Shown: positions 1 through 64,000, counted from the first letter of the stretch. The stretch: DNA of 64,000 nucleotides from an uncultured Elusimicrobia bacterium (GCA_903879915.1 CAIRNJ010000043.1:1-64000), one strand, 5' to 3'. Numbers and translations: made by a program. The notes: generated by a model not told the origin, from the letters alone.

Positions 1-105
1 CTTTCCGCTTATTTTGACGACCGTTGTTTTAGCCCCCTCCTTACCGCTGAGGGAAAGCGAGGCATTGATGGTACCGGAAAGCTTGTCAAGAGAGCGATTC
101 ATTGA

Positions 106-192
106 AAAGCGCTTCAACTCATCATCCGCATCGAGGAAGAGCTGGGCAAGAAAGCGCGCTACGCCAAGGACTTCGCTTTCAAGTTCAAATAA
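106..192 (+). pseudogene. eno: Enolase C-terminal tail (broken or partial)
   Basis: The frame ending at the TAA at 190-192 reads LIIRIEEELGKKARY and then a basic-aromatic tail. This matches the C-terminal end of enolases (family pattern YNxLIRIEEELG). Just upstream, in another frame, an LSRERFIEKRFN-like stretch resembles the enolase SRxERxxKYN segment, so one base appears to be missing near 118-122 and a stop (TGA 103-105) lies in the tail's own frame. The first 100 or so bases are also less GC-rich than the rest and could not be fitted to enolase in any single frame. Position just before ftsB matches the E. coli eno-ftsB order. It may be an error-rich contig end rather than a true pseudogene. 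The reverse strand here is also open over a short stretch, so the call is tentative. Confidence 0.45.
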
Positions 193-224
193 CCGGCGAA
201 CAGGAACCCCGCCGTGTCCCCCCC

Positions 225-283
225 CCCGCCGCGTACCCTCCAGGGGGGCGCGGCAACGGGGCGGATAGCGGCGGGTTTTTTTT
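225..283 (+). terminator. Rho-independent terminator abutting the ftsB start
   Basis: An exact 8-bp stem, CCCGCCGC (225-232) with GCGGCGGG (268-275), is followed immediately by eight T (276-283). The 35-nt loop contains a further C-rich/G-rich pair that could fold inside it. The T run ends directly before the ATG of the next gene at 284. It probably ends transcription of the upstream enolase-like gene. Confidence 0.6.
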
Positions 284-574
284 ATGAAGAAACTGCGCTT
301 CGGGATAAAACTAAGATACGTGCTGGTGCTGGCCCTGGCGTTCATACTGCTGGGCAACAGGGGGCTGCGGAACCTCGTGGCGAGCTACCGCGAATACCGC
401 ACCCTTACGGCCAGGAAACTGCAGCTCGAAGGACAGCGCGCCGAGCTGGCGAAGCAGCTTAAGGAAGTGGGCGCCAACCCCGCCGTGGAGCAGGCGGCGC
501 GCAGGGAGCTCGGGCTGATCAGGCCCGGCGAGACCGAATACCGTTTTCCCCCTCCCAAGGATTCCGACAAATGA
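284..574 (+). CDS. ftsB: FtsB/DivIC-type septum formation initiator
   Basis: A 96-residue bitopic protein of the divisome. It has a short basic N-terminus, one membrane segment (about residues 11-25, YVLVLALAFILLG), then a periplasmic coiled coil (about 28-70). It ends with the family's C-terminal signature, ARRELGLIRPGETEYRF (about 73-89). FtsB/DivIC bridges FtsL and FtsQ/DivIB at the septum. Length is typical. The start lies straight after a T8 run and lacks a visible Shine-Dalgarno sequence, which is unusual. Its stop overlaps the start of the next gene (ATGA, 571-574), so translation of the two is probably coupled. Confidence 0.87.
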   Translation: MKKLRFGIKLRYVLVLALAFILLGNRGLRNLVASYREYRTLTARKLQLEGQRAELAKQLKEVGANPAVEQAARRELGLIRPGETEYRFPPPKDSDK

Positions 575-1203
575 AAAGCATGCAGTTCAAAGTGGGCCCG
601 ATGGATAACTTCTCCTACGTCGTCTGGGACGAAAGCTCGGCCGAGGCCGCGCTGATAGACCCCGCGTGGGAGCCGGGAAAGCTGGAGGCCTTCCTGAAAA
701 AAGAAAGGCTGGCGCTGAAGATGGTGCTGCTGACGCACGCCCACCCGGACCACGTCAACGGCGTGAACTATTTCGCCGGAAAGAACTCCGGGCTGCCGGT
801 ATACCTTAACGCCGAGGACCAGTTCATGCTGGAGGAACGCCCCGCGGGCCTGCGCGACGCGGCCGAAGGCGATAAGATACGGCTCGGCGCGGGCGTAATA
901 ACGGTGATGCGCACGGCGGGGCACACTCAGGGCTCGGTCTGCTACCTGGTGCCGGGCGCCGTGTTCTCCGGCGATACGCTGTTCGTGGGCGAGTGCGGCC
1001 GCGTGGACCTGCCGGGCTCGAGCCCCGAGGCCCTGTACAACAGCTTCGTGAGGCTGGCCGGCCTGCCCTCCGCCAACGCGCTGTACCCCGGCCATTCCTA
1101 CAACGGGGACACCTCCACCATGGGCGTGCAGAAGGAATACAACCTGTATCTTAAGCTGGCCCTCCAGGGCCGCCGGGAAGACTTTCTCAAGGCGGTAAAA
1201 TGA
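571..1203 (+). CDS. MBL-fold metallo-hydrolase (glyoxalase II-like)
   Basis: A 210-residue metallo-beta-lactamase-fold protein. The binuclear metal site is visible: THAHPDH at residues 55-61, a histidine in RTAGHTQGS, an aspartate in FSGDTLF and a late histidine in YPGHSYNG. Small single-domain members of this family include hydroxyacylglutathione hydrolases and related thioester hydrolases of unknown substrate. The compact length and lack of a GloB C-terminal domain favour the general YcbL-like group. It overlaps ftsB by 4 bases and the following HAD gene by 4 bases, so it belongs to a tightly coupled five-gene operon. The exact substrate cannot be told from sequence. Confidence 0.85.
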   Translation: MKSMQFKVGPMDNFSYVVWDESSAEAALIDPAWEPGKLEAFLKKERLALKMVLLTHAHPDHVNGVNYFAGKNSGLPVYLNAEDQFMLEERPAGLRDAAEGDKIRLGAGVITVMRTAGHTQGSVCYLVPGAVFSGDTLFVGECGRVDLPGSSPEALYNSFVRLAGLPSANALYPGHSYNGDTSTMGVQKEYNLYLKLALQGRREDFLKAVK

Positions 1204-1862
1204 CGCGGCGCAAGCCGGCGCCGGGCGGCTGGGCGGCGGTCTCGGATTTCGACGGCACCATCACGCTGGCCGACGTGGGGGACTCGCTGCTGCTGCATTA
1301 CGGCTGCGCGGACAGGGAAACCATAGAGAAGTCCTATTCGCTGAAGGTGCGCGTGGAGGACTTCATGAAGAAGGCCTTCGCCGGGGCGAAGCTTTCGGAG
1401 GCCGCCATAACACAATTCGTCAGGCGCAGGGTCAAGGCCAGGCCCGGGTTCCGGAAGTTCGTGGCGTTCTGCGCGCTCAACCGCATACCTTTCGAAGTGG
1501 CCAGCGGCGGCGTGGACCTTTACGCGGACCCTTTTTTCAGGAAGCAGGGCGTGAGCGTGAAGGCCTTTTTCGGCAGGGCCCGCGTGACCCCGGCCGGGAT
1601 AGTGATAACCTATCCCTTCCTCGGGCGCCTGGACCTCAGCGCTTTCAAGGCCGACCGGGTGCGCCGGCACAAGCGCGCGGGGCGCAGGGTGGTCTTTTTC
1701 GGCGACGGGCCCAACGACCTGAAAGCGGCCGCGCTGGCCGACAAGGTTTACGCCGCGGGGCGGCTGCTCAGGCTCTGCCGTGAGCTCGGCATAGCCGCGG
1801 CCCCGCTGGCGGATTTTTCCCGCGCCATAGCTTTCCTGAAAAAAGCGGCGCCGGCCGGCTGA
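1200..1862 (+). CDS. HAD-superfamily phosphatase (PSPase/MtnX-like)
   Basis: A 220-residue haloacid-dehalogenase phosphatase of subfamily IB. Motif I is SDFDGTIT, with the nucleophile and acid/base aspartates near residues 16 and 18. Motif II is the serine in VASGGVD. Motif III lysine lies near AFKADRV, and motif IV is FFGDGPNDLKAA. The cap insertion between motifs I and II resembles phosphoserine phosphatase and MtnX-type 2-hydroxy-3-keto-5-methylthiopentenyl-1-phosphate phosphatases. No methionine-salvage genes are nearby, so the substrate is open. It overlaps the MBL gene by 4 bases, and lgt follows after 5 bases. Confidence 0.82.
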   Translation: MTRRKPAPGGWAAVSDFDGTITLADVGDSLLLHYGCADRETIEKSYSLKVRVEDFMKKAFAGAKLSEAAITQFVRRRVKARPGFRKFVAFCALNRIPFEVASGGVDLYADPFFRKQGVSVKAFFGRARVTPAGIVITYPFLGRLDLSAFKADRVRRHKRAGRRVVFFGDGPNDLKAAALADKVYAAGRLLRLCRELGIAAAPLADFSRAIAFLKKAAPAG

Positions 1863-1867
1863 CAACT

Positions 1868-2659
1868 ATGCATCCATTCATTTTCCAGATCGGGGCGTTC
1901 AAACTGCCGGCCTACGGGCTGATGGTGGCGGCCGGCTACCTGTCCGCGATCTTCTATATTTTCAGCAAGGCGCAAAAGGCCGGTTTTAAACGGGAAGCGC
2001 TTTCCGATCTGATCTTTTACACCGTGCTGGGCGGCATGCTGGGCGCCAAGCTTTTCTACGCGGTCACCTACTGGCAGGACTTCGGCGGGAGCGTCGCGCA
2101 GAAACTGTACTACGTGCTGCGCACTTTCCAGTACGGGTTCGTTTTTTACGGCGGGCTGGCCGGCGGCACCGCGGCCTTCCTGCTCACCGCGCGCCGCAAC
2201 CGCCTGCCGCTGCCGCGCGCGGCCGACCTCTTCGCGCCGGCGCTGGCCGTCGGCCACGCTTTCGGCCGGATAGGCTGTTTCCTGGCCGGCTGCTGCCACG
2301 GGCTCCCCGCCGGCGGCTGGCCGGGCGTCACGTTCACGGACCCGGTCTGCGAAGTGAACCCCGCCCTGCTGGGCGTACCGCTGCACCCCGTGCAGCTCTA
2401 CGAGGCCGCCGGGAACGTGCTGATCTTTGTTATGCTTAACAAAGCCCTGAACAGGGCGCTGGCCGGGCGCCTCCGGCCCGGAACGGTGATCTGCCTCTAC
2501 GCGGTGCTGTACGGCGCGCTGCGTTTCGCGCTGGAATTCCTGCGCGGGGACGACCGCGGGGTCTCGACGCTGGGGCTGTCCCCCGGCCAGCTGATCTCCG
2601 CCGCGGTAGCGGCCGCCGCGGCGGCCTGCCTGGTAAAACTAAATTATGAAAAAAAATAA
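1868..2659 (+). CDS. lgt: Prolipoprotein diacylglyceryl transferase
   Basis: A 263-residue multi-spanning inner-membrane enzyme. Lgt transfers diacylglycerol from phosphatidylglycerol to the lipobox cysteine of prelipoproteins, the first step of lipoprotein maturation. Family landmarks seen: HPFIFQIGAFKLPAYG at the N-terminus, GGMLGAKLFY, the YGFVFYGGLAGG loop, the signature region GRIGCFLAGCCHG and HPVQLYEA. About seven hydrophobic segments are present and the length is typical. Likely clients in this window are Pal and the CpoB-like lipoprotein. Its end overlaps the next gene by 14 bases. Confidence 0.95.
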   Translation: MHPFIFQIGAFKLPAYGLMVAAGYLSAIFYIFSKAQKAGFKREALSDLIFYTVLGGMLGAKLFYAVTYWQDFGGSVAQKLYYVLRTFQYGFVFYGGLAGGTAAFLLTARRNRLPLPRAADLFAPALAVGHAFGRIGCFLAGCCHGLPAGGWPGVTFTDPVCEVNPALLGVPLHPVQLYEAAGNVLIFVMLNKALNRALAGRLRPGTVICLYAVLYGALRFALEFLRGDDRGVSTLGLSPGQLISAAVAAAAAACLVKLNYEKK

Positions 2660-3566
2660 AATCACCTATTCAGGCCCCCCTTGCCGGCTTGATGTGTTCC
2701 TTACTGAAACCGGCGAGAACTTCACCAGGCCCTTCTCCAGGTCCCTGGTGCTGGAAGGACTGGTCACGGTCAACGGCGAGATCAGGAAGCCGTCGTACCA
2801 GCTCGACACGGGCGATATCGTGGAGATAGGCGCCCCCGAGACCGGCCAGCGGCAGGACGGCTTCGAGGGACTGGTGATCTTCGAGGACAAAGCGCTGCTG
2901 GCGGTGGAAAAGCCGGCGGGCCTGGCCGTGCACCCGAATTCGGCGGCCTGGGAAACGAACCCTGCCGCCGCCCTGCTCGGCGAGCCCACGCTGGTTTCCC
3001 TGCTGTTCTCCGCGCGCCCGAAGATGGCCGGGACCGGCGTTACCAGGCTGGGCCTGGTGCACCGCCTCGACCGCGACACCAGCGGGCTGATGATACTGGC
3101 CAAGACCGCCGGGGCGCAGGAAGCGCTTACCGCGGGGTTCAGGGACCGCCTGATGGAGAAGACCTATCTGGGCGCCGTGGGCGGCATCCCGGAGGACCGG
3201 ACCGGCGTGATAAACGCCCCCATCGGCCGCGCCACGGGCTTTAAGAAGATCAAGGTCTGGGAATACGGCCGGGACGCCGTGACCGAATACAAGATAAAGG
3301 AAAAGGGCGCCGATTGCGCCCTGCTCCAGATACACCCCATGACCGGCCGCACCAACCAGATAAGGATACACATGGAGTACCTGGGCCACCCGATAATAGG
3401 CGACAGGCTCTACGGCGGCCGCCCGGCGGCCCGCATGCTGCTGCATTCGACGCGCCTGGCCTTCGCCCACCCCGTGACCGGCAAAAAAACGGAACTGGAA
3501 TCCCCGATGCCGGAGGATTTCAAGGCGGTGTGGAAAGAGTTCAAGAAGAAGAAACAGGCGGTCTAG
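2646..3566 (+). CDS. RluA-family 23S rRNA pseudouridine synthase
   Basis: A 306-residue protein with an N-terminal S4 RNA-binding domain (about residues 13-62, RLDVFLTE to the VEIG region). The RluA-type catalytic domain carries HRLDRDTSG at 139-147, with catalytic Asp142 of the HRLD motif. GRTNQIRIHMEYLGHPIIGD is the conserved C-terminal RNA-binding signature. It isomerises uridine to pseudouridine in rRNA, RluD-like by S4 architecture, but I cannot assign the target position. The start overlaps lgt by 14 bases. It is the last gene of the operon before a strong hairpin. Confidence 0.92.
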   Translation: MKKNKITYSGPPCRLDVFLTETGENFTRPFSRSLVLEGLVTVNGEIRKPSYQLDTGDIVEIGAPETGQRQDGFEGLVIFEDKALLAVEKPAGLAVHPNSAAWETNPAAALLGEPTLVSLLFSARPKMAGTGVTRLGLVHRLDRDTSGLMILAKTAGAQEALTAGFRDRLMEKTYLGAVGGIPEDRTGVINAPIGRATGFKKIKVWEYGRDAVTEYKIKEKGADCALLQIHPMTGRTNQIRIHMEYLGHPIIGDRLYGGRPAARMLLHSTRLAFAHPVTGKKTELESPMPEDFKAVWKEFKKKKQAV

Positions 3567-3595
3567 CAACGCCGCGTAAGGTTCGCGGCATGCTT

Positions 3596-3635
3596 CTGAT
3601 CCCGGCCCCGGCAGCGGAGCCGGGATCAGAATTTT
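3596..3635. terminator. Bidirectional terminator between convergent genes
   Basis: An 11-bp perfect stem, CTGATCCCGGC (3596-3606) with GCCGGGATCAG (3619-3629), is followed by AATTTT on the + strand. It lies between the pseudouridine synthase gene (+) and the GH57 gene (-). The stop codon of the minus-strand gene (3626-3628) lies inside the stem. Confidence 0.8.
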
Positions 3636-5232
3636 GAGACCGAAGCGAAGACGCGGAAGTCGAGGCGCGGGAAGAGATTGTTGCGCTGCTCCAGTTCGGA
3701 GAGCGCGGCCTCGTCCACTTTTTTCTCTATCACCTCGCCCAGCAGCTTGATGGCGGCCGCCGCGTGGTCCTCCAGGCGGCTCTTGGCGTACTGCGCGTGG
3801 GAACCGATGTAAAGCAGGAAAGCCCAGTCGGAGGACTGCGCCAGCAAAGTCTCGCGCGCGGCCTGGTTCAGCGCCCGGGCGTTCACGCCCGACAGGTCCT
3901 GGTTGCGGAAGCGGTTGGCCGTCTCTATCATCTTGTCGGTGGCCGCGTAGACCGCGTTATAAATGAAATCGTTGGACTCGTTCACCCACGGGTCGAAATA
4001 GCCGTTCTCGCCCCAGGAGGACATGCCCGGCGTGATCGCCCGCGGCTCCTGGCAGGAGTTAAGATATTCCGAGGGCGTAACGAACTGCAGCGGCAGGCGC
4101 TCGACCCGTATCTTGCGGATCACCGTCTCCAGGAAAGCCGGCCCCTCGAACCACCAGTGGCCGAACAGCTCGGCGTCGTAGCAGCTCACTATCAGCGGCC
4201 GCCCGCCGTGCGCGCTGTAGATCTCGTCCGTCTGCGCCATGCGGCGGGCCAGGAAATCCGCGGCGTGCGCCTCCACCCGCGCCAGGGCCAGGTCGGGGTC
4301 GTAGTACTCTTGGCCGCCAGGTCCACGCCCTGCCCCGTGATGCGGTAGTATTTAAGCCCCAGCGGGCGCCTGATGCCGTCGGAACCGAGGTAGGGCCGGA
4401 TATCCTCGTACTCCCCGTCGTGCCCCAGGTCCCGGTAAAATTCCCTGTACGCGGGGTCGCCGGGGTAGCCGAACTTGGCGCTCCACACTTCGCGCGAGCT
4501 GGCCGCGTCCCTGGCAAAAAGCCCCAGGCCGTTGGTGGTGCGGTAGGGGGTGGAGACGCCGCCGGGGGCCGCGTCGCCCGCGAATTCCACGGCGTGGGAC
4601 TCGGTGAAAGTGTACGCGAACCCTGAAAGCTTCATGTAGGAGTTAAGGCGCGGCTCATAGCCGCACTCCGGCAGCCAGAAGCCGGCCGGCGGCCGGTTGA
4701 AGCGCTCCTGGTAATCCTCCGCCGCCACGGCCAGCTGGGCCCGCACGGCCTCGGGCCTGGTCAGCAGCGGCAGCACGGCGTGCGTGGCGGCCGTGGTTAT
4801 TATCTCTATCTGCCCGGCATGCTGCAGCGCCTTCAGCGGGGTGATGAGATCTCCGCTGTATTTATGCATCAGCGCGGCGGCGTCCTCGTAAAGTTTCTGG
4901 TAAAGCTTGACCGTTTTGAGCAGCGCCGGATCATCTTTGGCGCGCACCAGTTCTTTCTCGATAAGCTCCAGGCGCGACTCGAGGTACAGCGCCATCTTCT
5001 CCTCGAGCTCTTCGTTCTCGAGCATGGCCCCCAGCGTGGGCGAAATGGAAATGGCGATGCCCGGCCGGATACCTTCGGCGGCCAGGCGCTCGAGCGAAGA
5101 GATTATAGGGACGTAAGTTTCCGCCACGGCCTCGAAGAACCAGTTTTCTTCCAGGAAGCTGGAATCGGCGGGATGGTTCACGTACGGCAGGTGGGCGTGC
5201 AGCACGAACATCAAAGAGCCGCGCGCGCTCAT
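3626..5232 (-). CDS. GH57 glycoside hydrolase (glucan branching enzyme-like), frameshifted
   Basis: A glycoside hydrolase family 57 enzyme split by one frameshift. The N-terminal part (5232 to about 4310) has conserved region HAHLPYV (residues 12-18) and the probable nucleophile in GFWLPECGY (Glu189). The C-terminal part (about 4310 to 3626) has the acid/base region SCYDAELFGHWWFEGP. Restoring one C near 4309 on the + strand joins the frames as AAKEYYDPDLALARVEAH and gives about 535 residues, normal for DUF1957-containing GH57 branching enzymes. These form alpha-1,6 branches in glycogen. The start overlaps the DUF4912 gene by 4 bases. The single-base lesion could be a sequencing error or a real inactivation. 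Confidence 0.82.
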
Positions 5233-5618
5233 GGCAGCCCCCGTTTATGGAATTCCATGCTGGCGTAAGCGCGCTCTTCGGCCATTCCGGCCGCGGCCGG
5301 GGCCGCGGAGAAGTTGGACTCGAGAAGTTTTTCCCATTCCCCGCCGCGCTGCGCGTAAAGAGCGGCCGAGTAATTTTTCCCCTGCGCCGGCACGTCCAGA
5401 TAAGCCCCGCCCGCGTCCCACGCGGCCTTGCGGGAGAAAGCCTGCGCCTTGTCCTCCTGGAAGAACAGCCGCAGTTCCACTTCCCCGGCCAGCGCGCCGG
5501 AGCGGAAAGCCTCCGCGCGCGAGGCTGAGAACAGCCACAGCACGAAGAAAGCGCCCGGGTTCTTAGGCAGCAGAACAAGGCGGTCTTCAGCTGGAAGCGT
5601 CTGCGACAGTTGCGGCAT
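5229..5618 (-). CDS. DUF4912 domain protein
   Basis: A 129-residue soluble protein. The stretch DRLVLLPKNPGAFFVLW (about residues 12-28) is the typical opening of DUF4912, whose members carry an Ig-like beta-sandwich (often written as RDPxxxxxYW). In many genomes it stands next to GH57/DUF1957 branching enzymes, as here with a 4-base overlap, so a role in glycogen or alpha-glucan metabolism is likely but unproven. No signal peptide or catalytic motif is visible. No clear ribosome-binding site precedes the start; the leader is AT-rich. Confidence 0.75.
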   Translation of the reverse strand: MPQLSQTLPAEDRLVLLPKNPGAFFVLWLFSASRAEAFRSGALAGEVELRLFFQEDKAQAFSRKAAWDAGGAYLDVPAQGKNYSAALYAQRGGEWEKLLESNFSAAPAAAGMAEERAYASMEFHKRGLP

Positions 5619-5733
5619 GTTATATACAATTTACTAAATTTTACCCGCGGTTAGATATATTTTTCAATCCATTTTTTATATCATAATAATCAGGCCCGCG
5701 CGCTACGCGGGCCGAGACGGCAAGGAGCCACCC
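5619..5733. promoter_or_regulatory. Divergent AT-rich promoter region with leader hairpin
   Basis: The 115-base gap between divergent genes is far richer in A and T than its surroundings. It contains several -10-like elements (for example TATATA near 5620 and CATAAT near 5682) but no unambiguous -35/-10 pair. A perfect 8-bp hairpin, GGCCCGCG (5693-5700) with CGCGGGCC (5706-5713), sits in the leader of the + strand gene, upstream of AAGGAG (5721-5726). There is no T run, so it is not a terminator. Confidence 0.5.
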
Positions 5734-6768
5734 ATGAAAGCGATTGTAAAAACCTCTCACGCCCCGGGCGCGGCATACCGCGACGCCGAGGTGCCGGTAA
5801 TAAACAAGGACGAGCTGCTGATCCGCGTAACCTCCGCCTCGCTGAGTTCCGGCGACCTGGCCGCCTATAACTGGACCGACCCTTTGTTCCCCGCCCACCG
5901 CCTGCCCTTTGTCTTCGGCCAGGAATTCTGCGGCGAAGTGGTTGAAACGGGCTCGCTGGCCCGGGGCTTCGAGAAAGGCGATTTCGTTTCCGTGGAATCC
6001 CACATTTTCTGCGGCGTCTGCGGCCAGTGCCGCAACGACCAGCGCCATATCTGCCAGTACCTGCGCGTGATAGGCCGCGACACGCCCGGCGGGCTGGCCG
6101 AATACGCGGCGGTGCCGGCGCGCTGCGCCTGGAAGCACACCGACGACTCGCTCAAGGACATCGGCGCGCTGATGGGCGCGTTCGGCAGCTCCGTGCACGC
6201 GGTGCTGGCCGAAGATATCGTGGGCCGGTCCATCGTGGTCTCGGGCTGCGCGCCCCAGGGCCTTTTCGCGGCCGGCATAGCCAGGGCCGGCGGGGCCAGG
6301 AAAATAATAGCGCTGGACCCCTCCCCCTACCGGCGCCGGCTGGCGCTGAAGATGGGCGCCGGGGCGGCCATCGATCCCGCCGACAAGAACTGCCTGAAAA
6401 AGATAGCCCGGACCTGCGGCGCCGAAGGCGCCGACACCGTGGTGGAAATGAGCGGCGGCGCGGCCGCCGTCGAGCTCGGGCTCAAAGCGCTGCGCCCCGG
6501 GGGCCGCTTCGTGGCGTTCGGGCTGCCGCTGACCAAGCTGAGCATAGACTACGCCGGCGACATCGTGCGCAGGGGCATCCGCCTCGAGGGCGTGGCCGGA
6601 CGGGAGATCTTCAGGAGCTGGTATAAGATGGAAAGCCTGCTGAAATCGGGCGCGGTGGACCCCAGGCCCGCCGTCACCCATACCTTCAAGTTCAAGGATT
6701 TCCGGAAGGCTTTCGACCTGATAAATTCGAAAGAGCAGAAATGCGGAAAAGTGATACTGGTGCCGTAA
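5734..6768 (+). CDS. Threonine dehydrogenase-like MDR protein lacking catalytic zinc ligands
   Basis: A 344-residue medium-chain dehydrogenase that aligns to E. coli L-threonine 3-dehydrogenase almost without gaps: YNW near 45-47, VESHIFCG near 87-94 and GREIFRSWYKM near the C-terminus. The four structural-zinc cysteines are present at 93, 96, 99 and 107. The catalytic zinc ligands are not: position 38 is Ser instead of Cys and position 63 is Gln instead of His (FGQEF). The TxxH catalytic pair at 40/43 reads Gly/Ala. The dinucleotide motif is also altered (GCAPQGLFA for GAGPIGxMA). A Kbl-like gene follows after 43 bases, the tdh-kbl arrangement. It may have changed chemistry or substrate. Shine-Dalgarno AAGGAG is present. 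Confidence 0.8.
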   Translation: MKAIVKTSHAPGAAYRDAEVPVINKDELLIRVTSASLSSGDLAAYNWTDPLFPAHRLPFVFGQEFCGEVVETGSLARGFEKGDFVSVESHIFCGVCGQCRNDQRHICQYLRVIGRDTPGGLAEYAAVPARCAWKHTDDSLKDIGALMGAFGSSVHAVLAEDIVGRSIVVSGCAPQGLFAAGIARAGGARKIIALDPSPYRRRLALKMGAGAAIDPADKNCLKKIARTCGAEGADTVVEMSGGAAAVELGLKALRPGGRFVAFGLPLTKLSIDYAGDIVRRGIRLEGVAGREIFRSWYKMESLLKSGAVDPRPAVTHTFKFKDFRKAFDLINSKEQKCGKVILVP

Positions 6769-6811
6769 AGCCAGCCAGGGCGGCTAACGCTTCAGCAGGG
6801 AGAACAACACT

Positions 6812-8002
6812 ATGACCTTTGACACCCTTAAATTCGCCGACGAGGAAGTTGCCGCGCTTAAAAAGGAGAACCGCTTCATAAAACCGCGCGTGCTGGAAAG
6901 CGCGCAGGCCCCTGTTTCCGTGATAGACGGGAAGAAAGTGGTCAACCTCACCTCCAACAATTATCTGGCCCTGGCCGACAACCAGAAGGTAAAGAAAGCC
7001 GCCATCGAAGCCATCGAGAAATACGGCGTGGGCTCGGCCGCGGTGCGCACCATAATAGGCACCATGTCCCTGCACACCGAGCTCGAAAGGAAATTCGCCG
7101 AGTTCAAACACGCCGAGGCCTCCATCCTGTTCCAGTCCGGCTTCACCTCCAACGTGGCGGTGTGCCAGTCGCTGATGTCGTCGGAGACCGACCTGCTGAT
7201 CTCCGACGAGCTCAACCACGCCTCCATCATCGACGGCGCCCGCCTGGCCAAGGCCCCGCGCAAGATCTACCGGCACAAGGACGTCAAACACCTGGAGGAG
7301 ATCCTCTCCGCCCCCGAAGCGCGAAGCGCGCGCCGCAAGATGGTGGTGACCGACGGCGTGTTCTCGATGGACGGCGACATAGCCAACCTCGACGAGATCG
7401 TGGCCGTGGCCCACAAGTACGGCGCGTTCGTGATGGTGGACGACGCCCACGCCAGCGGCGTGATAGGCAAGGAAGGCCGCGGCACCGTGAGCCATTACGG
7501 GCTGGACGGGAAAGTGGAGATACAGATAGGCACGCTGTCCAAGGCCTTCGCGGCCGTGGGCGGCTACGCGGCCACAACACAGAGCCTGCGCGACTATATG
7601 GGTTCCGTGGCGCGGCCCTTCCTGTTCTCCAGCTCGCAGCCCCCGTCGGTGGCGGCCACCTGCCTGGCCGTGCTGGACATCCTGCTGACCGAGCCGCAGT
7701 ACCTGAAGCGGCTGTGGGACAACACGGCTTTCTTCAAGGAAGAGATGAAAAAAGCCGGCTTCGACACCGGCAATTCGGTCACCCCCATAACGCCCGTGAT
7801 GGTAGGCGACATGGATAAAGCGAAGGCGCTGTCCAACCGGCTGTTCGAGGAAGGGGTGTTCGCGCTGCCGCTGGGCTTCCCCACGGTCCCGAAGGGCAAA
7901 GAGCGCCTGCGCACCATAGTCACCGCCGGACACACCATCAAGGACCTCGAGTTCGCGGTGGAGAAGTTCGCCAAAGCAGGCAAAGAGCTGAACATCATTT
8001 AG
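6812..8002 (+). CDS. kbl: Glycine C-acetyltransferase-like alpha-oxoamine synthase
   Basis: A 396-residue PLP enzyme of fold type I. Landmarks are TSNNYLALADN, DELNHASIIDGARL, DGVFSMDGDIANL, the cofactor aspartate/histidine region VDDAHASGVIG and the PLP-lysine motif GTLSKAF. 2-Amino-3-ketobutyrate CoA ligase (Kbl) cleaves 2-amino-3-ketobutyrate with CoA to glycine and acetyl-CoA, downstream of threonine dehydrogenase. Close relatives (BioF, serine palmitoyltransferase) condense amino acids with acyl-CoA, so the acyl substrate is uncertain. The neighbouring dehydrogenase has lost its catalytic zinc residues, which weakens the simple threonine-catabolism reading. The gene ends at a strong terminator. 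Confidence 0.87.
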   Translation: MTFDTLKFADEEVAALKKENRFIKPRVLESAQAPVSVIDGKKVVNLTSNNYLALADNQKVKKAAIEAIEKYGVGSAAVRTIIGTMSLHTELERKFAEFKHAEASILFQSGFTSNVAVCQSLMSSETDLLISDELNHASIIDGARLAKAPRKIYRHKDVKHLEEILSAPEARSARRKMVVTDGVFSMDGDIANLDEIVAVAHKYGAFVMVDDAHASGVIGKEGRGTVSHYGLDGKVEIQIGTLSKAFAAVGGYAATTQSLRDYMGSVARPFLFSSSQPPSVAATCLAVLDILLTEPQYLKRLWDNTAFFKEEMKKAGFDTGNSVTPITPVMVGDMDKAKALSNRLFEEGVFALPLGFPTVPKGKERLRTIVTAGHTIKDLEFAVEKFAKAGKELNII

Positions 8003-8021
8003 GGTCCGCGGAATATAAGCA

Positions 8022-8062
8022 CAGGCGGGGGAGCTGAAGTTTCAGCTCCCCCGCCTGATTTT
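8022..8062. terminator. Bidirectional terminator, 17-bp stem
   Basis: The inverted repeat 8022-8038 / 8041-8057 (CAGGCGGGGGAGCTGAA and its complement) has 17 matching positions, the innermost pair or two probably opening as loop. ATTTT follows on the + strand. It separates the convergent kbl-like (+) and purH-like (-) genes. Confidence 0.85.
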
Positions 8063-8074
8063 AAGGGGTTGCCA

Positions 8075-9577
8075 TCAGTGCCGGAAGTGGCGGATGCCCG
8101 CGAACAGCATGGCCGCGTTCTTCGAATCGCAGAGCTCGGCGCAGTCCGCGTCGTCCTGCCAGCCGCCCGGCTGTATCACCGCGGTCACACCGGCGGCCAG
8201 CGCGGCCTGCAGCGTCTTGAGCGGCAGCGCGGCGTCGGCGGCCATCACCAGCGGCCCGGGGCCGGGCAGGATGGTGCGCTTGTCGCGCAGTTTCCAGACC
8301 GCGCCGCGCACGGCGTCGTAGGTGGAGCTTTCGGCCGCGCTCACGGCGGAAACTGCGCCGCCCTCGGCCATCACCACGGCGTAGGTCTTCGCGTATTTCA
8401 CGGCCTTCCAGGCCAGCCTTAGGGAACGCAGTTCCGCGTCCGAGGGCTTGCGGCGGGTGACGCAGGCCGGCTCGGCGGAGAACAGCGTATTGTCCTTGGC
8501 CTCTATCAGCAGGCCGCCGGCCACGGACCGTATCTCCACCTCGTGCGGCGACAGCACCGGCGCCGCCAGCGCCAACACGTGCAGCCCATCCTTCGCCCGC
8601 AGCAGTTTAAGGGCTTCGGGGCTGAAACCGGGCGCCACTACGCTTTCGATGAACGCGCCGGCAAGCTGCCGGGCGGTCTCGGCGTCGAGCTGCCGGTTGA
8701 AAGCGGCCGTCCCCCCCACCGCTCCGGCGGGGTCGGCCTTGAGCGCCCCGCGCAGACATTCCGCCTGCGTGCCGGCCGCGCACAGGCCGGTGGGCCGGTC
8801 GTGCTTCGAGATGACGCAGACGGCCTCTGCAAATTCCATCGCCAGCTCGAAAGCCGTGTCCAGGTCGAGATAATGGTTCAGGTTCAGCTCGCCGCCGGAA
8901 AGTATTTTAGCGGCGTTAAGACCGCGCGGGCGGGCGCCGCTGAGAGCGTAGAACGCGGCCTTCTGGTGGCGGTTCTCGCCGTAAGCCAGGTCGGTCACCT
9001 TCTTAAGGCTCAGCACCACCTCGTCGTTGAGCAGGTTCCCGGGCTCCGCGAGATACTGCGCCACGGTGGCGTCGTAGGCCGCCAGGCACTGCCAGGCGCG
9101 CGCCGCCAGCTGCTTCTTTATTTCGGGCTCAAGGCCGCCCGCTTCCTTCAAGGCGCGCAGCACAGGGCCGTAATCCACGGGGCTGGAGACGGTTATAACT
9201 TTATCGAAATCGCGGGCGGCGGCCCGGAGCACGGCCGAATTGGACTGGTCGAGATAGCTGGCGAGCTCCTCGATGGCGAATTCTTCCTGCCCCACGATAT
9301 TGGCGATGGGGTAGAGGTTGGCCGCCACCACGTAAAAGGCCGGCAGCTCCACGCCGTTCTCTGAAACGCAGGGAAAGCGCCCGGACAGCGCCCTGAGCAC
9401 GGCCGCGGGCACCGGCGGCGTATAGCGCACCTCTTCGGCCTCGATACCGGCCTCGGCCAGCAGCTTGAAGGTGGAGCCCGAAGCGTAGATCTCGAAGCCC
9501 AGTTCCTCCAGCCCCCGGGCGAAGTCCTCGAGGCCGGTCTTGTCGTAAACGCTAAGGTAAGCTGTCTTGTCGGGCAT
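8075..9577 (-). CDS. purH: PurH homologue with eroded active sites
   Basis: A 500-residue protein colinear with bifunctional PurH (IMP cyclohydrolase plus AICAR transformylase, last two steps of IMP synthesis). It opens YLSVYDKTGLEDFARGL and ends IQPGG...GIRHFRH like the family. Several signature motifs are missing. In the cyclohydrolase domain, the DGRVKTLHPKIHGG loop is replaced by SGRFPCVSENG and the IDIGGPxxxRxAAKN loop by LDQSNSAVLRAAARD. In the transformylase domain, KHxNPCG reads KHDRPTG (Lys-His kept), the SNA asparagine becomes Tyr (TYAVV) and SDAFFPFRD becomes ADAALPLKT. It may be a paralogue with a new role or a weak enzyme. Last gene after nusB and ligA, 22 bases from ligA. Confidence 0.8.
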   Translation of the reverse strand: MPDKTAYLSVYDKTGLEDFARGLEELGFEIYASGSTFKLLAEAGIEAEEVRYTPPVPAAVLRALSGRFPCVSENGVELPAFYVVAANLYPIANIVGQEEFAIEELASYLDQSNSAVLRAAARDFDKVITVSSPVDYGPVLRALKEAGGLEPEIKKQLAARAWQCLAAYDATVAQYLAEPGNLLNDEVVLSLKKVTDLAYGENRHQKAAFYALSGARPRGLNAAKILSGGELNLNHYLDLDTAFELAMEFAEAVCVISKHDRPTGLCAAGTQAECLRGALKADPAGAVGGTAAFNRQLDAETARQLAGAFIESVVAPGFSPEALKLLRAKDGLHVLALAAPVLSPHEVEIRSVAGGLLIEAKDNTLFSAEPACVTRRKPSDAELRSLRLAWKAVKYAKTYAVVMAEGGAVSAVSAAESSTYDAVRGAVWKLRDKRTILPGPGPLVMAADAALPLKTLQAALAAGVTAVIQPGGWQDDADCAELCDSKNAAMLFAGIRHFRH

Positions 9578-9599
9578 GTTCGTTGCGCTGTCCGGCCGC

Positions 9600-12031
<2,432 letters not shown>

Positions 12032-12104
12032 AAAGACCTTGCATATATATTACTAAATTTATAAGCGCGAAGGACGGCCCGCGCGCCCGGGCTCGCTTAT
12101 TCGT

Positions 12105-12133
12105 TTGCCATCCGATATATTCTTTGATACACT
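12105..12133 (+). promoter_or_regulatory. Sigma-70-type promoter for the slipin gene
   Basis: TTGCCA (12105-12110), a 17-base spacer and TACACT (12128-12133) form a plausible -35/-10 pair upstream of the slipin gene. The ribosome-binding site GGAGG (12161-12165) follows. The divergent nusB operon starts about 75 bases upstream. Confidence 0.5.
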
Positions 12134-12170
12134 TTAGACTGGCGGGAATCTAACGTTCACGGAGGTCAAA

Positions 12171-12920
12171 ATGTTCACAACACCCCTGATAATAATAATA
12201 GTGGTGATCCTGTTTTCCAGCATAAAGGTGCTGAACGAGTACGAGCGCGGCGTAACGCTGACGCTCGGCCGCTTCACCGGCGTAAAAGGCCCCGGGCTTA
12301 TTTTCCTGATCCCCGGCGTGCAGCAGATGTTCCGCATGAGCACCCGCGTGGTGGTGCTCGACGTGCCCCCGCAGGACGTAATCACCCGCGACAACATCTC
12401 GGTGAAGGTCAACGCCGTGATCTATTTCCGCGTGATCGATCCCCAGGCCGCGGTGCTCAACGTCGAGAACTATATGTACGCCACCAGCCAGCTCGCCCAG
12501 ACCACGCTCAGGAGCGTGCTCGGCCAGCAGGAGCTCGACGACCTGCTCGCCCAGCGCGACAAGATCAACAAGAACCTGCAGGAGATCCTGGACCTGCACA
12601 CCGAGCCGTGGGGCATTAAGATCTCCAGCGTCGAGGTCAAGAACGTGGACCTGCCGCAGGACATGCAGCGCGCCATCGCCCGCCAGGCCGAAGCCGAGCG
12701 CGAACGCCGCGCCAAGGTCATTCACGCCGAGGGCGAGTTCCAGGCCGCGCAGAAGCTCTCCGACGCCGCGCAGATCATGGCGATGAACCCCACTTCGATC
12801 CAGCTCAGGTACCTGCAGACCCTGACCGAGATCTCCACGGAGAAGAACTCGACGATAATCTTCCCCGTGCCGATGGACCTTATCAAGATGTTCATGGAGA
12901 ACCGCAAGCCGCAGGCGTAA
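12171..12920 (+). CDS. Slipin (SPFH/stomatin-like membrane protein)
   Basis: A 249-residue prokaryotic stomatin. It starts with one hydrophobic segment (about residues 4-20), then the SPFH/Band-7 domain with [19 protein letters not shown] and [17 protein letters not shown]. An alanine/glutamate-rich coiled coil follows ([19 protein letters not shown]). Slipins form membrane-bound oligomers and often partner with an NfeD protein in membrane microdomains or quality control. No nfeD gene is seen here. It appears to be a single-gene transcript with its own promoter and a strong terminator. Confidence 0.92.
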
Positions 12921-12938
12921 GAGCGCCCGCGGGCAGCG

Positions 12939-12973
12939 AGCCGGTCCGGCCTTAAAACCGGACCGGCTTTTTT
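12939..12973 (+). terminator. Rho-independent terminator after the slipin gene
   Basis: An 11-bp perfect stem, AGCCGGTCCGG (12939-12949) with CCGGACCGGCT (12958-12968), has an 8-base loop and a run of six T (12968-12973). Confidence 0.88.
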
Positions 12974-12997
12974 CCCCCGCCCGCAGCGGCCCCGCCT

Positions 12998-14104
12998 ATG
13001 CCCGGACTTTACGTTCACATTCCCTTCTGCAGGCAGAAATGCGGCTACTGCGATTTCGCCTCCACGGCGGAACTGGCCGCGCCGGACGGGAGTTGCCGCG
13101 TGGCCGCCTACCTCGGGGCCCTGGAGGGAGAAGCGCGCGCCTACGCGCGCCTGGCCGGCTCCTTCGACACCCTTTACGTGGGAGGCGGAACCCCCAGCCT
13201 GCTGTCGGCCGCCCAGCTGGAGAAATTTTTCTCGATAATAAATTCCCTGACCGGCCCCGCCGGGAAGCTGGCGGAAGCCACGTTCGAAGCCAACCCCGAG
13301 AGCCTGGACGAAGAGAAAGCCGGCCTGTTCAGGCGCGCCGGCATAAACCGCGTCAGCCTGGGCCTGCAGGCGGCGCAGGACAGGCTGCTGCGCGGCCTGG
13401 GGCGCGTGGCCATGTCGGGCGACTTCGCCCGGGCCTACAAGGTGCTGCGCGCCGCGGGGTTCGAGAACATAAACGCCGACCTTATGTGCGGCCTGCCGGG
13501 ACAGAGCCTGGTCGATTTCACCGAGTCCCTGGACTGGCTGCTGGCCATGCGCCCGGAACACGTCTCGCTGTACGCGCTGGAAGTGCACGAGGGCACGCTT
13601 TTCTACAAGCAGGGAGTGAAAGAGGCGCCTGAAGCCGCCGCGGAAATGTACGAGGCCGCCGCGGCCGCGCTGGAAGCCGCCGGGCTCCTGCGCTACGAGA
13701 TCTCTAATTTCGCGCGCGAAGGCCGCCGGTGCCGGCACAACCTGAATTACTGGGAACAGGGCAGTTACCTGGGGCTGGGCCCGGCCGCAGCCTCCTACCT
13801 GGACGGCGAGCGCCGGACCAACACCGGTGACCTGGAAACTTACCTGACCTCGGTAGCGGCGCAGGGGGTCCCGGCGGCCGGGTCCCGCGAAACCCTTACC
13901 GGGCGCGCCCGGCTGGCCGAGAAGATCATGCTGGGGCTGCGCAAAACGGACGGGGTGGAACTCGAAAGTGATATAATTACGGAGTTCAGCGGGGAAATAG
14001 ACCGGCTGCTCGCCCAGGGCCTTATAGAGAAGAACGGCCGCACGATAAAGATAAAAAGCAGCCGGCTTTACCTGTCGAACGCCGTTTTCCGCGAGTTCGT
14101 GTAA
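12998..14104 (+). CDS. hemW: HemW-type radical SAM protein
   Basis: A 368-residue radical SAM protein of the HemN/HemW family. The iron-sulfur motif CRQKCGYC gives Cys11, Cys15 and Cys18. GGGTPSLL and NPESLD are family motifs in the barrel, and a HemN C-terminal domain follows (about 290-368). Members of this length lacking the HemN N-terminal extension are HemW, a heme-binding chaperone thought to deliver heme, rather than the anaerobic coproporphyrinogen III dehydrogenase. The start ATG has little Shine-Dalgarno support, but IPFC directly after it is the family's usual opening. valS follows after 12 bases. Confidence 0.88.
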   Translation: MPGLYVHIPFCRQKCGYCDFASTAELAAPDGSCRVAAYLGALEGEARAYARLAGSFDTLYVGGGTPSLLSAAQLEKFFSIINSLTGPAGKLAEATFEANPESLDEEKAGLFRRAGINRVSLGLQAAQDRLLRGLGRVAMSGDFARAYKVLRAAGFENINADLMCGLPGQSLVDFTESLDWLLAMRPEHVSLYALEVHEGTLFYKQGVKEAPEAAAEMYEAAAAALEAAGLLRYEISNFAREGRRCRHNLNYWEQGSYLGLGPAAASYLDGERRTNTGDLETYLTSVAAQGVPAAGSRETLTGRARLAEKIMLGLRKTDGVELESDIITEFSGEIDRLLAQGLIEKNGRTIKIKSSRLYLSNAVFREFV

Positions 14105-14116
14105 GGAAAGTCAAAC

Positions 14117-16819
<2,703 letters not shown>

Positions 16820-16826
16820 GAAACAT

Positions 16827-17150
16827 ATGAACTTCCCATTCGACCTTCGCAGATTCTGGATACGGAAAGACCGGGAGCAGTACCTGCTTTCCGGGGCGAT
16901 ACTTACCGCCATAATCTCCTCCTATGTCTCCGCCCACTGGCATTTCATGGACACGGTGGACGTATTGAGGAACATAAAGGTCTCCTCCCAGGGGTCGGAC
17001 AAACCCCAGATCAAAAAGATACGCGAAGTGGAGTACATCGCCCCTAAGGTCAAAGGCGGGAACAGGAAATATTACCACATCGACCTGGAGAAGAATCCGG
17101 CGATGCCGCAGCTCGAAGAGACCGAGCCGGGGCCGGCTAAACCTAAATAA
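16827..17150 (+). CDS. Unknown single-pass membrane protein
   Basis: A 107-residue protein that I do not recognise. Start chosen at ATG 16827 because AGGA (16818-16821), overlapping the valS stop, is well placed; an in-frame GTG at 16809 would add six residues. A basic N-terminus precedes one membrane segment (about residues 18-38, YLLSGAILTAIISSYVSAHW). A polar tail then ends in a Pro/Glu/Lys-rich stretch. The N-in orientation suggested by the basic end would place the tail outside the cytoplasm. It sits between valS and another membrane protein in the same operon, so the two may act together. Confidence 0.6.
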   Translation: MNFPFDLRRFWIRKDREQYLLSGAILTAIISSYVSAHWHFMDTVDVLRNIKVSSQGSDKPQIKKIREVEYIAPKVKGGNRKYYHIDLEKNPAMPQLEETEPGPAKPK

Positions 17151-17151
17151 C

Positions 17152-17799
17152 ATGACTACAGGCGTTCGTTCCGCTAAAAAAATATTTTTACTGCCCCTGC
17201 TGGCGCTGACCCTGCCGGTGCTGGCGCAGCTCCCCTCCCTGCACGCCCAGGTGCCGCCGCCGGGGCAGGACGCCGCCTTCGACTATACCCCGGAGAAAGG
17301 CGAGCAGATAGAGGAGCCGGAAAGGCCCACCGTACGGATAAACCTCAACGACGTGGAAGTGATACGCCATCCGCAGATGGGAACTATCTTCATCTCGAAA
17401 CACCGCTGGCGCAACTGGGTGGAAAGGTCGCTGTACCTGATACTGGTGAACATCGCCCTGCTGGTCATACTGGGCTCGCTGCCGAAGAACGACGAGAACA
17501 ATCTTATCGTTTCTTATTTCCTCTCGGGGATCAGCTTCATGCTCGCGTTCTGGATCTTCCTGTGCGCGCTGCTGCTTTTTAAATTCAGGTCCTTGACCGG
17601 CGTTTACGTGCTGCCGGTCTCGGCGGCCATGTGCGGGGCCACCTATTACCTGCTGCTGAAAGTGAAACAAGCGGACATCTCGCTGTCGGACCTGAAAGAC
17701 TCCTTCAGGCAGCAGAACCGCGCGGGCAGCTCCGACCAGCGCCTGTCCTCGGTGGACGGCTCTCCCGGCGACTGGCCGGAACAGGATTTCCTTAAGTAA
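17152..17799 (+). CDS. Unknown exported/multi-spanning membrane protein
   Basis: A 215-residue protein with no family I can name. It begins with a signal-peptide-like stretch (about 1-32, basic start, LLPLLALTLPVLA core, ending SLHAQ). A proline-rich region of about 50 residues follows, then three hydrophobic segments (about 87-104, 112-141 and 146-166) and a polar C-terminal tail of about 45 residues. Only one base separates it from the preceding membrane protein, suggesting a two-protein module. It is followed by the convergent PorV-type gene. Confidence 0.6.
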   Translation: MTTGVRSAKKIFLLPLLALTLPVLAQLPSLHAQVPPPGQDAAFDYTPEKGEQIEEPERPTVRINLNDVEVIRHPQMGTIFISKHRWRNWVERSLYLILVNIALLVILGSLPKNDENNLIVSYFLSGISFMLAFWIFLCALLLFKFRSLTGVYVLPVSAAMCGATYYLLLKVKQADISLSDLKDSFRQQNRAGSSDQRLSSVDGSPGDWPEQDFLK

Positions 17800-17815
17800 T
17801 AAGCTGAGGCGCAGC

Positions 17816-17852
17816 GCGGCGGGAACAGGAAGCCCCGCCGCTATCCGCATTT
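17816..17852. terminator. Possible terminator between convergent genes
   Basis: GCGGCGGG (17816-17823) pairs with CCCGCCGC (17834-17841) over a 10-base loop. A short TTTT run comes only 8 bases later (17849-17852), so the + strand signal is imperfect. It is the only hairpin found between the unknown membrane gene (+) and the PorV-type gene (-). Confidence 0.4.
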
Positions 17853-17862
17853 TCCGCCGCGG

Positions 17863-18792
17863 TCAGAACCCTATGCGGAAACCGAAACGGTGCACGCTGC
17901 CCAGGTCCCCGAAAGGCAGGAAAGCGTAATCCACGTCCAGGCCGGCCACTTTTACGCCGAAGCCGAGGCTTAGCCCCGCTTCGGAGCCGAGGTTGGCGGT
18001 ATCGTAGCCGAACTTATAGCCGCCGCGCAGGGCGAAGCTCGGGCGGACCCAGTATTCCGCGCCCACGGCCGGGTAGATCTTTTCGTCCAGCAGATATTCG
18101 CTGACCTCGCCGGCCACGTTCAGGGCCTTCGAAGCTTTATAGAGCAGGCCGGCCCTCAGACAGACGGGCAGCGGATCGGCCTCCTCCTCGAATTTCATTT
18201 TCGTGCCGAAGTTCTGCAAGGCCAGCGAAAGGTTGATCTTCGGAGTGGCGCGGTAAATGGCCCCGACGTCCGCCGCCAGCGCGACGGCCGATTTATCGTA
18301 TATCGTCGAGCGGACCACTTTCACGGCGAAGCCGCCGTCCAGGCGCGGCAGCGCGCCGGGCATGACGTCCTTAGCCGCGTAAGCCAGCGTAACGGCCATG
18401 TCGCTGGAACCGAAAGTGCCCAGCTCGGGCACGACGCCGGCCGAGTCCGAAAGCCCGCGCCTTTCGATCCCTCCGACCGTAAGGAAAGTCGCCCCGAACC
18501 CGAACCGGCGGCCGCCCGCCGTGCCCGCGTAGGAAAGGTTCCCCATCTTGGCGTCCTGCAGGTAGGTCGAGAAATCCAGCGCGGCGGCCCGCCCGTCGAA
18601 CTGGGCGAGACCCGCCGGGTTTATGAAGACCGCGCCGGGATCGTCCGCCTGGGCGCTGAAAGCGCCGGCCATGCTTACCGCGCGCGGGCTCATGGCCACC
18701 TTCAGGAAGTTAGCCGCCGTGGTGCCGGCGCCGGAAGCGTAAGCCCCGGCCGGCAGGGACAGCGCGATAGAAAGAATAAATAGCTTTTTCAT
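17863..18792 (-). CDS. PorV/PorQ-family outer-membrane protein
   Basis: A 309-residue exported beta-barrel protein. It has a signal peptide (about 1-19, ending AYASG). The N-terminal signature FLKVAMSPRAVSMAGAF followed by DPGAVFINPAGLA is typical of PorV/UPF0164-type proteins in the FadL-like group. Alternating hydrophobic strands end in RFGFRIGF with a terminal Phe, as in outer-membrane barrels. In the type IX secretion system PorV shuttles cargo bearing a C-terminal sorting domain to the attachment complex. Here it lies directly downstream of a giant protein with such a domain. No other T9SS core gene is visible. It is the last gene of the minus-strand giant-protein locus. Confidence 0.82.
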   Translation of the reverse strand: MKKLFILSIALSLPAGAYASGAGTTAANFLKVAMSPRAVSMAGAFSAQADDPGAVFINPAGLAQFDGRAAALDFSTYLQDAKMGNLSYAGTAGGRRFGFGATFLTVGGIERRGLSDSAGVVPELGTFGSSDMAVTLAYAAKDVMPGALPRLDGGFAVKVVRSTIYDKSAVALAADVGAIYRATPKINLSLALQNFGTKMKFEEEADPLPVCLRAGLLYKASKALNVAGEVSEYLLDEKIYPAVGAEYWVRPSFALRGGYKFGYDTANLGSEAGLSLGFGVKVAGLDVDYAFLPFGDLGSVHRFGFRIGF

Positions 18793-18811
18793 AAAATACC
18801 TCGGCCACTTA

Positions 18812-18894
18812 ACGCCCGTCGGGCGTACTAGCTGAATTCGCCGCCTGGGCGCGGAAGCCGCGCTGAGCGGCTCCGCGTTCCCGCGGCGGAATTC
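18812..18894 (-). promoter_or_regulatory. Nested inverted repeats between the giant gene and porV
   Basis: Two structures lie in the 123-base gap. A short palindrome, ACGCCC/GGGCGT, spans 18812-18826. A longer imperfect cruciform spans 18834-18894: GAATTC-GCCGCC outside pairs with GGCGG-AATTC, and GCGGAAGCCGC (18851-18861) inside pairs with GCGGCTCCGC (18867-18876). Neither is followed by a T run on the minus strand. It could be an intra-operon processing, stability or attenuation element. Confidence 0.45.
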
Positions 18895-18915
18895 CCCTGC
18901 GCTGCACCGGCCTGA

Positions 18916-21900
18916 CTACTTTATTATCGCCATCTTATGGGCCTTGCTGCCCAGCTGTTTGCCGTCCAGGTAGGTCAGCATGAAGTAGACGCCGGAGGCG
19001 CATTTCGCCCCGTTGTCGTTCCTGCCGTCCCACTCGGAATAATATATCTCCCCTCCGGCCCTGACCCCGTCGGTTATAGTGCGCACCTTCTCGCCGGCCA
19101 CGTTATAGATGACGAACTTCATGTTCCCCGACTTCCCGGCGGGCAGGTGATACTTTATCAGCGTGCCGTAGGTGGCGTACGGATTGGCTATCCCGGACGC
19201 GCCTCTGTCGGAGCTCAGCGCCACGCTCTTGCTCTTCAGGTCGAACGGGTTGGGCATGTTGTACACGACGAAGCCCGCGCCCGCATAGGCCACGCCCGTG
19301 GGCGGCATGGCCGTGAACACGGCGAAGCGCCCGCTCTGTGTGGTGCTCGCGGCGGAAGGCACGTAGCGGCCGTTTACGACCGCGCTCATCCCGAGGCGCT
19401 TGCGGCCCAGCGGGGTGTCAATGCCGCCGGTCCCCTCGTGCGCGCCGGTCAGGGCGGCCACATCTACGGACAGCACGCCCAGCACCGGGTCCAGGGTGTA
19501 GTCGCCGGGCACCTCCAGCCAGCCGCCGGTAGCGGCGTCGTACTGGTAGATGCGCAGGTTGCCGTTCTCCGGCGCCTTGTTCTTATCGTAGGTCAGCGTC
19601 AGCGTGAACGGCTTATTGATCGAGGCGTTCTCGAGCTCCATGTTATAGACCTCGGAAGCCATCAGGTCCTGTATGGCCTGCGCCAGGTTCAGGTCGCCCT
19701 TGGCGGTCCTGATGGTGCGCACAGCGGGCAGCCCGCTGAAGAAGCCGCCCACCAGCCCGTCCGAGGCAGAGGCGCGGTATACCGAGGAGCGGTAGCCCGA
19801 AGTACCGCTGGCGGTGCCGCTGGAGGTAAGCGCGCCGGCGTCCAGCTCGATGCCGGAATAGTCCCCGTTCCCGGGGTCCATCTGCACGTCTCCGCCCTGT
19901 ATGGCCTCCTCCTGTATGTACTGCTCGGCCCGGCCCTGGTCGACGGAGCTGTAGATCACGGCCTTCTCCATCGTGTTCGCGCCGTCGCCGGCCGAGACGT
20001 ACACGGTGTAGTACAGCTGCGTGAGCGACTCGGTGAAGCGGCCCAGGTAGGTGTTGTTGGGCCCGGGCATCAGCGCCACGGCCGCGGCGTTGACGGCGTC
20101 GTACACCGCGCCCTCGTTCACCGTACAGACAGGCATGGAGACCAGCTGCTTGGGCGAGATGATGGTGACGTCCACCTGGCCGGCCCCGGCCGGGGACTTG
20201 ATCACCGTCACTTTTATCTGCGGCGCCACCTCGCACATGACTATGTCCGGCAGGTAAGTGACGCCTTCCGTCACCGCGTCGCCGGCCACGTCGAGCGTTG
20301 CGGGCAGCTTGCCAGGGTAGAAGGCAGTGACCTTGTAGTTGTGCCCCGGCACCACGCCGGAGAGGTCGTAATCGCCGTCGTCGTTGGTGGTGGCCTCTAT
20401 CTTGGCCAGGTACTCCGACGGATGCAGGGTGTTATAGGTCTCGTCGTAGGCCACTACTGTGACCCCCGCCGCCGTGAGCGGCGCCGGGAACTTGCTCAGG
20501 TACACCTTGCCCGACATGTTCGACTGCGACGGCGTCAGGTAGAAGTCCAGCCGCGCGGAATCGTCGCCGGTCGGGGAACCGGCCAGAGAGGTCTTCTGGC
20601 CCGCTTTCACGAAACCGTCGCGCGTTACTTCCAGGCGGTAGATGCCCGACGGCAGGCCGCTGAACCTGAAGGAGCCGTCGCCGGCCGTAGTAGTGAACTT
20701 CTCCACGGTCCGGTGCTTCAGGTATACCACGGCGTTGTCCAGGCCGGAGCCGGTCACGGTGCTCTTCACCGTACCGTAAATATCCCCGGTGCGCACGGTC
20801 TGCTCGTCGAAGTTGAACGGATAGCTGCCGTTATACGAGGAGGCGAGCGGCAGGGTTATCTCCTTGGTCACGGGCGGATAGTTGGGGTTGGAGAATACCG
20901 CCGTATAGCGCCCGGCCGCCAGGCCGGACACCATGAACCGGACGGGATGCGCCGCGAAATACGCCCGCACCAGGGCCTTGTCCTTGGTCTGCAGCGCGGC
21001 CTCGAAGTCCGCGAACTGCGCGCCGCCGGGCAGGCCCGCGGAATACCCGCGCAGGTCGCCGGCCGCGTCATAGACCATCACGGCGGGGATCACCGAGTAT
21101 ATCTCGCTGAAGTTGGAGAATACGCGGTCCAGGTCGGCGTCGGAATAGATCCGCTCGCCGAGCATGGTCCCCTCCAGCAGCTCCGCGCCGGGCGCGCCGC
21201 TCACGCTGACCGGCAGCGGCTGGGCGTCGGTGCCCAGCCCCGCCGCGCTGGTGGAGCGCTGCACGGAGAAGCCGCGCACCTTGGCTATAAAGGCGGCGAA
21301 GTGGTCGTAGCTGGCGGGACTCCCGGCGGGAGCGTACCGCGCGCCCATCGTCAGGTAGAAGTCGTACTTCCCGATAAGCATCACTTTGGGGTCCCAGGTC
21401 TGCGTCGTGGTGCTGTAGCTGAAGGCGAAAACATCGTCGCCGAACAGCAGTTCGGTGAGCTTCTTCTGGCTCATGGCCACGCCGGATTCCACCGGGATCA
21501 TACGGTAGGTCCAGGCCGGGGTAGAGATGACCGGCAGCGTGGAGCCCGAGACCTGCGGCTGCACCACCAGGCCGTCGGCCAGCTTCAGCGTGACCTGCGT
21601 GACCTTGCCGGGCACTACGGCCACGTTGGACACTGCCGGCGCGGCCCAGCGGAAGCCCAGTCCGTTGGGCTTCATGGTCACGGTGTACAGGCCGGGCGCC
21701 AGGTTGGGGAACTCGAAGGCGCCGTAATCGTCCACGCTCCAGGCCTCGTTCACGTCCACGTTCTGCCCGCGCAGCAGGATGTCCAGGCTGTGGGCCTGCT
21801 CCTCAGGCAGGTTCGCGGCCGGCTTGTAGCTGGAGCCGTCCGGCATTTTTACCACGCCTTTGAGCGAACCGGCCTTCGTCACCACGAAGTTCATCGTAAG

Positions 21901-24900
21901 CGAAAGCGTGGAGGTGGACTTGAAATCAGCCCTGTCGTCGAAGGCGCTGACCTCGGCCCACTCGCTGGCGGTAACGCGGGTGTAGTACACCATGCCCGTG
22001 GACAGTTTTATGCTGTAGGTGGCCACGTTCACGGTATAAGTGCCGCTCAGCACCGCGAAGCCCATGGACCTGTCGGCGCAGATGCCGCTGCACTCCTGCA
22101 GCGCCATCACCGTCACCGGGGCCACGGTGCTTATCACCAGCGGGTTCACCGCGCTCACGGTGTAGGTGGTCACGAACGTCACTGAACCGCTGAGCGCGGC
22201 GTAGTCGTTCTGCTTCTGGGGCATGATGTTGAAGTTGATATCCCCGTAGCTCTGGCAGGCGCCGCCGGCGGCCGCCAGTTTCCAGTTCCTGCCGGCGGTG
22301 CAGCCGGAGTTGGGCAGCCCTGCGGCGCCGGCGCTGGAGATCACGATGCGCGCGTCGTCGGCGTCTACCGCCGTCAGGTCCTGGTAGTTGCCCTCGTTGA
22401 GGTCCAGCCATTTGCCGAAGAACGCCACGCTCATGCGCAGCTGTCCGTCGGGCAGGCCGTTGAGCGTGGCCGGGCTGAACAGGAACGAGCCGTCGGCGGC
22501 CGTTCTGGCCTTGGCGTCCGTGTACATTCCTTTCCCGTTCTTGTAGGTATCGGACCCGCTGTACCAGCCGTAGTCCCCTACCACCAGCACGTCGGCGTTG
22601 GGCACAGGAACGTCCCTGTAGCGTATCACGCCGCGCAGGGTATAGGTGGCTTCCTGCAGCTGGAATTCGCGGTAGACGGTGGCGCCCGTAGAGACGGAGA
22701 TCCCCTCGTACAGGCCGCGGTTATAGCCGGCCTTCTGCGCGGACAGGCTGTATGCCGCCGCGGTGCTTACCACGTTATAGAAAGAGTACTTGCCGTTCAC
22801 GTCGGTAAGCGTTTCGTAGACGTTGTAGTCGCAGCTGCCGCTCGCACAGGGCTCCGTGGAATTCCACACCCTTACGCGCGCCGCTTCAAGGGGCGCCAGC
22901 GTCCGGGCGTTCCTTACCACGCCCTCCACCGAAGGCAGCGTAGTGGAAGCGCCCACTTCGAAGCCGCCTGCGGACGAGCCCGTTATGGTGGACATATTGA
23001 CCACGTACAGGGAAACGGCCGGGAAAGCCGCGCCCATAGGAACGCCGCGGGCGAGGCTCCGGCTGGGAATGGTCACGCCCAGCGTGTACGCGCCAGGGGC
23101 CGCGGGCGGCACGTTGCTGACCGTGAAGGTAACACTGCTGGCGCCTACGGCCACCTGCGCTATACCGTATGCCGCCCTCTCGCCGGTCTGCGCGAAGAAG
23201 ACCTCCGCCATAACGTAATCTCCGGCCGTGGCGGAAGTGACCGTCACGGTAAGCGGATAATACGGGGAGGCGGCGGGCCGCGGAGACAGGATATACTGCT
23301 TGGTGGCGTCGGCGTTAAGCTGCACGAAGTAGCTGCCGTAGGGGTCCATCTGCTGGGCCATTATGCCGGGCGCGAAGCCCTGCTTGTCCAGCGCGATGAA
23401 GTACTGCTTGCCGGCGGGCACCTGCGCGGTGTAAACGCCCGACGAGTCGGTCACGCCTCTGCGTATACCGGAGGCGTCGATGCCGCCGGTCTGCGAGTAG
23501 GGGACGAGCGACACGCCCACACCGGGCAAAGGAGTGGCAACCGCCGCGCTGGAAACCTTCACGGTCAGCACGGGGTTTACGGTCAGGGCGCTGCTCTGCT
23601 TGTAGCGGTACAGGCCGTAGTAGCCGTTGAACTTGCCGCTCACGGAGACGAAGCCCATGGTCCCCACCGCCAGGTCGAAGCCCTCGTCGGAATTTGCGAT
23701 CGTGCTGTAGGCGTCGCCCGCGATGGCGCTGGTGTAGAATTCCTGGCTCCACAGTTCGGAACCGGACCTGGAATACTTGCGTATCCAGAGGTTCTTGCCC
23801 TGGTTGATGTCGTAGCGTTCCTGCGAGCCGGTCACATAAACGCTGCCGGTAGTGTCAAGCTCGATGCCGTAGGCGGCGTCGTTGGCGTTGCCGGGGCTGT
23901 TGTAGAGCACCGGGAACGCCCAGTCGGCGGCACTGAGGTCGGCCGAGCTCTTGATCACAATGGCGTCGTTGGCGGTATCTGCGCTGCGCAGTTCGCCCGC
24001 TGTATAAACATAACCGGAGCTGTCCACTGCCACGTCATAGCCTGCGCCCGCCGCGGCGCCGCCGGTGACGGCGGTACCGAGCTGGCCTAGATCGGACGTG
24101 CGGAAATGCCCGGTCCACAGCTGGGGGCCGTTCACCGACTGATACGCGGAACCGGCCAGGTACAGGTCGGTCCCACGCACGGCTATGCCATAGGCCGCGT
24201 CCGGCCCGCTGCCGCTGCCGGAGAAGTTAGCCGACGAAAGGATGACGCCGGCGGTACTGAGCTTGGCCAGGAAGATATTATCGCCCTGCGCGGAGCCGGT
24301 ATAGACCGAGCCCGCGGCGTATACGTTACCTGACGCGTCCAGCGCCACGCCGTAGCCGGTATCGTCCCCGTGGGCGAAGTCGTAAACGGTCTTCCACACC
24401 AGGCCGCTGGCGCCGAACTTCATGACAAAGAGATCCTTGCCGTCGGCAGCCGCGGGACCGCGTTCATAGCCGGTCAGATAGAGATATCCGTCGGCGTCCG
24501 CGGCCATCCTGTTGGCCCTGACGGCGAAGGATTCGCCGGGGGCGTAGTACTTGGTCCAGACCGGGGTGAAAGCGGAGTTGAACTTCTTTATGATCAGGCC
24601 GCCGCTGCCGTTCCAGTCCGTATCGGCCACCATGTAAAGGTTGCCGGAAGCGTCGCGCGCCGCGCCGGGAAACTCTTTCTCCCCGTCGTTGTAGCGCTGC
24701 CCGCCGCCCGTAACGATCAGCTTGGCCTCGTTCGGATACATGGACATAGCCGAGAAAGCCGAGCCTTCCGCAGGGCGGGCCGAAGCGGCGCGCACGCCCA
24801 CAGGCGTGAAGGTCCCGGCCGAAGTCGAAACCCACACCTTGAAGTATTGCGTTACGCTTTCCAGCCCGTAAACCACGCGGGCCACGCTCATGCCTTCGCG

Positions 24901-27900
24901 TATGTCCGCGTCGGCCGCGTAGCGCACTTGGGCGCCGGACGAGTTCCAGCCGCCGTCGTATGTGGAGTACTGTACGCTGAAGACCGAGCCGGCCGGCACG
25001 TCGTACTGGCTCAGCCACTCCAGCCGCACGGAACCCGGCACGCCGTACGGAGCGGCCAGCACGTTGAAGTCGGGCTCCGGGAAGTAGTAGAAGCCGGGCC
25101 TGCCGTCCAGGGAAACGGCGGAATAGACCCGCCCCGAAGCGTCCACGGCCAGCGCGGAGGCATAGTCGTCCCCGGCGGAAAGGTTAAGCCCGCGGCTCCA
25201 CTCGGGTTCCCCGGCCAGGGTGAATTTGCGGTAACTGCTTACCCTGCCCTGTCCCGAAGAGGTTTCGTAGCCGGCGGCGATCGCTCCGCTGGTGGTGAGT
25301 TCCACCGCGTAGGCCGCGTCGTCCAGGTTGTCCTTGCCGTTATAATACCTGTCCCAGACCAGCGCGCCGCCCAGCGTGAATTTGAGCAGCGCGGCATTGC
25401 CGGCTGCGCTCACGGAAGCCGTGGAACCGGCCACGTAAACGAAGCCGGTGGTGGTTACGGCAAGGCCGTAGCCCGTGTCGTTGCCGTTGCCGGCGGAATT
25501 GAACACTATCGGCGCTCCGGGCAAAGCGCTGGTCTTGTTAAGGCCCTGCACGATAATGTCCTTGTTGGCGGCGCCGTTGTCCACGGTGCCCGTAAGGTAA
25601 ACCGCGCCGGTACCCACGGCTATGCCGTAGCCGAAGTCGTCACCGCCGCCGGAGCCGTTCTTCGAATAGGTCCACAGCAGCGCGGGATAAGTGGACGGGG
25701 AAATATCGTATTTCCGCGCCAGTATATCCAGGCCGGCGGAGGCGCTGGAAGCGACGCCCACCACATAGAGGGCGCTGCCCTCCACGGCGGCGCCGTAAAG
25801 CTCATCCATGCGGTTCAGGCCGGAAGCGTCGGCCGAGTAGGACCAGACCAGGTCCCCGGCGGCGTTCAGCTTGGCTATCCAAAGGTCCTTATCGGCCGCT
25901 AAATCCTCGTACCCGGCCGCGGCGGCGGAGTCGCTCGCAGGCCGCTGGCTGCCTACCAGGTAGAAGTTGCCGGCCGCGTCGCGGACCACTTTGGCCACGT
26001 AATAGGCCCGGTCGTCCTTATGGTTGAAGAACTTCGTCCATTCCAGGGACTGGCCGGTGTTGTACTTGCGCAGGCCGAACCCGGCCGAAGCGCCGTCCGC
26101 GTAGCCGCCGAAGGCGTGGTACACGTAGGCGCCGTCAACGGCTATGCCGCCGTCGGGCCCGTACAGGCCGCTCATGAACGAAAGGCGCTCGCGTCCGAAA
26201 TCCTGCGTGTTATCGTAGGCGCTGGGCGTTTTCGCGAAAGTCTGCGCCTCGGGCAGGGCCGTGGTCAGGCCGCCGCTGGTTATCCAGACCTTGAACTTGT
26301 ACAGGTTGCCGCGCGTTTCCGCGCCTTCCAGGCCGGGATAGCGCAGCACGGGCAGGCCGCCCACCGTCTGCGTCTGCACCGCGCCGGGATACAGAGGCCC
26401 GGTGCTTACTACGATCTGCGCCGAGGCGCTGCTCCACACCGGAGCGGAAGCGGTGCTGTACTGTACGTAATAGGTGGAACCGGCCGGCAGGGCGGCAGGG
26501 TAGTTCCACATCAGGTCCGCCGAGCCCGTATAGGGGCCTTCGGCGGCGGTAAAGAACTGCGCGCTGGCCGACGAGCCCTGCGGCATGGAGTACACGCCGA
26601 AGGCGCCCGCGAACATGCCTGACACGTGCGCATAGTTATCGCTGGAGACGAATACGTCCAGGCCGGCGTCGTGGCTGTCGGAGCCGGAATCGTAAACGCG
26701 GCCGAACAGGAACTGGCCGCCTGGCCCGAACTTGACCAGCAGCATGTTATAGCCCTGCCGCAGGTTCCACATGTCGGTGTAGCCCGAAATGTAGATATTC
26801 CCGAAGCTGTCGAGGTCCAGCCCGGCGGGGATGTCGTCGGAATTAGACTGCGCGTTGTTATAGCGGGCGGGGCTGGAGAACATAGCCGCGCCGTAGGGGG
26901 TATACCTGTTCAGCCAGATATTTTCCCCCTGGTTGAGGTCGTAGCGCTGCTCGGAGCCCGTCACCACCAGATTGCCGTTCATGTCGGCTTTGACCGCCAG
27001 GGCGCGGGAATTCCCTCCGCCCGCGTTGGAATACTGCACGGGCCAGTTGCCGGGCACGGCGGTGGAAATGGCCGCGCCGGTATCTGCGAACTTGCGCAGC
27101 GTGCCGGTCAGCGGGTAGCTGCCGGAGGCGCCCGCCGCGTAAACATACTTCCTTCCGGCGGCGTCCAGCGTGAAGGCGAGGCCGTTCACTTCGTCGTAGA
27201 GGCCGGGGCCGGAAGAGACGTCCAGGCTCGCGGCCAGGGCTAACGACGAGGCGTCGAGCTTGCGCAGCCTTATGCGGCTGCCGCCGGTCTCGCCGGAGTA
27301 TTCGGTGGCCGCATAGACGGCGCCCGCGCCGAAGGCCAGCGCTTTGGCCGTTTCGCTGGAGACGATGGGAAAAACATTCAGCACGGAGCCGTCCGCGCCT
27401 ATTTTCACCACCAGGGCGGAGTACTCCTGCTGTACGAGAGCGTATGCGTTGCCGGCTCCGTCTACGGCCAGGTCCCTGAGGACCATCGGCGTTGTGGAGT
27501 CGTAATAGAGCGAATATCCGCCGGGCGCGTTGAGCGCGATGAAGGAATCGCCGTTGCTCTCGAACGAAACGGCGGAATACATGCCCGCGGACGACCGGGC
27601 GTACCTGGCCCGGCTTTCAAGCCTGACGGACATGGAAGCGCTGGTCCTGAGCGCGGCGTCCCGGTCTTTCGCTTCGGTCTCCGGGAAGTACATGCTGGCA
27701 GCGGGGTTGGAGACCGCGGACGTGCTGGTGCCGTTGAACAGCCACGCGGCGAAATAATACGGGAACAGGCGCGCGTTGACGATCACGGGCTCCAGCCCGG
27801 TAATGTTATGGCTCCATTTCTCCCCGGCGGTCACGCCGGCGATAGTTCCGGTAACGGTCTGAGCGTCGTAGACGTTCGGGCCTGCGAGATCGGCCGGGTT

Positions 27901-30900
27901 GGTGCTGTAGCGGATCACGTAATGCCCGAAGGAAATGTCCTGCGGATAGGTCCATGACAGGTTGACATGGCGCAGGTTGGCGCCGGGCTCGGATGACAGG
28001 TCGGTCAGGCGGGCCAGGAATTTCACCAGTTTGGGAGCCGACGCGACGGGGTAGATAGCCTGCTGCGCCATATCGCCGGTTATGTCGAACGCGGCGGAGG
28101 AAGGCACGACCACGTTGATATTATTCCCCTCGCCGGCGAGGGCCGGCGTCAGGGTGATAAAGGTGCCCAGCGGGTTAGTGTCTATGATCCCGTCAGTTAC
28201 CGGCAGGTCCACGAACGCGGCCGCCACGGCCGCGCTGGAAACAAGGTAGTCCCCTGAATCCCAGACGCCGTTGGCGTTAGAGTCGAGATATAGTCCCACC
28301 GAGGCTATGTCGGAATAGCTGCCCGACGGGTTAACACCGACCTTTACGCCGCGGATATCGGTAGCGCCGGTATTGGTGCGCAGGGTCACACTGAGCGCCG
28401 CGGCTTCCTGGCCGGCCAGGTAATAGGCCGGCGAAACGTCCGCGGTGGAAACGGACACGACCGGCAGCCGCCCGGACATCGGGGCGAACCTGAAGGTGTG
28501 CATGTCGGATTCGGAATCGAACCCTCCACCCGTGACATAGCTGTAGCCTGTGGCCGTATCCAGGGCCAGGGCGAACGGCAGGTAATTCCGTGAGATCTCG
28601 GGGCTGCTGGGCGCGCTGGAAATGAAGACCAGGTTCGGGCTGTACTTCAGCAGCGCCGGGCGGTCAACGCCGCCGCCGCGGCCGGGGCCGAAGTTGCGGC
28701 CGTTCCGCGGCGCCGGGAGCAAGGAACCGCCGTCATTGTCTTTGCCGACCGTATAAACATAACCTGCGGAATCCAGCGCCACGTCGAAGCCCAGCTGGTA
28801 ATTACCGCCGGGGAAAGACGCGCTGGCGAGCTGCCGCAGGTTCTGGGAATACCTTACGGTAAGTATATGGCGGGCTTCTTCGCTGCCTTCGGTGCCGGCC
28901 AGGTAAACGTCGTGCGTGGCCGGGTTGACGGCGAGCCGCGCCCATTTCAGGCTTTCTTCGACATAGGCCCCCGAGTAGGAGGCCGAAGAGACGAAAGCCA
29001 GGTTGGCCGCGTTGAACCTGACGGTCACGAAGTTAGTGGCGCCGGCCAGCAGCGAAATGCCGGACATGTAGACGGACCCGCTGTCGGCGGCTATCCCGGC
29101 CGCGGACGCGCCCGTTCCGGCGCTGAAAGCGGCGGTAGAAGGGCCGGTAAGGTTCGGGCCGAACTTGGCCAGGCGATATTCCAGACTGTTGTCGGAAGTG
29201 CCCGACAGGTACACGCCGCCGGCCGCATCCAGGGCCAGCATCGGGCTGTGCACGCCGGCTATCGTTGCCGACGAGACAAAGCGGAGGCCGAGGTCATACT
29301 TAAGCGCGACCGAGTTGTTCGCGCCACCCACGCCGCCGGCCGCGTAAACGCCGTTGGCGTTGACCGCCACGCCCTGCAAGTACATGCCGCCGGCATTGAC
29401 CACCGTGGCAGAAGCCGTCATCACGCCGGAGGAGTTGTACTTCACCAGCAGCGCCTGTTCTCTGCCGGCCACCGAGGAAACGGCAGTCACGTAGAGGTCG
29501 CCGTTGGCCGGGTTGCGGGCTATGGCGGTGCCCAGGTCATAATCGGGCCCGGAGTAAACCGCGCCGCCGGCCTGAGAGAAGTCGCCGCTGAAAGCGCCGG
29601 CTATCGCCTGCACCGGCCTGGGAGCGGAGGTGATGGGGTAGATCGCCTGCTCGTCCATCAGACCGCCGACGATGAAGGAGGATGTGGAGTCTACGGCCAC
29701 GTTCACGCTGGCGCCCGCCGCCGAGAAATAGGGGGTCAGCGTTACGAAGCAGCCGCCGCCCGTGGGGTATATCATGCCTTCCGCTATCGGCAGGGTCACT
29801 GCCGCGGCATCGACGGCCGCGCTGGAGACCAGCGGGTCAGAAGTATCCCAGAGACCATCGCCGTTGGCGTCGCTATACAGGCCCACCGCGGCGATCTTGC
29901 CGTAATCACCGTTCGGGTTCACGTGCACCCGGATACCGGAAAGAGTAGTTTCTCCGGAGACGGTGCGCAGGGTCAGCTCCAGCGCAGCGGTTTCCTTGCC
30001 GGCCAGGTAAAGCTCGGGCGAGACGTCCCGGGTGGAAACGCGCACGATGGGCATAGAGCCGCCCAGCGGGTCGAAGCGCACGGTGCGCATGTTCCACTTG
30101 GGAGAATCTTTATCGCCCACGCCGGCCCCGAAGTCGATGCCGGTCACGTAGCTCTTGCCCGTGGCGGTATCCACCGCCACGCTGACGGGAGCATAACTGG
30201 TGTCGAACCGCATGGCGGCGCTGGACAGCAGGACCAGCGCGGAATTATACTTGGTCAACGCCGCATAATTCAGGCCGTCGAAAAGATTGCCCAGAGTATA
30301 AACGTTGCCGTCATCGTCGAGCGCTACGTCCATGCCGGTAGCGTCGGCGCGCGGAGAAGCGGCCGCCGACAATTGCCGCAGGTCGGCGGAATACCGCAGC
30401 GTCAGGATAGAGCTGTCGCCTTTAGTCCCGCTGGTGCCCGCAAAATACACCTCATGCGTGTTCGCGTTAACCGCCAGTTTCTCGCTGCCCAGGCTCATGC
30501 CGCTGAGATAAGCGTTTGCGTACGCCGCGGAGGAAAGGAAGGCCATGGACGAAGAGTCGAACCTGGCGGTCACGAAATACGAGGTCCCGGCTATCAGACT
30601 GTCGCCGGTGATATAAACGTTCCCGCCGTCAACGGCTATGCCCCGGCCGCTGTCCACGCCGCCGGCGTTAAAGATGACAGGGGACCCCTGCTGCGCGAGG
30701 TCGGAGTCGTACTTCACGAACTTATAATCGTTCTGGCTGCCAAGTTCGCCCGTGTTGGAGCCGACCACATAAACATTGCCGTCGGTATCCAGCGCCAGGT
30801 CCATAGCGTGGTTCTCTCCGGGAAGCACCGCCGCGGAACTGAGCACCAGGTCATGGCTGTATTTCGCGGTAACGAAGCCCGCCGGGCCCTTGCCCGCCGC

Positions 30901-33900
30901 GTAGACGCCGCTGGCGTTGACCGCCACGCCGTCAAAAGACTCCGCACCGGCCAGCGCGGAGGAGGACACCATGATCCCGTCGAGGTCGTATTTGATTACG
31001 ATCGCGCCGATGGAGGAGGACATGCCGACGGCGTACACATTGGAGCCGTAGACCGCGGCCCCGAGGCCCATGTCCATATATCCGCCGTCGAAATTGGCGC
31101 CTTCGGGAACTGAGAAATTACCGGAGAATACCGGCCCGGAAGGGCCGCTGCCGGTGGTGAAGCTGAAAGAGCTGAACACCATCATGCCGCCGCCGGAGTT
31201 AGTGAAGCTGGCGGCTTCAACGACATAAGTCGTCGCCGAGGATAAGTCGGCGTTAAAAAGCCCGATCCTGTAAGTACTGGTCGTATCCGCCAGCAGGCCG
31301 AAGCTGACGAACCGGCTCGTATGTTCTGTGCCGTTCGCCTTTTTAAACTTCAGGTTCGTTCCGATCGCGGAATTATCTGCGGGGAACACCGGCTCATTAA
31401 AGGTCAGGTCGATAGACCGTATGCCGCTGGAAACGTTGACCGCCTTATCCGCGGGAACGGAGTAAACGATATACGGAGGCAGGCCGCCGCCGAAATCCGA
31501 CGGGGCGTAGCGCACAATGCGCCAATCGTCGTTCTTCCCGTTGGAGGTGAATCCGCCGACGTAAAGATTATCCGAACCGTCCAGCGCGATATCCGTCGCG
31601 GCATCTTCATGGCCGTTGTCATACACCATAGACGAAACGAACACCAGATCCGGAGTGTACCTGGCTGTCAGGAAATCACGGTCGTTACCGTTATGTACAT
31701 TGCCGGCGGCAAAAACTTCTCCGGCGCTGTTTACCCCTACACCCTGCCAGCCGCTGTCCGCGCCGGCATCAAAAGCCACCGAGGATCTCAGCACCAGATC
31801 GCGGTCATACTTAAGCAGGGTCCCATGGCTGTAAGCCCCGCCGGTCTGCCCCGCCACATAAACACCAGTTTGGCCAAGGCTCAGGGACACCCTGTTTTCA
31901 TCGGTAGCCTGGTTGCTGCTGAAGACCGCCGAGCTTATAAAGACCAGCTCCGGGTCGTATTTTAACGTAAGTATCTGGAAGCTGCCGGCAACGCTTGAGT
32001 ATCCTACGGCGTAAACGTTCCCGGTTTCATCGGTTCGTATTTCCATCCCTTTGTCGTAGCTTCCGCTTAAAGCTACGGAGGTTGCAAAATGCAGGTTGTC
32101 GTCGTATTTCAGTATTACCAGGTCGCGGGATTCATCGCTGGGGTTTACGTGGCCGGTGACATAAACACCGCCGGACCTACTGACGGCGATATCGTTCGCG
32201 ATGCAGTAACCGTAGCTGGAATACGTGGCGGAGGACTGAAGGAGCAAGTCTTTATTGTATTTCAGTATCACACATTTACCGTCATGGGCAGTGCCGTCAT
32301 AGTTGCCGGCGACGAATATGCTGTCAGCGCCTACAGCTATGCCGTTAGCCTCGCTGGGATGTCCGCTCACGTTAAATGCCGCGGATGCCGCCATCAGGCC
32401 GTATTTGTCGTACTTAACGATGAAAGCCTCATCGTCGCCGAACGAAGAAGTGCCGGCCCCGTAAATAAACGGCCCGTTAAGCGCGGCGGTATCCACCGCC
32501 AGGCGGTGAGGGGCGTCATTTGCCCCCCCGTCGTAAACCGCTCCGCCCGTTTCCGAGAAATTACCGGTAAATATGACGCTGCTGTACGGGGAAAGCTCCA
32601 TGTCGATGCCGCTCTGCTCCGGCAGCCCCGAATTGACGGTCAGCGGCCGCTCGCCGTAGAACTCGCCTTGGTCCAGCTTGTAATTGTCATTGGCATCGAT
32701 CCACGCCTTGAGCGTATAATCCACGGAGCTGGAGGCTATCCAGGTGGTATACGCGCCGGTGGAAGACAGCGTCGCTTCGTTATAAGGCTGACCGGCCGCC
32801 GCGGACTCGGCCGCAAGGCGCACCTGGCCGTCCTGCGGCGCCAGAATAGTGCCGCTTACCAGGCCGAAATCACGCAGCGTGATATTGATGTTTTTCGCTG
32901 TGACGCCGGCCGCCAGGTACAATGGCTCGGACGCGAACTTGCCGCCGCCTGCCGACAGCGAATTGTACGCGCCGCCGGGCATGCCGGCGCTGTGTCCGCC
33001 TTCGCCCAGCCATACCTGTACGTAGTAAGTGTTCGGAGTAGGGAGGCTGCTGAAACTGTAGCCGCCCGGCGTTTCAAGAGTCTGCGAACTGTATGTCAGG
33101 CTTTCCGGGTAAATATCATTCGCTATCGTAGAGATGGCGATATGGAACGCGCCCTGCTTTGAGCCTTCATAATATATATTACCTTGTATAGCGCCGGAAT
33201 ATTCAGGCACGTTATTGTCGGCCGGGATAGCTTTCAGCTCCGGGACGTCCGCGCCGCCCCTCTTGGTCTTCCAGCCGGCCAGGGCGCCGCCGGCGCCGTC
33301 GGACACTATATCGATGTTGAGGCAGTCGGGCGCTTCGCCCGCGGCATACCCGTCAGGATACGCTACGGCGCCGTTCCTGTACATTTTCTGGTAGCTGATC
33401 TGGTGAGAATTCCCGCCTTTGAAAGCCACCCACTGGCTCCAGGCGAAGTGATACGCGGAACCGTCATAGACGAGTCCCTGCGTGTTGTCGAGCGTCCGGC
33501 CTACCAGCTTTCCGTCCTGCGCCCAGCCGGCCGCGAACTCGGCCGCGGTGGCGGACGAGCGCACTATGCGCACCTCCGACTGGCCGTTCCAGCCGGTGGA
33601 ATACAGCACGGCGAAACCGTCCTCGTCCCTCGCCACGTTGATCACATAATAAGCGGGATTTATATAAGAGGAAAGCCGCAGCGCGGAATTCCAGCCGGGA
33701 TAGGGGTCGCCGTTGACGTCGAACCGCTCCGCGAACAGCGCCTGCGCGCCGCCCGTAGAACTGGTCCACACCACGTAAGCGCCGTTAAGTCCGTCGCTGA
33801 CGCCTTCCACGTTGCCGCCTTCGTCGCTGCTGGTGGGCGCCGACAGGGCTTTATTGCTCCACGCCAGCGTTCCGTCCGCCGCTATCCTGAAGCCGTACAG

Positions 33901-36900
33901 CGCCGTCCTGCCGCCGCTGCCGCCGGCCCACACGAAGATCAGCGAGCCGGAACCGCCGTCGATGCCGCGCCCTTCGCCGATGGATTCTCCGACGGGCAGA
34001 GCGGTGCCGGTGGCCACGCTCACGCAGTCGCCCGGCGCGGGCCACTGGCACTGGCCGTCGTTGTCGATCTTCTGTACCGCCACAGCCATGCCGGCGGCCG
34101 AGGGATAACCGAACAGCGCGAAGAAGCCGCCCTGCGCGTTGGCTGTGAATTCCCCGCCCTCTACGGCGCCGCTGGAGATCTGCCTGCCGCCGGTCCCCCA
34201 CAGGTGGGCGCCGGCCGCGTTATACCGCTGCGCGCGCGCCGCGCCGCTGCCGTCAAACCAAGCCGCTATCACGCCGCCGGAACCGTCGGAGGCCGCGAAA
34301 AGCTCGCCGTTGTCTTTGATCGGATAATAAGCGGGAGTTATGGGCGTGGGGCCCCAGAGGGGCGTATTATCGGCGCCTACGCGTTCAACGAACATCTGGC
34401 GGAGGCCGCCCGCGCCCACCGTGCTGTCGTACACCATGTACGCGCCGCCCGCGCCGTCGGGGACCATCCGGAAACCGCTGGACCCGTCCGAGGCGCCTTT
34501 CGTCGCCGGGGCTATCGGGTATATGGACTGCTCGGCCATGCCGGCGCCGAACGTGAACGCGTAATGAGAAAGGATCTCGAGGCCGATAGTTCCGCCGTTA
34601 GGCGTAACCGCGACGAAATACGCGGCCGTCCGCGTGCTCACCGTCTCGTCGGGGAACGAGAACGAATGGTCCGTGACGCCGCATTCCAGCGTAGAGCTGG
34701 AAACCAGCCTGTCGCCGGCGTCCCACGTATCGTTCTGGTTCTGGTCGTGATACAAAGCTATGGCCCGGATACTGCACGAGTCACCGCCGGTGTTGACGCG
34801 CACGGCCATGCCGGAGAAGGTGGTTTCGCCCTGATCGGTGCGGGGCGTTATGGAAAGCGCGGCCGCCTCTTCGCCTTTCATGTAATACATCGGAGAAACG
34901 TCGCGGGTGGAAAGAGACACTACGGGCGGAGAGAAGCCCCCCAGCGGCGCGAAACGCACGGTGCGTATGTCCGCCGGGCGCAGTTTATCGTCGCTCATGC
35001 CGGTCACGTAACTGGTGCCGTCAGCGCTGTCGAGAGCGATGCCGGTCCCGAGGTAGCCGCCTCCGGCGGGCATGCTGGCGGCGCTGGAAAGGAAAACCAG
35101 CGCGGGGGTGTACTTCGCCACCAGCGCGTTGTCGTAGGAGCCGTCATAGTCTTTGCCCAGCGCGTAAACGTACCCGTCAGCGTCCAGGGTCACGTCCATG
35201 CCCAGGCCGTAATTGCCGCCGGGGAAGACGGCTGTGCCCAACTGGAGCAGGTCCCGGGAATAGCGTACCGTCAGCATCTGCCTGTTATCCTCACCGCCGC
35301 GCGTGGCGGCCAGATAAACATCGTGCGTGGCCGGATTCACGGACAGCTTCCCGCTGCCGGGAAGACCGGAGTTATAATAAGCGTCGGTGTACGCCGCGGA
35401 AGAAAGGAACGCCAGGGCGGAATCGTACCTGGCGGTCACGAAAGAAGTGGCCCCGTCGATAAGGCTGGTGCCGGTCACATAGATATCGCCACCGTCCGCC
35501 GCTATGCCGCTGCCGCTGTCGGCGCCGCCGGCGTCGAAAGTGACCGGCAGACCGACCTGGTTCAGGTCAGCGTCGTATTTCACGAACTTATAATCGTTCT
35601 GGCTATCCGGCTCTCCGGCATTGGAACCGATCACATAAACGTTGCCTTCGGCGTCCAGCGCCAGGTCCTTGGCGTGGTTATCGCCGGGGAGAACCGCCAC
35701 GGAACTGAGGCTCAGGTCGTAATCGTACTTCGCGGTCACAAAACCCGCGGGCCCCTTGCCCGCCAGATAAACGCCGTTGGCGTTAACGGCCACGGCGTCG
35801 AAAGATTCGGCGCCCTCAAAAGCGGAGGAGGATACGAAGGTCCCTTCGAGGTCGTACTTAATAACCACCGCGCCGCCGGGCGCGGACAGGCCGGCTACAT
35901 AGACGCTGGAGCCGTAGAACGCGGCTCCTAACCCCATGTCCGTATCGCCGCCGTTGTAAACCGCGCCGCCGGGCTGGGAGAAATTGCCGGAGAAAGCGGA
36001 GGTGCTGTACTGGGCCAGTTCCAGGTCGATGCCGCTCTGTTCAAGCAGCTCGGAGTTGACCGCCAAAGATCTCTCGCCGTAGTACTCGCCGCCGTCCAGG
36101 TCGTGGTTCTCGTTCGCGTCTATCCAAGCCTTGAGGCTATAGCCCACGGAGCTGGACGCGATCCAGGTGGTATACGCGCCGGTGGAAGGCAGCGTCACCT
36201 CGTTGTACGGGTTGCCGGGCTCGAAGGGCGCTGCCACAAGGAGTACGGGGCCGTTCTGCGGCGCCAGGATAGTGCCGCTCACCTGGCCGAAATCGCGAAG
36301 CGTGATGTTGACGCTCTCCGCCGCGGCGCCGGCGGGCAGGTAAAGAGGCTCGGACATGAACTTGCCGCCGCCCGCTGACAGCGAATCGTACGCGCCGCCA
36401 GGCATACCCGCGGTGTGCCCGCCCGAACCCAGCCACGCCTGTATGTAATACGTGTTAGGAGTGAGCAGCCCGGTAAAACTGTAGCCGCCGGGAACTTCAA
36501 GCGTCTGAGAGCTGTAAGTCAGGTCTTCAGGATATATATCGCCGGCTATCGTCGAGATGGCGATATGGAACAGGCCCTGCTGCTGGCCTTCGTAATAGAT
36601 ATTGCCGGCTATGGTACCGGTATATTCGGGTACGCTGGTGCCCGCGGGGATCGCTCTCAATACGGGCAGGTCGGACCCGCCGGTCTTGGTCTTCCAGCCG
36701 GTCAGCGCGCCGCCGGCTCCGTCGGACACGATATCGATACGCAGGCAGTCGGGAGCCATGCCTGCCACATAGCCGTTAGTGAACGAAAATTTACCGCTCT
36801 TGTCCATCTTCTGGTAATCGATCTGGTGGAAATTGCCGGGAGGCAGCAGCGCCCACTGGTTCCAGGCGAAATGATACGCCGAGCCGTCATAGATCAGGCC

Positions 36901-39900
36901 CAGCGTGTCGTCTACCGCCTGGCCGGCCAGTTTTCCGTCCAGCGCCCAGCCTGCAGAGAATGCGTCTGCGGTGGCGGACGAGCGCACTATGCGCACTTCG
37001 GCCTTGCCTTTGCCGCCGGTGGAATACAGCACCGCGAAACCGTCCTCGTCCCTCGCCAGGCTTATTTCATACCTGTTCCCGTCGATGGCGTTGACATAGG
37101 AAGAAAGCTGCAGCGCGTTATTCCAGCCGGGGTAAGGGTCGCCGTTGACGTCGAACCGCTCCCCGAACAGCGCCTGCGCGCCGCCCGTAGAACTGGTCCA
37201 CACCACGTAAGCGCCGTTAAGTCCGTCGCTGATGCCTTCCACGTTTCCGCCTTCGTCGCTGCTGGTGGGCGCCGACAGGGTCTTGCTCCACGCCAGCGTT
37301 CCGTCCGCCGCTATTTTGGAGCCGAACAGCGCCATCCTGCCGCCGTTGCCGCCGGCCCACACGAAGATCAGCGAGCCGGAACCGCCGTCGATGCCGCGGC
37401 CTTCGCCTACGGAGTCGCCGACGGACAGAGCGGTGCCCGTGGCCACGTTAACGCAGTCGCCCGGGGCGGGCCACTGGCACTGGCCGTCGTTGTCGATCTT
37501 CTGTACCGCCACCGCCATGCCGGTGGCCGAAGGATAGCCGAACAGCGCGAAGAGGCCGCCCTGCGCGTTGGCCGTGAATTCCCCGCCCTGGGTGGCGCCG
37601 CTGGAGATCTGCAGGCCGCCGGTCACCCACTGGTGGGCGCCGGACGCGTTATACCGCTGCGCGCGGGCCACGCTGTTGCCGTCGAACCACGCCGCTATCA
37701 CGCCGCCGGAACCGTCGGCGGCCGCAAAGAGATCGCCGCTGTCTTTAACCGAACGATAGTAAGGGGTTATAGCCGTGGACCACAGGGGCGTGTTATCTGC
37801 GCCCACGCGCGCCACGAACACCTGGCGGAGGCCGCCCTCGGCCACCGTGCTGTCGTAGACCATGTACGCGCCGCCCGCGCCGTCAGGCACCATCTTGAAC
37901 ATGCTGGAGCCCTGGCCGAAGCCTTTAGGCGCCGAAACTATAGGGTATACGGACTGGTCGGCCATGGCGGCGCCGAACTTGAAGGAGGCCCGGGAGTAGA
38001 CCGCCACTTTCAGGCTGTCGCCGCCCGTGGGGGTAACGGTTATAAAATACGCGGTCTTCTGCGTGCCGACGGTTTCGCCGGGAACGAAGGTGACGTTCGC
38101 GGAGCAGTTCAGCGCGGCGCTGGAAACAAGCCGGTCGCCGGCGTTCCAGACATCGTTATGGTCCGTATCGTAATACAGCGCGGCGGCGCTGAAGGCGCAG
38201 GTGTTCCCGCCGGGATTGAGCGCCACGGTCATGCTGGAGAACAGTGTCTCGCCCGAGTCGGTGTAAGGAGTAATGCTGAGCACGGCAGCCTCTTCGCCCT
38301 TCATAAAATACTCCGGAGAAATGTCGGCCGTGGAAAGATACACTACCGGCTCGACAGAACCGCCCAGCGGCTCAAAGCGCACGGTGCGCATGTTATACGA
38401 AGAAGGCACCTTATCGGCACCAAAGTCAATTCCGGTCACATAGCTGTTGAGCGTGGCGGTATCTACTGCGATACTGGCGGGAACATACCCGGTAGCAAAC
38501 CTCTGAGTGGCGCTGGACAGCAAAACCAGGCTGGGGTTGTATTTGAGCACCACCGCATAATTCTCACTGTCGACATCCTGATTTATGCCGAGCGTGTAAA
38601 CGTTCCCGTAAGTGTCAAGAGCTATATCACCGCCCTCCGCATAGAAGTGGCGGAACACGGCCGTAGACAATTGCACCAGGTCCGGGGAATACTTTATCGT
38701 CAGGATATTCCCGTCAATTGTATCGGTCGGCGTGCCGTATGAGCCCGCGAAGTAAACTTCGTGCGTGACGGAATTAACGGCCAGCTTTTCGCCGCCCGGA
38801 TTATCGGCGCCGGCATAATCACTTACGTACGCAACGGAGGACAAGAACACCATCGACGAATTATACTTGGCCGTAATGAAATAGGTGGTCTGGCCGATAA
38901 GGCTGTCGCCCGTGATGTAGATGTTCCCGCTGTCGACCGCTATGCCTTTGCCGCTGCCTGTGCCGCCGGCATTAAAGGCGACCGGCAAGCCCAGCTGATT
39001 CAGGTCCGCGTCGTACTTCACGAACTTGTAACCTGTCTGGACGTCATTTGCGCCTACGACATAAACGTTGCCGTCAGTATCCAGCGTCAGGTCCCGCGCG
39101 TTGGACTCGCCGGGAAGGACGGCCGCGGAACTGAGTACCAGGTCATGGCTGTATTTCGCGGTAACGAAACCGCCTGCGCTCTTGCCGGCCGCATAGACGC
39201 CGTCGGCGTTCACGACCACGGCGTTAAAAGACTCCAGTCCGGCCATAACCGCGGAAGACACGATGGTCCCCTCAAGATCGTATTTGAGCACTACGGCGCC
39301 GGACGGCGCGGACACCCCGGCCGCATACACATTGGAACCGTAGAACGCTGCCCCAAAACCGCCATCCATATCTCCGCCGTCGTAAACCGCGCCGCCGGGC
39401 TCGGAGAAGCTGCCCATGAACGGCTGGGGCGCCGGCTGGCCGCCCAGCGGCTCAAAGCGCACGGTGCGCATGTCGAATTTGGCCTGGTTCTCCCAATTGC
39501 CGTCCGAAGCGTACAGGCCCGTCATATAGGCGTAACCCGTGGCCGTAGCCAGCGCCACTCCCATCGAGTCATACCCGTAGGGCTGCACGCTGGCCGCACT
39601 GGAAAGGAAAACAAGGCCGGGATCGTATTTCAGCAGCGCGGCATAATCCTCGGCTCCGGAGTTGTACGAACCGGCGATATGGACGTTCCCTTCGGCATCT
39701 AGCGCCAGCCCGGTGGCCTGGGCATACCGCGAGGGGTTGGAGAAATGTCCGATCGCCTGCTGGGCCGCCAGGTCCCGGTCGTATTTAAGCGCCAGGACCG
39801 TGTCTTTGGCCGAATTGCCGGCAAAATAAACGTCATGGGTGACCGGGTTCACGGCCAGTTTCTCGCCCACCGGGGAGTTCGCGTCCACGGACACCGGCCC

Positions 39901-42900
39901 GGTATAGGCGATGGACGAGACGAGTACCATCGCGGAAGAGGCGAATTTGGCGGTCACGAAATAAGTAGTGCCGCTCTGCAGGCTGTCGCCGGTGACATAA
40001 ATGTAACCGTCGTCATAAGCGATGCCCTTGCCGCCGTCCACGCCGCCCGCGTCGAAGAGCACGGGCGCGCCCAGCTGGGCCAGGTCCGCGTTGTATTTCA
40101 CGATCTTGTAGTCGTTCTGGCCGCCGGGTTCTCCGGCGTTGGAGCCGATCACGTAAACGTTGCCGTAGTTATCCAGCGTCAGATCCCTCGCATGAGTATC
40201 TCCGGTAAGGACCGCCGCGGAGCTGAGCACAAGACTGTGGTCGTATTTCGCGGTCACGAAACCGGTAGAACCCTTGCCCGCCGCGTAGACGCCGTTGTCG
40301 TTGACAGCCACGCCGTCGAACGATTCCAGCCCGGACAGAGTGGCGGAAGACACCATGTTGCCGGCCAGGTCGTATTTGATCACGACAGCGCCGGCAGGCA
40401 CGGTCATCCCGGCTACATATACATTCGCGCCGTAGAGGGCGGCCGCGAACCCAACATCCATATCCCCGCCGTCAAAATTCACGCCGGTACTTTCCGAGAA
40501 AGCGCCGGTAAACCCGTTCTCGGTAGTCGCCGGGAGCATCCGTTTCAGGCCCGGCAGATCGTCGCCGCCTATGCTCATTTTCCAGCCGGCCAGCGCGCCG
40601 CCCGTGCCGTCGGGCGCGATCGCGGAGTTCACGGGCGCCCGGAAAGTCCCGACCATAGAACCGTCCGCGTAGGCGTAATTCCCGGCCTTGTCCATTTTCT
40701 GATAGTAAACTTTATATGCAGGCGGCTCCCAGGTGCTCCACACAAAATGGTAAGCGGAAGAGGAATAAATAAGAGTGGTAGGGGTCCAGCCAAAACTGCC
40801 GATACCGGCGAACTGCCCGTTCTGCGCCCAGCCGGGCGAAAATTCGGCCGCGGCGGATGACGCACGCACTATGCGTATCGCGTTGTTGCCGGTGGAATAA
40901 AGCACCGCGAAGCCGTCCTCGTCCTTCGCTATCTTCATACTGTACTCGTTCGTCGCCAGATAATCGGAAAGCTGCAAAGGAACGCTCCAGCCGGCGGAAG
41001 CGTCGCCGGCAGAATCGAACCGCCCGGCAAAAAGCCCCTGCCCTCCGCCCATGGAACTCGTCCACACCAGGTAAACGCCGCCCGCGCCGTCGTTCATTCC
41101 TTCGACAGTGGCGCCCTCGTCGCCGCTGGACTGCGCCAGCAGCTTCTTGTTCCAGGCCAACGTGCCGTCCGCCGCCACTTTCGAGCCGAAAAGCGCCAGC
41201 CTGCCGCCGTTGTTGCCGGGCCAGGCGAACAGCAGGGAGCCGGAGCCGGCGTCTACGCCGCGGGCGTTGCCGTTGAAATCCCCGGTCGGAATAACTGTTC
41301 CGGTAGACTCGGTCACGCAGTTCCCCGCGGACGGCCACATGCATATTCCGTAATTATTGACTTTCTGTACCGCCACCGTCATACTGTTGCCGGCCGGATA
41401 GCCTAACAGCGCGAAAAAGCCGCCCTCGGAGTTCTCATGGAATTCTCCGCCCAGAACGGCGGAACTGGAGATCTGCCTGCCGCCCGGGTCCCACTGCTCA
41501 GAGCCGTCCGGCGTATAACGCTGCGCGTAAGCGATACCGTCGCCTTCGAACCACGCGGCGATGACGCCGCCGGCCCCGTCGGAGCCCGCGAAAATATCGC
41601 TGCTTTCCCCCGCGTAATAAGCCGAAGAAACGGCCACCGGGCCCCACAGAGGGGAATTATCGGCGTCCCGGCGCACCGCGAAGATCCTGCGCAGGCCGTC
41701 TTCGGCCACGGTGCTGTCGTAGACCAGATACGCCCCGCCCGCGTTGTCGGGCACCATCTGGAACTGCTTGGACCCGTCCACGCCGCCGCCGAGGCCGCCG
41801 CCGGGCGCGCTGCCGCTCGAGGTCAGGTTGATGCGCCTGGTCACGATATTGTCGGAGCTGGTGCCGGTCACGAAAACATCGGAGGAACTCAGCACCGCCA
41901 TGGAGTCGCCGGAAAGCCCGGCGTAGACCGACTTCACGTTAAGGGCGGAGTCCAGACGGTAGGTGTTGGCATAGAACGAGACATAAGGCGTATGCGTATT
42001 GAAGTCAACGGCCACCGCGCCGAACGCCCAGGCGCCGGGGAGCGTAGTGGAGGATTTGACCGTAAGGTCGACGGAGCTGTATTTCAGGAGCACGCCGTAG
42101 GCCACCGGGCCAGAAGAGGAAGTGCCCAGAACGTAAAGGTCGTTCGTAACGGGGTCGAGCGCCATGCCGCTGGACTGATTGCGTACTCCTCCGGAAAACG
42201 TGGTCGACGACTGCATGCTCAGCGAATCGCTATATTTATAGGTGACGAAGAGCGGGATGGCGGTCATGGCGACCGATCCCTCCCGGTAGCCCAGGCCGAC
42301 GAAAATACTGGCAGGGGTCCCGTCCAGAACGGCAATACTTTCCGAAGTATCAAAATAGCCGGAGGGATTGCGCACGACCACGGAACCCGCCGGGGACAGA
42401 TCTCCCGTAAATCTGTACAGCGCGACGCCCGAGGCTCCGGTGTAAACGAGCGCGTACACATACTCCACCCCGCCCGAATAACCTACCGCGATGGCGCCGA
42501 CGTTAGCGCTGGCCACGGTCGCGGACGAGAGCAGGTTCAGGGCCGGATTATACTTCATGATGCGGCCGGCGCCGAAAGCCTGGCCGCTAACGAAAAGGTT
42601 CCCGGCCTGGTCCACCGCCGCCCCTCCGGCATAATCCATGGCGGGCGTGCTCACGGCGGCCGAAGCCAGCTTCACGCCCATCATGTTGTACTTTATGACC
42701 GCCCAATCGTAACCGCCGGCGCCCTGGGAAGAAGAACCGACTACATAAAGGAAAGGCCCGCCGCCCGCGGTATGCGTGTCTATAACGACTTTTTTTACGC
42801 GGTCCGAACTGCCGCCGTCGTAAACCGCGCCGCCCGGCTGGGAGAAGTCGCCGGTGAACGAGGCTTGGGCAAGGGCCGTTCCGGAGGAGCCGGCGGCGAA

Positions 42901-42948
42901 AAGCGCCGCCCAGACCAGATTAATGAAAATATTTTTTATCTTGCGCAT
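18916..42948 (-). CDS. Giant secreted beta-propeller repeat protein (8010 residues)
   Basis: One uninterrupted 24-kb frame. Signal peptide about 1-28. About ten SBBP-like propeller regions (A modules, GNVYVxG / xxVKY patterns), B modules (about 400 residues, MVPDGAGGAY to GGALAGWK) and C modules (STxDVSPxYY to IYPIxSAP). D modules (carboxypeptidase-regulatory-like, GNIYYEG to SGIDxEL) follow B. Order: A, B, A, then two A-C-B-D units (about 1175-3455), A, a Big_5-like domain (about 3830-3935), A-C, A-C, Fn3-like and propeller pairs (about 4975-6450), then carboxypeptidase-regulatory-like domains (about 6450-7750). The C-terminal ~110 residues (NPFDLKSK, VYNVAGEKVRTI-like, WDGRNDNG, SGVYF) resemble FlgD-Ig/T9SS type A sorting domains. 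Likely a cell-surface or secreted adhesin or matrix protein; function unknown. Shine-Dalgarno AGGGAGAA. Confidence 0.9.
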   Translation of the reverse strand: MRKIKNIFINLVWAALFAAGSSGTALAQASFTGDFSQPGGAVYDGGSSDRVKKVVIDTHTAGGGPFLYVVGSSSQGAGGYDWAVIKYNMMGVKLASAAVSTPAMDYAGGAAVDQAGNLFVSGQAFGAGRIMKYNPALNLLSSATVASANVGAIAVGYSGGVEYVYALVYTGASGVALYRFTGDLSPAGSVVVRNPSGYFDTSESIAVLDGTPASIFVGLGYREGSVAMTAIPLFVTYKYSDSLSMQSSTTFSGGVRNQSSGMALDPVTNDLYVLGTSSSGPVAYGVLLKYSSVDLTVKSSTTLPGAWAFGAVAVDFNTHTPYVSFYANTYRLDSALNVKSVYAGLSGDSMAVLSSSDVFVTGTSSDNIVTRRINLTSSGSAPGGGLGGGVDGSKQFQMVPDNAGGAYLVYDSTVAEDGLRRIFAVRRDADNSPLWGPVAVSSAYYAGESSDIFAGSDGAGGVIAAWFEGDGIAYAQRYTPDGSEQWDPGGRQISSSAVLGGEFHENSEGGFFALLGYPAGNSMTVAVQKVNNYGICMWPSAGNCVTESTGTVIPTGDFNGNARGVDAGSGSLLFAWPGNNGGRLALFGSKVAADGTLAWNKKLLAQSSGDEGATVEGMNDGAGGVYLVWTSSMGGGQGLFAGRFDSAGDASAGWSVPLQLSDYLATNEYSMKIAKDEDGFAVLYSTGNNAIRIVRASSAAAEFSPGWAQNGQFAGIGSFGWTPTTLIYSSSAYHFVWSTWEPPAYKVYYQKMDKAGNYAYADGSMVGTFRAPVNSAIAPDGTGGALAGWKMSIGGDDLPGLKRMLPATTENGFTGAFSESTGVNFDGGDMDVGFAAALYGANVYVAGMTVPAGAVVIKYDLAGNMVSSATLSGLESFDGVAVNDNGVYAAGKGSTGFVTAKYDHSLVLSSAAVLTGDTHARDLTLDNYGNVYVIGSNAGEPGGQNDYKIVKYNADLAQLGAPVLFDAGGVDGGKGIAYDDGYIYVTGDSLQSGTTYFVTAKFASSAMVLVSSIAYTGPVSVDANSPVGEKLAVNPVTHDVYFAGNSAKDTVLALKYDRDLAAQQAIGHFSNPSRYAQATGLALDAEGNVHIAGSYNSGAEDYAALLKYDPGLVFLSSAASVQPYGYDSMGVALATATGYAYMTGLYASDGNWENQAKFDMRTVRFEPLGGQPAPQPFMGSFSEPGGAVYDGGDMDGGFGAAFYGSNVYAAGVSAPSGAVVLKYDLEGTIVSSAVMAGLESFNAVVVNADGVYAAGKSAGGFVTAKYSHDLVLSSAAVLPGESNARDLTLDTDGNVYVVGANDVQTGYKFVKYDADLNQLGLPVAFNAGGTGSGKGIAVDSGNIYITGDSLIGQTTYFITAKYNSSMVFLSSVAYVSDYAGADNPGGEKLAVNSVTHEVYFAGSYGTPTDTIDGNILTIKYSPDLVQLSTAVFRHFYAEGGDIALDTYGNVYTLGINQDVDSENYAVVLKYNPSLVLLSSATQRFATGYVPASIAVDTATLNSYVTGIDFGADKVPSSYNMRTVRFEPLGGSVEPVVYLSTADISPEYFMKGEEAAVLSITPYTDSGETLFSSMTVALNPGGNTCAFSAAALYYDTDHNDVWNAGDRLVSSAALNCSANVTFVPGETVGTQKTAYFITVTPTGGDSLKVAVYSRASFKFGAAMADQSVYPIVSAPKGFGQGSSMFKMVPDGAGGAYMVYDSTVAEGGLRQVFVARVGADNTPLWSTAITPYYRSVKDSGDLFAAADGSGGVIAAWFDGNSVARAQRYNASGAHQWVTGGLQISSGATQGGEFTANAQGGLFALFGYPSATGMAVAVQKIDNDGQCQWPAPGDCVNVATGTALSVGDSVGEGRGIDGGSGSLIFVWAGGNGGRMALFGSKIAADGTLAWSKTLSAPTSSDEGGNVEGISDGLNGAYVVWTSSTGGAQALFGERFDVNGDPYPGWNNALQLSSYVNAIDGNRYEISLARDEDGFAVLYSTGGKGKAEVRIVRSSATADAFSAGWALDGKLAGQAVDDTLGLIYDGSAYHFAWNQWALLPPGNFHQIDYQKMDKSGKFSFTNGYVAGMAPDCLRIDIVSDGAGGALTGWKTKTGGSDLPVLRAIPAGTSVPEYTGTIAGNIYYEGQQQGLFHIAISTIAGDIYPEDLTYSSQTLEVPGGYSFTGLLTPNTYYIQAWLGSGGHTAGMPGGAYDSLSAGGGKFMSEPLYLPAGAAAESVNITLRDFGQVSGTILAPQNGPVLLVAAPFEPGNPYNEVTLPSTGAYTTWIASSSVGYSLKAWIDANENHDLDGGEYYGERSLAVNSELLEQSGIDLELAQYSTSAFSGNFSQPGGAVYNGGDTDMGLGAAFYGSSVYVAGLSAPGGAVVIKYDLEGTFVSSSAFEGAESFDAVAVNANGVYLAGKGPAGFVTAKYDYDLSLSSVAVLPGDNHAKDLALDAEGNVYVIGSNAGEPDSQNDYKFVKYDADLNQVGLPVTFDAGGADSGSGIAADGGDIYVTGTSLIDGATSFVTARYDSALAFLSSAAYTDAYYNSGLPGSGKLSVNPATHDVYLAATRGGEDNRQMLTVRYSRDLLQLGTAVFPGGNYGLGMDVTLDADGYVYALGKDYDGSYDNALVAKYTPALVFLSSAASMPAGGGYLGTGIALDSADGTSYVTGMSDDKLRPADIRTVRFAPLGGFSPPVVSLSTRDVSPMYYMKGEEAAALSITPRTDQGETTFSGMAVRVNTGGDSCSIRAIALYHDQNQNDTWDAGDRLVSSSTLECGVTDHSFSFPDETVSTRTAAYFVAVTPNGGTIGLEILSHYAFTFGAGMAEQSIYPIAPATKGASDGSSGFRMVPDGAGGAYMVYDSTVGAGGLRQMFVERVGADNTPLWGPTPITPAYYPIKDNGELFAASDGSGGVIAAWFDGSGAARAQRYNAAGAHLWGTGGRQISSGAVEGGEFTANAQGGFFALFGYPSAAGMAVAVQKIDNDGQCQWPAPGDCVSVATGTALPVGESIGEGRGIDGGSGSLIFVWAGGSGGRTALYGFRIAADGTLAWSNKALSAPTSSDEGGNVEGVSDGLNGAYVVWTSSTGGAQALFAERFDVNGDPYPGWNSALRLSSYINPAYYVINVARDEDGFAVLYSTGWNGQSEVRIVRSSATAAEFAAGWAQDGKLVGRTLDNTQGLVYDGSAYHFAWSQWVAFKGGNSHQISYQKMYRNGAVAYPDGYAAGEAPDCLNIDIVSDGAGGALAGWKTKRGGADVPELKAIPADNNVPEYSGAIQGNIYYEGSKQGAFHIAISTIANDIYPESLTYSSQTLETPGGYSFSSLPTPNTYYVQVWLGEGGHSAGMPGGAYNSLSAGGGKFASEPLYLAAGVTAKNINITLRDFGLVSGTILAPQDGQVRLAAESAAAGQPYNEATLSSTGAYTTWIASSSVDYTLKAWIDANDNYKLDQGEFYGERPLTVNSGLPEQSGIDMELSPYSSVIFTGNFSETGGAVYDGGANDAPHRLAVDTAALNGPFIYGAGTSSFGDDEAFIVKYDKYGLMAASAAFNVSGHPSEANGIAVGADSIFVAGNYDGTAHDGKCVILKYNKDLLLQSSATYSSYGYCIANDIAVSRSGGVYVTGHVNPSDESRDLVILKYDDNLHFATSVALSGSYDKGMEIRTDETGNVYAVGYSSVAGSFQILTLKYDPELVFISSAVFSSNQATDENRVSLSLGQTGVYVAGQTGGAYSHGTLLKYDRDLVLRSSVAFDAGADSGWQGVGVNSAGEVFAAGNVHNGNDRDFLTARYTPDLVFVSSMVYDNGHEDAATDIALDGSDNLYVGGFTSNGKNDDWRIVRYAPSDFGGGLPPYIVYSVPADKAVNVSSGIRSIDLTFNEPVFPADNSAIGTNLKFKKANGTEHTSRFVSFGLLADTTSTYRIGLFNADLSSATTYVVEAASFTNSGGGMMVFSSFSFTTGSGPSGPVFSGNFSVPEGANFDGGYMDMGLGAAVYGSNVYAVGMSSSIGAIVIKYDLDGIMVSSSALAGAESFDGVAVNASGVYAAGKGPAGFVTAKYSHDLVLSSAAVLPGENHAMDLALDTDGNVYVVGSNTGELGSQNDYKFVKYDSDLAQQGSPVIFNAGGVDSGRGIAVDGGNVYITGDSLIAGTSYFVTARFDSSSMAFLSSAAYANAYLSGMSLGSEKLAVNANTHEVYFAGTSGTKGDSSILTLRYSADLRQLSAAASPRADATGMDVALDDDGNVYTLGNLFDGLNYAALTKYNSALVLLSSAAMRFDTSYAPVSVAVDTATGKSYVTGIDFGAGVGDKDSPKWNMRTVRFDPLGGSMPIVRVSTRDVSPELYLAGKETAALELTLRTVSGETTLSGIRVHVNPNGDYGKIAAVGLYSDANGDGLWDTSDPLVSSAAVDAAAVTLPIAEGMIYPTGGGCFVTLTPYFSAAGASVNVAVDSTSSFIVGGLMDEQAIYPITSAPRPVQAIAGAFSGDFSQAGGAVYSGPDYDLGTAIARNPANGDLYVTAVSSVAGREQALLVKYNSSGVMTASATVVNAGGMYLQGVAVNANGVYAAGGVGGANNSVALKYDLGLRFVSSATIAGVHSPMLALDAAGGVYLSGTSDNSLEYRLAKFGPNLTGPSTAAFSAGTGASAAGIAADSGSVYMSGISLLAGATNFVTVRFNAANLAFVSSASYSGAYVEESLKWARLAVNPATHDVYLAGTEGSEEARHILTVRYSQNLRQLASASFPGGNYQLGFDVALDSAGYVYTVGKDNDGGSLLPAPRNGRNFGPGRGGGVDRPALLKYSPNLVFISSAPSSPEISRNYLPFALALDTATGYSYVTGGGFDSESDMHTFRFAPMSGRLPVVSVSTADVSPAYYLAGQEAAALSVTLRTNTGATDIRGVKVGVNPSGSYSDIASVGLYLDSNANGVWDSGDYLVSSAAVAAAFVDLPVTDGIIDTNPLGTFITLTPALAGEGNNINVVVPSSAAFDITGDMAQQAIYPVASAPKLVKFLARLTDLSSEPGANLRHVNLSWTYPQDISFGHYVIRYSTNPADLAGPNVYDAQTVTGTIAGVTAGEKWSHNITGLEPVIVNARLFPYYFAAWLFNGTSTSAVSNPAASMYFPETEAKDRDAALRTSASMSVRLESRARYARSSAGMYSAVSFESNGDSFIALNAPGGYSLYYDSTTPMVLRDLAVDGAGNAYALVQQEYSALVVKIGADGSVLNVFPIVSSETAKALAFGAGAVYAATEYSGETGGSRIRLRKLDASSLALAASLDVSSGPGLYDEVNGLAFTLDAAGRKYVYAAGASGSYPLTGTLRKFADTGAAISTAVPGNWPVQYSNAGGGNSRALAVKADMNGNLVVTGSEQRYDLNQGENIWLNRYTPYGAAMFSSPARYNNAQSNSDDIPAGLDLDSFGNIYISGYTDMWNLRQGYNMLLVKFGPGGQFLFGRVYDSGSDSHDAGLDVFVSSDNYAHVSGMFAGAFGVYSMPQGSSASAQFFTAAEGPYTGSADLMWNYPAALPAGSTYYVQYSTASAPVWSSASAQIVVSTGPLYPGAVQTQTVGGLPVLRYPGLEGAETRGNLYKFKVWITSGGLTTALPEAQTFAKTPSAYDNTQDFGRERLSFMSGLYGPDGGIAVDGAYVYHAFGGYADGASAGFGLRKYNTGQSLEWTKFFNHKDDRAYYVAKVVRDAAGNFYLVGSQRPASDSAAAAGYEDLAADKDLWIAKLNAAGDLVWSYSADASGLNRMDELYGAAVEGSALYVVGVASSASAGLDILARKYDISPSTYPALLWTYSKNGSGGGDDFGYGIAVGTGAVYLTGTVDNGAANKDIIVQGLNKTSALPGAPIVFNSAGNGNDTGYGLAVTTTGFVYVAGSTASVSAAGNAALLKFTLGGALVWDRYYNGKDNLDDAAYAVELTTSGAIAAGYETSSGQGRVSSYRKFTLAGEPEWSRGLNLSAGDDYASALAVDASGRVYSAVSLDGRPGFYYFPEPDFNVLAAPYGVPGSVRLEWLSQYDVPAGSVFSVQYSTYDGGWNSSGAQVRYAADADIREGMSVARVVYGLESVTQYFKVWVSTSAGTFTPVGVRAASARPAEGSAFSAMSMYPNEAKLIVTGGGQRYNDGEKEFPGAARDASGNLYMVADTDWNGSGGLIIKKFNSAFTPVWTKYYAPGESFAVRANRMAADADGYLYLTGYERGPAAADGKDLFVMKFGASGLVWKTVYDFAHGDDTGYGVALDASGNVYAAGSVYTGSAQGDNIFLAKLSTAGVILSSANFSGSGSGPDAAYGIAVRGTDLYLAGSAYQSVNGPQLWTGHFRTSDLGQLGTAVTGGAAAGAGYDVAVDSSGYVYTAGELRSADTANDAIVIKSSADLSAADWAFPVLYNSPGNANDAAYGIELDTTGSVYVTGSQERYDINQGKNLWIRKYSRSGSELWSQEFYTSAIAGDAYSTIANSDEGFDLAVGTMGFVSVSGKFNGYYGLYRYKQSSALTVNPVLTVKVSSAAVATPLPGVGVSLVPYSQTGGIDASGIRRGVTDSSGVYTAQVPAGKQYFIALDKQGFAPGIMAQQMDPYGSYFVQLNADATKQYILSPRPAASPYYPLTVTVTSATAGDYVMAEVFFAQTGERAAYGIAQVAVGASSVTFTVSNVPPAAPGAYTLGVTIPSRSLARGVPMGAAFPAVSLYVVNMSTITGSSAGGFEVGASTTLPSVEGVVRNARTLAPLEAARVRVWNSTEPCASGSCDYNVYETLTDVNGKYSFYNVVSTAAAYSLSAQKAGYNRGLYEGISVSTGATVYREFQLQEATYTLRGVIRYRDVPVPNADVLVVGDYGWYSGSDTYKNGKGMYTDAKARTAADGSFLFSPATLNGLPDGQLRMSVAFFGKWLDLNEGNYQDLTAVDADDARIVISSAGAAGLPNSGCTAGRNWKLAAAGGACQSYGDINFNIMPQKQNDYAALSGSVTFVTTYTVSAVNPLVISTVAPVTVMALQECSGICADRSMGFAVLSGTYTVNVATYSIKLSTGMVYYTRVTASEWAEVSAFDDRADFKSTSTLSLTMNFVVTKAGSLKGVVKMPDGSSYKPAANLPEEQAHSLDILLRGQNVDVNEAWSVDDYGAFEFPNLAPGLYTVTMKPNGLGFRWAAPAVSNVAVVPGKVTQVTLKLADGLVVQPQVSGSTLPVISTPAWTYRMIPVESGVAMSQKKLTELLFGDDVFAFSYSTTTQTWDPKVMLIGKYDFYLTMGARYAPAGSPASYDHFAAFIAKVRGFSVQRSTSAAGLGTDAQPLPVSVSGAPGAELLEGTMLGERIYSDADLDRVFSNFSEIYSVIPAVMVYDAAGDLRGYSAGLPGGAQFADFEAALQTKDKALVRAYFAAHPVRFMVSGLAAGRYTAVFSNPNYPPVTKEITLPLASSYNGSYPFNFDEQTVRTGDIYGTVKSTVTGSGLDNAVVYLKHRTVEKFTTTAGDGSFRFSGLPSGIYRLEVTRDGFVKAGQKTSLAGSPTGDDSARLDFYLTPSQSNMSGKVYLSKFPAPLTAAGVTVVAYDETYNTLHPSEYLAKIEATTNDDGDYDLSGVVPGHNYKVTAFYPGKLPATLDVAGDAVTEGVTYLPDIVMCEVAPQIKVTVIKSPAGAGQVDVTIISPKQLVSMPVCTVNEGAVYDAVNAAAVALMPGPNNTYLGRFTESLTQLYYTVYVSAGDGANTMEKAVIYSSVDQGRAEQYIQEEAIQGGDVQMDPGNGDYSGIELDAGALTSSGTASGTSGYRSSVYRASASDGLVGGFFSGLPAVRTIRTAKGDLNLAQAIQDLMASEVYNMELENASINKPFTLTLTYDKNKAPENGNLRIYQYDAATGGWLEVPGDYTLDPVLGVLSVDVAALTGAHEGTGGIDTPLGRKRLGMSAVVNGRYVPSAASTTQSGRFAVFTAMPPTGVAYAGAGFVVYNMPNPFDLKSKSVALSSDRGASGIANPYATYGTLIKYHLPAGKSGNMKFVIYNVAGEKVRTITDGVRAGGEIYYSEWDGRNDNGAKCASGVYFMLTYLDGKQLGSKAHKMAIIK
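32585..36010 (-). repeat. Tandem unit 2 (A-C-B-D, about 3.43 kb) inside the giant gene
   Basis: Second copy of a direct tandem repeat: propeller A, C module, B module and D module (about residues 2313-3455 of the giant protein). It matches the copy at about 36010-39425. One identical run of about 69 bases is seen at 33732-33800 versus 37164-37232, an offset of 3432. Boundaries are set from protein motifs and are approximate. Confidence 0.8.
36010..39425 (-). repeat. Tandem unit 1 (A-C-B-D, about 3.43 kb) inside the giant gene
   Basis: First copy of the tandem A-C-B-D unit (about residues 1175-2313). Near-identical DNA in the B module (37140-37650 against 33710-34210), with small in-frame differences such as one extra codon, shows a fairly recent duplication. 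The A module is also related to the preceding A unit (39430-40510) and to later ones, at lower similarity. Confidence 0.8.
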
Positions 42949-43029
42949 AATAATTCTCCCTGGAAAATCAAACGCCGCAGCAGAGCAGCCTGAAACTGAA
43001 GATCATCCGCAGATCCCGCACCTCGCACT

Positions 43030-44280
43030 TCAGAACTCCCATTCCAGGCCCGCCAGGTAAGTGTTGGCCCGGTAGTTGTACCTGTAGTTCGCCTCGTACC
43101 GCATATTGGAAGACGAGAGCTGGTAGTTGTAGACCGCCCGGGTGAACAGTTTTTTATAGACCGGGAGCCTTACCGACAGCGAGCTGAGCCAGACGGTCTG
43201 GTTTATCTTCGACGGGAAGTAGTTGCCGCCTTCGTCCTGCTTCAGGCGGCCCAGGTAATAAAGCCGGCTCCAGTCCAGCGTCAGCCCGAATTGGGCCCCG
43301 CTCTTGAAGACGAAATTCACGGCGGGGGCGAACCCGAACTCCACATAGCTGTAATAGTCGGACATGTATTTGAAGGCGGAGGAATCGTAAGACGCCTGGT
43401 TGGAGGCCAGGTACGCCACGCGCGCGGCGGCGCTCAATTGCAGCGGCCTTAGCGTCCGGGTGGCCCTGAAATTAAGGTTCTGTATCACGTCGGCGCGCTT
43501 GTCGCTCTTAAAGGGAGACTGGCCCACGGCGGGGTTCGCCGCCAGCGCCTGGTCGCCGTACAGGCGGTAGGTCACGTCGTACCCGGCCTGCATTACCAGC
43601 GGGTCGGGGAACCAGGTGTACCCCAGCGCCAGCCGGTGACTGGTATTGTCCATGGTATCGGTGCCGGCATTCTGCGACAGCTGGTTGAAGGTGTCGGTAT
43701 CGTTGAACACCGACTGGGACCGCGAAAGCAGCGTGCTGAAGTTGGGGTAGGCGACCTGATAGAAATCGTAGGATTCGGTGAAAGTGCCGCGGGGGCGCTC
43801 CTGCTCCGCCTCGAAACCGAAGGAGAGCGTCGCGTAGTCGAAAAGCCCCTTCCCCCACTGCTCGTCCTTAGTTTCCTTTATAGCCGCCTTCGAATAGGAG
43901 ACGCGGGGCTTATATTTATCGAACTCGTCGGTGTACACGTATTTGAGCGAGACCGTGTGCGTCTGGCGCTGGCGGGTAAGCACGCCGCCGCCGGCCAGCT
44001 CCTGGATGTCCTGGGTGCCGGAATAGTTGCCGGAGTAGACCGGGATCAGGTCGCTGCTCTCGCCGAGCTTCAGCGCCGGCGACAGGAAAGCGTCGAACCG
44101 GCCGTTGAAAGAAGCGGCTTCGGAATCCAGATAGTACTTGCCGCCCAGGGCGGAAATGCTGCCCACGGGCGTTACTTTCACTTCGGAGTAAAGCGCGGGC
44201 GGCGAGGCCAGCACGAAAGGCAGGACGGCGGCCGCGGCCGCCAGGAACTTTATTTTTGTATCGAGAAGATTTAACCGCAT
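43030..44280 (-). CDS. Predicted outer-membrane beta-barrel protein
   Basis: A 416-residue exported protein with no recognised family. It has a signal peptide (about 1-32, LAAAAAVLPFVLASPPALYS). Many alternating aromatic/polar segments about ten residues long follow (for example QTHTVSLKYVYTDEF, HRLALGYTWFPDP, AAARVAYLASNQ). The C-terminal strand NTYLAGLEWEF has a terminal Phe, the usual outer-membrane assembly signal. About 16-18 strands could be fitted, but I have not modelled this. It lies between the FecR-domain gene (46 bases) and the giant gene (81 bases) on the same strand, so it may serve as porin, anchor or exporter for the giant protein. Confidence 0.7.
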   Translation of the reverse strand: MRLNLLDTKIKFLAAAAAVLPFVLASPPALYSEVKVTPVGSISALGGKYYLDSEAASFNGRFDAFLSPALKLGESSDLIPVYSGNYSGTQDIQELAGGGVLTRQRQTHTVSLKYVYTDEFDKYKPRVSYSKAAIKETKDEQWGKGLFDYATLSFGFEAEQERPRGTFTESYDFYQVAYPNFSTLLSRSQSVFNDTDTFNQLSQNAGTDTMDNTSHRLALGYTWFPDPLVMQAGYDVTYRLYGDQALAANPAVGQSPFKSDKRADVIQNLNFRATRTLRPLQLSAAARVAYLASNQASYDSSAFKYMSDYYSYVEFGFAPAVNFVFKSGAQFGLTLDWSRLYYLGRLKQDEGGNYFPSKINQTVWLSSLSVRLPVYKKLFTRAVYNYQLSSSNMRYEANYRYNYRANTYLAGLEWEF

Positions 44281-44326
44281 TATCCCTCCAGAAATCTTTT
44301 ATTTTCTCCGCCGCTCGTTCCGGCCG

Positions 44327-45772
44327 TCAGAACCGCAGCAGGCCTACGTCCTTCAGCAGCTTGGCGGAATACATCACGTCGATGCTGCGCCCGCCGAAAA
44401 GCGAACTATTGTACACCCGCTCGAAGTTAAGCCGGTCGGTTATCTGGTCCTGGGTCTCGCCGCCGCCCAGCCCCCTGGCGAAATCGCCGGTGTGAAGGAT
44501 AGTCCCGTCGTCGAAGAGCACGAAGTCCTGCGCGCCTATCCAGCTGCCGTCGGCGTAGGTGTTCCTGGTTATAGAATAAAAGACGTCGTCGCCCGCCGGG
44601 TTGGAGGTCACTATGCCTATGGCCGTGGGCTGCCCCAGCCAGGTGAAGGAGGCCGCCACGTTCCTGGACACGTTATAATCCGTCTTGGTCCAGAACCACT
44701 TGCCCAGGCCGCCGTTGAGGCCGGCCTCGGCGGGGCCCGCGGCGTAAAAGGAGTAGTTCCCGAAAACCAGCTCGTAGCGCGGGTCGGAAAGGCTGCTGTT
44801 GAAGTCCATGCGGCCCCCGGAAGCGTCCTCGGTAACCTTGTCCTCGGTGTTGGACATCACGCTGTTCATGTCCGTCAGCTGCCACTGAGGCGCTACGGAG
44901 CCGGGCGACGAGAGCATGTTGGCGGTGGCCAGGGAAAGATCGGCCGGCAGGGCGGTGTTGAAAGTGAACAGGATCTTGCCGAAATCGAAGCGGTCGTCGC
45001 GGGTATTGAGGACCACGTATTTAAACTGGTTATCGGCGGGCCGGATGGTATATTCCTCCATCCGCACGCGGTAGCCGAAAGCGTCGGTGGCCACCTTGCG
45101 GGTCTGGAACTCCGCCGACTGTATCTCCTCCTGCGCGCGGGCCAGCACGGCTTCCTTGGAGATCTCGCTGTAGATCTCCCTTCTCGCCTCCAGCCTGGCG
45201 CTGCCCAGAGTGGAATCCATGTCGCTCGGCTCGTCCGGGTTATCCCGGGGTCCGGTGAAGCCGCCTCCCCTCGTGATGTCCGCGCGCTGCCCCTGGCGGA
45301 CCAGGCCGCTGTTGCCGCTGGCGTCCCCGGCGAGCACGCTGCCCTCGTAGACCTCCACGCTGGTGGAGCCGTCGGCGTCCGCCTGCACCATGAAATCCGT
45401 GCCGCGCACGGCGCAGACCGCGGAAGGGGTGCGCACCTCGAATTTCTTGGAGAATTTCTTCACCCAGGACCGCACCCTGCCGAAATACAGCCCCAGCGAG
45501 ACGGAGTCCTTGTTTTCCGTGACCATTTTAAAGGAAGAAACGGGCGCCAGTTTTATTTTCGAGCCGTCGTCGGTGACGATCTCAGCGGTGGAAGCCCTCG
45601 AGGTGCGCAGTTCGTCGCCCGCAGCCAGGGGAACGTCGGCGGCCGTCAGCCTGGTCCAGGAGGTCTCGCCGCTCTTTTTAAGCGCCACCTCCCCGCGCCA
45701 CTGCGCCACATGGGCGGCATCGGCGGATCGGCAGATGAAAAGAAATGCAAGTGAAACAAGAAGTTGTTTCAT
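44327..45772 (-). CDS. Exported FecR-domain protein
   Basis: A 481-residue protein with a cleavable signal peptide (about 1-19, LLVSLAFLFICRSADA). Its N-terminal FecR domain (about 45-150) contains GDELRTSRASTAEI and VRTPSAVCAVRGTDF, then VYEGSV. Classical FecR is an inner-membrane anti-sigma regulator, but this one shows no transmembrane helix or cytoplasmic anti-sigma domain, so it is probably periplasmic or surface-bound. A middle helical stretch (about 180-225) is followed by a C-terminal domain of about 250 residues with beta-like patterns that I do not recognise. It is the first gene after a consensus promoter and leads the barrel-giant-PorV locus. Good Shine-Dalgarno AAGGAG. Confidence 0.8.
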   Translation of the reverse strand: MKQLLVSLAFLFICRSADAAHVAQWRGEVALKKSGETSWTRLTAADVPLAAGDELRTSRASTAEIVTDDGSKIKLAPVSSFKMVTENKDSVSLGLYFGRVRSWVKKFSKKFEVRTPSAVCAVRGTDFMVQADADGSTSVEVYEGSVLAGDASGNSGLVRQGQRADITRGGGFTGPRDNPDEPSDMDSTLGSARLEARREIYSEISKEAVLARAQEEIQSAEFQTRKVATDAFGYRVRMEEYTIRPADNQFKYVVLNTRDDRFDFGKILFTFNTALPADLSLATANMLSSPGSVAPQWQLTDMNSVMSNTEDKVTEDASGGRMDFNSSLSDPRYELVFGNYSFYAAGPAEAGLNGGLGKWFWTKTDYNVSRNVAASFTWLGQPTAIGIVTSNPAGDDVFYSITRNTYADGSWIGAQDFVLFDDGTILHTGDFARGLGGGETQDQITDRLNFERVYNSSLFGGRSIDVMYSAKLLKDVGLLRF

Positions 45773-45844
45773 ACAACGCTCCTTGAACCGGAGTTCTGCG
45801 CGGAAAAAACGCAGTCAAATTTGATCAAAAACCCAGCAAGTCAA

Positions 45845-45873
45845 ATTATAAATTACACAGCGTGGCCTGTCAA
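45845..45873 (-). promoter_or_regulatory. Consensus sigma-70 promoter of the giant-protein locus
   Basis: On the minus strand the -35 box TTGACA (45868-45873) and -10 box TATAAT (45845-45850) are both exact consensus with a 17-base spacer. Transcription should start near 45838, about 65 bases before the FecR-domain gene. It is the only exact consensus -35/-10 pair I saw in the window. Confidence 0.88.
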
Positions 45874-45964
45874 TAACAACGGCTGTAACTTTAGGCACAT
45901 TAAAAATAGCGTCCCGGGTCCGGAAATAAATAAATGCTAAAATTATCTCCAGTCATCCTTTATT

Positions 45965-46930
45965 ATGAGAACGAAGCCCGGTAACATCGAAACGTCCATG
46001 CTCGCCGTAAGCGACGGCGTGCGCTCCGCCCTGGGCGCCATAGACCGGGAGATCTTCGATTTCAGGGAATTTCCCTCCCTTTTTCTGGGCAAAGCCGTAA
46101 GGGCGCGGTTTACGCTGCTGATGGGGCGCGCCCTCGGCCTGGACGCGGCGAAGGCCGAAAAGATCGCCGTAGCGGCCGAGCTGACGCATACCGCCTCTCT
46201 CCTGCACGACGACTGCATCGATACGGCGCGCAGCCGCCGCGGGCACCCCACGGTCAACGAAAAGCTGGGTGTGAACGCCGCTATCCTGGCGGGAGACCTG
46301 CTGATCTCCCTGGCTTTCGAACAGGCGGCCGGCGCCGCCCCCGGCCTGGCGCCGGAGCTGGTGCGCGCGGTTAGGAGCATGACCGAAGGCGCCCTGCTCG
46401 AGGAAAATACGCGCGGCAGCAGGGTTTCCGCCGAAACCGCCGCCCGCATAGTTACGCTGAAGACCGGATCGCTGTTCCGCTGGTGCGCCCTGGCGGCCGC
46501 GAACCTCGCCGTCCGGCCGGAGCTGCAGGAAGCCTGCGCGCGCATAGGGTCGGAGACCGGCTTCGCTTTCCAGGTCATAGACGACGTGCTGGATTTCGAC
46601 GGAGACCCGGCCGAATGCGGCAAAGAGATCTTGAAAGACGTTTCAGCGGGCAAATTCACGCTGCCGCTGATACTGGCGCTGAACGCGCCCGGGACCGGCG
46701 CCGGTGCGGAAGCGCTGCTGGCCGAGCTGAAAACAGGCCCCCCGGCCGACCTTGTCCCGGCCCTCGGCCTGGCCGCGCTGGTAAAGAGCGGCGGCTTCAC
46801 CGCGGCCGCGCGCAATTCCGCGCTGGAACGGATACTGGACCTTTTTCCGCTCATGGCCGCGCTGCCGGACAGGGACGGCGCGCAGGAACTGAAGCATTTC
46901 CTGCTGGCGCTCGCCGAGCGGAAAGCGTAG
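45965..46930 (+). CDS. Polyprenyl diphosphate synthase
   Basis: A 321-residue trans-isoprenyl diphosphate synthase. The first aspartate-rich motif is HDDCID (DDxxD at residues 82-86) followed by RRGHPTVN. The second is QVIDDVLDFDGD. The conserved GxxR substrate loop appears as LGKAVRARF near 42-50, a variant of GGKRLRP. Such enzymes extend allylic diphosphates with isopentenyl diphosphate to make C35-C50 side chains for quinones. A MenA/UbiA prenyltransferase follows after 38 bases, supporting a quinone role. An extended -10 (TGCTAAAAT, 45935-45943) is a weak promoter candidate. No clear Shine-Dalgarno is seen. Confidence 0.9.
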   Translation: MRTKPGNIETSMLAVSDGVRSALGAIDREIFDFREFPSLFLGKAVRARFTLLMGRALGLDAAKAEKIAVAAELTHTASLLHDDCIDTARSRRGHPTVNEKLGVNAAILAGDLLISLAFEQAAGAAPGLAPELVRAVRSMTEGALLEENTRGSRVSAETAARIVTLKTGSLFRWCALAAANLAVRPELQEACARIGSETGFAFQVIDDVLDFDGDPAECGKEILKDVSAGKFTLPLILALNAPGTGAGAEALLAELKTGPPADLVPALGLAALVKSGGFTAAARNSALERILDLFPLMAALPDRDGAQELKHFLLALAERKA

Positions 46931-46968
46931 CGGCCCGGCGGCAGGACCCGCTCCGGTTTGACCCCCGC

Positions 46969-47823
46969 ATGACCATAAAGAACTGGCTGATAGTCTTACG
47001 CGCGTATTCCTGGCCCGCCTCGCTGGTGCCGGTAGTGCTCGGTTCCGCGGTGGCCGCGCGCAGCGGCCGTTTTTCCTGGCTCGACCTGGCGCTCATAATG
47101 CCGGCCGCCCTGCTCATTCATTCCGCGGCGAACCTCGCCAACACGTATTTCGACTTCCGCAACGGGGTGGACAGGCCTGAAACCGCCGACGACAGGGGGC
47201 TCGTGGACAACATGCTCCCTCCCGCCCGCATGCTCCGGCTGGCGCTGGGCATGCTGGCGGCGGGCGCGGCCGCGGGCCTGCTGCTGGTGTTAAAGAATCA
47301 CGTTCCCGCCATGCTGGCGCTGGGCGCCGCCGGCCTTGCGCTGGCCTGGTTCTATACCAGCGGCCCGGCGTATAAATACCGGAGGCTGGGGGACGCCGGC
47401 ATTTTCCTGGCCTTCGGCCCGTGCATCGTTACAGGTACGGCGCTGATACAGACCGGCCGCTTTGTGCCGGAAGCGCTCTGGGCGTCCATACCGGTAGGCC
47501 TTCTGGTAACGGCCATCCTGCACGCCAACAACATGCGCGACCTGCGCTCCGATTCCGCCGCGAATTTCCTCACGCTGGCGGCGACGCTGGGAACCGGCGG
47601 CGCGAAAAAATTCTATTACGCCCTGATATTCACCCCCTATCTTTTTACTTTCACCTTCGGCAGCGCCTGGCCGGCGGCGCTGTGCGCGCTGTCAGTGCCC
47701 CTGGCGGTCAGGCTCGGGCGGCTGGCCGCCCGCGGCGAGTTTTCCCGGCTGGTGCCGGGAACCGCCGGGCTGGTGGCCGCATACGGCCTGCTGCTTTCGG
47801 CCGGGCTGCTCGCGGCCCCCTGA
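46969..47823 (+). CDS. menA: MenA/UbiA-family prenyltransferase
   Basis: A 284-residue integral membrane prenyltransferase with eight or nine hydrophobic segments. The first aspartate-rich motif is NTYFDFRNGVD (N58, D62, D68) and the second region is HANNMRDLRSD. The opening KNWLIVLRAYSWPASLVPV closely resembles 1,4-dihydroxy-2-naphthoate octaprenyltransferases (MenA), which attach the polyprenyl chain in menaquinone synthesis. The start is placed at ATG 46969; the frame stays open upstream but that part overlaps the preceding gene and is not family-like. Pairing with a polyprenyl diphosphate synthase fits menaquinone assembly. Confidence 0.85.
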   Translation: MTIKNWLIVLRAYSWPASLVPVVLGSAVAARSGRFSWLDLALIMPAALLIHSAANLANTYFDFRNGVDRPETADDRGLVDNMLPPARMLRLALGMLAAGAAAGLLLVLKNHVPAMLALGAAGLALAWFYTSGPAYKYRRLGDAGIFLAFGPCIVTGTALIQTGRFVPEALWASIPVGLLVTAILHANNMRDLRSDSAANFLTLAATLGTGGAKKFYYALIFTPYLFTFTFGSAWPAALCALSVPLAVRLGRLAARGEFSRLVPGTAGLVAAYGLLLSAGLLAAP

Positions 47824-47842
47824 GGCCGGCGCCGGCTTTCCC

Positions 47843-47871
47843 TTGTAAAACTGCTCGTTTTTTTATAAATT
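47843..47871 (+). promoter_or_regulatory. Probable promoter of the pal-cpoB-tolB operon
   Basis: TTGTAA (47843-47848) is followed at 17 bases by TAAATT (47866-47871), or at 15 bases by TATAAA (47864-47869), in an AT-rich patch upstream of pal. GGAGG precedes the pal start. Confidence 0.45.
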
Positions 47872-47923
47872 ATAGACAGTCTGAATCGGTTTCAGGAAGA
47901 GATTCACGGAGGTTTCAGTTTAA

Positions 47924-48472
47924 ATGAGAAAATATTTTATCCTTCCGGCACTTGCGCTGCCGCTGCTTGCGGCGCTGCTGCTCTCGTCCTGCGCGGGGAA
48001 GAACACGAAGAAAGACGGCTCCGCAACGGACAACATGACCGGCGACACGGCCACCATCCCTGCTCTCGAAGTACTCGAGAGCAGCGACGCCATGAAGACG
48101 GAAGGGGATATCCGGGGCGCGGAATTCCGTTCCGAGGAAAGTCTGAAGACCGTGACCTTCAATTACGACCGCTACGAGATCTCCGAAGAGAACCGCAAGA
48201 TCCTGCAGGCCAACGCCACCCTGCTGAAAGCGCGCAAAGAATGGGCCGTGCTGGTGGAAGGGCATTGCGACGAGCGCGGCACCACGGAATACAACCTGTC
48301 CCTGGGCCAGAAGAGGGCCAAGTCCGTGCGGGATTATTACGTGCGCCTGGGCGTACCGGAAAGCTCCCTCGGCACGATCTCCTACGGCGAGGAAATGCCG
48401 CTCTGCGTGGAATCCACCGACGCCTGCTGGGCGACCAACCGCCGGGCCGAAACCAAGATAAAGGTTCAATAA
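47924..48472 (+). CDS. pal: Peptidoglycan-associated lipoprotein
   Basis: A 182-residue outer-membrane lipoprotein. Signal peptide with lipobox LSSC (Cys23), a polar linker, then an OmpA-like peptidoglycan-binding domain (about 75-182). This shows TVTFNYDRYEI, VEGHCDERGTTEYNLSLGQ and a RRAETKI end. Pal links the outer membrane to the cell wall as part of the Tol-Pal complex. The following cpoB-like gene starts directly after its stop (TAAATG). The gene order pal, cpoB-like, tolB differs from the common tolB-pal-cpoB order. Confidence 0.95.
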   Translation: MRKYFILPALALPLLAALLLSSCAGKNTKKDGSATDNMTGDTATIPALEVLESSDAMKTEGDIRGAEFRSEESLKTVTFNYDRYEISEENRKILQANATLLKARKEWAVLVEGHCDERGTTEYNLSLGQKRAKSVRDYYVRLGVPESSLGTISYGEEMPLCVESTDACWATNRRAETKIKVQ

Positions 48473-49234
48473 ATGCTCCGAGTAAAACCGTTATTCCTCC
48501 TCCCCGTCTGCCTGCTGGCGGCCGGCTGCGTAGCGACCCAGCAGGACATGCTGCAGATGCAGAGCCAGATGGACGACCTCAACAACAACCTCTCCAGCAT
48601 GCAGAAGAACCAGGCCGAGCTGGCCGTAAAGATGGACGATCTTTCCAAGAACCTCAACATCTCGTCGGAGAACATGAAGGACATCTCCACCCAGATGGGC
48701 CGCCTGTCGGCCCGGCTCGACGAGCTGGACACCTCCATGAACAAGCGCGTCAACGCCATCGGCCAGACCATCCGCAAGCAGCAGGAGGACGTGGAAACGG
48801 CGCTGCTGCCGGCGAAGCTTTACAACGACGCCTACAACGCCTATCTCAGCAACAACTTCGACGGCGCCGCCGCGGGTTTCAGGAACTACCTGGCGAAATT
48901 CGCGTCAGGCGAAATGGCCGAGAACGCGTACTATTTCCTCGGGGAGTCGCTTTACCTGAAAGAGCGCTGGCAGGACGCCGCGCTGGCGTACGCCAATGTG
49001 CTGGAAAAATTCCCCCGGTCGGGGCGGGTGCCCGCGGCGCGGCTTAAATACGCCCTGTCGCTGCTGAAGCTGCCGGAAGACAAGAAAAGCGAAGCCCTGA
49101 AATATCTCGAATCCGTCATCCGGGATTTCCCCAAATCGCAGGAAGCGGAAACGGCCAAAGACAACATCGACCGGCTTTCTCCGCCCAAGCAGGCTCCGCA
49201 GCCGGTGAAGAAGCACGCCGCTAAAAAAGGATAA
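48473..49234 (+). CDS. cpoB: CpoB/YbgF-like Tol-Pal lipoprotein
   Basis: A 253-residue predicted lipoprotein with lipobox LAAGC (Cys19). A long Gln/Asn/Met-rich coiled coil follows (about 24-100, for example DMLQMQSQMDDLNNNL). The C-terminal TPR region (about 115-235) has AYNAYLSNNFDGAAAGFRNYL, NAYYFLGESLY and DFPKSQEAETAKDNI. E. coli CpoB (YbgF) is a soluble periplasmic trimer that couples PBP1B with Tol. Lipoprotein versions with this architecture occur in other diderms. It is embedded between pal and tolB. Confidence 0.87.
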   Translation: MLRVKPLFLLPVCLLAAGCVATQQDMLQMQSQMDDLNNNLSSMQKNQAELAVKMDDLSKNLNISSENMKDISTQMGRLSARLDELDTSMNKRVNAIGQTIRKQQEDVETALLPAKLYNDAYNAYLSNNFDGAAAGFRNYLAKFASGEMAENAYYFLGESLYLKERWQDAALAYANVLEKFPRSGRVPAARLKYALSLLKLPEDKKSEALKYLESVIRDFPKSQEAETAKDNIDRLSPPKQAPQPVKKHAAKKG

Positions 49235-49243
49235 ACTCCACGC

Positions 49244-50527
49244 ATGAAAGCGCTCACGGCTCTGCTCCTGTTCGCGGCCGCACAACCGCTTGCGGCCGCC
49301 ACCAATATTTATATCGGCGTAGAGTCGGCGATAGAACTGAAGAAGGTCCCTGTCGCGCTTTCGCAGTTCCTTCCGCTGCGCGCGGACAAGCCGGCCGACC
49401 TTGACCTGGCGGAATCTTTCCGCGACATCGTCCGTTCCGACCTGCTCTATTCGCGCTATTTCGACATAGAGGAAGACGCGCTTTCCCCGGCCAACCTCGA
49501 CACCGGGCCGGAAGCGATGAGCTTCTGGAAAAATCTCGCCGGGCACCTGATCACCGGCAGGGGACAGGACGCCGGCTCGGTCTGGACCTTCAACGCCCGG
49601 CTGCACGACCTGAATTCCGGCGCCATAGCGATGGAAAAGCACTACCAGGGGGAAAAGCGCGCCATGCGCCGGGCCGCCCACATGTTCTCCGACGACGTGA
49701 TCCAGCGCCTGACCGGGCGCAAGGGCATAGCGCATTCCAAGCTCGTCTTCGCCAACAACGCCACGGGGCACAAAGAGATCTACATGGTGGATTACGACGG
49801 GGAGAATCTCACCAGGCTTACCACCGACAACAGCATAAACCTGCTGCCGCGCTGGTCGGCGGATTCCGAGCGCATCTATTATACGACCTACCGCTGGGGC
49901 AACCCGGACATGTTCGAAATAGACCTGAGAGCCGGCAAGATACGCCCCTTTACCACCTTCCAGGGCCTCAACATCCCGGGCGGCTTCTCGCCGGACGGCC
50001 TGACCATGGTGATGACCCTCTCCAGAGGCGACGATCCGAACATCTACGCGCTGGACATCGTCACAAAAAAGCTCAAAGCGCTGATGAAGGGCTTCGGCGT
50101 CAGCACCTCCCCCTCGTGGTCGCCAGACGGGAAGGAAGTGGCTTTCGTCTCCGACCGGGCCGGGAACCCGCAGATCTACGTGCTTAACCTGGCCTCCGGT
50201 AAAACCCGCCGGCTGACCAAGATGAACTGGTGCGACTCCCCCTCGTGGTCCCCCTCCGGGGAATGGCTGATCTTCGCGGGCAGGGAATCCTCCAAGGAAA
50301 AGTTCAACATCTACCGCTCCGACCTCACGGGCAGCCAGATCCGCCGCCTTACCGAGAAAGCCGGCGACAACGAGGACCCCTCCTGGTCGCCCGACGGCAG
50401 GTTCATAGCCTTTACCTCCACCCGGCGCGGGCACAAGGAACTTTTCGTGATGGACGCCGACGGCAGCGCGCCGCACCCGCTGACGGACCTGCCCGGCAGC
50501 ACCTTCACCCCCAACTGGAGCCAGTAA
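49244..50527 (+). CDS. tolB: TolB beta-propeller protein
   Basis: A 427-residue periplasmic protein. It has a signal peptide (about 1-18), an N-terminal alpha/beta domain (about 20-155, with DIVRSDLLYSRYFDI), and a six-bladed propeller built from WD40-like PD40 repeats. Blades show SPSWSPDGKEVAFVSDRAG, SWSPSGEWLIFAGRE and SWSPDGRFIAFTSTRRG. TolB binds Pal and TolA and helps outer-membrane invagination during division. TolQ, TolR and TolA are not in this window. It is last in the operon, before a strong terminator. Confidence 0.95.
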   Translation: MKALTALLLFAAAQPLAAATNIYIGVESAIELKKVPVALSQFLPLRADKPADLDLAESFRDIVRSDLLYSRYFDIEEDALSPANLDTGPEAMSFWKNLAGHLITGRGQDAGSVWTFNARLHDLNSGAIAMEKHYQGEKRAMRRAAHMFSDDVIQRLTGRKGIAHSKLVFANNATGHKEIYMVDYDGENLTRLTTDNSINLLPRWSADSERIYYTTYRWGNPDMFEIDLRAGKIRPFTTFQGLNIPGGFSPDGLTMVMTLSRGDDPNIYALDIVTKKLKALMKGFGVSTSPSWSPDGKEVAFVSDRAGNPQIYVLNLASGKTRRLTKMNWCDSPSWSPSGEWLIFAGRESSKEKFNIYRSDLTGSQIRRLTEKAGDNEDPSWSPDGRFIAFTSTRRGHKELFVMDADGSAPHPLTDLPGSTFTPNWSQ

Positions 50528-50545
50528 CCCGGCAAAAGATATCCC

Positions 50546-50596
50546 GCAAAAAGGAACGCAGAGAAGATCTTAGTCTTCTCTGCGTTCCTTTTTTGC
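50546..50596. terminator. Strong bidirectional terminator after tolB
   Basis: A stem of about 20 bp (50548-50567 with 50574-50593; core AAGGAACGCAGAGAAGA) has a 6-base loop. The arms end in A5 on the left and T6 on the right, so it works in both directions between tolB (+) and the orphan transposase-domain gene (-). Confidence 0.88.
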
Positions 50597-50635
50597 GGCC
50601 GCCGCTGCGCGCAGCAGCGCTCCCGCGGTTATTTT

Positions 50636-51136
50636 TTACTTAGGGAAGAAGGAACGGGCCTTTTCCAGCAGGGAGCAGAAGAAACAGCCTTCGGGGGCGG
50701 CTGAGCGCGAGGGGTGGAATTTCAGGTCCTTGTCGGTCTTGAGGGCGGCCGCCAGCTTCCCGTCGAGCAGCGCCAGGAACTCGGTGCCCAGGCGCTTGCG
50801 GCGCTCGGAAAGCATGCCGGGGTTCACCACGTTCTCCAGCGCGAAATACTCCTGACCGCAGAACGCCTGTATGTACGGGCTTTCCATGAACTCGGCCACG
50901 GCGTCCTCGTCGGAGAGGTTCTTAAGCTGCTTCACCGCCAGCAGGCCGCAGACCAGCCGGGAATCCTTCGCGGGCCGGCCGTAGCCGGCCGAGAAGTACC
51001 GGCCGTAGGCCTCGTCCAGCTCGCTCCAGGGCAGGGCCTCCGCCAGCTTCAGCCAGCGGTTGGAGGGCGCGAGCTTGCCGCCCAGGTGGAACAGTTTCCC
51101 GAACAAAGAAGGATTGAATTTTTCAGAGCGGTACAT
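50636..51136 (-). CDS. Orphan transposase N-terminal domain (InsH/DUF772-like)
   Basis: A 166-residue protein matching the N-terminal DUF772/InsH-type domain of IS5/IS1182-group transposases. It has NRWLKLAEALPWSEL, RPAKDSRLVCGLLAVKQL, LSDEDAVAEFMESPYIQAF and a LSERRKRLG helix. The DDE catalytic domain that should follow is absent; instead there is a short tail with CFFC and a basic end. No terminal inverted repeats or target duplication were found. It lies 29 bases downstream of thymidine kinase, same strand, and ends at a shared terminator. It may be an insertion-sequence remnant or a domesticated DNA-binding protein; the frame is intact. Confidence 0.7.
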   Translation of the reverse strand: MYRSEKFNPSLFGKLFHLGGKLAPSNRWLKLAEALPWSELDEAYGRYFSAGYGRPAKDSRLVCGLLAVKQLKNLSDEDAVAEFMESPYIQAFCGQEYFALENVVNPGMLSERRKRLGTEFLALLDGKLAAALKTDKDLKFHPSRSAAPEGCFFCSLLEKARSFFPK

Positions 51137-51165
51137 AAAGTGATGACCGGCGGCCAGTTACTCCT

Positions 51166-51729
51166 CTATTTCTCAGGCTGGAAGCATTTGCGGCAGCGGG
51201 CCTCGTACTTGTCCCCGGCGCCTACCTCTATGCGCTTGCCGGAACTGGTGAGGCGCTGGCTGAAATGGGCGGGATTGCCGCAGACCATGCAGATGGCGAG
51301 GTTCTTGGTGACGAACTCGGCCACGGCCATCAGCTTGGCCATGTTGACGAACGGCTCGCCGCGGTAGTCCTGGTCCAGGCCGGCGACGATGACCCTTTTA
51401 CCGGAATCCGCCAGTTTGCCGCACACTTCCACCAGCTCTTCACCGAAGAAGTGAGCCTCGTCTATGCCCACCACCTGCGTGTCGCGCAGCACGTCCTTGA
51501 GTATTTCCTTGGCCGTCTTCACCGGGATGGCCGACAGCGTCACCTTGTCGTGCGAGACCAGGTGGTCCTTGGAATAGCGGATGTCGAGGTGAGAATTGAA
51601 CACCTGAACCTTCTGCCTGGCGATGTTGGCCAGTTTCAGGCGCCGTATAAGCTCCTGGGTCTTGCCGGAGAACATGCTGCCGCACACCACCTCGATCCAG
51701 CCCGAAGAAGAAGAAACATTGAAGATCAT
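51166..51729 (-). CDS. tdk: Thymidine kinase (TK1 type)
   Basis: A 187-residue type II thymidine kinase. P-loop GSMFSGKT at residues 17-24, the DEAHFF (Walker B plus catalytic Glu) motif, VAGLDQDYRGEPF, and a zinc-ribbon pair CMVC and CRKC with the lasso loop between. It phosphorylates thymidine in the salvage pathway. Length is typical. It overlaps the epimerase gene upstream by 4 bases. In some bacteria, such as Bacillus, tdk sits in the rho-rpmE-prfA-prmC cluster; here that cluster lies a few kb away without it. Confidence 0.95.
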   Translation of the reverse strand: MIFNVSSSSGWIEVVCGSMFSGKTQELIRRLKLANIARQKVQVFNSHLDIRYSKDHLVSHDKVTLSAIPVKTAKEILKDVLRDTQVVGIDEAHFFGEELVEVCGKLADSGKRVIVAGLDQDYRGEPFVNMAKLMAVAEFVTKNLAICMVCGNPAHFSQRLTSSGKRIEVGAGDKYEARCRKCFQPEK

Positions 51730-52682
51730 TTCGCCCCCTTATATTTTCCGGAGAAATAGTCCCAGGTAAGCTTGAGCCCCTCAGGGAAGCGGACCAGCGG
51801 CTTGTACTTCAGCAGCTTGCGCGCCAGGGAGATATCGGAATAAGTTTTGCGGATGTCCCCTTTGCGCTTGGGCGAGAAGGTCCTGGCGATCTTGTGCCCG
51901 GTAATCTTCTCGAGCTGGTCCGCGATGTCCAGCAGCGAGATGTTGGTGCCGGTGGCCACGTTGATGGTCCGGCCGGAAACGGCGGCGGGGGCCAGCGCGG
52001 CGCGGATATTGCCGTCCACCACGTTGCGCACGAAGGTGAAATCGCGGGACTGCCTGCCGTCCCAGTGGATCTCGAGGGGACGGCCCTGCATCACCAGTTC
52101 CATGAACCGGGGGATCACGGCGGAGTAGACCGACTCCGGGTTCTGCCTGGGCCCGAACACGTTGAAATAGCGCAGCGCCACGGTTTCCAGTCCGTAGGTT
52201 TTGGCGTAGACATGGCAGTAGTGCTCGCCCGCCAGCTTGCTTACGGCGTAGGGCGAGACCGGCGCGGTGGGCAGGCTCTCTTTCTGCGGGAAGATATTGC
52301 ATTCGCCGTAGGCCGAGCTCGTGGCCGCGTAGACGAACCGCTTCACGCCCGCGGCTTTGGCCGCCATCAGGGCATTGAGCGTCCCCGTGGCGTTGTTGTC
52401 GTTGGCGGCGCGCGGGTTGTCCACGGATTTGGGCACCGAACGGAACGCCGCCTGGTGCAGCACGTAGGTGACGCCCTTCATGGCCCTGGCCAGGTCTTTA
52501 GGCTCGCGCAGGTCGCCTTTCACCAGTTCGAATCTGCCCTTGAAGGGCTCGAGGTTCTCTTTCTTGCCCGTAGAGAAATTATCGAACACCCGCACGCGGT
52601 ATTTCCTGCGCACAAGTTCCTCCACGATATTGGAGCCGATGAACCCGGCGCCCCCGGTGACCAGCCAAAGCGGTTTTGTCAT
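51726..52682 (-). CDS. NAD-dependent sugar-nucleotide epimerase
   Basis: A 318-residue extended short-chain dehydrogenase. NAD motif GGAGFIGS at 10-17, ATSSAYG with the catalytic Ser, YAVSK (Tyr and Lys) near 148-152, and ALRYFNVFGPRQNP, a typical hallmark of UDP-hexose or UDP-HexNAc 4-epimerases (GalE/WbpP-like). It probably makes UDP-galactose or UDP-GalNAc-type donors for surface polysaccharide; the exact sugar is not decidable here. Its stop overlaps the tdk start by 4 bases. It heads a three-gene minus-strand unit. Confidence 0.88.
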   Translation of the reverse strand: MTKPLWLVTGGAGFIGSNIVEELVRRKYRVRVFDNFSTGKKENLEPFKGRFELVKGDLREPKDLARAMKGVTYVLHQAAFRSVPKSVDNPRAANDNNATGTLNALMAAKAAGVKRFVYAATSSAYGECNIFPQKESLPTAPVSPYAVSKLAGEHYCHVYAKTYGLETVALRYFNVFGPRQNPESVYSAVIPRFMELVMQGRPLEIHWDGRQSRDFTFVRNVVDGNIRAALAPAAVSGRTINVATGTNISLLDIADQLEKITGHKIARTFSPKRKGDIRKTYSDISLARKLLKYKPLVRFPEGLKLTWDYFSGKYKGAK

Positions 52683-52735
52683 ATGTTTTCTGAGCCTCTC
52701 TTAAGAAATACAGTTTAACATTTTGCGGCCCGCGC

Positions 52736-52765
52736 AAAAAAGTCCCGGCCCCGCGCCCCGGGGAT
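52736..52765 (-). terminator. Probable terminator after lptD
   Basis: On the minus strand a GC-rich stem (TCCC-GG with CCGGGA, one bulged C, 9-base loop) is followed by six T (A run at 52736-52741 on the + strand). It lies just downstream of lptD and upstream of the epimerase gene. Confidence 0.45.
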
Positions 52766-52786
52766 CGGTCTTCGAGCTCCGGTCCC

Positions 52787-54868
52787 TTAATCCCTTACTT
52801 CCCCCGCCTGCCGCCACGGGTGCCAGAACGCGCGTGATTTCTCTTCGAGGTCGTCCTTGCGCTCCGGCTCGTTCATGCGCAGGGTCACATAGAAGAAGAA
52901 TTCCCGCACCCCGCCGGAACGCTCCTTGAAGTTCCAGCGCGTGCGGAAATCGTGGAAATCGCGGTAAAGGGTTATTCCTTTCTCGAACAATTTAATATCG
53001 CTGAAATTAAAGCCGCCCTCCGAGATCAGCTGGCAGCGCAGCACCGTCTCGGCCCGCCAGGCCGAACCGCGCCAGGGGCGGAAGCCCAGAGTGTTGCTGA
53101 CCACCCAGGCGTGGGGCGCGCTGCTGTAGTTTGCTATGCCCCCGCCGACGTACGTCTCCGTGTCGCCCACGTTGAGCTGGGCCACGAAACTGCGCGTCCC
53201 GGTGTGCAGGCTGTAAGTCTCCGCCGCGTAAATATCCATGTTCGGGCGCGGCGCGTAATACAGCTCGCCGGTCACCGGCGCCAGGCGCCGGGAGAAGGAC
53301 GCCTCGTAATAATTGCGCAGATCGTAGGCGGTGGACAGCTTATAATACGAATTGGACCGCGGCATCACGAACAGCTGGGAGGAAACGGAGTTGATCTCCT
53401 GGCCCTTGTCCGCCGAGGCGCGGGCGTCCTGCCATTTATTGTCCCTGAGCCGCTGCTTGTACGAATACCCGAGGTCCAGCGAGCCCCAGACCCTGTCGTA
53501 GCGGAGGTTCGCTACGGCGCCGTAGCGGCCGGTCCAGGTATCCGGCCGGCCCTGTTCGGTGGAAATGAACACCGACTGGTCGTAGAACACCGACGGGGAA
53601 AGCGTCACGCTGCGCGCCAGCGGCACCGCCCTGGAGACGGTCCACGCTCCGTTGCCGCGCCGCTGCGCGCTGGACTGCCCCTCGTCGCGCGCGTTCTCGA
53701 AATAGCCGCTGAACGAATTCAGCACCGGCAGGCGCAGCACCTTGAAAGGGACCGTGTTAAAATCAAGGCGGGGAATGGAGCTGTTGGCCTTCCTGAACGC
53801 GCTAAGGTCGGCCGTGCGGGTCTCGCGCCCCGCGGCGCTGACGCGCGTGACCGTGGAATTGGTCTTTCTGGTGAAGGCGACGCTGGCCTGTTCGTCCGGG
53901 CTGACGGCGAAAGGGTTGCTGCGGAAAAAGTCGTTGTTCACCCTCGGGTCGGAAAGCAGCCTGAAATAGCCCTGGCTGTAATACTGCGAGGGGTCCGACT
54001 CGTTGAAGCGGTTCAGCAGGTGCCAGTAGCCGCCGCCGGCGCCCCATCTGTCCTTGTGCATGCCGTATTCGCGTATCCGGTAGAAGGAAGCGTTCGTGAT
54101 GTTCTTCTCGGGCCGGCGGAAATCCGCTTCCCCGCCCATGCCCACGCCGCGCTTCCCGAAATAATCCAGGAAAACCTTGGCCCGCGTTTCCGTGTTGACG
54201 CGGTAAACGTAGCTGGACTTTATAAAGAAGCCGTTGCGCTGGTCATACCCGGGCCGGAAGATGCTCACGAAGGGGGTGCCGCCGCCGAAAGGCTTGTAAA
54301 GCACCGGGAAATAGAACACCGGGACCTTCCCGATGAACAGCACCGTGTTGTAAGCCAGGAAATAGCGCCCCGGCGCGAGGTAGATGCGGGAGGCGCGCAG
54401 ATCGTAGTGAGGCGGGGCCTCGTCGCAGCTGGTCAGGCTGGCCTTTTTATAGGTATAGCTGTCATGGTCGAAATCCACCGACCTGCCGCGGAAGATGAAA
54501 TTCCTGTAAGCGAACCTGCCGTCGTTGATATGCCCCGTCTCGGCGCCGTAGTTCATGGCCCCGCTACGGCCGTAGGCTATGCCGGTGTCGTCGTCTATCA
54601 CGAAATCCTCCGGCGAAACCACGGTCCGGCTGTCCATGTTGACCGTGAGATTTTTGGCGCGGATGAGCTTGACCGTCTTATCCTGCGCGGACACCTCCTC
54701 GAGCTTGACGTCGCCGCTGAGTTCGATCACCCTGGTATATTCGTTGAATTTAGCCTCTTGCGCCTCGAAGCGCACGCGGTGCGTTCCGGTGGACGCGGGC
54801 AGTTCGTACGCTGCGGCGGGCAGGGCCGCCGGCACGGATAAAAGCACGCAGCAGATCAGTTTTTTCAT
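52787..54868 (-). CDS. lptD: LPS-assembly protein LptD
   Basis: A 693-residue exported protein. Signal peptide (about 1-20). An N-terminal OstA/LptA-like beta-jellyroll follows (about 30-130, with VRFEAQEAKFNEYTRVIELSG and ARNLT-like strands). Next is a linker with YKKASLTSCDEAPPHYDLRA and the LptD-typical KVPVFYFPVLYKPF. A long C-terminal barrel of aromatic-rich strands completes it. LptD with LptE inserts lipopolysaccharide into the outer leaflet. The size is slightly below E. coli LptD (784). Only one or two cysteines are seen after the signal peptide, so the E. coli disulfide pattern is probably not kept. It lies downstream of the ROK kinase gene. Confidence 0.88.
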   Translation of the reverse strand: MKKLICCVLLSVPAALPAAAYELPASTGTHRVRFEAQEAKFNEYTRVIELSGDVKLEEVSAQDKTVKLIRAKNLTVNMDSRTVVSPEDFVIDDDTGIAYGRSGAMNYGAETGHINDGRFAYRNFIFRGRSVDFDHDSYTYKKASLTSCDEAPPHYDLRASRIYLAPGRYFLAYNTVLFIGKVPVFYFPVLYKPFGGGTPFVSIFRPGYDQRNGFFIKSSYVYRVNTETRAKVFLDYFGKRGVGMGGEADFRRPEKNITNASFYRIREYGMHKDRWGAGGGYWHLLNRFNESDPSQYYSQGYFRLLSDPRVNNDFFRSNPFAVSPDEQASVAFTRKTNSTVTRVSAAGRETRTADLSAFRKANSSIPRLDFNTVPFKVLRLPVLNSFSGYFENARDEGQSSAQRRGNGAWTVSRAVPLARSVTLSPSVFYDQSVFISTEQGRPDTWTGRYGAVANLRYDRVWGSLDLGYSYKQRLRDNKWQDARASADKGQEINSVSSQLFVMPRSNSYYKLSTAYDLRNYYEASFSRRLAPVTGELYYAPRPNMDIYAAETYSLHTGTRSFVAQLNVGDTETYVGGGIANYSSAPHAWVVSNTLGFRPWRGSAWRAETVLRCQLISEGGFNFSDIKLFEKGITLYRDFHDFRTRWNFKERSGGVREFFFYVTLRMNEPERKDDLEEKSRAFWHPWRQAGEVRD

Positions 54869-54917
54869 CCCTTCCAGTTACGCCTTCGGCGGGAGCTCTC
54901 CCGGCCCGGCCGCCGCG

Positions 54918-55868
54918 CTACGCCCGCTTGCGCGCCCGCTCCAGCCCGAACAGGGCCGCCCCGTGAGAACCGAGGTCGGGATCGTCCGACACCTTTATCT
55001 TCACCTCGGAGAAAGGGGTCTCGATCTGCTGACGGCCCAGCACCGCGTTCATGGCGGGCATGAACCATTTTTTCGCCTTGGAAACGCCGCCGGTCAGGAT
55101 CACGTAATCCGGGTTGAGCAGCAGGATCATTCCGGCCAGGCCCCTGCCCAGCGCGTCGCCCATCTCCGCCCATACCTGCCGCGCCTGTTTGTTCCCGGCG
55201 GCGGCCGCATCGGTAAGACAGATAGTGTTGAACTTCAGATGCCCGGGCGAGCAGAACTTCCGCATGAATTCCTTCTCGTCGCTGATCAGCTCGCGGGCGC
55301 GCGCCATTATCGCATAGCTGCCGCAGTAGGACTCGAGGCAGCCCCGGCCGCCGCAGTTGCAGGGACGGCCGTCGCGCTCTATCTTCAGGTGGCCGGCTTC
55401 CCCCGCCGACCCCGTGGCCCCGTGAAAAAGTTCGCCGTTAAGAATGATGCCGGTGCCTATGCCGGTCCCCAGCGTGAGGGCGATGGCGCTGATCTTTTTC
55501 CGCCCCAGTTCCAGCTCGAAAGCGCCCCAGGCTGCCATGTTGGCGTCGTTCTCCATAACGCAGGGCAGCCCGGTCAGCCGCTCCAGCGGGGCCGTCAGCT
55601 TAACGTTGCGCCACGCCAGGTTGGGCGAAAAGCGTATTTTCCCGTTCTCCGGGTCCACGTCGCCGGCGGCGCCGATGCCTATCGAAACAAGCCGCTTGCC
55701 GTATTTGGCCCGGAGGTTGCGCACCACGGCGGACAGCCTGCGCACGAAGTCGGGCGCGCCTTTTTCAGCTTCCGTGCGGAACCGCTCCTGCGTTACCAGT
55801 TTTCCGGCCGCGTTCACAGCCACTATTTTCGTGTTCGTACCGCCGATATCGATGCCGAGTCCTATCAT
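54918..55868 (-). CDS. ROK-family sugar kinase (glucokinase-like)
   Basis: A 316-residue ROK protein. The ATP motif DIGGTNTK lies at residues 7-14 and NDANMAAWGAFELE holds the catalytic-region Asp. TGIGTGIILNGELFHG matches the ROK sugar-binding region, and CNCGGRGCLESYCGS is the zinc-binding CxCGxxGCxE signature. No N-terminal helix-turn-helix is present, so it is a kinase rather than a NagC/XylR repressor, most likely glucokinase. It may feed the glycogen-type metabolism suggested by the GH57 gene. A repeat-bearing gap separates it from folC upstream. Confidence 0.88.
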   Translation of the reverse strand: MIGLGIDIGGTNTKIVAVNAAGKLVTQERFRTEAEKGAPDFVRRLSAVVRNLRAKYGKRLVSIGIGAAGDVDPENGKIRFSPNLAWRNVKLTAPLERLTGLPCVMENDANMAAWGAFELELGRKKISAIALTLGTGIGTGIILNGELFHGATGSAGEAGHLKIERDGRPCNCGGRGCLESYCGSYAIMARARELISDEKEFMRKFCSPGHLKFNTICLTDAAAAGNKQARQVWAEMGDALGRGLAGMILLLNPDYVILTGGVSKAKKWFMPAMNAVLGRQQIETPFSEVKIKVSDDPDLGSHGAALFGLERARKRA

Positions 55869-55880
55869 AGTGCCTCCAGT

Positions 55881-55961
55881 CTAGAATCTAGAATCGAGAA
55901 TCAGAGATCTGAGAGCCGGGGAAACTAACATTTTATTTTAGATCCTCGATCCTCGATTTTC
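55881..55961. repeat. Heptanucleotide repeat patches at the folC 3' end
   Basis: Two arrays of degenerate 7-base units flank the folC stop. 55881-55915 reads TCTAGAA TCTAGAA TCGAGAA TCAGAGA TCTGAGA. 55941-55961 reads GATCCTC GATCCTC GATTTTC. The second array is translated as the last folC residues (KIEDRGSKIKC). The first array lies in the gap before the ROK gene. Confidence 0.75.
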
Positions 55962-57235
55962 CTGCTTTCCTTTAATATCTCTATCGCCGCTCCGGCCAGG
56001 TAGAAAGAACCCAGCACCGCTACCGTCCCGGAACCGGCGGCGCTGGACAGCGCCGCGCCCAGGTCCTGCTGCACTTCCACTTCCGCGCCGGGATTTATGG
56101 CCGAAAGCTCGTCGGCCAGCGCGCACGGGTCGGCGGCCCTGGAAGACTCCGGCCTGGTAAAGACGAACCTGCCGGACAGCCCGGCCAGCGTTTCAAGTAT
56201 CGCCCGGCGTTCCTTATCCTGAAGTATGCCGATCACGAAAGCGCAGGGCTTGCCCGCGAAAGGCGACGCCGCCCAGGTGCGGGCGAACGCGCGCGCGGCC
56301 TCCGGGTTATGGGCGCCGTCTACAATGAACAGCGCGCCGCCGAACTCCTGGCCGCCGCGCAGCGCCTGGAACCGCGCCGGCCAGCGCGCGGCGGCGAAGC
56401 CGGCGACCGCGTGGGCGCGCTGTATGGGCCAGCCCATGCCGCGCAGGAGCTCAAGGCCCTCCCACACCAGCGTGGCGTTGGAAACCTGCGCCTCTCCCAT
56501 TATGCCGAAAGCCAGCTCTTCCCCGCTTTTTTTATGGCGCAGCGTCATCAGGCCGTTCTCCCAGTCGCGCGCGGCTATCTCGAAAACGGGGGCGAAAAAA
56601 CGCGCCTGCGCGCCCTTCGCCTGAGCCTCGGCCAGGATGGGCGCCCGGACGGCCTCCGGCAGCAGCGGGGCCAGGCAGACCCCGCCTTTTTTAATTATCC
56701 CGGCCTTCTGCGCTGCGATCTCGGGCAGGGTCGAGCCCAGATATTTTTCATGGTCGAGGTCCACGGAAGTAATAACGCTCAGCTCAGGCTTCACCAGCAC
56801 GTTGGTGGTGTCAAAACGCCCGCCTATGCCCACCTCTATCACCGCCAGGTCCGTTCTTTCGCGCTCGAAACACAGGAAAGCCATGCAGGTGAGCAGTTCG
56901 AAAAAACTCAGGTCGGGGCCGGCCCGGAAAACCTCGCCGAACAGCGCGGCGAACGCGCTTTCCGAGATATCCGCGCCGTTGAGCCGTATGCGCTCGGTCA
57001 TCCGCACCAGGTGCGGCGAGGTGAAAAGCCCGGTCTTAAGGCCGGCCGCCAGCGCGGCGGCCTCGAACAGGGCGCAGACCGAGCCTTTGCCGTTGGTGCC
57101 GGTAACGTGCACCGTCCTGATGCGCTCGTGCGGGCTGCCCAGTTTTTCCAGGCAGGCGTACACGCGGGCCAGCCCGTCCTTCTTCACGAAGTCCTGGCGG
57201 GCCAGCAGCGTTTTTTTCGCTTCTTCAAAGGTCAT
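55925..57235 (-). CDS. folC: Folylpolyglutamate/dihydrofolate synthase
   Basis: A 436-residue Mur-ligase-family protein. P-loop GTNGKGS at residues 46-52, FTSPHLVRMTERIRLNG, EVGIGGRFDTTNV, and SVDLDHEKYLGSTLPEIAAQK (folate-binding region). The C-terminal domain has VDGAHNPEAARAFA. FolC adds glutamate to dihydropteroate and to folates. Start set at ATG 57235; the frame extends upstream but overlaps murA and shows no family match there. The last 11 residues (KIEDRGSKIKC) are encoded by a heptanucleotide repeat and look like a recent extension. Confidence 0.92.
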   Translation of the reverse strand: MTFEEAKKTLLARQDFVKKDGLARVYACLEKLGSPHERIRTVHVTGTNGKGSVCALFEAAALAAGLKTGLFTSPHLVRMTERIRLNGADISESAFAALFGEVFRAGPDLSFFELLTCMAFLCFERERTDLAVIEVGIGGRFDTTNVLVKPELSVITSVDLDHEKYLGSTLPEIAAQKAGIIKKGGVCLAPLLPEAVRAPILAEAQAKGAQARFFAPVFEIAARDWENGLMTLRHKKSGEELAFGIMGEAQVSNATLVWEGLELLRGMGWPIQRAHAVAGFAAARWPARFQALRGGQEFGGALFIVDGAHNPEAARAFARTWAASPFAGKPCAFVIGILQDKERRAILETLAGLSGRFVFTRPESSRAADPCALADELSAINPGAEVEVQQDLGAALSSAAGSGTVAVLGSFYLAGAAIEILKESRKIEDRGSKIKC

Positions 57236-57258
57236 TCGTTGCGCGTTCCGTGCCGGAG

Positions 57259-58515
57259 CTAAGCCTTTACCCGGGTCGCGTCCACGCCCAGGTCCTTCAG
57301 TTTGTGTTCCAGCTTCTCGTAGCCGCGGTCTATGTGGTAGATGCGCCGTATCACGGTGCGGCCCCTGGCCGCCGCGGCCGCCACCACCAGCGCCGCCCCG
57401 GCCCTGAGGTCGGAGGCCATCACCGGCGCGCCCAGCAGTTCCGCCACGCCGCGCACCACGGCCTTCTTGTCGGTCACCGTGATGTCCGCGCCCATGCGGA
57501 CCAGCTCCGGCGCGTGCATGAAGCGGTTCTCGAAAATATGTTCGTGCACTTCGCTGACCCCCGCCGCGCGCGCCATGAAAGCCATCCACGGCGCCTGCAG
57601 GTCGGTGGGGAAACCGGGATGCGGCTTGGTCGACACACTTACCGGCCTGGGCCGGCCGCGCACTGCTTCGACTTCGATGGAATCCTTATACGCCGTGATC
57701 TTTACACCGGCCTTCTTCATGCAGCGTATCAGCGCGTCAAGGTTCCTGGGGGCGGCGTTGAGCAGCTTTATCTTCCCCCCCGCGGCGGCACAGAGCAGCA
57801 TGAAAGTGCCGGTCTCGATGCGGTCGGGCATCACGCTGTACTTCAGCCCTTTAAGCGCGGCCGCCCCGCGTATCTTTATCGTCGGGGTGCCGGCGCCCTC
57901 CACCGGCGCGCCCATTTTCGTCAGGGCGGCGGCCAGATCCTCGATCTCGGGCTCCCGGGCGCAGTTCTCGAGCGTCGTCACGCCTTCGATAAGGGCCGCG
58001 CACATCATAAGGTTCTCGGTGGCGCCGACGCTGGGGAACCGGAACTTCACCGTGCCGGGCTTCAGCTTTTTAGCCGTCAGGATGACGTCGCCTTTTTCAT
58101 ACGAGACCTGCGCGCCCAATTTCTTAAAGCCTTCCAGGTGGATGTCTATCGGGCGCATGCCGATGGAGCAGCCGCCGGGCAGGGAGAACCGGGCTTTCTT
58201 AAAGCGGGCCAGCAGCGGGCCGGACACCAGCATGGAGGCGCGCATCTTGCGCACCAGGTCGTAGGGAGCGTGCAGCTTGAGCGCGCCGTGCTCTTCGGCC
58301 ACGAAATTGCCGTAGCCGTAGAAGCAGTTCTTGCCCAGGTAGTTGAGCAGCTCGAAAGTGGACTTTATATCCATCAGCTCCGGCACGTTCTTTATCTCGC
58401 ATTTTTCCTTCGTGAGCAGCGTGGCGGCGAGTATCGGCAGCGCCGCGTTCTTCGAGCCGCTGATCATCGTCTGCCCGGAGAGCGGCCGCCCGCCGCGAAT
58501 TATAAAATTATCCAT
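57259..58515 (-). CDS. murA: UDP-GlcNAc 1-carboxyvinyltransferase
   Basis: A 418-residue MurA, which transfers enolpyruvate from PEP to UDP-GlcNAc, the first committed step of peptidoglycan synthesis. It opens with SGQTMISGSKNAALPILAA (substrate Lys/Asn). The catalytic loop LPGGCSIGMRPID contains Cys116, so the cell is expected to be fosfomycin-sensitive at this target, unlike Asp-type MurA. Length is typical. It lies between prmC and folC on the same strand, 23 bases before folC. Confidence 0.95.
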   Translation of the reverse strand: MDNFIIRGGRPLSGQTMISGSKNAALPILAATLLTKEKCEIKNVPELMDIKSTFELLNYLGKNCFYGYGNFVAEEHGALKLHAPYDLVRKMRASMLVSGPLLARFKKARFSLPGGCSIGMRPIDIHLEGFKKLGAQVSYEKGDVILTAKKLKPGTVKFRFPSVGATENLMMCAALIEGVTTLENCAREPEIEDLAAALTKMGAPVEGAGTPTIKIRGAAALKGLKYSVMPDRIETGTFMLLCAAAGGKIKLLNAAPRNLDALIRCMKKAGVKITAYKDSIEVEAVRGRPRPVSVSTKPHPGFPTDLQAPWMAFMARAAGVSEVHEHIFENRFMHAPELVRMGADITVTDKKAVVRGVAELLGAPVMASDLRAGAALVVAAAAARGRTVIRRIYHIDRGYEKLEHKLKDLGVDATRVKA

Positions 58516-58551
58516 AAAAATTTTCCCGGTCCCCGCTCTTCTATTCTCGAG

Positions 58552-59427
58552 CTACTTCTTTATCCCGAACACGAACCGCTCCACGCCGTTAAGGTCCTTG
58601 AACAGCTTCTTGCCCGTCCAGGTCCTGTCAGGCATCAGGGACAGCAGCTTTTTCGCCTGCCCCCCGCCCACCTCCAGCAGCATGGCCCCGCCCTTCTTCA
58701 GGCGGCCCGGCGCCAGCGCCACCAGCATCCGCGCGATGTCGAGCCCGTCCCCGCCGCCGTCCAGGGCCATGTGCGGCTCGCTGAGCACTTCCGGCGACAG
58801 CCCGCCTATCACCCGTGTGGGGATATACGGCGGATTGGAGACGATCAGGTCGAACCGCCCCGTCATTCCCTCCAGCGTGCCCGTCCTGACGAAAGTTATC
58901 CTGTCCGCCAGCCCCAGCGCGGCGGCGTTCTCCCGGGCGCAGGCGATGGCCCGCGCCGATTTCTCGGCCGCGGTCACTTCAAGCGCCGGGAATTTACGGG
59001 CCAGCCAGAGCCCGATGGCCCCGCTGCCCGCCCCGTAATCCAGCGCGGAGACGGCGCCTTTAAAAGGCTTCAGGAACTCCGCCGCCAGGCCGGCCAGTTC
59101 CTCGGTCTCGGGGCGCGGCACCAGCACCCGGCCGTCCACTTTTATCTTCAGCCCGCGGAAATTCTGCCAGCCCAGTATGTAGGCCAGCGGCAGGCCGCTC
59201 TCTTTAAGCGTCAGGGTCTCCTCGAAACGGCGCCGGGCGGCCGCGGGCACCGGCGCGGAAAGGTCGGCCAGCAGCGCCATCCGCTCCACGCCCAGCGCGG
59301 CGGCCAGCAGCCACTGGGCGTTCAATTCGGGCTCCTCAACGCCGCGCGCGCGCAGGCGTGCCGCGGCGTCGGGCAGCAGCCGCCCGGAGAGCTTCCCGCT
59401 TTTCGCGGGCGCGCGTTCAGGTTTCAT
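58552..59427 (-). CDS. prmC: Release-factor glutamine methyltransferase
   Basis: A 291-residue protein with an N-terminal helical substrate-binding domain (about 1-85) and a Rossmann-type SAM domain. Motif I is DYGAGSGAIGL (about 130-140) and the catalytic NPPY is in SNPPYIP (198-201). PrmC methylates the Gln of the GGQ motif in RF1 and RF2. Its start overlaps the prfA stop by 11 bases, the classic prfA-prmC coupling. Confidence 0.94.
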   Translation of the reverse strand: MKPERAPAKSGKLSGRLLPDAAARLRARGVEEPELNAQWLLAAALGVERMALLADLSAPVPAAARRRFEETLTLKESGLPLAYILGWQNFRGLKIKVDGRVLVPRPETEELAGLAAEFLKPFKGAVSALDYGAGSGAIGLWLARKFPALEVTAAEKSARAIACARENAAALGLADRITFVRTGTLEGMTGRFDLIVSNPPYIPTRVIGGLSPEVLSEPHMALDGGGDGLDIARMLVALAPGRLKKGGAMLLEVGGGQAKKLLSLMPDRTWTGKKLFKDLNGVERFVFGIKK

Positions 59428-60475
59428 CGGCTCCTTTCCTGCCTATCTCGAGCTTCAGCTCCTCGAGCAGTTCGCGGATCCCGCCGTCCATGATGGCCTG
59501 CATGTTATGCCAGGAAACCTGTATCCGGTGGTCCGTAACGCGGTTCTGCGGAAAATTGTAGGTCCTTATTTTTTCGGAGCGGTCGCCGGTGCCCACCTGA
59601 CTCTTGCGCGCTCCGGCGTTGGCCCTGGCCTGCGCCTCCTCGCTGACCTGGGTGAGCTTGGCGGCCAGCATGGCCATGGCCTTCATCTTGTTCTGGCCCT
59701 GGGAGCGTTCCTCCTGGCATTGCGTTATGATCCCGCTGGGGAGATGCGTTATGCGGATGGCGGTCTCCACCTTGTTCACGTTCTGGCCGCCCGCGCCGCC
59801 GGAGCGGAAGGTGTCCACCTTCAGGTCCTTGGCCTCTATCTTTATCTCGATCTCGTCCACCTCGTGCATGATGGCCACGGTGACGGTGGAGGTGTGGACG
59901 CGCCCGGAGGCCTCGGTCTGGGGCACGCGCTGCACCCGGTGCACGCCCCCCTCGTACTTCATCAGCGAGAAGACGTCCTGCCCGGAAATGTACAGCACGG
60001 CGTTCTTTATTCCCCTGGGCCCCGAGGAGGACATATCGCGCAGCTCCGCCTTCCAGCCCATGTTCTGGGCGAAGCGCGTGTACATGCGCAGCAGGTCGGC
60101 CGCGAACAGGGCGGATTCGTCGCCGCCCACGCCGGCGCGTATTTCGAGGAAGATGTTCTTGGAGTCGGCGGGGTCGGGCGGGATCAGCAGCAGCCGCAGT
60201 TTTTTCTCGAGGGCGGAAACGGCGGCCTCGAGCGCCGGCATCTCCGCCTCGGCCATCCCGGCTATTTCACGGTCGGTGCTGGAAAGCATCTGGCGGGTCC
60301 CGTCCGCCTCTTTAACGGCCTTTTCAAGGGCCGCGGCGGTGTCGAGCACCTGCCGGCAGGCGGCGTGCCGCCTCGAGAATTTTTCTATTTCCGCCGGCTC
60401 GAGCCCGCCGGACGAGAGCCGGGCCTGGGCTTCTGCGAATTCCAGTTTGACGGCTTTGAGTTCTTCTTCAAGCAT
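59417..60475 (-). CDS. prfA: Peptide chain release factor 1
   Basis: A 352-residue class I release factor reading UAA and UAG. The GGQ motif is at 229-231 in RSGGAGGQNVNKVET. The codon-recognition PxT tripeptide is PQT (185-187) in RVPQTEASGR, marking it as RF1 rather than RF2 (SPF). The N-terminal domain is helical. The length is near the family norm of 355-360. No programmed frameshift is present. A rho-independent terminator for the preceding rpmE lies just upstream. Confidence 0.95.
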   Translation of the reverse strand: MLEEELKAVKLEFAEAQARLSSGGLEPAEIEKFSRRHAACRQVLDTAAALEKAVKEADGTRQMLSSTDREIAGMAEAEMPALEAAVSALEKKLRLLLIPPDPADSKNIFLEIRAGVGGDESALFAADLLRMYTRFAQNMGWKAELRDMSSSGPRGIKNAVLYISGQDVFSLMKYEGGVHRVQRVPQTEASGRVHTSTVTVAIMHEVDEIEIKIEAKDLKVDTFRSGGAGGQNVNKVETAIRITHLPSGIITQCQEERSQGQNKMKAMAMLAAKLTQVSEEAQARANAGARKSQVGTGDRSEKIRTYNFPQNRVTDHRIQVSWHNMQAIMDGGIRELLEELKLEIGRKGADET

Positions 60476-60509
60476 ATAGAGGCGTCAGAACAGCTTTCCC
60501 GCTTCGGCC

Positions 60510-60547
60510 AAAAAAAAGCAGGCGTTCCCTCTGCGGGGAACGCCTGC
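60510..60547 (-). terminator. Rho-independent terminator after rpmE
   Basis: On the minus strand a perfect 12-bp stem (60518-60529 with 60536-60547, GCAGGCGTTCCC) and a 6-base loop are followed by eight T (A8 at 60510-60517 on the + strand). It sits between rpmE and prfA, so prfA is either read through or has its own promoter. Confidence 0.88.
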
Positions 60548-60560
60548 CTGTGCCGCCGCG

Positions 60561-60926
60561 CTACTTTACTTCAGGCTTGGCTGCGGCCGGTTTCACTACC
60601 GGCTTGGCGGCCGTTTTCGCGTCCTTCTTGGCGGGCGCGGAAGAGAGTACTTTCTTCTTGGCCGTGTGGCGCGGGGTCACCGTTTTAATGGCGGCTTTCT
60701 TGGGAGCGCGCTCCAGCGTTTTGCCGCCGGTGGCGGAGAACTTCTTCTGGAATTTTTCGACGCGCCCGGCGGTGTCGGTGAAGCGCTGCTTGCCGGTATA
60801 GAAAGGGTGGCAGGCGGAGCAGATCTCGACTTTGATGACCGGCTTTATGGAGCGGGTCTTGAAAGCGTTGCCGCAGGCGCAGGTCACTTCGCAAACCTCG
60901 TATTTGGGATGGATATCGTTTTTCAT
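60561..60926 (-). CDS. rpmE: Ribosomal protein bL31 with long basic tail
   Basis: A 121-residue bL31. The core (about 1-65) opens [10 protein letters not shown] and has the zinc-type cysteines Cys16, Cys18, Cys36 and Cys39 (CAC ... CSAC), then [20 protein letters not shown]. Typical bL31 is about 70 residues; here a further tail of about 50 residues is rich in Lys, Ala and Pro (for example [17 protein letters not shown]), like histone-H1-type or disordered RNA-binding tails. It follows the M23 peptidase gene in the rho-rpmE-prfA cluster and has its own candidate promoter and a terminator. Confidence 0.93.
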
Positions 60927-60963
60927 ATGTTCTTTCCTCTGAAATCAAGCGTGTATTAATTAG

Positions 60964-60992
60964 ATTATACAATAAAAAGAGCCCCGGGTCAT
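60964..60992 (-). promoter_or_regulatory. Probable promoter of rpmE
   Basis: On the minus strand an exact TATAAT (60964-60969) stands 17 bases downstream of ATGACC (60987-60992, four of six -35 matches). The patch is clearly AT-rich between the M23 peptidase and rpmE genes. Confidence 0.6.
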
Positions 60993-61003
60993 TCGCGCAG
61001 CCG

Positions 61004-61921
61004 CTACTTCCGTCCGATCTTGGCCAGCGGGTTCACGGATTTGCCGGAGGGCGTGAGGATCTCGAAATGCAGATGCGGCCCCGTTGACATGCCGGTGGAC
61101 CCCACCTTGCCCAGCAGCGTCTTCGATTTCTGCACCGTCTCGCCCTCTTTTACTTCCAGCTTGGACAGATGCCCGTAGCGGCACAGGGAGCCGTCCTTGT
61201 GGCGCACTTCCACGGTGTTGCCGTAGCCGCCTTTCCAGCCCGAGAAGGTGACGGTGCCCGACCTTGACGGGTAGACCGACGTGCCCAGCGGCATGGGGAT
61301 ATCGCAGCCGCTGTGGAAGATCCTGCGCTTAAGCACCGGGTGGTACCGCATCCCGAAACTCGAGCTTATCCGCCCGAAGCTCCTGAGCGGCATCCGGTAC
61401 GTGTCCAGGTCCACGTAGACCGCCGGCAGATAGATCCGGTCGCCCTTGCTGAACTTGTAGTTTATCAGCAGGGCCGAAGGCGGCAGTTCGTTGTCTTCGA
61501 TGATCTCCGCCTTGAAAGCCCGCAGGTCGCGGCCCTTGGCCGCGTAGCGCGCGGCGATCCCGTTCAAGGTCTCCGCGGCGCCGGTGACCTCGTAAAGCAG
61601 GCCGTGGCCGTTATGCACGCGGATGTAGCCGCCGCGCGACATGAAGATGAACTCGTTGGAATTGGTGCTCTGCAGCGAGCGCACGTCGGTGCCGAAAGCC
61701 GCGGCGATGGAGCGGACGTCGTCGCCCTTGGCGACCTTGTACCGCATATGTATCAGCCGCGGTATGGCCTTAAAAACCCCGGGCAGCGGGGCGGCCGGGC
61801 CCGGCGGCGTCAGCACCGAGAACCGGGCGTAATAGGCCGGGGGTATCCCCGGGGTGGAAGCGGACACTAAAGCCGCTCCCCCCAGAAGCATCCCCGCGCC
61901 CAGTACGCGCCACGGGATCAT
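61004..61921 (-). CDS. M23 (LytM-like) peptidase with LysM domain
   Basis: A 305-residue exported protein. Signal or membrane anchor (about 4-22), a LysM peptidoglycan-binding domain (about 58-103, MRYKVAKGDDVRSIAAAFG), a second LysM-like segment (about 108-165), then an M23 peptidase domain. Zinc ligands are His203 and Asp207 in FHSGCD and His285 in GPHLHFE, with His283 as the other catalytic histidine. All key residues are present, so it should be an active endopeptidase cutting peptidoglycan cross-bridges in division or growth. Its start shares one base with the rho stop. Confidence 0.9.
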   Translation of the reverse strand: MIPWRVLGAGMLLGGAALVSASTPGIPPAYYARFSVLTPPGPAAPLPGVFKAIPRLIHMRYKVAKGDDVRSIAAAFGTDVRSLQSTNSNEFIFMSRGGYIRVHNGHGLLYEVTGAAETLNGIAARYAAKGRDLRAFKAEIIEDNELPPSALLINYKFSKGDRIYLPAVYVDLDTYRMPLRSFGRISSSFGMRYHPVLKRRIFHSGCDIPMPLGTSVYPSRSGTVTFSGWKGGYGNTVEVRHKDGSLCRYGHLSKLEVKEGETVQKSKTLLGKVGSTGMSTGPHLHFEILTPSGKSVNPLAKIGRK

Positions 61922-63528
61922 TACCTATCCGACCCCATCTCCATCGAGCGGAGGAAGTCCTTGTTGGACTTGGTGACGGCCAGTTTGGAAACCAGCAGCT
62001 CCAGGGAATCTATGGGGGACAGCGGAGCCAGCACCTTGCGCAGGATCCAGACCTTGTTCAGCTCGTCCTCGCTCATCAGCAGCTCTTCCTTGCGGGTGGA
62101 GGTGCGGTTGATGTCGATGGCCGGGAACATGCGGCGGTCGGACAGCTTGCGGTCCAGGTAGATCTCCGAGTTGCCGGTGCCTTTGAATTCCTCGAAGATC
62201 ACGTCGTCCATACGGCTGCCGGTCTCCACCAGCGCCGTGGCTATGATGGTCAGCGAACCTCCCTCTTCCATGTTGCGGGCCGCGCCGAAGAAGCGCTTGG
62301 GCCGCTGCAGGGAAGTGGATTCGAGACCGCCGGAAAGCACGCGGCCGGAGGACGGCGCCACGGTATTGTAGGCGCGCGCGAGGCGCGTTATCGAGTCCAG
62401 CAGGATAACGACGTCCTTGCCGTGCTCGGTCATGCGCTTAGCTTTTTCGAGGACGATCTCGGACACCTGCACGTGGCGGTCGGCCGGCTCGTCGAAAGTG
62501 GAGGCTATGACCTCGCCGCGCACCGAGCGCTTCATGTCGGTGACTTCCTCGGGCCGCTCGTCGATGAGCAGCACCAGCAGCTCGATCTCGGGGTGGTTGG
62601 TGGCCAGCGAATTGGCGATGCGCTGCAGGATCATGGTCTTGCCGGTCTTGGGCGCGGCCACGATCAGCTGGCGCTGCCCCTTGCCTACGGGGACGATAAG
62701 GTCGATCACGCGGCCGGTCATCTCGGTCTTGGCGGTCTCCAGCGTGAAGCGCTTGTTGGGGTGCAGCGGGGTGAGGTTGTCGAACAGCGGCCTGTGGCCT
62801 ATCTTCTCGATCTCGAAGCCGTTGACCGTCTTCACCTGCAGCAGGGCGAAGAACCTTTCTCCGTCCTTGGGAGGCCGTATCAGGCCGTTGACGGAATCGC
62901 CTTTGCGCAGGCCCAGCTTCTTTATCTGGGAAGGAGAGACGTAAATATCCTCGTGGCTCGAGAGGTAATTGTATTCCTGGGAGCGCAGGAAGCCGAAGCC
63001 GTCCGGCAGTATTTCCAGCACGCCCACGCCCTGCACGATGCCGTTCTGCTTGGCCTGGGCCTCCATGATCTTGCCTATCAGTTCCTGCTTGCGCAGGCCC
63101 GACACGCCTTCAAGGTTGTACTGCTCCGCTATTTTCACCAGTTCGGCCACGGTCATCTTGGTCATCACCGTGATGTCCACTTTGGGCAGGTTCTGGTTAT
63201 TGGGCGGGGGCTGGCCGCCGGTCTGGCCCTGGCCGCCGTTCTGAGGTCCGTTATTCTGCGCCTGGCCGGGCGCCCTGTTATTTTCCATTTGTTCGTTTCT
63301 CCTTGGGAATTCGTTCTGCGGCAGCGCGGCGCCTTCGTCCGTCACGGGCCCGTTGCCGTTCCCGTTGCCGTTGCCCGACGCCTGCGCCCGGGAGATCTCG
63401 GAGACGTGATCGCGCTGGCCGTCGGGCCGGCCGCCGTAATAGCGCCGCCCGCCGCCGCCCCCTCTTCTGGGGTGTCCGCCCTGCGCAGGCCTTGAATATC
63501 TCTCGTCCCGGTTCTGTGGATCGTTCAT
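61921..63528 (-). CDS. rho: Transcription termination factor Rho with disordered N-terminal extension
   Basis: A 535-residue Rho. The start is set at ATG 63528, preceded by GGAGAA at the coaE end; an upstream ATG at 63564 would overlap coaE. An extended Gly/Arg/Asn/Gln-rich region (about 1-115, with [14 protein letters not shown] and GNGNGNGNG) precedes the Rho N-terminal and cold-shock RNA-binding domains (about 120-235). The ATPase has a P-loop APKTGKT (292-298), [13 protein letters not shown] and [13 protein letters not shown], and the Q/R-loop regions follow. It is a hexameric RNA helicase that ends transcription. It follows coaE closely. Confidence 0.96.
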
Positions 63529-63530
63529 TG

Positions 63531-64000
63531 TTATTTTTCTCCGGCCGCTTTTAAAAAGCGGCATAACTGCCCTATCCTGGCTTTAAGCTCCCGCGGCGGC
63601 CCGCCGTTCTCCAGCGTTATGTCCGCCCGCGAGCGTTTTTCCTCCGCGCTCAGCTGCGCCGCCTTCCTGGCGGCGTACTGCGCCGGGGTCCAACCCCTGC
63701 GCCGCGCGCGCGCGCGCCGGTCGCGCTCGGGCGCGTCGACGCATACTGTAAACGTAAAACACTCCGCAAGCCCGGCTTCAAAAAGCAGGGGCGCTTCCAC
63801 TACGACGATCTTTTTACGGGATTTCTTTATTAAAGAATTAATTCTCTTCAAAATCTCAGGATGGAGAAGGCTCTCAAGCCATTTTCGCTTTGCCGGTACG
63901 CCAAAAACTTCCGCGGCAAGCCGTTCTTTGTCCAGGAAACCGTTTGTAAGGATTATCTTACTACCGAACCTTGTTAAGATTCTATTATAACACGCGGGGG
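63531..64000 (-). CDS. coaE: Dephospho-CoA kinase, cut by the window end
   Basis: Partial: the frame runs open to the last base, so the N-terminus with the P-loop lies outside. The visible part has [42 protein letters not shown] and [16 protein letters not shown], all typical of CoaE. It phosphorylates dephospho-CoA at the ribose 3'-hydroxyl, the last step of CoA synthesis. The final 150 bases are noticeably more AT-rich than the rest of the gene. It lies directly upstream of rho. Confidence 0.88.

Follow-up and report, generated by a model that had tools for sequence, protein, structure and literature searches.

A candidate T9SS-type surface-display locus in Elusimicrobiota that pairs an 8,010-residue protein with a PorV/PorQ-family outer-membrane barrel

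PorV of Flavobacterium johnsoniae binds the tail of the cargo where it docks, at SprA's lateral opening (PMC10994853). Type B cargo such as SprB has cognate SprF-like carriers, which are usually encoded directly downstream (PMC9143113; PMC12618676); such cargo is thought to remain on its carrier, with PorP–PG1035 as a further case of anchoring (PMC9143113). PorZ may stay uncleaved on PorQ (PMC10202324). The T9SS has been placed in Bacteroidota (PMC12618676), and reviews describe its genes as confined to that phylum and its relatives in the FCB group (PMC11285876). Here we describe a locus from the phylum Elusimicrobiota that resembles the SprB–SprF system in layout and differs from it in tail class and carrier family.

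The window, a stretch of 64,000 nucleotides, belongs to contig C43 of a 3.37-Mb genome that is 99% complete. Four open reading frames (ORFs), all on the minus strand, follow one another in the order FecR-domain protein (481 aa, 44327–45772), outer-membrane β-barrel (416 aa, 43030–44280), giant exported protein (8,010 aa, 832.8 kDa, 18916–42948) and PorV/PorQ-family outer-membrane barrel (309 aa, 17863–18792). A Sec-type signal peptide is recognizable by eye at the N terminus of all four proteins. The promoter (45845–45873, minus strand) consists of TTGACA and TATAAT with a 17-nt spacer, identical to the sigma-70 consensus in 12 of 12 bases. ORFs, order, signal peptides and promoter agree with the initial annotation, which had described four co-directional exported proteins behind one consensus promoter. 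Many relatives also carry a near-consensus promoter upstream of the FecR gene, often about 70 nt away, with at least 11 of 12 matches in 27 of 61 loci and a mean best score of 10.2, compared with 8.3 in shuffles. Expression of the locus from this housekeeping promoter is probably strong and constitutive.

A fifth operon gene (17188–17850, minus strand) was considered and dropped; relatives mostly carry a similar-sized gene there on the opposite strand. The intergenic hairpin between the giant and PorV-family genes (18800–18917, minus strand; minimum free energy (MFE) −60.1 kcal/mol, z −2.1) was rejected as a conserved regulatory element, as neither its sequence nor its presence is conserved in relatives. 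Hairpins of unrelated sequence occur between these two genes in some relatives and perhaps protect the mRNA or set the ratio of the products. An Rfam search of the window returned no match. About 2 kb from the locus and divergent from it lies a Tol–Pal-like cluster (47924–50524, plus strand), with OmpA/Pal-type, TPR (CpoB/YfiO-like) and PD40/TolB-like genes in a row beside UbiA and polyprenyl synthetase genes.

The giant protein has a pI of 4.6. It opens with an array of SBBP propeller-type repeats from residue 1 to about residue 4979 (28012–42948), with copies up to 84% identical, followed by a second block of SBBP/delta-60-type repeats at about residues 5201–6470 (23539–27348). It also contains one Ig-type Big_5 domain and four carboxypeptidase-regulatory-like (CarboxypepD_reg) domains, the best of which spans 20590–20781, and its last 110 residues (18919–19248) form a FlgD-Ig/T9SS type-A-like sorting tail; all these features share the minus strand of the gene. 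Such tail domains are carried by the C termini of PorU and PorZ, and FlgD-Ig domains occur also in flagellar FlgD, outside the T9SS. The tail was already noted in the initial annotation, which proposed a search with sorting-domain models. The outcome of that search is divided: FlgD_ig matches above its cut-off (32.8 bits), whereas TIGR04183 reaches 16–17 bits against a cut-off of 23. That cut-off is passed by 11 other proteins of the genome. Across the 22 tails compared, the PorU and PorZ models match all 22 and TIGR04183 matches 18 at E values up to 0.1; the type B model TIGR04131 matches neither the giant nor the tails.

We could rule out that the giant ORF is an assembly artefact, because the giant reappears in a sister metagenome-assembled genome (MAG; G047), where it is spread collinearly over three contigs, with 93–95% DNA identity, 91% protein identity across the first 3,307 residues and a single repeat difference of roughly 330 bp. 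In relatives, the giant ranges from about 1,500 to 6,774 residues. As its C terminus is conserved and its N-terminal repeats are variable among close relatives, 8,010 residues lies at the long end of this range, and the length is, to judge from these sequences, a local expansion. Two further giant ORFs are present in the genome, both on the minus strand of contig C58 (5,692 aa, 2863–19941; 4,712 aa, 21634–35772); the 5,692-residue giant has a TIGR04183 tail above the cut-off and no PorV-family match beside it.

The 309-residue protein encoded directly downstream of the giant belongs to the PorV/PorQ family (NF033709, 156.6 bits, cut-off 90). The initial annotation had called it PorV; the family holds, but the protein falls below both equivalog cut-offs (PorV, 55.6 against 250 bits; PorQ, 117.7 against 220 bits; NF033710 and NF033711) and scores nearer PorQ. 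Its match to the solved PorV structure (PDB 6h3i) is weak (E 1e-4), and there is weak similarity to Pfam FadL too.

This arrangement recurs throughout the genome, which contains 17 tail-bearing ORFs and about 22 PorV-family loci, 16 of them above the NF033709 cut-off on one stretch and one more with two stretches combined. For 13 of the 17 tail-bearing ORFs, a PorV-family match in the same orientation starts within the next 300 bp downstream (P ~4e-25 under a null in which PorV genes are random genes), and one more lies at 1.9 kb; counted by direct adjacency, four of the 17 tail proteins have no PorV-family neighbor. On gene-level inspection, the ORFs of the tail–PorV pairs are close-spaced or overlapping. 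Distances among the genome's own tail paralogs correlate with those among the corresponding PorV-family paralogs across all 14 pairs (Mantel r 0.46, P 0.0025) and across the 13 adjacent pairs (r 0.60, P 0.0004); removal of three pairs, two of which are near-duplicates on contigs C62 and C81, leaves r 0.34 and P 0.03. This correlation suggests that tails and PorV-family proteins are cognate partners. Contrary to the initial annotation, the principle is not restricted to one giant, since 13 of the 17 tail-bearing proteins each come with their own PorV-family gene and the giant itself varies from 1.5 to 6.8 thousand residues in relatives.

The same pairing bears on the idea that the tail, with its FlgD-Ig domain, is just a common surface domain, that the giant is displayed by another route and that its PorV-family neighbor, a FadL-like porin unrelated to it, stays in place by operon habit. 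We regard this idea as improbable. The existence of FlgD-Ig domains outside the T9SS, the weak FadL similarity and the subthreshold score of the SprA-like protein described below are all in its favor, but it has to contend with 13 of 17 tails paired with PorV-family genes genome-wide, with a gene order that persists across the phylum and with a SprA homolog in the genome (E 2.5e-38).

That homolog is an ORF of 1,834 residues on contig C91 (at about 30.0–35.5 kb), which matches the SprA/Sov model TIGR04189 in four stretches at 131 bits, against an equivalog cut-off of 200. We call it a remote SprA homolog because it scores below this cut-off and because neither its single sequence nor its profile matches a PDB entry. 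Within the family, 58 of 59 genomes have a SprA-like homolog; in the phylum-wide sample, 76 of 90 do. A remote translocon homolog is thus present, one of the T9SS parts that the initial annotation proposed to look for. Peptidase C25 (PorU) and GldM were each found in 0 of 59 genomes and GldN was not found in the window's genome, in searches run without a positive control, and GldL scores 12 bits, at chance level. Among the points that stand against a T9SS-type model are the TIGR04183 score of the giant and the SprA-like score, both below cut-off, PorU, GldM and GldN not found in these searches, the weaker Mantel signal without three pairs and the four tail proteins that have no adjacent PorV-family gene. 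At L060 6266–12529 (contig C91, minus strand), the SprA-like gene is directly followed by a gene of the ComF family (DNA-uptake type); in the four relatives read out, a gene of 213–243 aa, similar in size to the ComF-family gene, occupies this position.

These results also weigh on the fate of the tail. If the PorV-family protein were a transient shuttle that hands the giant to an unrecognized sortase, the tail would be removed and the giant attached to LPS or released, in keeping with a type-A-like tail and with the normal shuttling of type A cargo by PorV, as in P. gingivalis (PMC12618676). We consider such a handover unlikely: no C25 peptidase was detected in 59 of 59 genomes (again in a search without a positive control), the 309-residue protein scores nearer PorQ than PorV, and a single shared shuttle does not fit a genome with about 22 PorV-family loci, of which 13 each stand immediately behind a tail-bearing gene. 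Given a type-A-like tail, a PorQ-leaning carrier encoded by the next gene downstream and no PorU in the genomes searched, retention of the tail on its carrier is the simplest model.

The first two genes of the locus encode the FecR-domain protein and the 416-residue barrel. The FecR-domain protein bears out its label, with a match to PF04773 at 64.9 bits (residues 53–146, 45335–45616, minus strand). Its AlphaFold (AF2) model has a pLDDT of 83, and Foldseek (E 3e-5) matches it to anti-sigma factors, in their periplasmic domains. An alignment of homologs reveals a conserved region C-terminal to the FecR domain, for which there is no Pfam match. The 416-residue barrel, described as unassigned, indeed has no match in Pfam or NCBIfam; AlphaFold predicts 16 strands (pLDDT 78.5), and Foldseek matches the model only to generic outer-membrane barrels, namely pores and transporters (E 6e-7). 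A TonB-dependent plug domain was not matched, and matches of the barrel profile to actin-capping protein in the PDB were at chance level and were discarded.

The initial annotation had cast the locus as a dedicated set in which the FecR protein is the regulator, the 416-residue barrel the exporter and the giant the cargo. The FecR fold, its Foldseek matches to anti-sigma periplasmic domains and the fact that FecR and barrel genes adjoin the cargo in nearly all loci would fit such roles. The domain make-up and the neighboring genes lend no support to the regulator, as the protein has a signal peptide followed by the FecR domain in place of a cytoplasmic anti-sigma domain, none of the nine neighbors scanned around the locus is a sigma-factor gene, and the near-perfect housekeeping promoter is kept in relatives. 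The barrel as exporter is likewise unsupported: its fold is generic, with no specific Foldseek match to any export protein, and a homolog occurs elsewhere on the contig in a FecR set that lacks a giant. Overall, this division of roles is very improbable.

The latter set lies about 27 kb from the locus (L186 8749–12637, corresponding to 72749–76637 of contig C43, minus strand) and comprises a FecR-like gene (618 aa, recognized by eye), a gene of 259 aa and a barrel homolog of 411 aa. As the FecR–barrel pair is separable from the giant on the same contig, we read it as an accessory pair that may be likened to PorE. Sets of FecR, a 250-aa gene and barrel, like that on contig C43, are also found in loci L119, L121 and L122.

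To assess conservation across the phylum, we counted genes in 80 loci by a six-frame hidden Markov model (HMM) scan, which was chosen because longest-ORF calling had placed some FecR and barrel genes in antisense frames; for a few family relatives, the gene was absent from the longest-ORF calls and was found by six-frame scanning of the same or related records. By barrel, the nearest relative is the MAG LacPavin_0920_WC70_MAG_61_9 (98% identical), and barrel-bearing relatives bear Elusimicrobia names. Of the 59 family genomes, 51 contain the barrel, and the order FecR–barrel–giant–PorV recurs in the family relatives read out. Among the 61 loci with sufficient flank, 56 have FecR no more than 2 kb from the barrel, and PorV directly follows the tail in all 30 loci in which FecR, barrel and tail are present and at least 600 nt extend past the tail, although the scanned loci are kin and were picked via the barrel, so these counts are not independent events. 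The four-gene order is therefore kept in relatives, and neither of the outcomes that the initial annotation named as refuting it was observed; its regulator and exporter labels find no support. Permuted orders also occur, namely giant–PorV–barrel–FecR, often in tandem with the main unit, and giant–FecR–barrel–PorV. Loci in which the tandem giant–PorV–barrel–FecR unit lies directly upstream of the main locus are among L088, L091, L094, L097, L098, L103, L107, L110 and L113.

In a sample of 90 genomes from the phylum, the barrel is present in 34, spanning 29 of 42 genera. None of the 52 genomes of families f2 and f9, which are small (1.0–2.0 Mb), contains it, against 34 of the 38 others. These two families are perhaps host-associated, and many of their members retain a SprA-like gene though the barrel is absent. 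Barrel and FecR genes were also seen on contigs labeled Sumerlaeota, Caldiserica and Clostridia (L131, L136, L160 and L118), through either binning error or transfer.

Taking up the observed gene order, protein families, conservation, tail–PorV pairing and SprA homolog, we propose that the locus is probably a T9SS-type surface-display system of Elusimicrobiota, with SprA-like export, a PorV/PorQ-like barrel as private anchor and a FecR–barrel accessory. The four genes would be expressed on one transcript and all four proteins exported by Sec. The giant would then leave the periplasm through the SprA-like translocon, recognized by its C-terminal Ig-like tail, and the PorV/PorQ-family barrel encoded downstream would take up the tail at the translocon. 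The tail may be retained on this barrel as a private membrane anchor, in the manner proposed for PorQ–PorZ and SprF–SprB. The FecR protein and the 16-strand barrel could form a second pair, a periplasmic and outer-membrane accessory complex that places or tethers the giant.

More tentatively, Elusimicrobiota may possess, outside the FCB superphylum, a T9SS-like pathway that operates without PorU and the GldLM motor, in which most cargos would have their own PorV/PorQ-like carrier and permanent anchor and the FecR–barrel–giant–PorV module would be the most elaborate version. NCBIfam models can already name PorV-family and sorting-tail proteins, so it is the system-level picture, rather than any single family, that appears to be new. 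Of the papers naming both Elusimicrobiota and the T9SS, the one consulted contains no account of such a system, and an earlier description, for example in bioRxiv or in subscription papers, is possible. A phylum-wide SprA homolog and tail-adjacent PorV-family genes make the origin, minimal parts and energy source of the T9SS testable. If each cargo has its own PorV-family carrier, the rule known from SprF would hold for a further class of carriers and tails, and the model offers a mechanism by which a little-studied phylum could display very large proteins.

With FecR-type signaling systems (FecIRA and PupIRB), the locus shares the FecR domain fold; unlike them, it has neither an anti-sigma domain nor a sigma-factor gene among the scanned neighbors, and its barrel does not match a TonB-dependent plug. 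The closest known system is sprC–sprD–sprB–sprF of Flavobacterium johnsoniae (Rhodes 2011, cited in PMC12635249; PMC9143113), a four-gene operon that, like the present set, centers on a giant repetitive surface protein (SprB, 669 kDa) and has a dedicated FadL-type outer-membrane carrier encoded directly downstream. That system needs SprA, of which the Elusimicrobiota genome has a remote homolog. The gliding motor of F. johnsoniae has no evident counterpart here, with GldM not found in a search without a positive control and GldL without a credible match. The tail of SprB is of type B and SprF belongs to the PorP family, whereas the Elusimicrobiota locus combines a type-A-like tail with a carrier of the PorV/PorQ family (NF033709); the likeness is one of layout. 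In tail and carrier class, the locus is nearer to PorZ–PorQ of Porphyromonas gingivalis, in which a type-A-like tail is suggested to remain uncleaved on a cognate PorV-like barrel (PMC10202324): the 309-residue protein is nearest PorQ (117.7 bits), and the PorZ model matches all 22 tails. PorQ and PorZ, however, are parts of the T9SS that serve the PorU attachment complex, whereas the partner here is the giant and PorU was not found. Finally, the operons of F. johnsoniae that combine PorE, a type B cargo and a SprF-like protein (PMC12618676) resemble the locus in joining a cargo to a barrel that serves as its own carrier and to an accessory protein of the envelope, and they are likewise repeated several times within a genome (PMC12618676); in the Elusimicrobiota locus, the putative accessory consists of a FecR-domain protein together with another barrel, and the carrier is of a different family.
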